A stretch of DNA of 43,294 bases, taken from Bacteroidales bacterium. Its GTDB lineage: Bacteria; Bacteroidota; Bacteroidia; Bacteroidales; Bacteroidaceae. The stretch is from contig SUXN01000025.1 in NCBI GenBank assembly GCA_015060965.1, positions 1 to 43,294 on the forward strand, in the 5' to 3' direction. The position numbers were made by a program, and so were the translations under genes. The notes beneath the pieces are model-generated. The model saw only the letters and a list, made by a program, of their open reading frames with translations. It searched no databases and was not told the DNA's origin. This document shows positions 1-43,294 of this stretch, piece by piece (the stretch's first letter is position 1; the number at the start of each line of letters is the position of its first letter).

Positions 1-1290
1 GGAATGGACATGCCGGCCGACGAGCAGCAGAAGATGCTTGACATCATGCCTGTGGCATATGCGGTGACATACATCTTCGGAACTGCGGGGTCGGCATGGA
101 TTCTGGCGCGACTGGGACCGAGGATGCTGGGCGGCATCGACAAGGTGAGGAGTGCCTGCCGCGAGCTGGAGGCGAGCATGGGCAAGGACGAGAGTGAGAA
201 GCCGGGCTTTGCCGAGGCGAAGCGTGAGGTGGAGTTCCGCTGTTACAGCATCACCAACGAGTGGTTCACGAAAGGACGCACGGTGCAGGAGCTGGAGCAG
301 TTCTTCGAGCGTCAGGGCAAGCGTCTGTTCGTGGAGCGCATACGCAAGGGTAAGCTGATAATTGACGAGGTAAAGCCCAAAGAGCAGCTGATGCGTGGCG
401 ACGAGATTGTGCTGAGCGGACGCCACGAATATACCATTGGCGAAGAGAAGTGGATTGGCACGGAGGTCATTGATGAGGAGCTGCTTGAGTTCCCGGTGAT
501 GACGATAAAGAGTACCGTGGCGGGCAGGAGCTTCCGCCGTGAGGTATCGTTCAACGGCAAGAGGGTGAGCGAGCTGCGTGCACAGCCTTTCATGCACGGT
601 GTGGTGATACAGAAGATAAAACGCATGGGAATAAGCATACCTGTGCTGCCGCAGACGGTGCTGAACACGGGCGATGTCGTTGAGATTGTGGGCCGCAAGG
701 TTGATGTGATGCAGGCAGCGAAGCAGATTGGCTACCCCGACCCTGCGACGAACGAGACGGATGTGGTGTTCCTGTCGGCCGGCATATTCATAGGTGCCAT
801 AATAGGCACACTCACCCTGCACGTGGGTAACGTCCCAATCAGCCTTAGCAGCAGCGGCGGAGCGCTCATTGCAGGCCTTGTCTTCGGCTGGTGGCGTGCG
901 CACCACCCCACAATGGGCGCCATTCCCGAGGGTGCGCTGTGGGTGTTCAACAACTTGGGGCTTAACATCTTCATTGCCGTGGTGGGCATATCGGCAGGGC
1001 CGGGCTTTGTCGAGGGCTTCCGCGAGGCGGGTCTGTCGCTCTTTGTCGCCGGAATAGTAGCTACATCGTTACCGTTGCTTTTCGGGCTGTTCATAGCTGT
1101 CAAGTGGTTCAAGTTCCACCCTGCCATTGCATTGGGATGCTGCGCGGGAGCACGCACCACCACGGCTGCCATAGGCGCCATACAGGAGAGCATAGGCAGC
1201 GAGACACCGGCGCTGGGCTACACTGTCACCTACGCTGTGGGCAACACTTTGCTAATCCTGTGGGGTGTGTTCATTGTGTTGATGATGTAG
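1..1290 (+). CDS. aspT: Aspartate:alanine antiporter, AspT family (5'-truncated by window edge)
   Basis: This is the C-terminal 428 or more residues of a membrane exchanger of the AspT/YidE-YbjL family. The frame is open to base 1 and family members are usually about 540-560 aa, so roughly the first 120 residues, carrying the first membrane segments, lie outside the window. What remains starts near the end of the first membrane half, passes through a hydrophilic region with two TrkA-C-like lobes (about residues 65-145 and 165-240, with '[11 protein letters not shown]' and '[13 protein letters not shown]'), then a second membrane half from about residue 250 rich in Gly/Ala helices ('[14 protein letters not shown]'). 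AspT swaps external aspartate for internal alanine, an electrogenic exchange that together with AspD consumes a cytoplasmic proton and builds proton-motive force. The next gene is aspD in the same direction, which strongly supports the assignment. Confidence 0.88.
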
Positions 1291-1299
1291 CAGAGCAGT

Positions 1300-1490
1300 C
1301 TCCCCTCCGCCCTTTTGGGCACCTCCCCTCCCTAAGGAGTGGAGGAGCACATTCTTACAATCAACAAAAAAGTGCTCCTCTTGCTTGAGTTCAAGAGGAG
1401 CCCCCTGAAAGGGTGAGGAGATAAAGAAGTTGCAAAGATCAATCTCCTCCACCGCAAGCGGTCCCCCTCCTCTTACTAAAGCAAGAGGAG
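1300..1490. repeat. Cluster of three two-hairpin repeat units between aspT and aspD
   Basis: Three related units of about 47-50 bp sit in the 357-bp aspT-aspD gap: 1300-1347, 1374-1420 (inverted) and 1441-1490. Each has the same plan: a CTCCTC-type arm, a small variable hairpin (for example ACCGCAAGCGGT), then CTCCTCTT, a short loop and AAGAGGAG. They belong to the family found at 3405-3819. No gene or clear promoter is visible in the remaining 1491-1647 apart from A/T-rich sequence and the tandem AAGGCCTT / AAGGACCTT just before aspD. They look like REP/BIME-type dispersed palindromes rather than a single terminator. Confidence 0.75.
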
Positions 1491-1647
1491 AACTAAAATT
1501 TTAAAGTAAAAAACAACGTGACGATTATGCAATATCATATGAATACAAGAAAAACGGTGCTGTAAGAAATTCTCTCTACAAACAGAGGAAGAGTTTCCCG
1601 TTTCCGTTTAAACAAGCGCCCACAAAAGGCCTTAAGGACCTTACAAA

Positions 1648-3345
1648 ATGGCGCTTGCATTGAAAGGAACATTAAACAACAATTATATGAAACAACTTTT
1701 AAATGACCACAGTGAGGTAAACTCCTTTGAGAAGGAGATGGAAAGAATAAGTCCTTTTGAACTTAAGGACCGTTTGATTGAGTTGGCCGATGAGAGCATA
1801 CGCCGCATGATGCGCACCATGCTTAACGCGGGGCGCGGTAACCCGAACTGGGTGGCTACACTGCCGCGTGAGGCGTTCTTCACGTTAGGCAGGTTCGGCC
1901 TGGCGGAGTGCCGCCGCGACTGGGAGTGTCCCGAAGGGCTGGCAGGCATTCCGCAGAAGGAGGGCATAGCGGCACGCTTCGGGGAGCTCATCAAGGAGCA
2001 GAAGAACGATGAGGGAGCAATGTTCCTTGACAAATGCTTCCGCTACATGATTGAGGAACACTCTGTGGACGGTGATGCTCTGGCACACGAGTGGGCAGAG
2101 AGCGTCATCGGCGACCAGTACCCTGTGCCCGACCGCATACTCAAGCACTGCGAGATAGCCGTGCGTGACTACCTGGCACAGGAGCTGTGCGACGGCAGGC
2201 CTCCGCAGGGCGAGATTGACCTGTTCGCCACGGAGGGCGGCACGGCGGCGATGTGCTACATCTTCGACAGCCTGCAACAGAACCGTCTGCTTGAACGCGG
2301 TGACAGCATAGCGCTGATGACACCCGTGTTCACGCCGTACATTGAGATACCCAAGCTCTACCGATACAACTACAGGGTGACGGAAATTCCTGCCGGCAAG
2401 ATGAGCGAGGACGGCATGCACCTGTGGCAGTACGACGCCAAGGAACTCAACCGTCTGCGCGACCCTGAATACAAGGCGCTGTTCATTGTGAACCCGAGCA
2501 ACCCGCCGAGCTACGCGATAGCCAATGAGACAATAGAACAGCTTGTGGAGATTGTGGAGAAATGGAACCCTAACCTGATGATTGTGACGGATGACGTGTA
2601 TGCCACTTACGTGCCCGGATTCCAGTCCCTGATGGCTAAACTGCCGCACAACACCATCTGCGTGTACTCCTTCTCGAAGTACTTCGGTGCTACAGGCTGG
2701 CGCTCGGCTGTCATAGCCCTGCACCGCGACAATATCTTCGACAGGCTCATCGCACGCCTGCCACGCAAACGCAAGAGCGAGATGCAGCAACGTTACGGCA
2801 GCATAAGGAGCGACGTGGAGAAGATGCGTTTCATTGACCGCATGGTGGCCGACAGCCGTCAGGTGGCGCTGAACCACACGGCAGGACTCTCGCTGCCACA
2901 GCAGATGCAGATGACACTGTTTGCACTCTACTCCATCATAGACAAGCGCGAGGGCGACAGCTTCAGGCTGAAGATGCACGAGATTATACAGGAGCGTCTG
3001 AAGGCTCTGTGGACAAGCATGGGATTCACCCTTCTGCCCGACCCTTTGCGCGCAGGATACTACTCCGAGATTGACCTTCTTGTTTGGGCACAGCGTTTCT
3101 ACGGCAAGGACTTTGTGGAGTGGCTGCGTCTGAACTACAGTCCGCTTGACGTGGTGTTCCGTCTGGCAACCGAGACTTCCCTTGTGGTGCTGAACGGTGG
3201 CGGCTTCGACGGTCCTGAATGGAGCATCCGCGTGTCGCTCGCCAACCTGAAGACTGCCGACTACACCGTCATAGGGCAAAGCGTCCGCGCGATACTTGAT
3301 TCGTATGCTGTCCGTTGGAAGAAAAGCCTGCCGACAAACGTTTAA
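1648..3345 (+). CDS. aspD: Aspartate 4-decarboxylase (bifunctional aspartate aminotransferase)
   Basis: A PLP enzyme of fold type I that converts L-aspartate to L-alanine plus CO2 in the cytoplasm, with side aminotransferase activity. Visible landmarks: 'VNPSNPPS' near residue 281, 'VTDDVYATY' near 313-321, and the PLP-lysine motif 'SFSKYFGATGWR' (Lys about 344 in this numbering). The length of about 550-565 aa matches AspD and exceeds ordinary aminotransferases (about 400 aa), with the extra N-terminal and internal segments typical of the family. ATG 1648 has an AAGGA stretch about 10 nt upstream; ATG 1687 (MKQLLNDHSEV...) is an alternative and would remove 13 residues that look unconserved. 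It works with AspT: aspartate in, alanine out, one proton consumed per decarboxylation. Confidence 0.93.
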   Translation: MALALKGTLNNNYMKQLLNDHSEVNSFEKEMERISPFELKDRLIELADESIRRMMRTMLNAGRGNPNWVATLPREAFFTLGRFGLAECRRDWECPEGLAGIPQKEGIAARFGELIKEQKNDEGAMFLDKCFRYMIEEHSVDGDALAHEWAESVIGDQYPVPDRILKHCEIAVRDYLAQELCDGRPPQGEIDLFATEGGTAAMCYIFDSLQQNRLLERGDSIALMTPVFTPYIEIPKLYRYNYRVTEIPAGKMSEDGMHLWQYDAKELNRLRDPEYKALFIVNPSNPPSYAIANETIEQLVEIVEKWNPNLMIVTDDVYATYVPGFQSLMAKLPHNTICVYSFSKYFGATGWRSAVIALHRDNIFDRLIARLPRKRKSEMQQRYGSIRSDVEKMRFIDRMVADSRQVALNHTAGLSLPQQMQMTLFALYSIIDKREGDSFRLKMHEIIQERLKALWTSMGFTLLPDPLRAGYYSEIDLLVWAQRFYGKDFVEWLRLNYSPLDVVFRLATETSLVVLNGGGFDGPEWSIRVSLANLKTADYTVIGQSVRAILDSYAVRWKKSLPTNV

Positions 3346-3404
3346 CGAATTAACGATTAACGAGGAACGTTGAAAGTTTAACGAAAAAGGGAGGGAGGAG
3401 TATT

Positions 3405-3819
3405 AATCTCCTCAGTCACTACGTGACAGCTCCTCTTATTACATTAAGAGGAGCACTAAATTCTTCTTACAAACAAACTAAAAAAAGTGCTCCTCTTGGT
3501 TGGGTTCAAGAGGAGCTCCCTAAAAGGGTGAGGAGATAAAGCAAATTGCAAGCATCATCAATCTCCTCCACCGCAAGCGGTCCCCCTCCTCTTACCAAAG
3601 CAAGAGGAGGACTATACTCTTGCAACAACTAAAAAAAGTGCTCCTCTTGGTTGAGTTCAAGAGGAGTTCTCTGAAAGGGTGAGGAGATAAAGCAAATTGC
3701 AAGCATCATCAATCTCCTCCACCGCAGGCGGTCACCCTCCTCTTACTAAAGCAAGAGGAGGACTATATTCTTCTTACAACCAACAAAAAGTGCTCCTCTT
3801 GGTTGAGTTCAAGAGGAGC
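3405..3819. repeat. Array of six alternating two-hairpin repeat units, with a 151-bp tandem period
   Basis: The roughly 497-bp gap between aspD and maeB holds no gene. It contains units at 3405-3453, 3489-3535 (inverted), 3560-3609, 3640-3686 (inverted), 3711-3760 and a half unit at 3792-3819 (inverted). Each carries a CTCCTCTT...AAGAGGAG stem plus a second small variable hairpin (TCACTACGTGA, ACCGCAAGCGGT, ACCGCAGGCGGT). The inverted/direct pair is itself tandemly repeated: 3489 to 3640 and 3560 to 3711 are both spaced 151 bp. The final half unit (GTGCTCCTCTTG...CAAGAGGAGCAC) lies just past the maeB stop codon and could also act as a 3' structure between the convergent aspD and maeB. Confidence 0.85.
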
Positions 3820-3842
3820 ACTTTTATCAATTCGGCTATTTT

Positions 3843-6122
3843 TTACTTTCTCTTGTTCACCATGGCATCAATAGCTGCTACGGCGGTAACATTGAGGATT
3901 TCCTGCACGGAGCTCTCGAAGTCGATGAAGTGGATTGGCTTGTTCAAGCCCATCTGGATGGGGCCGATGATCTCCACGTCGGGACTGAGGGCCTGCAGCA
4001 TCTTGTATGATGATGTGGCTGAGTTGAGGTTGGGGAACACGAGGGTGTTGACCTCTTTGCCCTTGAGTTTGGTGAAGGGGTACTTCTTGTCGCGTACCTC
4101 GCTGTTCATGGCCACGTTCACCTGTATCTCGCCGTCGATGTCCCAGTCGGGGTACTGTTCGTGGAGGTAGGCAATTGCCTTGCGCACGCGCTCGGCGCTG
4201 CCGCCCTGATCGCTGCCGAAATTCGAGTAAGATGTCATTGCAATGACCGGCTCACGGTTGAAGAAACGCACTGACTTTTCGGCCAGACGGGCAATGTCAA
4301 TGAGTGTACCGAGCTCTGGAGCACGGTTGATGAGGGTGTCGGCAACGAAGTATGTTCCTTTCTTTGAATTGAGGATGTGCATTGTAGCAAAGGTGCTGAA
4401 GCCCTCCTGCATGCCGATGACCTCCTTGGCAACCTTGATGGTATTTGAATATTTTGTATACAATCCTGTTATGAACGCGTCGGCATCACCTGTCTCAACC
4501 ATCATCATACCGAAGTAGTTGCGCTCGAACATCTTGTCGTTGGCCTCCTCAAAGGTGTAGCCCTCGCGCTGACGCTTGCCGGCAAGGATGTTGGCATAGC
4601 GCTCGCGACGCTCGCGCTCGTTGGGATGACGCAGGTTCACCACCTCAATGCCCTCAAGATTCAGGCCATTCTCGGCTGCGACCTTGGCAATAATCTCGTC
4701 GTTACCCAGAAGGACTGGCTGACAAATGCCCTCTTCCTTGGCCTGGACTGCAGCCTTCATCATTGAAGGGTGTGCACCCTCGGCAAATACTACGCGCTGT
4801 GTCTCGGTGCGCGCCATGTCATATATCTGCTGTGTGAGCTTTGAGCTGCGGCCCATGAACTCGAGCAGATGTTCCTTATAATCTTCCCAGTCGGTGATTG
4901 TCTTGCGTGCCACGCCACTGGCAATGGCAGCCTTGGCTACAGCTGTGGAGACCTCGACGAGCAGGCGCGGGTCAACAGGCTTTGGAATGAAATAGTCGCG
5001 ACCGAACGACAGGTTACCCACCTTGTACACCTTGTTCACGACCTCGGGGACAGGCTGTTTGGCAAGGTCGGCAATGGCGTGCACTGCCGCGAGCTTCATC
5101 TCTTCGTTTATGGCCGTTGCAGCCACGTCGAGCGCTCCGCGGAAGATATAAGGGAAGCCGATGACATTGTTTATCTGGTTGGGATAGTCGCTGCGGCCGG
5201 TGCTCATGAGTACGTCGGGACGGCTCTCCATTGCATCCTCGTATGTAATCTCGGGCTCGGGGTTGGCAAGGGCAAAGACAATTGGGTCCTTAGCCATTGA
5301 ACGTACCATATCCTTTGTAAGGACATTACCCTTTGAGAGGCCCAGGAAGACGTCCGCATCCACTATTGCCTCTTTGAGGGTGTGGATATCGGTGCGTGTT
5401 GTGGCGAACTCGAGTTTCTCGGGAGTGAGGTTAGTGCGCTCGGTGCTGATGACACCGCGGCTGTCGAGCATCACAATATTCTCTTTCTTCACTCCCAGGG
5501 CTGTGTAGAGCTTGGTACATGAGATTGCCGCGGCACCGGCACCGTTGACAACAACCTTTACATCGAATATATTCTTGCCGTTTACCTCAAGGGCGTTCAG
5601 AAGTCCGGCAGCAGAGATAATGGCCGTTCCGTGCTGGTCGTCGTGCATTACGGGGATGTCGAGTTCCTCCTTCAGACGGCGCTCTATCTCAAAACACTCG
5701 GGAGCCTTGATATCCTCAAGATTGATACCTCCGAATGTGGGTGCAATGGCCTTTACGGCCTCTATGAACTTCTCTGGATTCTCCTCGTCGACCTCGATAT
5801 CGAACACATCAATACCGGCATAAATCTTGAACAGGAGGCCTTTGCCCTCCATGACAGGCTTACCGGCTACGGCGCCGATATTTCCAAGTCCCAGGACTGC
5901 CGTTCCGTTTGAAATAACCGCCACAAGATTACCTTTGTCGGTATACTTATAGGCATTCTGCGGGTCGCTCTGTATCTCGAGACAAGGCTCGGCAACACCG
6001 GGAGAGTATGCCAATGAAAGGTCGGTCTGTGTGAAATATGGTTTTGTGGGAACAACCTCGATTTTACCGGGGCGCTTCCCTGCGTGATAATTCAACGCAT
6101 CTTCTTTTGTAATCTTTGCCAT
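3843..6122 (-). CDS. maeB: NADP-dependent malic enzyme with C-terminal phosphotransacetylase-like domain
   Basis: A cytoplasmic enzyme that oxidatively decarboxylates malate to pyruvate with reduction of NAD(P)+. The N-terminal part carries malic-enzyme motifs: 'YSPGVAEPC' near residue 39, 'MHDDQHGTA', and a nucleotide-binding segment '[12 protein letters not shown]'. From about residue 430 to the end lies a phosphate acetyl/butyryltransferase-like domain ('[15 protein letters not shown]', '[14 protein letters not shown]'), which in this family is generally regulatory (acetyl-CoA sensing) rather than catalytic. About 759 aa is the normal length for the two-domain form. The ATG at 6122 ([13 protein letters not shown]) is chosen; an in-frame TTG at 6134 adds four unlikely residues. 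It is convergent with aspD across the repeat array. Confidence 0.95.
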
Positions 6123-6205
6123 TTTTATTATCAATTAAGGGATTTAAGGGGGCTAAAGGATACTAGGGGATATCACCCCCTTAAACATCATTGTTACATA
6201 TTATC

Positions 6206-6224
6206 GGGCGGGCCGACCCCGCCC
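6206..6224. repeat. GC-rich hairpin between maeB and the DUF2400 gene
   Basis: GGGCGGG (6206-6212) and CCCGCCC (6218-6224) form a 7-bp stem with a 5-nt loop, standing out in an otherwise A/T-rich 140-bp gap. It lies about 40 nt downstream of the DUF2400 stop and could help end the dapA-DUF2400 transcript, but no U-tract follows. A dispersed GC-rich repeat is an equally good reading. Confidence 0.5.
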
Positions 6225-6264
6225 CTACCGTATTGTCGATGCTGCAAGCAAATTTAATCATGAA

Positions 6265-7041
6265 TCATTCAACAAGACTGCAGATGAACTGTTCACCGGC
6301 CTCGCCCACTCCAAAGAGGGCAAAGTCATAGCGGACAGGGTCTTCGGGCGAGAGCTCGCGCAGACGTGCTGTGAGTTCCTCGACTGTGCGTCGGTCGTTC
6401 TGTTTACGGCTGACGAGTCCGAGGGCACGCGCCGTACGCGCCACGTGTACGTCAATGGGAATCATGAGCTGCGACGGGTGGATGCTGTCCCAGATGCCGA
6501 GGTCGACAATGCCGTCCTTGCGGCAGAGCCAACGCAGCATCATGTGCATGCGCTTGCAGGCCGATGCCGGCTTACCTTTTGAAGGGACAGGATTGCTGAT
6601 GTGGCGGGTAGAGAGACCGCCGTTGACTGCCGCGAACTCGCTACGCAGACGCTCGATGCCGTCCCATGTGGAACAGCCTGTAAAGAGAGGCTCCATGGAA
6701 CCGTACTTCCGGAATACACTCCTGAGACCACGGCATATATACTTGAAGTCGGCCGCGAAGAATGTACGGTGGATGTTGAGACGGTCGTCGAGACTCTCCC
6801 ACTCTCCACTCATCACATACTCATAGGGGCGCGACTGCATTATGTCGCAGAACATCTTGTTCCCCGAGCGCAGAATCATCTTGCGGTTACCCCACGCGAT
6901 TATGGAAGCCAGCAAAGCGACAATCTCAATATCCTCCTTGCGGCTGAACGAGTGCGGGAAACTGATTGGGTCATCGGCAATGAACTCGGGACGGTTGTAC
7001 TGCAACGCCTTCTCGTCGAGCAAAGCCTTTAGCCGTTCCAT
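6265..7041 (-). CDS. TIGR02757 / DUF2400 family protein
   Basis: A 258-aa soluble protein matching the conserved Bacteroidota family TIGR02757 (DUF2400), recognised from the opening 'MERLKALLDEKALQYNRPEF', the 'ASIIAWGNRKMI' segment, 'MLRWLCRKDGIVDLG' and the ending 'RYDFALFGVGEAGE'. Its biochemical role is not established; the helical layout with 'IPIDVHVARTARALGL' is reminiscent of HhH base-excision glycosylase-like folds, which is only a suggestion. No signal peptide or membrane segment is visible. The start lies 3 nt past the dapA stop codon, so it is almost certainly co-transcribed with dapA. Confidence 0.8.
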   Translation of the reverse strand: MERLKALLDEKALQYNRPEFIADDPISFPHSFSRKEDIEIVALLASIIAWGNRKMILRSGNKMFCDIMQSRPYEYVMSGEWESLDDRLNIHRTFFAADFKYICRGLRSVFRKYGSMEPLFTGCSTWDGIERLRSEFAAVNGGLSTRHISNPVPSKGKPASACKRMHMMLRWLCRKDGIVDLGIWDSIHPSQLMIPIDVHVARTARALGLVSRKQNDRRTVEELTARLRELSPEDPVRYDFALFGVGEAGEQFICSLVE

Positions 7042-7044
7042 AAA

Positions 7045-7926
7045 TCAAAGGAATGTTATTGCCTGCTGAAGGTCGCTGTATGTATCGTCGCATGCAGGAA
7101 CAAGAGGCAGGCGAAGGTTATTCTCCAACATACCCAGTATTTCCATAAGGGCCTTGATGCCGCTCGGATTGCCGTCGACAAAGATGAGCTGGAAGAGTTC
7201 GTTGAGCCTTACATGGATGTTGCGAGCGTCGCCGACACGGCCTTCCTGCATCGCTGTGACAAGTTTTGTCATCTGCTTGGGGAAAGCGTTGCCGAACACT
7301 GATATGACGCCTACTCCACCAGCCTCCATGATATCTACTGTGAGGCCGTCGTCACCCGAGAACACATCGAAATGGGCGGGCTTTGTGGCAATTAGTTCCT
7401 TTACCTGTGCGAGGTTGCCCGATGCTGCCTTGTAGCCTACGATGTTAGGGCACTCGTTTGCCACACGTACGACTGTAGAGGGAAGGATGTTCACACCTGT
7501 GCGGCCCGGTACATTGTACATGTAGATGGGGAGTTCTGTTGCCTGAGCGATAGCCTTGTAGTGCTGATAGATACCCTCCTGAGTGGGCTTGTTGTAGTAG
7601 GGAGCAACCGAAAGGATTGCATCGACACCTGTGAGGTCCTCGTTACGGAGCTCGTCGGCTACGGCGCGTGTGCAGTTGCCACCGATACCCAGCATGATGG
7701 GCATGCGGCCATCGACCTGTTTTATGATGCGCTTTCGTATCTCACGTTTTTCTTCAACTGTCAACGTCGGAGTCTCGGCAGTAGTACCCTGAACGCAGAG
7801 AAAAGATGTGCCGCAATCAATGTGCATCTGCACGAGCTTCTCTAATGTAGGATAGTCTACTTCACCGGTTTTTGTGAATGGCGTAACAAGTGCAACGCCC
7901 ATACCTGTAAGTCTTTTTCGCATCAT
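7045..7926 (-). CDS. dapA: 4-hydroxy-tetrahydrodipicolinate synthase
   Basis: Condenses pyruvate with L-aspartate-4-semialdehyde in the first committed step towards lysine and meso-diaminopimelate for peptidoglycan. The class I aldolase signature is complete: 'CVQGTTAETPTL' binds the pyruvate carboxylate, 'MYNVPGRTG' carries the catalytic Tyr, and 'VGYKAASG' carries the Schiff-base lysine. With the ATG at 7926 (MMRKRLTGMGVAL) the protein is 293 aa, a normal length; the next codon is also ATG (7923). An upstream in-frame TTG at 7956 would extend it but falls inside the promoter -7 element, so it is rejected. It heads a two-gene transcript with the DUF2400 gene. Confidence 0.96.
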   Translation of the reverse strand: MMRKRLTGMGVALVTPFTKTGEVDYPTLEKLVQMHIDCGTSFLCVQGTTAETPTLTVEEKREIRKRIIKQVDGRMPIMLGIGGNCTRAVADELRNEDLTGVDAILSVAPYYNKPTQEGIYQHYKAIAQATELPIYMYNVPGRTGVNILPSTVVRVANECPNIVGYKAASGNLAQVKELIATKPAHFDVFSGDDGLTVDIMEAGGVGVISVFGNAFPKQMTKLVTAMQEGRVGDARNIHVRLNELFQLIFVDGNPSGIKALMEILGMLENNLRLPLVPACDDTYSDLQQAITFL

Positions 7927-7953
7927 AAATCGTATAGTTTTTATTTCGGAGTG

Positions 7954-7988
7954 CAAAATTATATCATTTTTCCCTAAATAAAGGCAAA
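7954..7988 (-). promoter_or_regulatory. Probable dapA promoter
   Basis: On the minus strand TAATTTTG (7954-7961) matches the Bacteroidota -7 element TAnnTTTG about 28 nt upstream of the dapA ATG. A TTTG at 7985-7988 could serve as the -33 element, but its spacing of 23 nt is longer than the usual 19-21. Confidence 0.5.
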
Positions 7989-8088
7989 ATCACGATATAA
8001 TTATTATTAATATTAACAAATTATTGCACTCGGAGCGCCAAGCGCTACAAAAATGATACAAAACAGGCAAAAACTACAACCGCGGGGA

Positions 8089-10098
<2,010 letters not shown>

Positions 10099-10110
10099 TT
10101 ATTTCTTTCG

Positions 10111-10141
10111 CGAAGATACGATTTAAAAACAGAACAACAAA
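10111..10141 (-). promoter_or_regulatory. Possible ligA promoter
   Basis: On the minus strand TTTG (10138-10141), 19 nt, then TATCTTCG (10111-10118) is one base off the Bacteroidota -33/-7 pattern and lies 15 nt before the ligA ATG. The -33 element overlaps the arm of the terminator that ends the portal transcript. Confidence 0.42.
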
Positions 10142-10174
10142 CGGGTGAAGATTTTTCTTTTCTTCACCCGTTTG
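10138..10174 (-). terminator. Terminator after the portal gene
   Basis: A 14-bp perfect stem (10138-10151 with 10161-10174) and a 9-nt loop begin 5 nt past the portal stop codon on the minus strand and are followed by a T-rich run. It separates the phage-type operon from ligA. Confidence 0.8.
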
Positions 10175-10179
10175 TATCG

Positions 10180-12258
10180 TCATTGTTGTGTACCGGGGAT
10201 GTTTTTCTGTGCCCGGGCAAGCAGAGCAGCCACATCGGCACCCGATGGTTCAGCCTCATCAACGGCAGAAGCCTCCACATCAGCCGTTTCGGGCAATTCG
10301 CCAGGCACTGCTGTATCTGCTTGCGGTTCATCCTGCAATGGCTGTGAGGAAGCAGCATTAATCTGGGCCATAAGCTCGGGTGACACCCCCTCCATTATCC
10401 CACCCTGTGCGGTTTGCTCCTCGTTGCGTTTCAAGGCTTCCAGAATTTTTGTTGCGAAAGGATAGGAACTGTTTTCGAGCATTGTCTTCACATCTATTGC
10501 ATTGGCACGGAAAAGTTCCATAAGGAAATCATTCGCAATAAGCTGGTAGGCAGGAGTATTGTACCCTTCGGATATTGTGAGGTCGAACTCGCTGTTCTGT
10601 ACTTTGTCGGGGTTGTACCACTTGGCCTCATCACTGTACTGTGTACCGGCCATCTCAATGTACTGCACCTGGGAGTAGAACTGCTGTATTGTCTTCATAA
10701 CCTTTGTGTCGCGGCGGCGACGGAAGGTGCGGAAACCGTCGAAAAGTCCCTTGAGGTTCAGCGACGAGTTCTGCGTCTGCTGTGCATAGAGTGAAGCAGG
10801 AGTGCCTGCCTTGGGAGCCTGACCCTGCATTGCGGAATTGACACCGGAAATCTCGTTTATGAGTCTGAGCTGCAGGTTAAGCAACTCAAAATCTCCTGCT
10901 ACAGCCGCACCGCTGTTATACTGACGCACCACCCCGTCAATACTCTGTCCGGGCTTGAGCTTCACAAACAGCACTCCATTATAACGGACATACTCGTCAA
11001 TAACCTCCTCGCGCGACATGCTCTCAAAGGCATCGTCATCGACTACAAGGACTCCTTTGGAAGAGGTGCCGCGGATGAAATCGATGAGTGTGGCAGTGCG
11101 GTTGATGGCACGCTGCTGGTCGATGAACTGCTCAACGAAGTTGCCGAGCTTGCCCTGTATGAGCGGATAAAGATGAAGCACATAGTTGTGTTCCCCGTGC
11201 CAATAAGGGCTACGTCCCTCCTGGAGCACATCACCATAGGGAGTCATATAACGGTAGTACCAGTAACGCTCGGTAGCGAAGTTATACTCAATAAGCAGCA
11301 GGTCCTCATCGTCACCGCCTTTACTCTTGTGCTCTTTGTAACGGCGGTCATTCTCGGCATCGAGCATACGGCGGCTCTCTTCGGTAAAAGGAAGATAGCC
11401 CCAGGTTCCACGTTCGGGATCATTCCACTGATAGGCATCGCGCGACTCGAGTTTCCAACCGAGGATGACACGGCAAAGATTGCTGCGTGAGGGCGAGTAG
11501 AACGAGAGGTTACGGGCCTCATCGCCCTGCATTGCCCGGCTACCCGAGAGTACCGAGTGTGACGCATTGCCATAGATATCCTTGATAGCCTGTTTCCTTT
11601 GCGGTGTAGTACCGAAATGTGCCAGGACATCATCGAGAGGCAGGTCGAAAAGTTCACCGATGCAGGTGAGGTCCCACATACGCACATCTTCAAGGTTGGT
11701 ATTGAAGAAGAGACGGGAAGGGCTGACGGAATATACCCACACGTCGCGCCGCTCCTTTGAAGGGTTGACGCCATACTCTATCCTCTGTGCAGTCATGCCA
11801 CCGTTAAGCAACATACGCATACTGTCAGAATCGAGTTCCTCCATCTCGTTTATGTCATGTACATACTCTATTGCCACAGACATCATCTCCCCCACCTTGC
11901 TCTCGCTCTGGTCGCGGACAACGCATACTGGGCGCATAAGGTTCTGCCTCAGCTGACCGTCAATATTGCTCAGTATGGGAGCAATCATATTGTTCTTTAG
12001 AGGGACTTTGCCGTTCTTCTTTATGAGTTCACCCTCGGTAATCTGCGACAGGGTGTCGGGGTCAGTGACAAAGTCACCCCACTGGTCGCCGTAGCTGTAC
12101 ATGAGGCTGCGCCTTAACTTGTGCCGTGCCTCGTCGAGAGCATTCCAACAGGCAGCACACTCCATAAGGAAGTCAACGGCCCGATTATGCCCTGTTTCCT
12201 TTACAGGCTTATGTCTTGCTGAAGTGGCCTTTACTCTTTTATCTATAAATTTGTTCAT
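10180..12258 (-). CDS. Phage portal protein (podovirus/P22-like)
   Basis: A 692-aa protein with the layout of a large tailed-phage portal: an N-terminal region with 'YSYGDQWGDF' and 'KNNMIAPILSNIDGQLRQN', a middle with 'PSRLFFNTNLEDVRMWDLT' and 'LHLYPLIQGKLGNFVEQFID', then 'INEISGVNSAMQGQAPKAGT', a conserved portal segment, a long helix-rich region ('FRTFRRRRDTKVMKTIQQFY') and an acidic, Ala/Pro-rich tail. Portals form the 12-subunit ring through which DNA enters and leaves the capsid. It is the last gene of the block-1 operon, 127 nt after the 1118-aa gene, and is followed directly by a strong terminator. Assignment rests on recalled family resemblance and length; a structure prediction would settle it. 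Confidence 0.75.
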   Translation of the reverse strand: MNKFIDKRVKATSARHKPVKETGHNRAVDFLMECAACWNALDEARHKLRRSLMYSYGDQWGDFVTDPDTLSQITEGELIKKNGKVPLKNNMIAPILSNIDGQLRQNLMRPVCVVRDQSESKVGEMMSVAIEYVHDINEMEELDSDSMRMLLNGGMTAQRIEYGVNPSKERRDVWVYSVSPSRLFFNTNLEDVRMWDLTCIGELFDLPLDDVLAHFGTTPQRKQAIKDIYGNASHSVLSGSRAMQGDEARNLSFYSPSRSNLCRVILGWKLESRDAYQWNDPERGTWGYLPFTEESRRMLDAENDRRYKEHKSKGGDDEDLLLIEYNFATERYWYYRYMTPYGDVLQEGRSPYWHGEHNYVLHLYPLIQGKLGNFVEQFIDQQRAINRTATLIDFIRGTSSKGVLVVDDDAFESMSREEVIDEYVRYNGVLFVKLKPGQSIDGVVRQYNSGAAVAGDFELLNLQLRLINEISGVNSAMQGQAPKAGTPASLYAQQTQNSSLNLKGLFDGFRTFRRRRDTKVMKTIQQFYSQVQYIEMAGTQYSDEAKWYNPDKVQNSEFDLTISEGYNTPAYQLIANDFLMELFRANAIDVKTMLENSSYPFATKILEALKRNEEQTAQGGIMEGVSPELMAQINAASSQPLQDEPQADTAVPGELPETADVEASAVDEAEPSGADVAALLARAQKNIPGTQQ

Positions 12259-12316
12259 TGCACTTAATTGGATTTTGGAGTCGGAAGATTACTCTCCTGA
12301 CAACCGTTGTTAATTT

Positions 12317-12351
12317 CCCCGACAACTTGAGTCATCCTCAAGTTGTCGGGG
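12317..12351. other. Strong mid-operon hairpin without U-tract
   Basis: A perfect 15-bp stem (12317-12331 with 12337-12351, arm CCCCGACAACTTGAG) and a 5-nt loop lie between the 1118-aa gene and the portal gene, both on the minus strand. No T-run follows it in the minus direction, so it is more likely an mRNA-processing or stability structure, or an attenuator, than a full terminator. No -7 element is visible between it and the portal ATG. Confidence 0.6.
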
Positions 12352-12385
12352 TGAATAAAAATCTTTCAACAGGCTTTCAATTCAT

Positions 12386-15300
12386 CTAAAAGGGGTTATT
12401 CCTCAACCATTCCCTTGTATAACGATTGTTCATATCCACTTTCCGTTCCGGTGACATGTATTCACCAAATATAAGCCCCTTGGTATTTCTGAGGTAACGC
12501 GGTGCCGAAGGAAGAAGTATGCCTTTATCAATCAATTTCCGCGCATTGTTGATATAAGCGTCGCGGTCGTAGAACTGTTTCTCACCTTTATGCGAGACTT
12601 CAAAATCCCCGAACACCTCGCGGCGGTGCTCCTTACGGGCTGCCTCCCTCATCATGTATTCACAGTGGCGTTGCATGATTTCTGTAAGTTCGGCCTCGCT
12701 TACACTGCGGTTGTTTCCTGTGTAGAGACGCATCCTTATCAACCTGTTCTTGATATAGTCCTTTACACGGGTAAATATCGAACGTTCCTTTGGGGTGAGT
12801 GACACCTTTTCGGCAAGATGTGCAAGATACTCCTCAACGATCGTATAACGGCTTGTACCTTTATACCTGTAACCATTAGCCTCAATACCTCTAAGCACCT
12901 CCGGAGAAGCCTTTTGAAGCAGATTCTCAATAAAATCATTAAGTTTATACCCGAACACGTGTGAGAGCCCCTTATGGCCGACAGCCTCATGAAGGACAGT
13001 TCTCTCAAGCTCTGCCATAGATGCCGTATTGGGAAGATTTATATACACTTTCCCGTTTGAGGCATCGACCCATCCCATAGAACGTAGACGGTTGTTATAG
13101 TCAGAGACCGCAGCACTGTCATTGATGTCCGGCAAAGGAATCTCACGTGCATCATTGATGAGGTTAATGTTCACACCGAGTTTTTCACCTATTTCCTTGG
13201 CACGTTCTCCATAACGGGCAATATCCTCTTTGGTATTCTTCAAGCCGCGCTTATTCCATAGATACTTGCTATTCTCGTCCTGCTCGACTTTTGTCAACTT
13301 GGGCATTTCCTTAGGCAAACTATGAGCGGCATAAAGTCCCTGGTATACTCTCTCTACATTTTCATTATATTCGGCAGCCTCCTTGCCCCTTACATCAGCC
13401 ATAGAATTAGGCTTGAAATCCCAGTCGGCACCCAACTGTTCAAAAGAGCCCCGAAGCTGTACGTCTGTACCCGATTTCAAAGCATCGACCTCTTTTCTCA
13501 AGAAAAGTTCATACTCGTTTAGGGCCTTGTCTGCTTTATAATAATCATCATCTCTCATCACCCTGAGATTACGCTGCAACCCACCTCGGTAGAGTCCATG
13601 TTTGTCTTCTAATTCACGACGGACATCATATATCCTGCGCAACATCCCGGTGGCGTCGTATGACGAACGCTCAAGGATATCGGAGACAATCTCTTCTTCG
13701 GCATGTGAAAGAGGTGATGACTTGGCCTTTCTGTAGAGTATATCGGACAGCTGTTCGGCATCCATCCCTGTTTCTTTCGCATATATACCGGCCTGACGCA
13801 AGAAATTTACAGAGTTCAATCCATCGGTAAGTTCATTCTCAAAAACCGCGATACGTCCGCGTCTGATGTTTGCACGCTGTATTCGAGCTTCACTGATTGT
13901 TTCATTTTCACCCTTGCAGACCCGCGTACTTATCTTTCGCCCGAGAGGATCCTTAGTAATGAAAACCTTTTTGCCTTTTTTCATTTCGACGATATCAAAA
14001 TCAAACGGTACCGGTGGAGTGCTTGAGACCTTGTTCTCGACAATATAAAGCAATTTTGCCTTTGCCGATGCCGAGAGATTGCTGTTTGACATCAGGCGCG
14101 CATAGGTATCAACAACAGCTTTATAGTCATTCCTTTTTGATGAAGGCATATGCAACAAATTTTCTATACCTTCAAGAAACTTCTCTGCGTTTACATTCAC
14201 CGCGCGCAACTCTTCTGCCTCGGATGGAGAGAAACGGTATTCGTCCTTTATTTTCCCGTATCTATTGAGTTTGTTCCTTGCGATCGGCCTCCATCTGGCA
14301 AGACGCATAGCCAACAGCGTTGCACCGGCATCGGCATAATCACCCAAAATATCAATTGGGGCTACCTCAACCCCCTCAAGGAGTTTACGGGCCTCGGCAC
14401 TTGCCGTAAAGACAGCCGATTCGGCACACAACACTCCGGAAGAAGCAAAGACTTTCTTCATATTCTCATAACGTTGCGCCTTCATACGCAACGGGGTACC
14501 CACTACGCCAAGTGCCGCTCCAGTAAGGAAACCATGTCCGAAAGAACCGAGATTTCTCCCTATTTTACCCCACTCACCTTCGATAATGTTGTCGGCGATA
14601 CTGTGGGCAAGGTCATATCCGCCAAGGGTCAGACCTTGAGCTGTTGAACTCTGCACGATCTTGCTTGCAAGCGTCCTTTTCGCTATCTTGCCCGCCATTT
14701 CATTTGCAATTTCCGGAGTCACCCTATTCGCGAACCCTGCCACCATGAGTTTATTAGAGAGTTTCTTTACAAAATGAGGAGCGAGTTTCTCGGCTGCAGC
14801 CGAAGCGTAGGGAGCTGCACCTGCACCTAAAAGATAGAATGCAGGAGCATCTATCAGAAGAGAACCCACACCGGCTGCAAAGTCCTCATAACGGTTCGAT
14901 TTATAACTGCGCAGACCGGCCCTGGCGAGGTCAGTATGGTCACTATTGAGGTTCGAGGCATACTGTGTCATATTTACAGCCTTGCCAAACAAAGAGTTGT
15001 CGACAGCAGAGCGCATGATGTATTCTGCGCTGCTCTTCGGTATTTCCTCTTTTACAGCCTCATTGTAAAGTTTGTCATAGACATCGGGAATAACCTTTGG
15101 AAGCACCTTCTCGTTGAGGTACTCTTCAGTGCTGTAACCAGAATATCTTGCCAATGGCCTGATCCTGTCCAGCATCTCGGACGGAAGTGTCTCGTTGATG
15201 GTTTTACTGATGTCGCTGACTGCATTGTCCTCTTTGAGTGCATTGCGTGTTGCCAATACAGGATCGGCACCTATGACAGAGAGTTCCGACTCCATCTGCT

Positions 15301-15742
15301 TGCGCGCCCTCTCTTTTGACTCGGTGCGGTTCTTCTTGTACTGTTGTTTCATCGCATCGTCAAAATCACTGCCGAAAGCATCGTCAAGCGCCCTGTCCGA
15401 CTGCGCATAGAGCATCATACGACGCTGTGGAGTTGCCTCGGGTGCCATCACGTCATAGAAAGTGTCCCTGAAATGGCTTCTTACCTCCTCATCACTGCGC
15501 GGCGCTATATCATAACTGCCGATACGGGACTTTACACCCTCGACATCGGCACGCACGGCACGCTCCACATCCGGATTGACACGGTCTCTGCCGAAACTGC
15601 CCAGACCGTTCAGCCAGGAATCATACTGCTCTGCAGCATTGTTGACACTCTTCTTTTTTCTCTTACCCTCGACATCATCGGGAAAAAGCGGCTGTCCAGA
15701 GAAACCACCGCTCTCATAATCGTCAAAATAATTCATATTCAT
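12386..15742 (-). CDS. Large phage ejection-type protein with C-terminal zincin (HEAVGH) domain
   Basis: 1118 aa. The N-terminal part is charged ('FPDDVEGKRKKKSVNNAAEQ'); the middle (about residues 280-470) has long Ala/Gly-rich amphipathic and hydrophobic helices ('GVGSLLIDAPAFYLLGAGAA', 'GHGFLTGAALGVVG'), as in internal virion proteins that cross the host envelope. Near the C terminus is a zinc metallopeptidase motif HEAVGH (918-923) with a candidate third ligand in 'EEYLAHLAE' (about 970), a fusion known in phage polyvalent proteins delivered with DNA. Its start overlaps the upstream 140-aa gene by 4 nt. Likely role: a virion-carried protein injected with the DNA; the peptidase target is unknown. 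No catalytic residue is visibly missing. Confidence 0.65.
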   Translation of the reverse strand: MNMNYFDDYESGGFSGQPLFPDDVEGKRKKKSVNNAAEQYDSWLNGLGSFGRDRVNPDVERAVRADVEGVKSRIGSYDIAPRSDEEVRSHFRDTFYDVMAPEATPQRRMMLYAQSDRALDDAFGSDFDDAMKQQYKKNRTESKERARKQMESELSVIGADPVLATRNALKEDNAVSDISKTINETLPSEMLDRIRPLARYSGYSTEEYLNEKVLPKVIPDVYDKLYNEAVKEEIPKSSAEYIMRSAVDNSLFGKAVNMTQYASNLNSDHTDLARAGLRSYKSNRYEDFAAGVGSLLIDAPAFYLLGAGAAPYASAAAEKLAPHFVKKLSNKLMVAGFANRVTPEIANEMAGKIAKRTLASKIVQSSTAQGLTLGGYDLAHSIADNIIEGEWGKIGRNLGSFGHGFLTGAALGVVGTPLRMKAQRYENMKKVFASSGVLCAESAVFTASAEARKLLEGVEVAPIDILGDYADAGATLLAMRLARWRPIARNKLNRYGKIKDEYRFSPSEAEELRAVNVNAEKFLEGIENLLHMPSSKRNDYKAVVDTYARLMSNSNLSASAKAKLLYIVENKVSSTPPVPFDFDIVEMKKGKKVFITKDPLGRKISTRVCKGENETISEARIQRANIRRGRIAVFENELTDGLNSVNFLRQAGIYAKETGMDAEQLSDILYRKAKSSPLSHAEEEIVSDILERSSYDATGMLRRIYDVRRELEDKHGLYRGGLQRNLRVMRDDDYYKADKALNEYELFLRKEVDALKSGTDVQLRGSFEQLGADWDFKPNSMADVRGKEAAEYNENVERVYQGLYAAHSLPKEMPKLTKVEQDENSKYLWNKRGLKNTKEDIARYGERAKEIGEKLGVNINLINDAREIPLPDINDSAAVSDYNNRLRSMGWVDASNGKVYINLPNTASMAELERTVLHEAVGHKGLSHVFGYKLNDFIENLLQKASPEVLRGIEANGYRYKGTSRYTIVEEYLAHLAEKVSLTPKERSIFTRVKDYIKNRLIRMRLYTGNNRSVSEAELTEIMQRHCEYMMREAARKEHRREVFGDFEVSHKGEKQFYDRDAYINNARKLIDKGILLPSAPRYLRNTKGLIFGEYMSPERKVDMNNRYTREWLRNNPF

Positions 15743-16161
15743 AAGTTATAGTTTAATCTGTTATCATTATTGGAATTCTTTTCAGATGGCCTCACATGGA
15801 AAGTCCTTGAAGAAGTTTCCATAAACCCCACCGGCTTCAACGGAGCATTGCCGGTAATCGCATTTTGCCCGACCTTATGTCTCAGATTGGTATCGGCAAT
15901 CGTTGCCTTATAATCCCGGAGTGCGGCATTATACCTTTCACGTGCCTTTTCATAAGCGGCTTGATGTGCTGCAGTATTGTTTGTTGCAAGCGAAATACGC
16001 GCCCCTCTGTTATACCCCGCGAGTGAAAGCAGATTCGATGCAAAATCCATTATCGACGCCGCAGCCAACTGTTGCTTTGAGCGTTTGAGACGTCCAGTCT
16101 CTTCATCAAGTCTATCTTTAAGATCCTTTTGGGATATGCCATAATCCATTTTATTATCCAT
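15739..16161 (-). CDS. Small probable virion/ejection protein
   Basis: 140 aa, soluble, strongly helical in the first two thirds ('QKDLKDRLDEETGRLKRSKQ' and 'AAYEKARERYNAALRDYKAT') with a short hydrophobic stretch 'MDFASNLLSLAGY' between them, and a low-complexity Asn-rich tail (NSNNDNRLNYNL). I do not recognise a named family. Position between a virion-type 176-aa gene (6-nt gap) and the large ejection-type gene (4-nt ATGA overlap) implies co-translation and a role in the same internal-core assembly. Confidence 0.6.
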   Translation of the reverse strand: MDNKMDYGISQKDLKDRLDEETGRLKRSKQQLAAASIMDFASNLLSLAGYNRGARISLATNNTAAHQAAYEKARERYNAALRDYKATIADTNLRHKVGQNAITGNAPLKPVGFMETSSRTFHVRPSEKNSNNDNRLNYNL

Positions 16162-16167
16162 AACACA

Positions 16168-16698
16168 TCATCCTTTGCGTTTCTCACGTCCCCACTCGAC
16201 TCCCAAGATTGCATTCTGCAACAGGTTCAATCCGTTGCCGGCAAGCCCGGCCGCTGACTTTTCCTTGTCGGATGCCATTTTGAGGTCACCTTCAAGGAGC
16301 GCCTGCCTGTTCTGACGATGAATGGCATCGACACGCATCCTGCGGTCATCCTCATTTGCCGCCAGATTTGTAAAGACATTCTCCATTGAACGCAGTCCCT
16401 GCTCGTTGCGCGCAATGGCAAGTTCGGGAGTAGCACCGTTGATAGCGCTGTAGGCCCTGTTCTGTCGGTTCTGTCTACGCAAGGTGTTCTCGACCCTCTT
16501 CACGGCTGCACGCGAAGCCGTATTGTCAAGAAAGTTCCCATAATAGTTTCTCTTATACCAGCCATCCTCTTCGGCTTTGGCAATCTTGTGGAGTTTTCTC
16601 TGCCTTGATGCAGCATCAGCAGAATCGAACAACCCCTTTACACTCGAATAGAGCCCTAATGCCCCATTCAGTCCTGTCATTAACATTGGTACACTCAT
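16168..16698 (-). CDS. Phage internal virion / DNA ejection-type protein
   Basis: 176 aa from the ATG at 16698 (MSVPMLMTGLNGALG). An N-terminal hydrophobic Gly/Ala segment is followed by 'DSADAASRQRKLHKIAKAEE', 'WYKRNYYGNFLDNTASRAAV', long Arg/Gln-rich helices and a C-terminal Gly/Leu stretch. The 'WY-(K/D)R-x-YY...AxVKRVxxTLRRQN' pattern recalls a family common in Bacteroidales phages next to ejection proteins. Upstream frame extensions are rejected because they translate the promoter box (…CQYSNL…). It is the first gene of the block-1 operon, driven by the shared phage promoter, with only 14 nt between the -7 octamer and the ATG, giving a very short leader. Confidence 0.65.
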   Translation of the reverse strand: MSVPMLMTGLNGALGLYSSVKGLFDSADAASRQRKLHKIAKAEEDGWYKRNYYGNFLDNTASRAAVKRVENTLRRQNRQNRAYSAINGATPELAIARNEQGLRSMENVFTNLAANEDDRRMRVDAIHRQNRQALLEGDLKMASDKEKSAAGLAGNGLNLLQNAILGVEWGREKRKG

Positions 16699-16712
16699 AA
16701 CTTTTTTTGCTG

Positions 16713-16758
16713 CAAAAGAAATATACAGGATAAACGACAAGGTTGCTGTATTGACATT
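16713..16758 (-). promoter_or_regulatory. Shared phage promoter, copy 1 (block-1 operon)
   Basis: On the minus strand AATGTCAATACAGCAACCTT (16739-16758), then exactly 18 nt, then TTCTTTTG (16713-16720), a Bacteroidota-type -7 octamer. The 20-bp box replaces an ordinary -33 TTTG element and recurs at two other phage promoters with identical spacing, so it is either an activator site or an alternative sigma-factor element. Confidence 0.85.
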
Positions 16759-16778
16759 CTAATGCACACCGGAGTGAA

Positions 16779-16824
16779 ATTGTCAATACAGCAACCTTAA
16801 AAGCAATAACCGTTATTATCTTTG
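16779..16824 (+). promoter_or_regulatory. Shared phage promoter, copy 2 (82-aa gene)
   Basis: ATTGTCAATACAGCAACCTT (16779-16798), 18 nt, then TATCTTTG (16817-16824), a perfect TAnnTTTG. The ATG of the 82-aa gene follows 17 nt later. It is back to back with copy 1, leaving 20 bp between the two boxes, so 18-bp arms form an inverted repeat around the divergent promoters. Confidence 0.87.
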
Positions 16825-16841
16825 CGAATAAAGCATATATT

Positions 16842-17090
16842 ATGGTCAAGAAAAAGAATGCAAGCGTAACGATTGATGACGTACACAACGAGACGATAGC
16901 ACTCTTTCACAGACTGATACAGCGGCTGGAGAAACTGACGTTGAACTGCGAGGACCCGGGGACAATAAACCAGGCCCTCAAGACAACGGCCGATTTCCTT
17001 GTAAAACTCAACAAGGAGCGTGATTCAGGTGACAGTGAGGAGATCGGTTCACTGCTGCAGCAGACTCTGCGAGGGATCGAGCAGTGTTAG
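16842..17090 (+). CDS. Small protein of the phage regulon, unknown function
   Basis: 82 aa, soluble and largely helical ('TIALFHRLIQRLEKLTLN', 'LKTTADFLVKLNKE', 'EIGSLLQQTLRGIEQC'). I recognise no family. It is transcribed away from the virion operon from its own copy of the shared box and ends at a bidirectional terminator, so it is a single-gene transcript co-regulated with capsid genes. A small terminase subunit, packaging accessory or regulator are possible by context and size, but nothing in the sequence decides between them. Confidence 0.7.
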   Translation: MVKKKNASVTIDDVHNETIALFHRLIQRLEKLTLNCEDPGTINQALKTTADFLVKLNKERDSGDSEEIGSLLQQTLRGIEQC

Positions 17091-17100
17091 GCATCAAAAA

Positions 17101-17132
17101 AGAGAGCATCGGCAACAATGCCGATGCTCTCT
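17101..17132. terminator. Bidirectional terminator between the 82-aa gene and the ATP synthase operon
   Basis: A perfect 14-bp stem (arms 17101-17114 and 17119-17132, AGAGAGCATCGGCA) with a 4-nt loop. On the minus strand it is followed by a T6 run, ending the atp transcript 24 nt past the atpG stop; on the plus strand by TTTAAAA, ending the 82-aa transcript. It insulates host and phage transcription. Confidence 0.93.
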
Positions 17133-17155
17133 TTAAAAAGCTAATCAAATGTTGT

Positions 17156-18013
17156 CTATTCCTTGTTACTACCCGCCACAATATCCAGCAGTTCGTTGGT
17201 GATGGTCTGTTGGCGTCCCTTGTTATACTCAAGGGTGAGTTCTGCAATGAGGTCATCGGCATTGTCCGTTGCTATCTGCATTGCCATCATACGTGCGGCA
17301 TGCTCTGCCGCGACGGAATCAAGCAGAGCCGTGAACAGTTTCAGCGCAATGCTTTTAGGAAGAAGAGAGTTGACAAGTTCCTCCTTGCCAGGCTCGACGA
17401 TGAAGTCACTATGGATAATCTCCGTTGAAGTGTCTTCAACGGCCACGGGCAACAGACAGTCACGCGTGGGTATATGCTTTGATGCCGAGGCAAAACGGGT
17501 ATACAATATCTCAACCTTATCCAACATTCCATTCCTGAACTCATCCATAAGGAAAGATGCGACAGCCGAGACCTCATTATAGCGCGGAGAAGATGATTGT
17601 GACATCAATGCCTGTTCGGGATCTATCTCCATTTTTCTGGCAGCCTCAAGCATCTTGCGACCGACAGTATACAACTTGACATTTATCCCTTGCGCGCGGT
17701 ACTCGTCAAGCACTATGCGTAAAAGCCGGGACATATTAGCATTGAAGGCACCACAGAGGCTTGAATCGGAAGCCACAGCAATCAATGCCACGCGCTCCAC
17801 CTTACGGACCGCAGTGTATTCACCTCCTAATGTAACGTCACTGCCGAAGAAAGTCTCAAGCATACCGTTCAGTCTGGTCTCATAGGGGCGCATGCTCTCT
17901 ATTGCCGCCTGTGCACGACGCAGCTTCGCCGAAGAGACAAGCTTCATTGCCGAAGTGATCTTCTGCGTACTCTTAACCGACAATATCCTCTGCTTTACCT
18001 CTCTAAGATTCAT
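17156..18013 (-). CDS. atpG: ATP synthase F1 subunit gamma
   Basis: The central rotor shaft of F1, transmitting rotation of the c-ring to the catalytic alpha3-beta3 head. Recognised from the N-terminal '[20 protein letters not shown]' with '[15 protein letters not shown]', and the C-terminal '[17 protein letters not shown]' and '[19 protein letters not shown]', both near-universal gamma signatures. 285 aa is normal. It is the last gene of the operon; its start overlaps the atpA stop by 4 nt (ATGA), implying translational coupling. Confidence 0.98.
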
Positions 18014-19596
18014 GATTCAACCGATAAAGTCTCGTTTATCTCTTTTGCCACACTCTCTATTATTGCCGCCACCCCGTCATTGATTATGCCATCGGCAAGA
18101 GGTTTCAGCACAGCATCATTGTATTTTGTACGCATGACGTCAAGGAACAGCGACTCGAACTCCCCGACTTTATCAATGGGAACCGATGCAAGCAGATTAT
18201 GCATACCACAGTAAAGCACCGCCACCTGTTCACCCACCGGCATTGGCGAGTATTGGGGCTGCACGAGAAGTGCATTGTTTCTACGGCCACGTTGGATGAC
18301 CATCATTGTAACAGGGTCCATATCACTGCCGAACTTGGCAAATGCCTCAAGCTCGCGGTACTGTGCCTGATCGATCTTGAGTGTACCGGCAACCTTCTTC
18401 ATGGATTTTATCTGTGCCTTTCCACCCACACGTGACACTGAAATTCCCACATTGACAGCAGGACGGAAGCCCTGATTGAAAAGGTCACTCTCAAGGTATA
18501 TCTGTCCATCTGTGATGGAGATCACGTTTGTGGGAATATATGCCGACACATCGCCGGCCTGAGTCTCTATTATCGGTAACGCTGTCAACGAACCGCCCCC
18601 TTTGACCTTGCCAATAAGGCTTGGTGGCAGGTCGTTCATCCTCTCCGCAACCTCCTGTTGGTCAATAATCTTCGCTGCACGTTCAAGCAGACGCGAATGG
18701 AGATAGAACACATCACCCGGATATGCCTCACGACCCGACGGACGGCGTAGGATAAGCGACACCTCGCGATAGGCGACAGCCTGCTTCGAGAGGTCGTCAT
18801 ACACCACAAGAGCATGACGGCCTGTATCGCGGAAGTACTCTCCTATGGCAGCACCAGCCATGGGAGCATAATACTGCAATGCAGCCGTATCGGCTGCTGT
18901 AGCCACAACGACAGTTGTATAGTCCATTGCGCCATGCTGACGCAAGACATTGACAATGGAAGCCACCGTAGAGCCCTTCTGGCCAATAGCCACATAAATA
19001 CAGAAGACAGGTTTGCCTGCCTCGTATGCCGAACGCTGGTTGATTATGGTATCTATGGCTATTGCCGTCTTGCCCGTCTGACGGTCGCCGATGATGAGCT
19101 CTCGTTGTCCTCGTCCGATAGGTATCATCGAGTCTATCGACTTGAGTCCCGTCTGCAAGGGCTCAGCCACAGGCTGGCGGAAGATGACTCCCGGAGCCTT
19201 TCGGTCAAGAGGCATCTCGAACCTCTCGCCACCGATATCTCCCATGCCGTCAAGAGGCTCACCCAATGGGGTTATGACACGCCCCACCATTGCATCACCC
19301 ACATCGATGGATGCGATGCGTCCGGTACGTTTTACCGTCATTCCCTCCTTGATCTTGTCGGTCGGTCCAAGAAGGATTGCTCCCACGTTGTCCTCTTCCA
19401 GGTTCATGACGATAGCCTTTATCCCGTTGTCGAATTCAAGCAACTCGTCAGCCTCGGCATTGTAAAGACCGTATATACGGACAACACCGTCGCTCACCTG
19501 CAACACAGTGCCGACCTCTTCATATCTCATGTTGTCCTTGATTCCCCTGAGCTGTTCAAGCAACACTTTTGAGACTTCACTCGGTTTAATATTCAT
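18010..19596 (-). CDS. atpA: ATP synthase F1 subunit alpha
   Basis: A non-catalytic nucleotide-binding subunit of the F1 hexamer. Walker A is '[11 protein letters not shown]' (170-177 for the core GDRQTGKT); further signatures are '[11 protein letters not shown]', '[20 protein letters not shown]' (Walker B region) and '[16 protein letters not shown]' before the C-terminal helices. 528 aa is typical of Bacteroidota, which often carry a longer N-terminal region. The ATG shares one base with the atpH stop (TGATG arrangement). Confidence 0.98.
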
Positions 19597-20144
19597 CAGA
19601 CAAGTTTTCTGTTTGGTTTTACTAATTGTTTTCTTATCTCACGCAACTGTCCCTGCACACTCGCATCAAGACGTAAAGAGTCCACTTCCATTATGAAACC
19701 GCCGATCAGCGATTCGTCGACAATGCTTTCAATCTCCACTCCTGCATTATTCTCACCTGCAAGCATACGCCTCACGCCCTCTTCCAGTTCCTTATCGACT
19801 GGCACGGCAGCAGTAAGTTTCACGGCACGTATATTCTTTGCCTTGCGGTAGAGCGAGAGATATGCATGTGCTATGAACAGCAGCATATCCTCACGTTCCT
19901 CCTTGACAACAAGCTGTGCAAAACGGCGGAACACTGCCGACGGAGCTACGGCCGAACAGATAAGCCCGACACGTTCCTCGGAGCCGAGTGTGGGATTACA
20001 AAGCACAGGCATAAAATCCTTGACGCTGCCAAGCGTGGCGATGAGCTGACGCATATTCTCATATACGGCATCCTCAGCGCCCTGCTCCCGGGCATACTCG
20101 AGAAGAGCGGCTGCATAACGTGTAGATATTACTCCTGTATTCAT
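19596..20144 (-). CDS. atpH: ATP synthase F1 subunit delta
   Basis: The peripheral-stalk cap joining F1 to the b-subunits. 182 aa, helical N-terminal domain ('[20 protein letters not shown]') and a C-terminal '[20 protein letters not shown]' followed by '[12 protein letters not shown]', which match the OSCP/delta signature. Its start overlaps the atpF stop by 4 nt. Confidence 0.96.
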
Positions 20145-20650
20145 TTTTCTTTATCTTGAGCTTCTACAGCCTCATCAACAAGTATCCTTGTATACTCCTG
20201 CTGTTGTGCGTCGGTCGAGAGTTCTTTGCGTATCACTTTCTCGGCTATCGAAATGGAGAGTTCTGCCACCTGTGCACGTATCTCGCGCACAGCGTTCTCC
20301 TTTTCGTGCTGTATGAGCGTGCGCACCTCGGCAAGCATCTTCTCGCCTTCGTCACCGGCCTTTGCACACGCCTCATTTATAATCTGTTCACGCATCTGGG
20401 CCGCCTCGCGGAGTATACGTGTCTGCTCGTCGTATGCAGCCTTGAGAATAGCCTCGCTCTCCTGCTTGATGTTGGCAAGTTTCTCATTTGCCTCCTTTGC
20501 ATTGCGCAGGGAGTCATCAATGAACCTCTTGCGTTCCTCAATCATACCGGTGATAATTGGAAAGCCGTACTTATACAGGATGAAGAAGACTATTCCGAAC
20601 GCCAAGAGCATCCAGAAGAGCAGACCAGCATCGGGCAATAACAACGACAT
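20141..20650 (-). CDS. atpF: ATP synthase Fo subunit b
   Basis: The peripheral stator subunit: one N-terminal membrane helix ('LLFWMLLAFGIVFFILYKYG') followed by about 130 residues of charged coiled coil ('MIEERKRFIDDSLRNAKEAN'). 169 aa is standard. It follows atpE by 16 nt and overlaps atpH by 4 nt. Confidence 0.96.
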   Translation of the reverse strand: MSLLLPDAGLLFWMLLAFGIVFFILYKYGFPIITGMIEERKRFIDDSLRNAKEANEKLANIKQESEAILKAAYDEQTRILREAAQMREQIINEACAKAGDEGEKMLAEVRTLIQHEKENAVREIRAQVAELSISIAEKVIRKELSTDAQQQEYTRILVDEAVEAQDKEK

Positions 20651-20666
20651 CCTTTACAGTTTTATG

Positions 20667-20921
20667 TTACACAAAGAGTACAAGGAAGCAGACAACGATG
20701 GCAAACATCGCAACACCCTCGATGAGGGCACCTGCAAGAATCATACTTGAACGGATTGAGCCGGCAGCCTCGGGCTGACGTGCGATAGACTCTACCGCAG
20801 TGCTACCGATACGGCTGATTCCCAACGACGCACCAATTACTGCAATACTTGCAGAGATAGCTGCGACAGCCTTCGCTAAACTTGCACCGGCAGCAGCTTG
20901 TAATAAAACGGTCAAAAACAT
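20667..20921 (-). CDS. atpE: ATP synthase Fo subunit c
   Basis: The rotor-ring proteolipid: two membrane helices joined by the polar loop 'ESIARQPEAAG', with the ion-carrying glutamate in 'ALIEGVAMF' (Glu68 with the start used here). The ATG at 20921 (MFLTVLLQAAAG) gives 84 aa, the normal size; an upstream ATG at 20954 would add 11 residues not expected in the family. The residues around the glutamate do not show the classical sodium-binding set, so proton coupling is the likelier reading, as inference. Confidence 0.95.
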   Translation of the reverse strand: MFLTVLLQAAAGASLAKAVAAISASIAVIGASLGISRIGSTAVESIARQPEAAGSIRSSMILAGALIEGVAMFAIVVCFLVLFV

Positions 20922-20960
20922 AAATACAATATTTAAAGTTATAAAACAAATCATTTATTC

Positions 20961-22028
20961 TCATCCGTGGTGCTCGGGCCTTGAGAGGCCGATGAACACC
21001 GACGACAGTATAGTAAACACAAATGCCTGTATAAACGCCACAAGCAGTTCCAGGAAATTCATGAACACCGTAAAGAACACCGACACCACAGTCATTCCGC
21101 TGCCGATGTATGTATTCACCGACATCGTTATGAAAATAATGCACACGAATGCCAACAACGCGGTATGTCCTGCCAGGATATTGGCAAAGAGACGTATGGT
21201 AAGCGCAAACGGCTTCACGAATACACCGAACAGTTCTATAAGCGGCATAAGGGGAACCGGGACCTTGAGCCAGGTAGGCACATCGGGCCAGAAGATTTCC
21301 TTATAATACTCCTTGTTTCCCATGAAGTTCACCACAAGGAAAGTACACAACGCCAAGGCCAATGTCACCGCAATGTTACCCGTCACGTTCGCTCCACCGG
21401 GGAACATCGGCAACAGCCCCATGAGGTTGCTGAGGAATATGAAGAAGAACACTGTCAGCAGATAAGGGGTATACCTGCGGTAGCCCTCGCCTACATTTGG
21501 CTTTATCACATCATCGATGAGCATTGTTATGAGCATCTCCATTATACCCACAAAACCGCCCGGTGCTTCCTTACGCACATCATGTCTTTTATACCAACGG
21601 GCTGTATACAGCACCAGCAGTACAAGCAGGATAGAGTTGATGAAGACGGCAAGCACATTTTTCGTTATTGAAATATCAATGAGCGGCCGATGCTCGTTGC
21701 CCATTTCATCAAGTTCCACAATCTTGCCTTCATTATCCTCTGAGACAGAAATCCTGAATCCGTTATACTCCTCCTGCTTGTGGAACACCCCCGAAGAGAA
21801 GAGGTTCCAGCCGCTCTTCTCGGAATACACAATGACAGGCAGGCTTATTGTCACATGCTTGTCGCCTATTGTTGTCAAGTGCCACTCGTAAGAATCCTTG
21901 ATATGGCCGAAGATTACCCCTTTTACATCTACCTCACCGTCACTGCTGCCATGCGACGCGGCATCGCACCGCATCAACGGGGCGAACAGCAAGGCCATTA
22001 ACAGCAATATATAACGTAAGGTTTTCAT
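20961..22028 (-). CDS. atpB: ATP synthase Fo subunit a
   Basis: The membrane stator subunit forming the ion half-channels. The 355-aa protein has a signal-like N-terminal segment ('YILLLMALLFAPLMRCDA') and a periplasmic domain of about 100 residues before the first core helix, a known Bacteroidota extension. The core carries 'FIFLSNLMGLLPMFPGGANV' and the essential arginine in 'KPFALTIRLFANILAGH' (Arg279). It lies between the small AtpI-like gene and atpE. Confidence 0.97.
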   Translation of the reverse strand: MKTLRYILLLMALLFAPLMRCDAASHGSSDGEVDVKGVIFGHIKDSYEWHLTTIGDKHVTISLPVIVYSEKSGWNLFSSGVFHKQEEYNGFRISVSEDNEGKIVELDEMGNEHRPLIDISITKNVLAVFINSILLVLLVLYTARWYKRHDVRKEAPGGFVGIMEMLITMLIDDVIKPNVGEGYRRYTPYLLTVFFFIFLSNLMGLLPMFPGGANVTGNIAVTLALALCTFLVVNFMGNKEYYKEIFWPDVPTWLKVPVPLMPLIELFGVFVKPFALTIRLFANILAGHTALLAFVCIIFITMSVNTYIGSGMTVVSVFFTVFMNFLELLVAFIQAFVFTILSSVFIGLSRPEHHG

Positions 22029-22038
22029 TATAGGGATA

Positions 22039-22413
22039 TCAATTGGAATGTTTCTTCAAATATAGCATCGCGGCAGTCTCGGCTATGAGCAGCAGGGTCG
22101 AACAGACAAGAAAGTTTATTATCACCACTACTGCCTGGTCACGGAACGCAAAGCCCAGCACAGCAAGCATCATCAGCGACAGGAATAGTTTGCCACCTTT
22201 GAATGCCATGAAATATTTCGCCATATCGGCACCGTCAATGGGAAGCTTCACAACAAGTATAAATACAGAATAGAGCACCCAGTAGAAAGCCGGTATAATG
22301 TATCGTGCAACCGAGGTATATTCCGGAAAGAACTCTCCTATAATGAACTCACCCAAAAGAAAGAGGGCAATCATCATAGCCGTAAAATACAACATTATCT
22401 TTGTCCTGTTCAT
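22039..22413 (-). CDS. Small four-helix membrane protein of the atp operon (AtpI-like)
   Basis: 124 aa from the ATG at 22413 (MNRTKIMLYFTAMMIAL), with four hydrophobic segments (around residues 5-25, 35-52, 68-86 and 92-112). Genes in this slot of Bacteroidota atp operons are generally thought to play the AtpI role in assembly or c-ring insertion; sequence similarity to classical AtpI is weak, so that is positional inference. It starts 11 nt after the atpC stop and ends 10 nt before atpB. Confidence 0.8.
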   Translation of the reverse strand: MNRTKIMLYFTAMMIALFLLGEFIIGEFFPEYTSVARYIIPAFYWVLYSVFILVVKLPIDGADMAKYFMAFKGGKLFLSLMMLAVLGFAFRDQAVVVIINFLVCSTLLLIAETAAMLYLKKHSN

Positions 22414-22424
22414 TGCGTTTGTCG

Positions 22425-22679
22425 TTATAGGGTTTCTACACACGCTATCACGTGATTATCTTTCACCTCGGCAAAGCCGCCCGAAACAGCCACGCTACCC
22501 CCTCCGGCTTCACTTTCCCAAATGATTGCACCGGCAACGAGCGTCGTAATTATAGGGGCGTGGTTGTGGAGCACGACAAAAGGAGCCTTGCCGCCGGGCA
22601 GACGCACGGAAGTGACCTCTCCTTTGAAAAGAGTCTTCTCGGGAGATAGAATCTCAAGCACCACCACTCCATTCTCCAT
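22425..22679 (-). CDS. atpC: ATP synthase F1 subunit epsilon
   Basis: The rotor subunit at the foot of gamma. At 84 aa it contains only the N-terminal beta-sandwich ('LEILSPEKTLFKGEVTSVRL', 'GGKAPFVVLHNHAPIITTL') and lacks the C-terminal helical hairpin that in other bacteria gives ATPase inhibition. This short form is usual in Bacteroidota. It starts 6 nt after the atpD stop. Confidence 0.94.
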   Translation of the reverse strand: MENGVVVLEILSPEKTLFKGEVTSVRLPGGKAPFVVLHNHAPIITTLVAGAIIWESEAGGGSVAVSGGFAEVKDNHVIACVETL

Positions 22680-22685
22680 AGCTCA

Positions 22686-24212
<1,527 letters not shown>

Positions 24213-24381
24213 TTAGTATTTATCAATTAATAATCCCATTTAAGCAACACCTGGGTCCTATAAACACGTTTGCTCCAGAGAGCGCATCCAAACCCGATTC
24301 AGCGTATCAGAATTGTTAAGTCCAATGACAAAAAGTCCCTTCACGCAGAAGATATTGCCCATTTTGGCAATTACGCAAATG

Positions 24382-24411
24382 CAAAGATAATATTGTTTAT
24401 GACATTTCCAA
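24382..24411 (-). promoter_or_regulatory. ATP synthase operon promoter with a roughly 170-nt leader
   Basis: On the minus strand TTGG (24408-24411), 18 nt, then TATCTTTG (24382-24389) fits the Bacteroidota promoter. It lacks the phage box. The leader from about 24375 to 24210 contains a small hairpin (ATTGCC...GGCAAT near 24355-24372) and no open frame of note, so the operon has an unusually long untranslated 5' end. Confidence 0.72.
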
Positions 24412-24491
24412 CTATATCGGCGATTATTGTGTGTTAATATAAGCTGTTAATGTTATTTAATCAAGGAATACATGATTACATATATAATAAA

Positions 24492-24523
24492 AACCGCGTT
24501 CGCTTTCACAAGCGAACGCGGTT
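24492..24523 (-). terminator. Terminator of the S24 repressor/secreted-protein transcript
   Basis: A perfect 13-bp stem (24492-24504 with 24511-24523, AACCGCGTTCGCT) and a 6-nt loop, followed on the minus strand by TTTATTATATA. It lies about 200 nt past the 262-aa gene; that stretch (24524-24723) shows no gene. Together with the atp promoter it accounts for the 514-bp gap 24210-24723. Confidence 0.85.
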
Positions 24524-24723
24524 GTCAAACAAACACCATAAATCATTTCCCTTACTGAAATTAATTAATCCAGCAGAGGCAGTGCAATATTACTGCTAAT
24601 CCATGGTAATGTCATTTTCATTATAAAGACGATGTTGGCCTTTTCACAACCTACCCCCCAAAAGCACAAACCGGTTGCAAACAAGGACTACTACACCAGA
24701 ATGTCTCATCTGTACTTTCTGTT

Positions 24724-25512
24724 TCAATCAAGAACAATAACATACGGTTCATGACCATGAGCGACGAACTTAAATCCGAACTTACAGCCATGCTTGCCGG
24801 CAGCCCCGAGAATCGTTGAAATTGACGGATCGGGATTCTCTGTAATCTGCTTCTTCATCATTTCCTTCATGACACCAGGATACATTTCCTCTGCCTGTTT
24901 GACTTGAAGAAATTCATCAGCCGGTACATTCATAACAAAGAATATCACATTCTTTTCAAGAACAACCCCACCTTCACCTTTTGATTCATCTTTGACTCCG
25001 GCATCCATAATCTTGACAAATGTTTCAATTGGAAGATATGAAGCTACAGCCATCAATTCCGTATGATCATCACTCTTATCATCCATAGACGAGAAGAGAG
25101 CGAACTGTCTGGCTGTAAACTTCACATCGTTGCTCTTTTTACTGTCGACGTCATAAACCTTTATCAGAACATCCTTACAGTCAACGAGCCTGAATGTCTC
25201 GACAAAATCCTCACCTTCATCAGAAAGTTGCTCGACATCATCAGCATAACTTATCATTGCACGCATAACTTCGCATGCCAATTCTGCAGGCACAAGCAAT
25301 GAAACGACATCAACGACAGCCGTATTGTCAACAACAGTAACAGAACGCACATCAAATTCCTCGTCATTTGCAAACTCATCTTTAAGCGTATTGACAAGAT
25401 TCTGTATATTATCCTCTTTGCTTTGAGCGGCAACCTCGGTATTAAAAGACGAGAATGTCATCACAAGCATGAAGACAGCAATAAATGCCATGAACACATT
25501 ACACTTCTTCAT
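24724..25512 (-). CDS. Secreted protein of unknown function, downstream of the S24 repressor
   Basis: 262 aa from the ATG at 25512 (MKKCNVFMAFIAVFMLVMTF). A Sec signal peptide ends near 'NTEVAAQS' (signal peptidase I type, no lipobox). The mature part is acidic with mixed alpha/beta character and a C-terminal 'GKHGCKFGFKFVAHGHEPYV'. I do not recognise a family; DUF4252-like small secreted proteins of Bacteroidota are a loose comparison only. It begins 30 nt after the repressor stop codon on the same strand and is followed by a terminator, so the two probably form one transcript, meaning this exported protein is under S24 repressor control. Confidence 0.75.
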   Translation of the reverse strand: MKKCNVFMAFIAVFMLVMTFSSFNTEVAAQSKEDNIQNLVNTLKDEFANDEEFDVRSVTVVDNTAVVDVVSLLVPAELACEVMRAMISYADDVEQLSDEGEDFVETFRLVDCKDVLIKVYDVDSKKSNDVKFTARQFALFSSMDDKSDDHTELMAVASYLPIETFVKIMDAGVKDESKGEGGVVLEKNVIFFVMNVPADEFLQVKQAEEMYPGVMKEMMKKQITENPDPSISTILGAAGKHGCKFGFKFVAHGHEPYVIVLD

Positions 25513-25542
25513 AATCACAAATTATTTGTCAATAAATCAAAT

Positions 25543-26169
25543 TCAGAATGTCTCAATCCTGTTCACCACCTTGAAGAGTGCGCACACATCATTCTTGTTG
25601 ATGGGGAACGAAGGATAATTAGGCGAAACGCACCAGATGAGGTTCGGGTCGTTATTGTCGTGATAGCAGCGTTTTATCATCCTGTTCTCATTTGTCACAA
25701 CCATATACACTGCGCCATGCACGATACCCTCGGAACGGTCCACTCTTTTCACGCCCACAATATCACCGTCGTTGAACTCCGGTTCCATAGAACTACCCGA
25801 AACAGGGAAATAGAAATCGGCCGGGCTCGAAGGTATCGAGATATACGCCGACGGCTTCTCACGTGTCGGATCAAAGGCATCACGATGCCCTGCGCTCAAA
25901 GGCAGGTCATCATAGAAAGGTATAGTGCATACCTTGGGAGCCTCATCACCCACAAGCATAGCACCCTCGCCGGCGATAAGCCATGCCGGAGAAATCTCGG
26001 GAACATTGTTCAGGATTGCATATACAATTTCCATACTGATATTACCACCCTCGTTAACCTGTCTGTTAAGAGTACGTTGCGGAACACCGAGGAACTTGCT
26101 TGCACGGTTCACGTTCATTCCAATATGCTTCAACACAGCCACAACTCTCTCCTTAATACTGTTATCCAT
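25543..26169 (-). CDS. LexA/CI-like transcriptional repressor with S24 self-cleavage domain
   Basis: 208 aa. The N-terminal helix-turn-helix (about residues 5-55, 'NRASKFLGVPQRTLNRQVNE') is followed by the 'PAWLIAGEGAM' linker typical of phage repressors and an S24 peptidase domain. The catalytic pair is intact: Ser127 in 'SGSSMEPEFNDGD' and Lys166 in 'NRMIKRCY'; a candidate Ala93-Gly94 cleavage bond lies in 'LSAGHRD'. Proteins of this type repress prophage or stress genes and are inactivated by RecA-stimulated autocleavage after DNA damage. It sits between the two phage blocks, divergent from a small gene pair, with a palindromic operator-like site in the shared intergenic region. Confidence 0.9.
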   Translation of the reverse strand: MDNSIKERVVAVLKHIGMNVNRASKFLGVPQRTLNRQVNEGGNISMEIVYAILNNVPEISPAWLIAGEGAMLVGDEAPKVCTIPFYDDLPLSAGHRDAFDPTREKPSAYISIPSSPADFYFPVSGSSMEPEFNDGDIVGVKRVDRSEGIVHGAVYMVVTNENRMIKRCYHDNNDPNLIWCVSPNYPSFPINKNDVCALFKVVNRIETF

Positions 26170-26226
26170 AATCGTTATTGTTAGTTATCAGTTTATAATT
26201 ATAACATTCAATTTAGAAAAATTCAA

Positions 26227-26248
26227 TTTTAGCTTTTTAGGGCTAAAA
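26227..26248. promoter_or_regulatory. Operator-like site with three TTTTAG half-sites, 8 bp apart
   Basis: TTTTAG at 26227 and 26235 and the inverted CTAAAA at 26243 are spaced exactly 8 bp; the last two make a perfect 6-2-6 palindrome TTTTAGGGCTAAAA. A direct repeat ATTCAATTT (26206 and 26221) lies beside it towards the repressor gene, and TACATTTG (26276-26283) on the other side is a candidate -7 for the divergent pair. The position between the S24 repressor and divergent genes suits an autoregulatory operator. The rest of 26170-26445 shows only A/T-rich sequence. Confidence 0.6.
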
Positions 26249-26445
26249 CAACAACTCGAATCAAAAAATCCACATTACATTTGCCGCCACAGACAGCTAT
26301 ACGTATAACATATACAGACAACTGCCACAAACAAAGGTCAAGCGCAAACATAGCACATTTTGGCAAATACAGCAACTAAATAAAGGAAATATTGACGAAA
26401 GACGTAAAAAAAACGATAAAAATAAGGATAAAAAGCAAAATTACT

Positions 26446-26820
26446 ATGAAGACCAATCTATTCAGGCAACTCAAGTATCTTATTGAGGTTCTTCAAGAGA
26501 AGACTCTCGAATGGTGTGCAATGTTCAGGAACATATTCAGGGACGACTGCAATGCAGCAAGGAACATTACCGTGACATATTCCATGAAACAGGAATACTC
26601 AAATGCGGAATTCGTGCGCAATTTCCTCGGCGAAAGGACAAGAATAGCCGCATACAACGGTTATCGGATAATCTTTGACAACGAATTCACCTCGGACGTC
26701 AAAGAAGAAATAGGCAAGGTCACACTAACCTGCAGAGGGCGTTACATTGAACATGCCACGCTAATCGCGGGAGAAGCTACAGGCAAAGACAACAGACTTA
26801 TACATTGGAAATTCAACTAA
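26446..26820 (+). CDS. Unknown small basic protein, divergent from the S24 repressor
   Basis: 124 aa from the ATG at 26446 (MKTNLFRQLKYLIEVLQEKT); an upstream in-frame start near 26392 would add an implausible Lys-rich leader. It is soluble, with mixed charged helices and a C-terminal 'VTLTCRGRYIEHATLIAGEA'. No family is recognised. It is followed 11 nt later by a small membrane-protein gene that has a good ribosome binding site, so the two are a unit. Divergence from the repressor across the operator-like site suggests repression until DNA damage, as inference. Confidence 0.55.
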   Translation: MKTNLFRQLKYLIEVLQEKTLEWCAMFRNIFRDDCNAARNITVTYSMKQEYSNAEFVRNFLGERTRIAAYNGYRIIFDNEFTSDVKEEIGKVTLTCRGRYIEHATLIAGEATGKDNRLIHWKFN

Positions 26821-26831
26821 AAAGGAGTATC

Positions 26832-27026
26832 ATGAAAGCAGAAGTTCTGGTATCGTTACAGTTAACAGCAATAATAATAATGATTGCTTGCGGTCCAATG
26901 CTATTCAGCAGCACTTTTGCAACAATCCTGTTCATATCGGCATTCTACATATTCATACGGTGCAGCATCTACATCGAGAAGAATGCCAAGCGATTGTTAA
27001 GGGAATGTAACCGCAGAAAAGAATAA
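26832..27026 (+). CDS. Small two-helix membrane protein
   Basis: 64 aa from the ATG at 26832, chosen because an AAAGGAG ribosome binding site lies 5 nt upstream, unusual in this window. Two hydrophobic segments ('LQLTAIIIMIACGPMLF' and 'FATILFISAFYIFI') are followed by a basic cytoplasmic-type tail (KNAKRLLRECNRRKE). No family is recognised. The pinholin-like size and topology is worth noting, but a separate four-helix holin is present at 30276-30743. Confidence 0.55.
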   Translation: MKAEVLVSLQLTAIIIMIACGPMLFSSTFATILFISAFYIFIRCSIYIEKNAKRLLRECNRRKE

Positions 27027-27037
27027 GACGCTGCATC

Positions 27038-27086
27038 AATTACAACAAAGGGAGCGATTGAAAATTTCGCTCCCTTTGTTGTAATT
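27038..27086. terminator. Bidirectional terminator between convergent transcripts
   Basis: A perfect 19-bp inverted repeat (27038-27056 and 27068-27086, AATTACAACAAAGGGAGCG) with an 11-nt loop, lying between the 64-aa gene (+) and the large phage gene (-). T-rich arms serve both directions. Confidence 0.9.
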
Positions 27087-27101
27087 ATGAATGAATCCTC
27101 A

Positions 27102-29705
27102 TCACCTCATCCTGTTGTTCCATGCCGGCTGCATCTCAATCTCAAGCCCGGTCACCCTGCTCTGCGAAGAGAGTTCGCCGCATACTGCAAAAAGATAGTA
27201 TCTGTACGATTGCGACGGGAAATAAGGGAACTTCAGGTCCTGTACCTCATCATCACACTCCCTGCCGGCAAGCAGTCCGTAGTTTATGCCGTCGTTACTG
27301 CCGAACATGTAACAGGCGACAGCCGGCAAGCCGGGAGTCCGTGCCGATACAGGCGCGGCATAAGCATGCAGCATCAGCTGAATGATACGTTTGGGGAGTT
27401 TGGTGCCCCACAGCTGCGGACGGGTGAGAAGAAACACCTTGTTGTCACCGGAGTACGAATCGACAAACCTTTTGACCTTGCACCCGGCTACACCATTCGC
27501 AAAGAGGGCAGGCACTGCCGCATGACCTATGAATCCGTCGGCCACAATATCAGTGCAACTCCAGCTACCGCTCTGCAATGAATATATGTAGCTGTGGCCG
27601 AATTTGGAATTTGCCACCACAATCTCATTCAGCGCCGGCAGATAGCCGATTGTAGCATCTGTGATATAATCGGTGAAATCCACGGTCACAGAACCGGCAG
27701 GCAGCTGCATCATTGCAAGTATATTCGCAATGAGCCTGTTTGTGAGAATCTTTTCCACAGCATCGGCACTCCCTTCCAGGCAGGCTGAAATATTCTTCAG
27801 CTTCCCGCCACTCATGAGCATCACCCCCTTCGGGCCCACAAACACCACAGCCCCGTCGATACCGCAAACCGACTCAGGGTTCACACACACCTCACGCGAC
27901 AGAGGATAAGAGCCAAGATAGGCTACCGCGCCCGAGGCATCGACCGACATTGCCCATATGCCGTCACTGCAAAAAAGGAAAAGAGGATGCTGTCCGAACT
28001 GTCCCTGAGACAGTTCCACCGTGTTGCTTGCAAGAGCCACCACGCGTCCCTGAGTCGGAGTATATGTACACTTCGCAGGGAACACAAAAGGGTTCTCTAC
28101 AGCCGACACCTTAAGCACATTCTCACGCAGTTCGTAAGGATTAGTTTCACTGGCATCAATATCACCCTCAACCGTTTTCCACCTGCTGTCAACAGGGATA
28201 TTGCAGATATCTACAGTATCTTCTGTTGCCGACAATGTTTCACTGTTCAGATACTGCGCCTGGTCCAGATGACGGTGCGGAGTGAGTGCAAAGCTCCTGC
28301 TCACATATTTTGAGCCATCATAAAGTGTTATACACATCTCGAAGGCGCGGGCATCGGGATAAGAGAGCAATGGCGACAGCTCAAACCTATTGTTGCCATA
28401 CGGCAGTTCCACATTCCTGTACTCGCGCACTACAGCCGATACCCCCTGGATAGTCTTTATCCGGATCTTAATGACAATATGCTCCACGACAGCCTTGGCA
28501 GCAGAAGCGTTTTTCAGGAAAAGAGGGTCATACCCTTTAAAGAACCACGACTTGAGCGCAGCGATATGCAACCTGTTGTTGAACATATAACTGCACGAAG
28601 GAGCAAGCGAGCTGTACTGGCACTCGTCATTGGCAAGCGAGGGCTGCAGCACCAGGTTAAGCTGCGACACATTATCCAAAGAGTCGACCAACCGGCCCTC
28701 GATATCATATTCCGCAATGCGGTAATAATGGGCAGCCGATGTTATGTCACCGCTCAGTTCCTCAAGGCTCTTTTCGGTATATACGTCATACTCGGCCACC
28801 TGACGGTCACCTCCCACACTGCTTGCCGCGCGCCTGACACTCTCCACCTTCTTGCCCATGATGGAACCTGTTGTAAAGAGGTCTATCCCGACCACAATAT
28901 TTTTCCAGTTCTCGAGATTGATGTCCGTGAACACGAACTTCGGTTTGAAGCCAAGCACCATCACAATATATTTTGACGGCATGGTGTTGCCCGACGCCTC
29001 ATACTTGAGATTGCCGCTGTCTCGTTTTATACCGCTCACTTCATTGTCATCACTCACATACATGGCAGGCGAGACAGCAATATATGAGCCGTCATAAAGC
29101 CTGAGCGCGAACTTGAACAGCGCCCTGTCAATGTAATAGCCGTTACGGTTATGGACCGAGATAGCCTCGTCGAAGAAACCTTTGGCATTGTAATACCATG
29201 TACTTTCGATACCCTCGTTTCCCGAGGTATAGTATTCGTTCTCGGTCACCGTACGGCTCAATTTGGATTGTATCGTGATGTCCAGCGACGGCATGGGCGG
29301 CCTTTCACCCAGCCATATATAACGGCCGTCGTTGTAGAGGATATAGAATATCCCCGTGTCCGTGATACAGCAGACGATGTACCCCATGAACTCCACATTA
29401 CGCACCCCACGCAGTAAAGGGAACAGGAGATTGCCGTCGGAATCTTTCTGCAATGTCCATACCTTGTCATATATGTGCAGTACCGGGGTCTGCTCATCGG
29501 TAAGGCACAGATAACACCCTGCCGCCTCGTGCCACAGAATGCGCGAATAGGCATACCCAAGAGCGGCCACATCCACAGGACGCCCTACAGGCACCAGCGA
29601 ACCGTCCTTGACGCGCATATTCATAACCTCGATACACTCGCCCTCATCAGCAAGCATATTATCAGTGTTCCTTACAACACCCTTAAATGAAAAAATCTTA
29701 TGCAT
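27102..29705 (-). CDS. Large phage packaged-DNA stabilisation / tail-hub-like protein
   Basis: 867 aa from the ATG at 29705 (MHKIFSFKGVVRNTDNML). The sequence is almost entirely beta-strand with repeated Gly/aromatic turns ('DGSLVPVGRPVDVAALGYAY', 'GLGIFYI'-type blades, 'LYNDGRYIWLGERPPMPSLD', 'LQSGSWSCTDIVADGFIGH'), suggesting a beta-propeller and C-terminal beta-sandwich as in P22 gp10-like plugs that close the portal after packaging. 'ADEGECIEVMNMRVKDGSLV' resembles the opening of other such Bacteroidota phage proteins. It is separated from the lysis genes by a 233-nt gap without a recognisable promoter. The assignment is structural inference and it could also be a receptor-binding hub. 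Confidence 0.6.
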   Translation of the reverse strand: MHKIFSFKGVVRNTDNMLADEGECIEVMNMRVKDGSLVPVGRPVDVAALGYAYSRILWHEAAGCYLCLTDEQTPVLHIYDKVWTLQKDSDGNLLFPLLRGVRNVEFMGYIVCCITDTGIFYILYNDGRYIWLGERPPMPSLDITIQSKLSRTVTENEYYTSGNEGIESTWYYNAKGFFDEAISVHNRNGYYIDRALFKFALRLYDGSYIAVSPAMYVSDDNEVSGIKRDSGNLKYEASGNTMPSKYIVMVLGFKPKFVFTDINLENWKNIVVGIDLFTTGSIMGKKVESVRRAASSVGGDRQVAEYDVYTEKSLEELSGDITSAAHYYRIAEYDIEGRLVDSLDNVSQLNLVLQPSLANDECQYSSLAPSCSYMFNNRLHIAALKSWFFKGYDPLFLKNASAAKAVVEHIVIKIRIKTIQGVSAVVREYRNVELPYGNNRFELSPLLSYPDARAFEMCITLYDGSKYVSRSFALTPHRHLDQAQYLNSETLSATEDTVDICNIPVDSRWKTVEGDIDASETNPYELRENVLKVSAVENPFVFPAKCTYTPTQGRVVALASNTVELSQGQFGQHPLFLFCSDGIWAMSVDASGAVAYLGSYPLSREVCVNPESVCGIDGAVVFVGPKGVMLMSGGKLKNISACLEGSADAVEKILTNRLIANILAMMQLPAGSVTVDFTDYITDATIGYLPALNEIVVANSKFGHSYIYSLQSGSWSCTDIVADGFIGHAAVPALFANGVAGCKVKRFVDSYSGDNKVFLLTRPQLWGTKLPKRIIQLMLHAYAAPVSARTPGLPAVACYMFGSNDGINYGLLAGRECDDEVQDLKFPYFPSQSYRYYLFAVCGELSSQSRVTGLEIEMQPAWNNRMR

Positions 29706-29938
29706 AATAAAAAACAATTACAATCACTGCGTGGAAGGTTTGTTCTTTAGGGTCTTCATGGTCTTTAGAGGACAATGGTTTAAACGGAGAACATCAACCC
29801 CTCACCCTTAACCCCTCACCCATAACCCCTTCACATTTCACATTTAACCCCACTTCGTGGGCTTGAACCTGCTTCCGCTCGCAGTGAAACATCAAAGTAA
29901 ACTTTGTGTTTTGCTCGCTTACCCGCAGCTTTCCGTTT
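29706..29938. other. Non-coding gap inside the block-2 transcript
   Basis: About 230 nt with no gene. It holds tandem C-rich motifs (AACCCCTCACCCTT, AACCCCTCACCCAT, AACCCC around 29798-29850) and a small hairpin CCCACTTCGTGGG near 29849-29861. No shared box or TAnnTTTG element is evident, so the large downstream gene probably depends on read-through or on a promoter I cannot see. Confidence 0.45.
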
Positions 29939-30304
29939 TTACTTCCCCTTCAACCCCAACAGGACAACTGCAAGCAACAGCAACCCAATCAATATACTCT
30001 TGCCCGACGGCAGCACCTTCTTCTCCTTTGTAACCACACGTTCACGGTAAAGCGTGTCGCACATCACCACAGTGTCACGCACCACCCTTTCTTTGTAGAG
30101 CGTGCGGTATTTAGTGAGATACACGGTATCGGCCTTCACGTGCAGGAAGATGCTGTCGCGCAGGAACACGCTGTCCCTGACAATGCTCTCCACCACGTTC
30201 GTGTGTACACGTTGCCCGTGGGCATCGACCCCTGTGGGCACTGTGCGACAACCGCACAGTGCCAGCAGAAGCATACTAAACCATATTTTTACTGTTCTTC
30301 CCAT
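29939..30304 (-). CDS. Unimolecular-spanin-like lipoprotein
   Basis: 121 aa. The N-terminal signal ends in a lipobox 'LLLALCGCRT', predicting outer-membrane lipid attachment; the central region is a charged, extended segment with repeated 'DSVFLRD', 'YKERVVRDTVV', 'YRERVVTKEK' motifs; the C terminus is a single membrane helix ('SILIGLLLLAVVLLGLKGK'). Lipoprotein at one end and inner-membrane helix at the other is the hallmark of u-spanins such as T1 gp11, which link both membranes and fuse them in the last step of phage lysis. It overlaps the holin gene by 29 nt, supporting a lysis role. Confidence 0.7.
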   Translation of the reverse strand: MGRTVKIWFSMLLLALCGCRTVPTGVDAHGQRVHTNVVESIVRDSVFLRDSIFLHVKADTVYLTKYRTLYKERVVRDTVVMCDTLYRERVVTKEKKVLPSGKSILIGLLLLAVVLLGLKGK

Positions 30305-30743
30305 TTTCGAAATATCCTTTCAGTGAGCCGCACTGCTCAAGCACACGCAGGCTCAGCAGATAATAGAGAAAATCGAGTACAGCAAAGAGCGTGCTGCGTT
30401 CATCGGTTATCATACGCGCATTACGCAGGATATTGGTCCCGTAGAAATATATCGCTACATATATCATGAACGAGACGCAATGGGCAGCAGCAACCTCCTC
30501 GCCCTTGAAGTGTCCCAACAGGTAAATCGATGCAACCATGCAGAAGTACACCGCGGCATCCCTGAAGAACTTCAAGGCCTTCTTGAAGCTCCACTCGCGA
30601 CGGTTGCACACATCGGCGAGCATCCCCATAAGGAAGTTCACTGCAAACAGCAGCACCAGGCCATACATTTCGTTCCTTATGGGCAGAAGCAACCCCGCAA
30701 CGTTGGCTATCAGCGTTGCGGCAATGACACGCAAGCTGTCCAT
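30276..30743 (-). CDS. Phage holin
   Basis: 155 aa with four hydrophobic helices ('VIAATLIANVAGLLLPI', 'MYGLVLLFAVNFLMGMLADV', 'AAVYFCMVASIYLLGHF', 'HCVSFMIYVAIYFYG') and a basic loop 'CNRREWSFKKALKF' after the second, the pattern of the toxin-secretion/phage-lysis holin family (PF05105-like). Holins permeabilise the inner membrane at a set time and release endolysin. The gene lies 4 nt after the 93-aa gene and overlaps the spanin-like gene. No endolysin gene is next to it, which is unusual for a lysis cassette. Confidence 0.75.
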   Translation of the reverse strand: MDSLRVIAATLIANVAGLLLPIRNEMYGLVLLFAVNFLMGMLADVCNRREWSFKKALKFFRDAAVYFCMVASIYLLGHFKGEEVAAAHCVSFMIYVAIYFYGTNILRNARMITDERSTLFAVLDFLYYLLSLRVLEQCGSLKGYFENGKNSKNMV

Positions 30744-30747
30744 AGCG

Positions 30748-31029
30748 CTACATCTCCATACTTTTCAGAAGGGTGAACTCACTGCGCGACACCAGTTTTA
30801 TATGCTGCCCGCGCATTGCCCCTTCAATGGTAACCTCACTCTTGAGCTCATCCAGCCCGAAGTCGTCATACTTTATGTACTCCTCCATGCCGTCAAGGCC
30901 CACCATAACATTCACCGGATAAGGGCCGCACTTATGCACGCGCAGCCTCATATCGCCACCACGGCACACTATGGGAGTGCTCTCCCACAGATCTCCGTTC
31001 TTCGCAAAAGAAATGTTCTTCACAATCAT
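30748..31029 (-). CDS. Small phage structural-type protein, unknown
   Basis: 93 aa, beta-rich ('GDMRLRVHKCGPYPVNVMVG', 'SEVTIEGAMRGQHIKLVSRS'), with no signal or membrane segment. I do not recognise a family. It sits between the head-completion-type gene (1-nt overlap) and the holin (4-nt gap), so it is tightly co-translated with virion genes; a head-tail joining or decoration protein is the simplest guess. Confidence 0.6.
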   Translation of the reverse strand: MIVKNISFAKNGDLWESTPIVCRGGDMRLRVHKCGPYPVNVMVGLDGMEEYIKYDDFGLDELKSEVTIEGAMRGQHIKLVSRSEFTLLKSMEM

Positions 31030-31685
31030 TACTGACCCCTTTCTGTATTTTTACCGTTACACAAAGCCGTTGCGAGCGACAGGAACGCCGTTGCCTGGTC
31101 ACCTCTCTCGAACACACTGTAGAGAAGCGCCGCACAATAGTAGGCGACAGCATCCTCAAGTACGGCATCACCACCCACAAGCCCCTGTTCCGCATCAAAA
31201 GAGGCCTCGTAGACAAAATGCCCTAACCCTGCCCCTTGAAGCAGAGGATAGAGAAGAGCCACCCTTGTACCGCCGGCACCGCAGCCCTCTACACATACAG
31301 GACGGCACATCCCTGCACGTGTGTGGCTGTTGCCCTGTGCGAGTGCCTCGGCCGAGCCGCTTGCATGCAGCACGGTACAGGGCCTGCGCCATCCGTCGAG
31401 TTGCAGCGACACAAGAGAGACAAAATCGGCTGGCAGGGAGAGAGCCCCGCCGCCATCGCCGTTGTCGGCGATGACAACATCCTGCGGGCTCACACTCCTC
31501 GGGTTCACACACCCCACCCCCTTGCCTTTGTTCCTTTGTGCCAGAGCCACGGCCTGTGGCAGCAGCCTCAGTATATGAGTGTCGATGGAACGCGTATCCT
31601 CGGACACCAGCGACAGAGAGGCATCCTCCTCGGCCTCGTTCACGAGACGGCGCACCCGCCTCACAAGTTCATCGGTCGCAATCAT
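31029..31685 (-). CDS. Phage head-completion adaptor-like protein
   Basis: 218 aa. A helical N-terminal ('ATDELVRRVRRLVNEAEEDA') and the C-terminal pattern 'EDAVAYYCAALLYSVFERGD' with 'QATAFLSLATALCN' match the helical bundle of adaptor proteins (P22 gp4 / T7 gp11-like) that bind below the portal; the middle has a beta-rich insertion. Its start overlaps the preceding gene by 4 nt. A completion role fits its place between capsid and stabilisation genes, but the portal it would dock on is encoded 20 kb away in block 1. Confidence 0.6.
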   Translation of the reverse strand: MIATDELVRRVRRLVNEAEEDASLSLVSEDTRSIDTHILRLLPQAVALAQRNKGKGVGCVNPRSVSPQDVVIADNGDGGGALSLPADFVSLVSLQLDGWRRPCTVLHASGSAEALAQGNSHTRAGMCRPVCVEGCGAGGTRVALLYPLLQGAGLGHFVYEASFDAEQGLVGGDAVLEDAVAYYCAALLYSVFERGDQATAFLSLATALCNGKNTERGQ

Positions 31686-32110
31686 AGCCAGTTAGGGAAT
31701 GAGACACCCTTCTCCTGTGCAGCAGCCTTGACGGCGCCCTTGTTCTGCAACTGCGACAGAGGGCAGTTGTAAGGCTCGGCCATAAGCAAGGCACGTGCCT
31801 GCTGCATATTTGTCACCTCACTCAACACCACTGTGTTGTCCGCATCGGCGGTCACCTCGGCAGCATCCTGCGGAGCATCGCAGCCATAGGTCTCTACACG
31901 CCCGCGCTTTATCTCACCGCTGCGGAAAGCCTCGCTGTTCTCTATGGCACGCTGGAACAGAGGGTTATCGGTCGTATACTGCGCCGGATAGACGCCTGTG
32001 GAGTTTATTGCCCCACCAGTGAATTCAATTCTCACAAGCGCCTTGCCCACCCTGAAGTAGCTGTTGCGCTCAATCTGTCCATGAATCTCGTATGTTATTC
32101 TCTTTTTCAT
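31682..32110 (-). CDS. Small phage protein with HeH/LEM-like C terminus
   Basis: 142 aa from the ATG at 32110 (MKKRITYEIHGQIERNSYFR). The N-terminal half is beta-rich with 'VGKALVRIEFTGGAINSTGV'; the C-terminal 40 residues ('NMQQARALLMAEPYNCPLSQ' and 'LQNKGAVKAAAQEKGVSFPN') resemble the short two-helix HeH fold seen near capsid genes of several phages. An earlier in-frame start would run into the 104-nt spacer after the capsid gene and is rejected. A decoration or head-completion role is likely by position. Confidence 0.6.
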   Translation of the reverse strand: MKKRITYEIHGQIERNSYFRVGKALVRIEFTGGAINSTGVYPAQYTTDNPLFQRAIENSEAFRSGEIKRGRVETYGCDAPQDAAEVTADADNTVVLSEVTNMQQARALLMAEPYNCPLSQLQNKGAVKAAAQEKGVSFPNWL

Positions 32111-32214
32111 TGTAAATGTCGTTTTGGATATTATTCGGAATTTCGGAATAGAGGTCACCTCAAGGAGCAAAGGCAGTCCCGAGGCAACCTCCAAAGGGCT
32201 ATAGCCCGTGGCTG

Positions 32215-33837
32215 TTATACAAGGATCTCACCTGTATATTCAACCCATGTGGTACCATTGTATGTAACCACGGTACCGGCAGGGAACCACACCTTCTGCT
32301 CGCCGTTCACAGTGTGGTTGACGTCGGCAGTAAGCACCACCACATCGTTGATGTTGGGCGAAGCCGGCAGAGTGGCAGCACTTGTCACGTGCGATGCGCC
32401 CGGGATATCGCTCTCGGCAGCCGAGCCGTTCACCCAGATGTGCGAGTAGCCCTTGAGGCAGAGACAGTCGATAGTCATTACCACCTCGCGCTTTGCCTCC
32501 TCGCCGTCCACATTCTCGGTCTTGGCATCCTCATTCTTCATATAGTAACGCACAAGCCCGTTCTCGTCGATGAGACCACCGCAGTGAGCATAGCCCAGGG
32601 CGTCAAGAGTAGGATCGTGGATGAGGTCGATGTCGCCGAACACTGTGTGAATCTTTGTACACTCGATGCCGAACACTTTGTCACCGGTCATGCTGATGTT
32701 CTTGTGCAGGGTGAGGTCAATCTTCTGGATGTCATTGAGCAGCTGCTTGCCAAGCAACCAGATAGCCCTCTTGGTGCAGTTGAAGCCGGTGAACTTCACC
32801 ATCGAGAGGTTGATAAGATCGGCGAATGTGATTCTTGACGAGAGGTCATACTGGCGCTTGAACTGCCAACGGATACCCTTTGAGAAGTAATCCCACTGGT
32901 AACCCATAGCGTTGTCCATCGCCTGCACCTTGAACTTGCCCGGCTGTCCCACCCACGCAGTGCGGCAGCTCTCGAGACGGAACTGGCGCAACACCGCCTC
33001 GGCAATCTGCGACTCGCTGAACTGTATGCGCTTCTTCTGCGCCGCAAAATAGTCGCTGACGATGCTGTTGCAGAGCTGCTTCTGCAGGTACATACGCTCG
33101 GGTACCGGCACAATGGTGGAAGGAGCGATGAACTTCTGTGTCTCATATGCTGCCGAAGAGAGCAGGATAATCTCAGTGCCTGCAGGAATTGTAGGCACCA
33201 CGCAATAGTCGTCACTCGCATTCACCTTAGGACCGTTCACCGCCATGGCGATAGGTGCCTCGGTAGTGCTGTTCTTGCCCACAAAAAAGAGCATGAGGTC
33301 AACACCCGCAAGCTCGATCTGGCCGGTAGAGTCATAGCCGTTCACACCCTTACAGATAGCAGTGTAGTACTCCTGGAAAATCTTTCTCTCACCGGTTGTA
33401 GAGAACGGTATCTCGGCACGTGTAGCCTTGATGCCGGTATACACCTCATTGGTGTAGGCCTTCGAGCGCTTGTCATCAATGAGATAGTGGTCGACCTCAA
33501 AAGAGTTCACTCTCACCTGACGGCGTATCTTACGCTTTATGGTGTCAATGATACTCTCGTCGCTCGCAATGCCTATTATCTGGTCATCCACATCGGCATC
33601 GATGAGGTCGCTGCCCAGCTCACGCGCATTGGACACCGTGGTAGCCTCACCCACGCCCTGCGTGGCAAGACCGGCAATGCCGTTCGAAGGCTTCAGCATA
33701 CCGCCAGATACCACATTCACCGTAGCAAGCAGCGTACCTGCCGAGGCAGAGTCAGCGAAAAGACAAAGCGCCACGGCCACCAAAGAGAAAATCACAAACA
33801 GAGGGTTCTCCCTCATGAACAAAACAATTTTTTTCAT
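32215..33837 (-). CDS. Probable major capsid protein with N-terminal signal-peptide-like segment
   Basis: 540 aa. Position directly after the scaffold-like gene, length, and features such as 'RLESCRTAWVGQPGKFKVQA', 'IRWQFKRQYDLSSRITFADL' and 'KIHTVFGDIDLIHDPTLDAL' point to a major capsid subunit of HK97-like fold. The C-terminal 70 residues ('NINDVVVLTADVNHTVNGEQ', 'FPAGTVVTYNGTTWVEYTGE') form a small beta domain like phage surface decorations. Oddly, the protein begins with a textbook Sec signal: basic n-region (MKKIVLFMREN), hydrophobic core (PLFVIFSLVAVALCLFA) and an AxA site (DSASA|G). Either the helix is removed or buried during maturation, or assembly happens at the membrane. No competing function is apparent. 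Confidence 0.65.
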   Translation of the reverse strand: MKKIVLFMRENPLFVIFSLVAVALCLFADSASAGTLLATVNVVSGGMLKPSNGIAGLATQGVGEATTVSNARELGSDLIDADVDDQIIGIASDESIIDTIKRKIRRQVRVNSFEVDHYLIDDKRSKAYTNEVYTGIKATRAEIPFSTTGERKIFQEYYTAICKGVNGYDSTGQIELAGVDLMLFFVGKNSTTEAPIAMAVNGPKVNASDDYCVVPTIPAGTEIILLSSAAYETQKFIAPSTIVPVPERMYLQKQLCNSIVSDYFAAQKKRIQFSESQIAEAVLRQFRLESCRTAWVGQPGKFKVQAMDNAMGYQWDYFSKGIRWQFKRQYDLSSRITFADLINLSMVKFTGFNCTKRAIWLLGKQLLNDIQKIDLTLHKNISMTGDKVFGIECTKIHTVFGDIDLIHDPTLDALGYAHCGGLIDENGLVRYYMKNEDAKTENVDGEEAKREVVMTIDCLCLKGYSHIWVNGSAAESDIPGASHVTSAATLPASPNINDVVVLTADVNHTVNGEQKVWFPAGTVVTYNGTTWVEYTGEILV

Positions 33838-33867
33838 AGTAAAAACATTTATTGATTAATAGATAAA

Positions 33868-34656
33868 TTATGCATTAAGAGCCTTCTCGATGAGAGAGTT
33901 ACGTTTGCGTTTAGGCTCCACCACCGGTGACACGCTCGCCACGCCCTTGGGCAGTCCGTCGCCGAAATCCTCCTTCATGCGCATGATGTTGGTGTTGCGT
34001 CCCTTGACATCCCCTGCCGCAAAGGCATCCTCTACATCCTTTTCGTAGGTGAGCGCATGGTCAAGAGCCGTGCACACCTCGCGGCTATACAGGCCCGACA
34101 TTATGGGGAACACAATCTCATCCCACACACTGTCCATAAACACCTCGGGATTATACCCGCGCTCGCGGCAGAAAGCCTCAATCACAGGCAGGCTCGCCTT
34201 GAGATTCTCCTCATACTCCCTGCGGTCACCCGCAAGACGCGCAGCCTCCTGCTGACGCTCCTCGTCGGCGCTCAGCATCTCCTCATACTCGGGCGAGCCC
34301 TCGTCAAGTTCCATGAGTGAGCGCCCGTAGTAACGCGCCACAGCGCTGTGGGCATTGCGTTTGCCCTCGACAACATCGAGGAACATCTGTGCCAGACGCG
34401 GGTCGCGCTCAAGAATCTCCGTCAGGCGTGCGTTCTGCGTTGTCACACGCTCAAGAAAATTGAGCAGTGCCTCCTGCGCGTCTGGGTCATCAATCGAGAA
34501 CTCCTCGCCAAAAATCTCCTTCAGCCCCTTGTCAAGGCCTGCATAAGGAGCCATGCCGGCTCCCTGTCCATTACCCTCCCTGCCGGGAGCAGTCTCAACA
34601 GGTCCGTTACCGTACGGTACAGTCCCATTGTCCATTTGTCTAAAATTCTGTTCCAT
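33868..34656 (-). CDS. Phage scaffolding-like protein
   Basis: 262 aa from the ATG at 34656 (MEQNFRQMDNGTVPYGNGPV). It has a disordered Gly/Pro-rich start, then long acidic helices ('DDPDAQEALLNFLERVTTQN', 'EEMLSADEERQQEAARLAGD') and a short basic C-terminal helix ('EPKRKRNSLIEKALNA'), the usual plan of scaffolding proteins, whose basic tail binds coat subunits. It lies immediately upstream of the capsid gene. The open frame continues upstream only because it translates the promoter box (…NCQYSNLERR…). It is the first gene of the block-2 transcript. Confidence 0.68.
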   Translation of the reverse strand: MEQNFRQMDNGTVPYGNGPVETAPGREGNGQGAGMAPYAGLDKGLKEIFGEEFSIDDPDAQEALLNFLERVTTQNARLTEILERDPRLAQMFLDVVEGKRNAHSAVARYYGRSLMELDEGSPEYEEMLSADEERQQEAARLAGDRREYEENLKASLPVIEAFCRERGYNPEVFMDSVWDEIVFPIMSGLYSREVCTALDHALTYEKDVEDAFAAGDVKGRNTNIMRMKEDFGDGLPKGVASVSPVVEPKRKRNSLIEKALNA

Positions 34657-34678
34657 AGTTTTTCGTTTTTTTCGACAG

Positions 34679-34724
34679 CAAAGGAACAACCACAAACGCC
34701 GCTCAAGGTTGCTGTATTGACAAT
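34679..34724 (-). promoter_or_regulatory. Shared phage promoter, copy 3 (block-2 operon)
   Basis: On the minus strand ATTGTCAATACAGCAACCTT (34705-34724), exactly 18 nt, then TTCCTTTG (34679-34686), and the scaffold ATG 22 nt further. The box is identical to copy 2 over 20 bases although they lie almost 18 kb apart and the flanking sequences do not match. Confidence 0.87.
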
Positions 34725-34808
34725 TTGAGAGCATCGACATGCAAAAAACAGAGAAACACCCCCAAAAAACACCCCCGAGAACACATTGTATGGCATTGTT
34801 GATAAATA

Positions 34809-34853
34809 AGTGTTAAAACAGCAAACATTAAGCCATTTGAGACTATAATTTTG
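34809..34853 (+). promoter_or_regulatory. Degenerate shared promoter, copy 4 (146-aa gene)
   Basis: AGTGTTAAAACAGCAAACAT (34809-34828) matches the shared box at 15 of 20 positions and is followed after 17 nt by TAATTTTG (34846-34853), a perfect TAnnTTTG. The ATG of the 146-aa gene is 18 nt downstream. It faces away from copy 3, so both phage blocks have a divergent promoter pair. Confidence 0.55.
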
Positions 34854-34871
34854 TAGCCAAAAAAGGCAGAA

Positions 34872-35312
34872 ATGAAAAACACGATTACTTATTCCGTCCG
34901 CGACACACGCAAGCAGGACATTATCAACAGTTTCTTCAAGACACTGAAGGAAGAGAGGAAGACAAGACCATTCATCACACAGAATGAAGTTATTGAACAG
35001 GCAGCCAAAGGCAGCGCACCACGGTTCTATGTAACCTTTGAGAACGCGCGTCGCTTTGTCTCGTTGCTCATGCGCGGCAAGCGCCTCCCCATCGTCAACA
35101 AGAACAAGGTCGAGATGTACAAGGAGATATACCGTCGCTACAAGGCAAGGCTCAAAGACAGCGACAAGCGCTACAAGTACATTATCCTTGAGAGCATCAT
35201 CGAGGAGCCCGCCCCGTCGTTCTACATCGACGAGGAGACATTCCGCGGCATAGTCTACAGGACCCTGCGCGACACCTGCCGGAAGAGCGAACACCACAAG
35301 GCAATAGCATAG
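34872..35312 (+). CDS. Unknown basic protein with internal repeat, divergent from scaffold gene
   Basis: 146 aa, Lys/Arg-rich and helical. It contains two related segments, about residues 40-69 ('SAPRFYVTFENARRFVSLLM') and 106-133 ('PAPSFYIDEETFRGIVYRTL'), each ending in an amphipathic helix, joined by 'NKNKVEMYKEIYRRYKARLK'. I do not recognise a family. Its own promoter resembles the shared box, and small basic proteins with duplicated helical motifs are often DNA-binding, so a regulator of the phage genes or a packaging accessory is possible. Nothing in the sequence proves either. Confidence 0.65.
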   Translation: MKNTITYSVRDTRKQDIINSFFKTLKEERKTRPFITQNEVIEQAAKGSAPRFYVTFENARRFVSLLMRGKRLPIVNKNKVEMYKEIYRRYKARLKDSDKRYKYIILESIIEEPAPSFYIDEETFRGIVYRTLRDTCRKSEHHKAIA

Positions 35313-35385
35313 CACTATTGACAATCAGAAATCATCTATAAGAAAATAATTTTTAGAAATTAAAACAGCTTCTAATTCTATTACT

Positions 35386-38300
35386 ATGAAAAACATTTCA
35401 AAAAAAATCCTTTTATCATTATCCCTATGCATTGCGTTGGGCGCGCATGCACAGGAGCAGAACACAAGTGAAGCCAATGCATCATTGTTCAGCTACACCC
35501 CCACTCCACAGACACAGGCGTTCATACGTTACGGTTTGAACCCTGTAGAGCAGTATACTGGAAATCTCTCGGTAAGCATACCGGTATACACATACAGCGA
35601 CAACGATTTCCAGTTACCGATTTCAGTGGGTTATTCGTCGCAAGGGATGCTTCCCGGCCGCCAGACAGGTATATTAGGAATGAACTGGTTCTTGAACTGT
35701 GGCGGAGCTGTATCACGTGAAATCAAAGGAGTTGCCGATGATCATATAGGATATGACAAGACTATGGGTATACTGTTAGGGGATGTCTATTATAATGAAG
35801 AAGATGTCCTTGGCATCATTGGTGATAGTCTAAATACCGACAATCTACTCCACTACGTCATAAATTGGCGTGAAACAATGTCCGACGTATACCACTTCAA
35901 CATCCTTGGACACTGTGGATCATTCCACTTTGACGGCAGGAAACAGTTGCATGTGTACAATACCGGAGGCAACCACGATGTAGACACGATAATCCCCATT
36001 ATTCCGTCAAACAAAGAACTTTGCGGTTTCATAATCAAGACCGGCAACGGATATGAATACACCTTTGGCAGCAATGACTTGAATGTACGTACAAACTCCG
36101 TTGAGCGTAACATTGGAGGCAAACTGACGGGCCTTGCTGTATTCACATTCCAAGAGACGGCACTTGCAGAAAACCCGATTGTAACCTGGAATCTGACCAA
36201 GATAACAGCACCTAATGGACGAACAGTCACTTTTGAATACAAAACGGTAGAGAGCAGCATCGGTTCAAGCATCAATTCCACAACACCGAACAACCCTTTT
36301 CTTGTAACCTCATTCAGCAATGCGCTTCTCGCAGAGGATGAATCAGGAGTCAACCATTTGCGCAATGTAAGCATTGTACAGACCACTTACCTGTCAAAAA
36401 TATCCATTGAGAACGGTGGAGAAATAGAATTTTCAATGTCACTGAAGAATTGTTGCGACCGCCCCGTTGCACCATCAATATTAACAAGCATTGAACAGGA
36501 CCACTGCATAACACAGAAACTCTACAAACTCGACAGCATAACAGTGAGGAACAGCAGCGGGAAAGAGGTTCACCGCACAGAGTTCACATACAAGGAAAAA
36601 GACAATCGCCTTATGCTGACAAAGGTGCACACCGACGGCGTTGGAGATTACACAATGAGATATTACGAGGACAGCCCTTATCCGGCAATATCCACAGCCG
36701 ATACCGACTTCTGGGGCTTTTACAACGGTAAGGGGAACGGTTACAACATCACCGCATCTACCAAAGCAGACAGCAATTACAATGAGTACATTTATACTGA
36801 CGCAAAGAACCCCGATTGGCACTACAGCAGACTTGGTTGTCTAAAACGCATAACATACCCGACAAAGGGATTCAGCACATTTGAATATGAGCCCAACAGA
36901 GCAGAGAACATACTTTTGAAAAGAAAGCATCCCGGCCACACCATCTCACCGGCTCCGGACAGCCTCCCGGCAATTCCTCCTGTTGATGAAGATGAAGAGA
37001 TAGCCTACCTTGTAGACTGTTACCCTTACAGCATACTCTTCTACAGCAACGATGAGACAGGCGGAGTACGCATTGCACGTACAAATGACTATGATGCACA
37101 TGGAGGCTACTTGTCACGACGATATAAATATAATGTTGGAACAGTCTATAGCTTCCCGAGAACTTTCATGACAGGAAATAGTCTGACACAGATATTCAAC
37201 CCAAGAATGGAATACCCTGCAAATTCGTTCGACAAGCAACACATTGGATACAGAAGTGTCAGCGAGACCTTTTCCGACGGTTCATGTATCATCTACAGAT
37301 ACAACGACTACAAAAGCCATCCTGATGATTATACTGGACAAGTGCATAAAAGGAGTGAAGCTTGCGAAGACGTTGATGACGGTTTCTATCAACCTTTCAT
37401 AAACAACATGGCGCGTGAGCCCAACAGCAACCATCAAAAACGTGGTAAGATAAACAGGATTGAGTATTACAATAGTGACCGTCAATTAGTGAAGCAGACA
37501 AGTTACGAATATGAAATACACGACACGACATACACAGCATACATTGTCATAAGCGGGGAATATGCGAACTCCGTCAAACGCTACACCGGCGATTACAGGC
37601 TCAAGAAAGTACATGATACCGAATATTTTACAGGGATTCCACTGAAAACTGTAAAGCAGTTCATTTACGACACTCGTGGACGCAACATACGTACAATAAC
37701 AATAACCCCAGACAACTGCTACGAATATCTCGACACAGAATATCTCAATGACAGCGCACGCAATCTCTACACTTTCCCGCTTAGAACAAGTATCAAACAT
37801 GGGAAAAGTGAAGATTGTCTGAAACTGACATCAATGACAGAATACGAATACCCCGCATTAGGAGCAATATATCTCCCATCTGTCATCAAAGAGGCAAAGC
37901 TCAACGGCAACGAGGCGGCAGACACCGCACCGGCATCACTCAGCTACACCACCCTGCAGAGAGTTGCAGCATACGACACCCAGGGGAACCCGACAGAGAT
38001 TGTCGACAAGCACGGCGTACACACCGCCATCCTTTGGGGATATGGAGGATTGTACCCTGTTGTACAGGCGCGTGGTATGACAGCAGCGACGCTTGAATCC
38101 CTTACAGGCATCAGCGGGAATTCCCCATTGCAAGGCTCATTGTCAGCATCGCAACGCAATGCGCTCTACAGCCACAGCGGTTCACTGGTTGACATATATG
38201 AACACGAACCGCTTGTGGGCCTAACAAAGCACTACGGCAGCGACGGCAATTTCACATCATACGAGTACGATGCCTATGGACGCCTTGTCGGAATAGCCGA

Positions 38301-38397
38301 CAGCAAGGGAAGACGCAACCGTTACAGCTACGCACCGGCAACCGGCTCATCAGACATACTGTTACCTACCGACCCGGAATTGAAACCAATAGAATAA
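35386..38397 (+). CDS. Secreted RHS/YD-repeat protein, first partner (TcB-like half)
   Basis: 1003 aa with a Sec signal peptide (KKILLSLSLCIALGAHA|QE). After it comes a region typical of the N-terminal part of secreted Bacteroidota RHS proteins ('NPVEQYTGNLSVSIPVYTYS', 'LPISVGYSSQGMLPGRQTGI', 'LGMNWFLNCGGAVSREIKGV'), then beta-rich YD-type repeats ('YTFGSNDLNV', 'RTVTFEYKTVE', 'KGFSTFEYEPN') to the C terminus ('SYEYDAYGRLVGIADSKGRR'). No toxin domain or Type IX sorting domain is visible at the end. It is followed after 21 nt by the second RHS gene, so the pair resembles the split TcB/TcC shells of Tc toxins. The window from 35313 to 35385 shows no clear -7 element. Confidence 0.8.
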   Translation: MKNISKKILLSLSLCIALGAHAQEQNTSEANASLFSYTPTPQTQAFIRYGLNPVEQYTGNLSVSIPVYTYSDNDFQLPISVGYSSQGMLPGRQTGILGMNWFLNCGGAVSREIKGVADDHIGYDKTMGILLGDVYYNEEDVLGIIGDSLNTDNLLHYVINWRETMSDVYHFNILGHCGSFHFDGRKQLHVYNTGGNHDVDTIIPIIPSNKELCGFIIKTGNGYEYTFGSNDLNVRTNSVERNIGGKLTGLAVFTFQETALAENPIVTWNLTKITAPNGRTVTFEYKTVESSIGSSINSTTPNNPFLVTSFSNALLAEDESGVNHLRNVSIVQTTYLSKISIENGGEIEFSMSLKNCCDRPVAPSILTSIEQDHCITQKLYKLDSITVRNSSGKEVHRTEFTYKEKDNRLMLTKVHTDGVGDYTMRYYEDSPYPAISTADTDFWGFYNGKGNGYNITASTKADSNYNEYIYTDAKNPDWHYSRLGCLKRITYPTKGFSTFEYEPNRAENILLKRKHPGHTISPAPDSLPAIPPVDEDEEIAYLVDCYPYSILFYSNDETGGVRIARTNDYDAHGGYLSRRYKYNVGTVYSFPRTFMTGNSLTQIFNPRMEYPANSFDKQHIGYRSVSETFSDGSCIIYRYNDYKSHPDDYTGQVHKRSEACEDVDDGFYQPFINNMAREPNSNHQKRGKINRIEYYNSDRQLVKQTSYEYEIHDTTYTAYIVISGEYANSVKRYTGDYRLKKVHDTEYFTGIPLKTVKQFIYDTRGRNIRTITITPDNCYEYLDTEYLNDSARNLYTFPLRTSIKHGKSEDCLKLTSMTEYEYPALGAIYLPSVIKEAKLNGNEAADTAPASLSYTTLQRVAAYDTQGNPTEIVDKHGVHTAILWGYGGLYPVVQARGMTAATLESLTGISGNSPLQGSLSASQRNALYSHSGSLVDIYEHEPLVGLTKHYGSDGNFTSYEYDAYGRLVGIADSKGRRNRYSYAPATGSSDILLPTDPELKPIE

Positions 38398-38418
38398 TCA
38401 CACTATAACATAACAATT

Positions 38419-41400
38419 ATGAAAAACATAATATTCACATTAATCCTGTTTTTAGGGAGCATTGCAGCTTTTGCCGACGGTGACAGGAACTACTCCATTG
38501 ACTGCCAGTCAATCAACAACGTCAATTTCAAACAGAAGTATACCGTCAAAGCAAGGTATACTGTTGAAGGCAACACAATGTTCTTCACTCCCAAAGCCGA
38601 AGATTTCAAATTCGACAAGTTCATTGACACCACCGGATATGTAAAGAACGTCACCTCAAACGGTGCAACACTATATGTAGAGTTCTACCATCGCGATACC
38701 GCTGCAGCCATTAGCGGAACAGTAAAGCTCTGTTTCAATGCAAAGGCAAATGATGAGGCAACCACAATGTCGTGGTATAGTCTTCCTTTGCAATACAGCT
38801 ACCCGGTGATGACAAAGGTTGACCCGGGCGAGATTGCCGGGCCATCGGAGTTGTATGAACAAGGCGAGAAACCCAGTGGCATAAAATCAGTGTACGAGGC
38901 CATACCTCTCAATGGTTCAATCACATATTCATGGGAAAAGAAGTCGGCCGACGGTACATGGAGTATCATAGAGGGTGCATCATCAGAGATTCTTTACCCC
39001 GATACCATTGGCGCAGTGTCGGACTGTTACCGTCGCAAGGCCACCGACGGTGCCGGCAACAGCGCCTACTCCAATACCGTGGAGATAATTCCTATGCTCA
39101 CCGCCGGTGAAATCGGAATAAGCTATACCGACACAGGCAACATTCTGACACTGACCAATGTAGTATCTCCAAACTCCACCGGAGCAACTATCAGCTGGCA
39201 ATCATCTGTAGACCTCGACATATGGACAGCAATGACCGGCAGCACAAAGAGCATCATAACCGGTAAACCATCGGTAACCACTTACTACCGCCGCAAAATC
39301 ACCACACTTGCCAACGACACATACGGCGACTCCATAGTAGCATACTCCAACTATGCATGCTACTCTACTGATACCCCTGAAGCCATCAGCACAATGAGCT
39401 ATTGGCATGCCGACAGTGCCGTGACCGACATTGACTACTACGACGGTCTTGGGCGCAAGTTCCAGACAGTAGCGGCACAGGCCACCATGGACGGCAAGGA
39501 TATTGTAACCGCATACAGGTACGACAACAAAGGCCGTGAATCGGGCGTGACAGTTCCCTTCTGCAAGAACGGCAGCGGAGAGTTCGCACACAATGCCGGC
39601 TACAAGAACAGAATATACCACGGAGACGGCAAAGCCGCCACTTCGACGGTATACGACAATTCACCCCTCGACCGCATCGTGCGCACCTACAATCCCGGCG
39701 AGGCACACCAAAGCCAGGGCGAAGGACACTACACCGCCACAGCATACGGTGTAAACAGCAGCAACGAGGTGATGAGACTTGAGCTTGACGGCAACGGGTT
39801 CACCGTAAGCGGTCACCACACTGCCGCAACGCTCCACAAGACAGTCACCACAGATGAGGATGGATCACAGCTTGAGCTCTTCACCGATGCACGCGGCAAC
39901 AACATTCTGGAGCGCCGCAAGGCCGGAAACAACATCTATGCCGACACCTATTACGTGTACGATGCAAAGAACAGGCCAAAGGTCGTTGTCTCGCCACAAG
40001 GCAGCACAAAGCTCACAAACGGCACTGCGTACAGCGACACCTGCAGCCTTGTTAGGGAGCTGTGCTACATCTACAGCTACGACGACGAAGACCGCATTGT
40101 CATGAAACGCCTGCCTGGTCGCAGCTATGAATATTTCTCATACGACACCAACGGACGCCTTGCAGCATACCTCGACGACGCAATGATGACAGAAGGTATT
40201 ACCAAGCTGTTCTCATACGATGCCCTGGGGCGTGAGACGGGATTCCGTTATGCCACCGGAAATAGTGAATGTTGCCAGCAATGGAATCATTACGACGACT
40301 ACAATCACAGCAACGTTGCGGCATTCTATCCTGTGAGCGGTGTCGTTGCACAGAGCGACCTTGCAGCCTCAACCAAGGGCATGCTCACATACGACTGCAC
40401 ATACAGCATCTACGATGGCAGCCAGCCCACCGAGAAGCGACAGCGCACATACTGGTACGACAGCCGGGGACGCTGCGTGCAGACATATACCGCATACCCT
40501 GCGGGCATCAACTGCCGCACAAGCGTAAAGTACGACTATGCAGGCAACCCCTTGACAACGGTTGAGCAGTACACATACGGCAGCAGCACACTCACCATAA
40601 CAACCGGCTGCACCTTCGACAGACGAGGACGCAAGCTCACCGAGCAGACCACGGTAGACGGCACGGCACTCAGCAGCGCGGTGTTCACATACGACGAACA
40701 GGGACGAGTGACAAGAACATTACTAAACGGCAACATCGACATCACCGCAAGCTACAACCTGCAAGGATGGATGACAGCACTGCAGGCTGCAAAGGTAAAC
40801 GCGAACGGGGTAGTTGAGAAAACTCTTTTTGGAGAGAAATTGCATTACTACGACACCACCGACAGCCTTGCCACGCCACTCTACGCAGGCAAGATAGCAC
40901 AGATAGACTGGAAGAGGAAGATGCAGATTGACGGTAACGACAGGTTCCTCTACAGCTACGACCCGTTGGGCAGGCTCACTAAAGCCGAGCACCGTATTAC
41001 CAAGATTAACGGCAACAGCACAAAGGGAAGCCACACAGAGCAGGCAATCTACGACCGTAACAGCAATATACTGTCATTGAGTGCAGGTGCAGGAGCAGGA
41101 CTGCCACTACAGCAGAAAGACTACACCCTCAACGGCAACAGGATTGCAACAGTAACGAAAAACTTTATAAACGAATACACAGCAGAATACGACAGCAGAG
41201 GAAATTTAACAAGAATTCCATGGGAAAACTTGCAGATAGCCTATAATCTTATTAACTTGCCGCGGTCTATCAGTAACAGCAACAACGGCAATGTCGTACG
41301 GTACAGCTACCTGAGCGACGGCTGCAAATACAGGACTATAGACAAAGGTGGAGATGGATTTCTCTACACGGGTTCTTTGAAGTGGAAACTGCAGGGCGGC

Positions 41401-42405
41401 ACAATAACCCCCGAGAGCTTTGCCATTGCAGGCGGCAGGGCAACTTTTGAGGCTAACGGCTGGACGGCACACTACTACATCACCGACCATCTGGGCAGCA
41501 CAAGGGCAGTAGCGAACACAAGCGGCAACACCTTCGCCACATTCGACTACACGCCATACGGAAGCCTGCTAAATGCCGAGGACACCCCCACGGGTACCGA
41601 CTACCTGTTCACAGGCAAGGAGAACCAGGCAAAGCAAAGTGCCGGTGAACTTTACGACTCCCAGGCGCGTTTCATGGACACAGGAGGGCGGTTCCTCTCC
41701 ATTGACCCGATGGCGGAAAAGTTCTACCACCTGTCACCCTATGCCTACTGCGCCGGCGACCCGGTGAACCATATGGACCAGGATGGAAGGATTCTTGATA
41801 CCATCTGGGACATTTACAGTGTCGCATCAGGAATATACAGCGCCGCAAAAAATACCATTAAAGGTAATTTCAAGGATGCGCTACTGGATGTTGTCGGGGT
41901 TGGAGCAGACCTTGCAGCTGTAGTCGTTCCGGGAGTGCCGGCTGTAGGCAGCACCACCGTAAAAGCAATAAAGGCCGGAGACAACCTTGTTGATGCTGCA
42001 AAAGTTTTAGACAAGGCTGATGATGTTGTTGATGCGGGAAGAGTTGTAAACAAGGCTGACGATGTTGTTGATGCAGGAAAGGTTGCTAAAAGCAACAAGC
42101 CCTATTCAAAAAGTCGACCAAAGTATGCAAAAGGACAAGTTGAAGAAGTTTGGGAAAGAGCAAAGGACAAAGACGGTCTTGTAAGAGACCCATACACTAA
42201 AGAAGTGTTATCATGGGACAAGAGCAAACCAAGGGAATGGGATATGGGACATAAACCTGAAGAAAAATACAGCGGGGTGCATAAAAAATACATGGATGGA
42301 GAAATGTCTTTAGAAGATTTTTTAAAATGGTATAGAAACCCGGATAATTACCGTCCACAATCCCGTTACTCAAACAGAAGTCATAAATACGAGGGTGTAA
42401 AGTAA
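38419..42405 (+). CDS. Secreted RHS polymorphic toxin with C-terminal GH-E (HNH/EndoVII) nuclease
   Basis: 1328 aa. Signal peptide (MKNIIFTLILFLGSIAAFA|D), an N-terminal beta domain, two Ig-like repeats (about 135-315; 'ITYSWEKKSADGTWSIIEGA', 'ATISWQSSVDLDIWTAMTGS'), a DUF6443-like segment ('ATMDGKDIVTAYRYDNKGRE'), many YD repeats, and the RHS-core end ('HLGSTRAVANTSG', 'ARFMDTGGRFLSIDPMAEKF', 'YAYCAGDPVNHMDQDGR'). After the core lies a variable tip: a hydrophobic linker, two tandem 'KADDVVDAG' repeats, then a GH-E nuclease (about 1225-1328) with the conserved 'WDMGHKPEEKY' (Gly1277-His1278) and 'NPDNYRPQSRYSNRSHKYEG' (Asn1319, His1322, Glu1325). The tip likely cleaves nucleic acid in rival cells. 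The core ends in DQDGR rather than the usual DPDGR. The tip and the next gene are visibly more A/T-rich than the shell, a sign of tip exchange. Confidence 0.88.
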   Translation: MKNIIFTLILFLGSIAAFADGDRNYSIDCQSINNVNFKQKYTVKARYTVEGNTMFFTPKAEDFKFDKFIDTTGYVKNVTSNGATLYVEFYHRDTAAAISGTVKLCFNAKANDEATTMSWYSLPLQYSYPVMTKVDPGEIAGPSELYEQGEKPSGIKSVYEAIPLNGSITYSWEKKSADGTWSIIEGASSEILYPDTIGAVSDCYRRKATDGAGNSAYSNTVEIIPMLTAGEIGISYTDTGNILTLTNVVSPNSTGATISWQSSVDLDIWTAMTGSTKSIITGKPSVTTYYRRKITTLANDTYGDSIVAYSNYACYSTDTPEAISTMSYWHADSAVTDIDYYDGLGRKFQTVAAQATMDGKDIVTAYRYDNKGRESGVTVPFCKNGSGEFAHNAGYKNRIYHGDGKAATSTVYDNSPLDRIVRTYNPGEAHQSQGEGHYTATAYGVNSSNEVMRLELDGNGFTVSGHHTAATLHKTVTTDEDGSQLELFTDARGNNILERRKAGNNIYADTYYVYDAKNRPKVVVSPQGSTKLTNGTAYSDTCSLVRELCYIYSYDDEDRIVMKRLPGRSYEYFSYDTNGRLAAYLDDAMMTEGITKLFSYDALGRETGFRYATGNSECCQQWNHYDDYNHSNVAAFYPVSGVVAQSDLAASTKGMLTYDCTYSIYDGSQPTEKRQRTYWYDSRGRCVQTYTAYPAGINCRTSVKYDYAGNPLTTVEQYTYGSSTLTITTGCTFDRRGRKLTEQTTVDGTALSSAVFTYDEQGRVTRTLLNGNIDITASYNLQGWMTALQAAKVNANGVVEKTLFGEKLHYYDTTDSLATPLYAGKIAQIDWKRKMQIDGNDRFLYSYDPLGRLTKAEHRITKINGNSTKGSHTEQAIYDRNSNILSLSAGAGAGLPLQQKDYTLNGNRIATVTKNFINEYTAEYDSRGNLTRIPWENLQIAYNLINLPRSISNSNNGNVVRYSYLSDGCKYRTIDKGGDGFLYTGSLKWKLQGGTITPESFAIAGGRATFEANGWTAHYYITDHLGSTRAVANTSGNTFATFDYTPYGSLLNAEDTPTGTDYLFTGKENQAKQSAGELYDSQARFMDTGGRFLSIDPMAEKFYHLSPYAYCAGDPVNHMDQDGRILDTIWDIYSVASGIYSAAKNTIKGNFKDALLDVVGVGADLAAVVVPGVPAVGSTTVKAIKAGDNLVDAAKVLDKADDVVDAGRVVNKADDVVDAGKVAKSNKPYSKSRPKYAKGQVEEVWERAKDKDGLVRDPYTKEVLSWDKSKPREWDMGHKPEEKYSGVHKKYMDGEMSLEDFLKWYRNPDNYRPQSRYSNRSHKYEGVK
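42007..42092 (+). repeat. Tandem coding repeat in the toxin linker
   Basis: Two copies of about 42 bp (near 42012-42050 and 42051-42090) encode 'KADDVVDAGRVVN' and 'KADDVVDAGKVAK', with a shorter related start 'NLVDAAKVLD' before them. They join the RHS core to the nuclease and probably act as a flexible or helical spacer. Confidence 0.75.
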
Positions 42406-42438
42406 TATAGAGTATAATTTAATTAATTACGGTAAGGT

Positions 42439-42951
42439 ATGGCAATAATAAAAGACATTTTTGATGCAGTCGGTTACTTCGGTTCTGAAGAAGATTATTT
42501 CAGACTTATTGACACCATTAAGGATATTAATATGGTTGATGAAGAAAACTCATTAAAATGCAATATTCTGCAGATAGCAATAGCACAAAACAGATTCAAC
42601 GTCGTTAAAGACCTGATTAAAAGAGGTATTGATATAAATTACCAGAACGCATACGGAGAAACAGCATTAATGCGTTCTGTATTTTATCAACGACCTGTAG
42701 AATGGACAAGGCTTCTAATTGAAAACGGTGCCAATGTAAATACATTGGACAGGCACAAGAATAATCCATTATGGTATGCAGTAATTATGCTTCGTGGGAA
42801 GTACTGCTATTACTATGATAACATTATAGAACTTTTAAAGAATGGAGCAGATCCATATAACGTTAATATTTATGGACATACTCCATTAAGTCTGGCTAGC
42901 GAAATGGATGTAGTCGAGTTGTTTGAGCCATACATACAAACGAGAAAATAA
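42439..42951 (+). CDS. Ankyrin-repeat protein, probable immunity to the GH-E toxin
   Basis: 170 aa, cytoplasmic, with about four ankyrin repeats ('ILQIAIAQNRFNVVKDLIKR', 'GETALMRSVFYQRPVEWTRL', 'NPLWYAVIMLRGKYCYYYDN', 'GHTPLSLASEMDVVELFEPY'), including the standard G-x-TPLxxA and N-G-A-x-x-N turns. It begins 33 nt after the toxin stop, matches its A/T-rich composition and is followed by a terminator-like hairpin. Ankyrin proteins are among the known immunity families placed next to HNH/EndoVII-type polymorphic toxins, so it most likely binds and blocks the nuclease tip. The family alone does not prove it. Confidence 0.82.
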   Translation: MAIIKDIFDAVGYFGSEEDYFRLIDTIKDINMVDEENSLKCNILQIAIAQNRFNVVKDLIKRGIDINYQNAYGETALMRSVFYQRPVEWTRLLIENGANVNTLDRHKNNPLWYAVIMLRGKYCYYYDNIIELLKNGADPYNVNIYGHTPLSLASEMDVVELFEPYIQTRK

Positions 42952-43063
42952 TAAAGAAATAATATCTTAAAATTAAACTCATTCAAACTACCCACCGGCA
43001 GGAACCACGCCCACAAGGCGCAACAAAAAAGCAGGATAAAAAGCAGGCTACCGGTGGACCTTT

Positions 43064-43099
43064 AACCTCCAACACCCACAACAATGGGTGCTGGAGGTT
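43064..43099 (+). terminator. Terminator-like hairpin after the toxin/immunity genes
   Basis: Arms 43064-43078 and 43085-43099 pair over about 15 bp with a single A-C mismatch and a 6-nt loop, followed by CTGTTTT. It lies about 110 nt past the ankyrin gene. The stretch before it (42992-43057) contains the inverted pair CCACCGG/CCGGTGG and a direct AAAAAGCAGG repeat. Confidence 0.65.
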
Positions 43100-43130
43100 C
43101 TGTTTTACATCCATTTATGGAATAGAAAAA

Positions 43131-43189
43131 GCTCCGCCACTCACACTGTGAGGGGAGGTGGCGCGAGCAAAGCGAGCGACGGAGGGGAG
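43131..43189. repeat. Isolated two-hairpin repeat unit, same family as the aspD-flanking arrays
   Basis: Read on the minus strand this is CTCCCCTCCG, a variable hairpin around GCTCGCTTTGCTCGC, CACCTCCCCTC, a hairpin CACAGTGTG, then AGTGGCGGAGC. That is the same plan as the 1300-1347 unit (CTCCCCTCCG...CACCTCCCCTC...AGTGGAGGAG). The remaining 43190-43294 is A/T-rich with no gene seen. Confidence 0.7.
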
Positions 43190-43294
43190 AAGAAGAATTC
43201 GGTTCACCTGCAAACTATAGGGGGAATATCTTTTTAACACAGACAAAACATTAAACAATCTATTATATTCTTTTATACAACTTACCCTTAATCT

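Follow-up and report, generated by a model that had tools for sequence, protein, structure and literature searches.

Dispersed phage-derived particle genes with a putative shared promoter as a candidate gene transfer agent in a genus of Bacteroidaceae

RcGTA and the other alphaproteobacterial gene transfer agents (GTAs) are siphovirus-like, with other gene families and regulators than those described here. GTAs such as RcGTA are particle genes of phage origin that are kept by the host and are not mobile (PMC7947584). The nearest described analogue of the system that we report is FpGTA of the gut anaerobe Faecalibacterium, whose podovirus-type head and packaging genes form two separate operons (10.5 and 5.5 kb), about 125 kb apart in one strain; it occurs in all twelve Faecalibacterium genomes examined by its authors, and its particles have been seen, with DNA of about 9 kb (PMC12946183). 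Bacteroidota are prominent in animal guts, yet no GTA from them appeared among the papers listed in our literature searches (open-access PMC only); by these searches the genus system described below is the first candidate from this phylum.

By description, this system is like FpGTA in being podovirus-like and split over two loci, but it belongs to another phylum, is spread over five contigs, has a portal, capsid and nozzle of the P22/SU10 type and a putative shared dedicated promoter, and is known from its genes alone. The likeness to the alphaproteobacterial GTAs is also one of description, apart from a weak fold match of the genus capsid to the GTA capsid 6tsu (Foldseek E 4.5e-3). Short-tailed phages of the SU10, P22 and crAss types share the capsid and nozzle fold and the portal Pfam family, at 7-13% sequence identity in fold alignments, but are autonomous phages, unlike the system studied here.

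The window (the whole stretch of DNA analysed, 43,294 nucleotides) comes from a genome of 2.6 Mb, here G000; other G-numbers denote the genomes compared, and C-numbers contigs. A first-pass annotation had proposed two sets of phage head genes flanking the atp operon, and intact blocks do stand on either side, one with the portal and the other with the capsid and nozzle (Table 1); all phage frames of the window are open, as it had also stated, and so are those of the atp genes between the blocks. The split by atp is not universal, since in G030 and G019 no atp gene separates S24 from p82, and the two are at most 1.5 kb apart. The reported absence of integrase, terminase, replication and endolysin genes is true of the window only, since the genome does have terL, on contig C26, where it was found by a phrog_2 profile search (a Pfam PF03237 terminase search of the genome gave no match). 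The terminase ATPase and nuclease motifs are retained, and in relatives terL adjoins the capsid block. Contigs C6 and C26 are probably neighbours. A tail-fibre-like gene is present on contig C30. No integrase or replication genes were recognised among the ORFs scanned with Pfam and PHROGs, nor was an endolysin gene.

Table 1. Features of the window, with the evidence for each assignment
Feature	Position	Strand	Evidence
P22-type portal gene	10180..12258	-	PF16510 P22_portal E 1.2e-34; phrog_156 portal 4e-53
1118-aa protein gene, shortened relative of giant phage protein	12386..15742	-	HMM match
g140, small gene, in block of some species only	15739..16161	-	synteny
g190, BF1-TP2 gp70 homologue	16168..16740	-	HMM match to BF1-TP2, G009 prophage, G079
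Regulon promoter of g190-...-portal block	16712..16756	-	exact match
Regulon promoter of p82	16781..16825	+	exact match; inverted-repeat partner of site 16712..16756
p82, conserved 82-aa protein, divergent from g190	16842..17090	+	57-86% identity in relatives compared
Host atp operon between blocks	17156..24209	-	PF00231 ATP-synt E 2.9e-87 (17156-18013); synteny
S24/CI-type repressor	25543..26169	-	PF00717 E 2.3e-11; phrog_4; conserved Ala-Gly, Ser, Lys (alignment, residues chosen by eye)
q142, conserved, divergent from S24 repressor	26392..26820	+	synteny
Short-tail nozzle (hub) protein	27102..29717	-	AF2 pLDDT 86.4; Foldseek to SU10, crAss001, T7, P22 tail proteins
Spanin-like lipoprotein, 121 aa	29939..30304	-	lipobox-like N-terminus, C-terminal hydrophobic segment, by eye
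Holin-like gene	30276..30743	-	PF05105 E 2e-5
h93, conserved structural-block gene, no match in some species	30748..31029	-	synteny
Head-tail adaptor	31029..31685	-	SU10_adaptor E 0.001 (below cut-off); HMM match to same-position phage genes
h170, conserved, between capsid and adaptor	31682..32194	-	synteny, HMM
Major capsid protein, 540 aa	32215..33837	-	PDB profile match 9in6 E 1.4e-8; Foldseek
Scaffold-position gene, named by position	33868..34740	-	profile searches, synteny, HMM
Regulon promoter of scaffold-capsid-...-nozzle block	34678..34722	-	exact match
h146, small-terminase candidate by position	34872..35312	+	homologue immediately before terL in related phages
Rhs genes with GH-E nuclease domain and ankyrin protein	35386..42951	+	downstream of h146

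The portal assignment of block 1 was confirmed by its Pfam and PHROGs matches. Among the roles proposed for block 2, those of the capsid and the holin-like gene stood, as did that of the spanin-like gene, read by eye; the adaptor falls below the Pfam cut-off and the scaffold gene is named by position. The AF2 model of the capsid, of moderate quality (pLDDT 60.8), matches the VP1, crAss001, P1 and SU10 capsids in Foldseek, and the capsid call stands on the profile match as well. The 1118-aa protein is homologous, by HMM, to part of a giant protein of 3633-4176 aa in related phages. As its ORF start overlaps the promoter, g190 itself probably begins further downstream, and the scaffold-position gene too probably starts downstream of its promoter. 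Pfam, PHROGs and NCBIfam gave no name for p82, h264 and h93, Pfam and PHROGs none for a 98-aa protein and the fibre-like genes; q142, scanned in NCBIfam only, had a poor match (0.023) and no name. A reading of p82 as a small terminase minus its HTH domain was not supported by a shuffle test with the HTH protein of the G009 prophage (13 sequences, z -0.8 to 2.3; family-mean score reached by 147 of 1000 shuffles), and a scan of viral contigs with that HTH protein confirmed no relative. The Rhs and ankyrin genes are outside the conserved system.

Genus-type portal is present in 41, capsid in 42 and TerL in 42 of the 44 genus genomes at 71-94% identity (78-94% for the capsid; the capsid and terL counts exclude phage-like matches of G016), and all three are present in each of the 11 genomes that are at least 90% complete. 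Elsewhere in the family, TerL was found in 13 of the 280 genomes searched, at 27-44% identity, a pattern that would be expected of ordinary prophages. Comparison of gene order, as had been advised, revealed recurring neighbours: the portal adjoins ligA in 21 of 27 assessable genomes, and S24 adjoins atpD in 14 of 20, G000 included. Because of this last recurrence an assembly join is very unlikely as the cause of the arrangement, and in the loci read no close relative had an uninterrupted prophage with integrase and terminase at the same place. The blocks are close together in some species, and in G002 they are on one contig about 103 kb apart.

Our analyses show strong purifying selection on capsid, portal and TerL, the outcome of the dN/dS measurement proposed for portal and capsid: their median omega is 0.07-0.12 versus 0.04-0.07 for rpoB, ligA, atpA and atpD, and omega is below 0.18 in all usable pairs. 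This bears on the view that the blocks are an old prophage, split by rearrangement, slowly decaying and functionless. Such a history would fit the split and the lack of recognised integrase and replication genes, but it is scarcely credible given these omega values, the exactly spaced promoters and the open frames of the particle genes in about 42 species, where we saw one internal stop (terL of G018) and some genes cut by contig ends; the core genes showed neither frequent frameshifts nor an omega near 1.

The genus copies form one group in every particle-gene tree, the closest phage sequence among those included being the G009 prophage, and the rpoB tree has many of the splits as well. Supported conflicts with rpoB concern 4 of 10-11 splits, and 1-2 once G010 is dropped. 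The particle genes are mainly vertically inherited, with supported conflicts at the tips. These conflicts, G010 foremost, are what would be expected if a phage or satellite, still mobile, infected the genus again and again, its presence not being vertical. We give this explanation a very small chance, since against it stand the recurring neighbours at ligA and atpD, the mostly congruent trees, the lack of a recognised integrase, and the fact that the four relatives found in IMG/VR reach 38-65% capsid identity, in a scan that detects close relatives only.

Ordinary phages of the same kind do exist. The Bacteroides temperate phages BF1-TP2, BKO1-TP3 and BS-TP4 and a prophage on G009:C6, which give the best available picture of the ancestral phage type, have homologues of terL (about 40% and 61-63%) and of the capsid, and BF1-TP2 and the G009 prophage share with the genus system also portal, adaptor, giant protein, h146 and g190. 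Unlike the genus system, these two carry a tyrosine integrase and other phage genes. The G009 element is apparently complete and lies at another place than the genus-type genes of that genome; contiguity with integrase and replication genes, as in an ordinary prophage, was not found for the genus-type genes, in contrast to G009:C6. The coexistence of both in G009, together with the retained S24 repressor, could also suggest that the genes serve as a defence against related phages or exploit them, by capsid interference or satellite-like hijacking. Interference usually takes one or two genes. We regard this role as highly unlikely, because the full set is kept (terminase, portal, capsid, scaffold-position gene, adaptor, nozzle and lysis-type genes) and no integrase or excision unit was recognised.

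The separate loci appear to have one dedicated promoter in common, unlike the phage relatives examined. The element, TGTCAAnnCAGCAACC-N24-TTTG, occurs at up to one mismatch at seven sites of G000, which precede both blocks, the terL operon, the tail-fibre-like gene, a glycosyltransferase operon and a DUF6973 gene and spread the regulon over five contigs. Counts over the 2.6 Mb of this genome gave six exact sites, none at one mismatch and three at two, versus five for the reversed control at up to two; genus-wide, 86 element matches compare with 5 for the reversed control in 44 genomes. Of 81 distinct sites read, 60 have TTTG at exactly +24; among the 21 without it, those in G037:C15, G026:C4, G020:C29 and G011:C23, for example, resemble chance matches or conserved coding sequence. 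The pattern is strict in part of the genus only: the spaced element is present in 5 of 13 genus genomes and a looser pattern in 28 of 44, with only looser variants at p82 in the deeper branches. None of 188 family genomes of other genera had the spaced element, and none of the phage stretches examined had the full motif. At up to three mismatches the element lies upstream of t167 at 22 of 58 loci, h146 at 29 of 60, the scaffold gene at 13 of 51 and g190/p82 at 15 of 20 (several loci are one genome counted twice, and the regions of p82 and g190 overlap), and no shuffle control for these loci reached 3. A weak signal near S24 is not claimed as a site; nor are the further matches of a relaxed spaced pattern in G000, two at two mismatches and 23 at three, for which the reversed control gave 10 at up to three.

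Taken as a whole, we consider it likely that the genes encode a host-regulated, multi-locus, podovirus-derived and domesticated particle, that is, a gene transfer agent. The first-pass annotation had raised the possibility of a domesticated particle, perhaps GTA-like, encoded at several loci, a reading supported by near-universal presence in the genus, recurring neighbours, purifying selection, largely host-like trees and the shared promoter. The reading is founded directly on gene identities, near-universal retention, purifying selection, mainly vertical descent, dispersal and the promoter: packaging and particle genes (terL, portal, capsid, tail) are present and intact; particle production, packaging of host DNA, lysis and transfer are predicted from these. 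We propose that an ancestor of the genus captured a short-tailed temperate phage of the BF1-TP2 and G009-prophage kind, which was then domesticated; integrase and replication genes would have been lost, and the packaging and particle genes dispersed to several chromosomal sites and brought under one promoter type. When the regulon is on, podovirus-like particles would most likely be made, with DNA packaged by the retained terminase and portal, lysis would proceed via holin and spanin, and mostly host DNA would be delivered to kin. The related phage records have 64-68 kb, so where the blocks are contiguous a particle might in principle package the genes that encode it.

The promoter also precedes DUF6973 genes in G000 and G004, tail-fibre-like genes and, in G003 and G023, genes with N-termini that look alike by eye. 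These targets, with the Rhs-nuclease genes adjoining h146 in G000 and a HEAVGH zincin-like motif kept by the 1118-aa family in 9 of the 14 copies read (1 of the 14 is cut by the locus end), would suit a domesticated particle that mainly delivers proteins (toxins) to competitors or kin, DNA packaging being a by-product. Set against this, TerL, portal and capsid rank among the genes under the strongest constraint, and the catalytic motifs are kept; the known tail-only bacteriocins have no head and packaging genes, and here capsid, portal and terminase, which a tailocin would lack, are under selection. We therefore find protein delivery as the main function distinctly unlikely. Nevertheless, the DUF6973 and Rhs genes allow for a killing function, and it is conceivable, if still rather unlikely, that the regulon serves both gene transfer and interbacterial delivery, its one promoter driving the dispersed DNA-packaging particle, variable tail fibres choosing the recipients and DUF6973 toxin-like effectors being loaded into the particle or released along with it.

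For the gene transfer agent that we favour, retention by 42 of the 44 sampled species genomes and a telltale promoter would make function, cargo and control testable in gut bacteria. As the promoter exposes scattered regulon members from sequence alone, dispersed GTAs could be found where one-cluster searches miss them. The 608-aa protein of the G009 prophage gave patchy matches only, in 21 of the 44 genus genomes, and appears to be without a conserved counterpart in the genus. One of these matches falls in the tail-fibre-like gene of C30, which was later found independently by the promoter search.

We show here a near-complete, selected and dispersed set of genes for a short-tailed particle with DNA-packaging machinery, and a promoter common to many of its loci in much of the genus (44 genomes of one Bacteroidaceae genus). 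The first-pass annotation had reported two blocks of phage head genes in the window, which is the entire contig C6 of a genome of 2.59 Mb in 69 contigs. These blocks are real, with portal, capsid and nozzle identified by profile or fold matches. The portal matches P22_portal (Pfam, E 1.2e-34) and phrog_156 (PHROGs, E 4e-53). The capsid gene has a profile match to the solved VP1 capsid (E 1.4e-8), and a fold search with its moderate AF2 model (pLDDT 60.8) retrieves the VP1, crAss001, P1, Pa223 and SU10 capsids. The product of the 871-aa gene, whose AF2 model (pLDDT 86.4) matches SU10, crAss001, cyanophage A4, T7 and P22 tail proteins in Foldseek, is by its modelled fold the short-tail nozzle. 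Block 2 also has a holin-like gene (PF05105 match) and, judged by eye, a spanin-like lipoprotein, and the CI-type repressor S24 keeps Ala-Gly, Ser and Lys in the alignment. No integration genes were recognised among the ORFs scanned.

The particle gene set is a trait of the genus and not a prophage. The portal was found in this genome and in 40 of the 43 others of the genus, while the capsid and large terminase (terL) searches each matched 43/44 genomes, or 42/44 once G016, whose capsid and terL matches are merely phage-like (38% and 43%), is discounted. Genus-type copies show 78–94% identity for capsid and 71–88% for terL; a single internal stop was seen, in G018 terL, and contig ends truncate some of the genes. 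G006, the remaining miss in both searches, is 63% complete, and portal, capsid and terL are present in each of the 11 genomes with completeness of at least 90% and contamination of at most 5%. In a terL search of 301 family genomes, 21 were genus members, and 13 of the other 280 matched at 27–44%. The same capsid gene occurs in MAG records named 'Bacteroidaceae bacterium' and 'Bacteroidales bacterium', the majority labelled cecum, colon or rectum of goat, sheep, water buffalo, yak, cattle or deer.

Median omega, over pairs with dS 0.1–1.5 (omitted pairs being out of range, presumably mainly through saturation), was 0.069 for capsid (248/820 pairs), 0.116 for portal (49/666) and 0.115 for terL (112/820); the host genes rpoB, ligA and atpA gave 0.044 (301/406), 0.049 (11/55) and 0.059 (5/21). 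The genes t167 (0.58) and adaptor (0.38) evolve fast. With the tree of rpoB, found in just 29/44 genomes, terL shares 8/23 splits, portal 6/24 and capsid 11/24 (label shuffles, mean about 0.2, maximum 3). Among the rpoB splits supported at 90 or above, those also supported were 5/10 (terL), 5/11 (portal) and 6/11 (capsid), with four contradicted in each; dropping G010 gave 7/10, 7/11 and 8/11, with 2, 1 and 1 contradicted. The portal tree supports 14 of the 18 supported terL splits and contradicts one. This mixture of agreement and conflict with rpoB points to mainly vertical descent of the particle genes, with some exchange. In G010 rpoB and the particle genes fall in different clades, which suggests a mis-binned contig or perhaps exchange.

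The absence of a terminase noted in the first pass holds for the window but not for the genome, where terL lies on contig C26. In 32 of the 42 genus-type loci terL and capsid occur together, 2.4 to 4.4 kb apart and divergent, with t158, t167 and h146 (by position the small-terminase candidate) between them; the gap is about 11 kb in G025, and G040 has terL and capsid on separate contigs. In this genome Rhs and ankyrin genes follow h146, at the place that the terL operon takes in relatives, and thus C6 stops short of terL. The ankyrin protein could be the immunity partner of the GH-E nuclease.

The genus copies of TerL have the same ATPase and nuclease motifs as the six phage relatives in the comparison; two alignment columns separate phages from genus copies almost without exception. 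The core gene order is common to both, and portal adjoins terL in BF1-TP2, G016:C128 and three IMG/VR contigs. A giant protein of the phage relatives has 3633–4176 aa where complete, and its genus counterparts have 1118–1887 aa in 13 copies, one further copy being truncated at the end of its locus. The nearest named records are the Bacteroides phages BF1-TP2, BKO1-TP3 and BS-TP4 (terL 39–40%). Genome G009 carries the genus-type set plus, at a separate site, an apparently complete related prophage with tyrosine-integrase domains, AAA, helicase/methylase and antirepressor genes.

The split of phage genes around the atp operon recurs in the genus without being universal. Portal adjoins ligA in 21/27 assessable genomes, S24 adjoins atpD in 14/20, and atpG adjoins p82, a small block 1 gene, in seven; in 14/28 genomes a search up to 2.5 kb from the nozzle gene gave no S24. 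In G019 and G030 less than 1.5 kb, with no atp gene, separates S24 from p82, and a single contig of G002 carries portal at 16.3 kb and capsid at 121.0 kb. Taken together, these layouts make the split a recurrent, non-universal arrangement within a dispersed system. The atp operon may have moved in, or may instead have left this place in G019 and G030.

A common 16-mer emerged when the intergenic regions of the different blocks were compared. In this genome TGTCAAYACAGCAACC has six exact occurrences, none with one mismatch and three with two (reversed control, 5 at up to two). The looser TGKCAWNNCAGCAACC gave 86 matches against 5 reversed across the 44 genomes, in 28 of them. TTTG follows exactly 24 bases on in 60 of 81 distinct sites, every other offset having at most three; TAnnTTTG is the Bacteroides -7 consensus (PMC7366714), and the scaffold and g190 sites keep just its TTTG.

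Features of the particle loci and their surroundings
Feature	Location	Coordinates	Remark
Exact sites 1–2	 	 	divergent g190 and p82 promoters
Exact site 3	 	 	before scaffold block
Exact site 4	C26	 	before terL operon
Exact site 5	C30	 	before tail-fibre-like gene
Exact site 6	C32	 	before small-gene/glycosyltransferase operon
terL	C26, L055	3392-5383	phrog_2, E 1.9e-18
Rhs region	window	35386-42951	two Rhs proteins, second with C-terminal GH-E (HNH/Endo VII) nuclease domain, then ankyrin protein
Apparent duplication	G020, L134	about 16786-18548	h264 and piece of S24, between S24 and atpD
BF1-TP2 gp60	PQ571263.1, L201	20118-22145	labelled 'tail spike protein', yet full-length match to genus TerL (40%); the record's own note cites a Terminase_6C structure match
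G009 prophage	G009:C6, L064	50-12580	4176-aa giant protein
DUF6973 gene	C9, L249	3321-5164	437 aa, C-terminal DUF6973, under regulon promoter, overlaps 177-aa lipoprotein-like gene
Regulon-promoter operon	C32, L248	9606-11011	98-aa and 81-aa proteins, family 2 glycosyltransferase; similar in six genomes

With no more than one mismatch the spaced pattern has seven sites in this genome, the added one at the DUF6973 gene; it occurs in 5/13 genus genomes and 0/188 other family genomes, with 0 reversed matches. The full motif was absent from the examined stretches of eight phage sets; the IMG/VR set gave two identical matches to a shorter spaced fragment. At up to three mismatches the motif lies upstream of 22/58 t167, 29/60 h146, 13/51 scaffold and 15/20 g190/p82 loci, and in deep branches p82 carries looser versions only, which counts against a genus-wide promoter. 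Several families recur downstream of the motif in other species: tail-fibre-like genes, genes for DUF6973 or similar proteins, a family of ~210 aa and, in six genomes, the ~95-aa/81-aa/glycosyltransferase operon. The DUF6973 and lipoprotein-like genes resemble a toxin–immunity pair in arrangement; in G003 and G023, judged by eye, similar N-termini are joined to different C-termini. The glycosyltransferase operon perhaps changes a surface or receptor at particle release.

We propose that a putative activator or alternative sigma factor would switch on the promoter set in some cells, that particles would assemble and the retained terminase package DNA, and that they would exit by lysis, variable fibres selecting the recipients. 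Terminase, portal and capsid are among the most constrained parts, which makes DNA packaging the likeliest selected function, and the cargo should be host DNA, because the phage genome unit is gone. Such a working would be that of a gene transfer agent (GTA; general background in PMC7947584). Among the matches listed from the open-access PMC literature there was no Bacteroidota GTA, and the FpGTA paper reports lateral transduction, as distinct from a GTA, in Bacteroides (PMC12946183). Of the described systems FpGTA of Faecalibacterium comes nearest; it is reported to be the first GTA-like element of podovirus type, and in one strain its two loci are about 125 kb from each other (PMC12946183).
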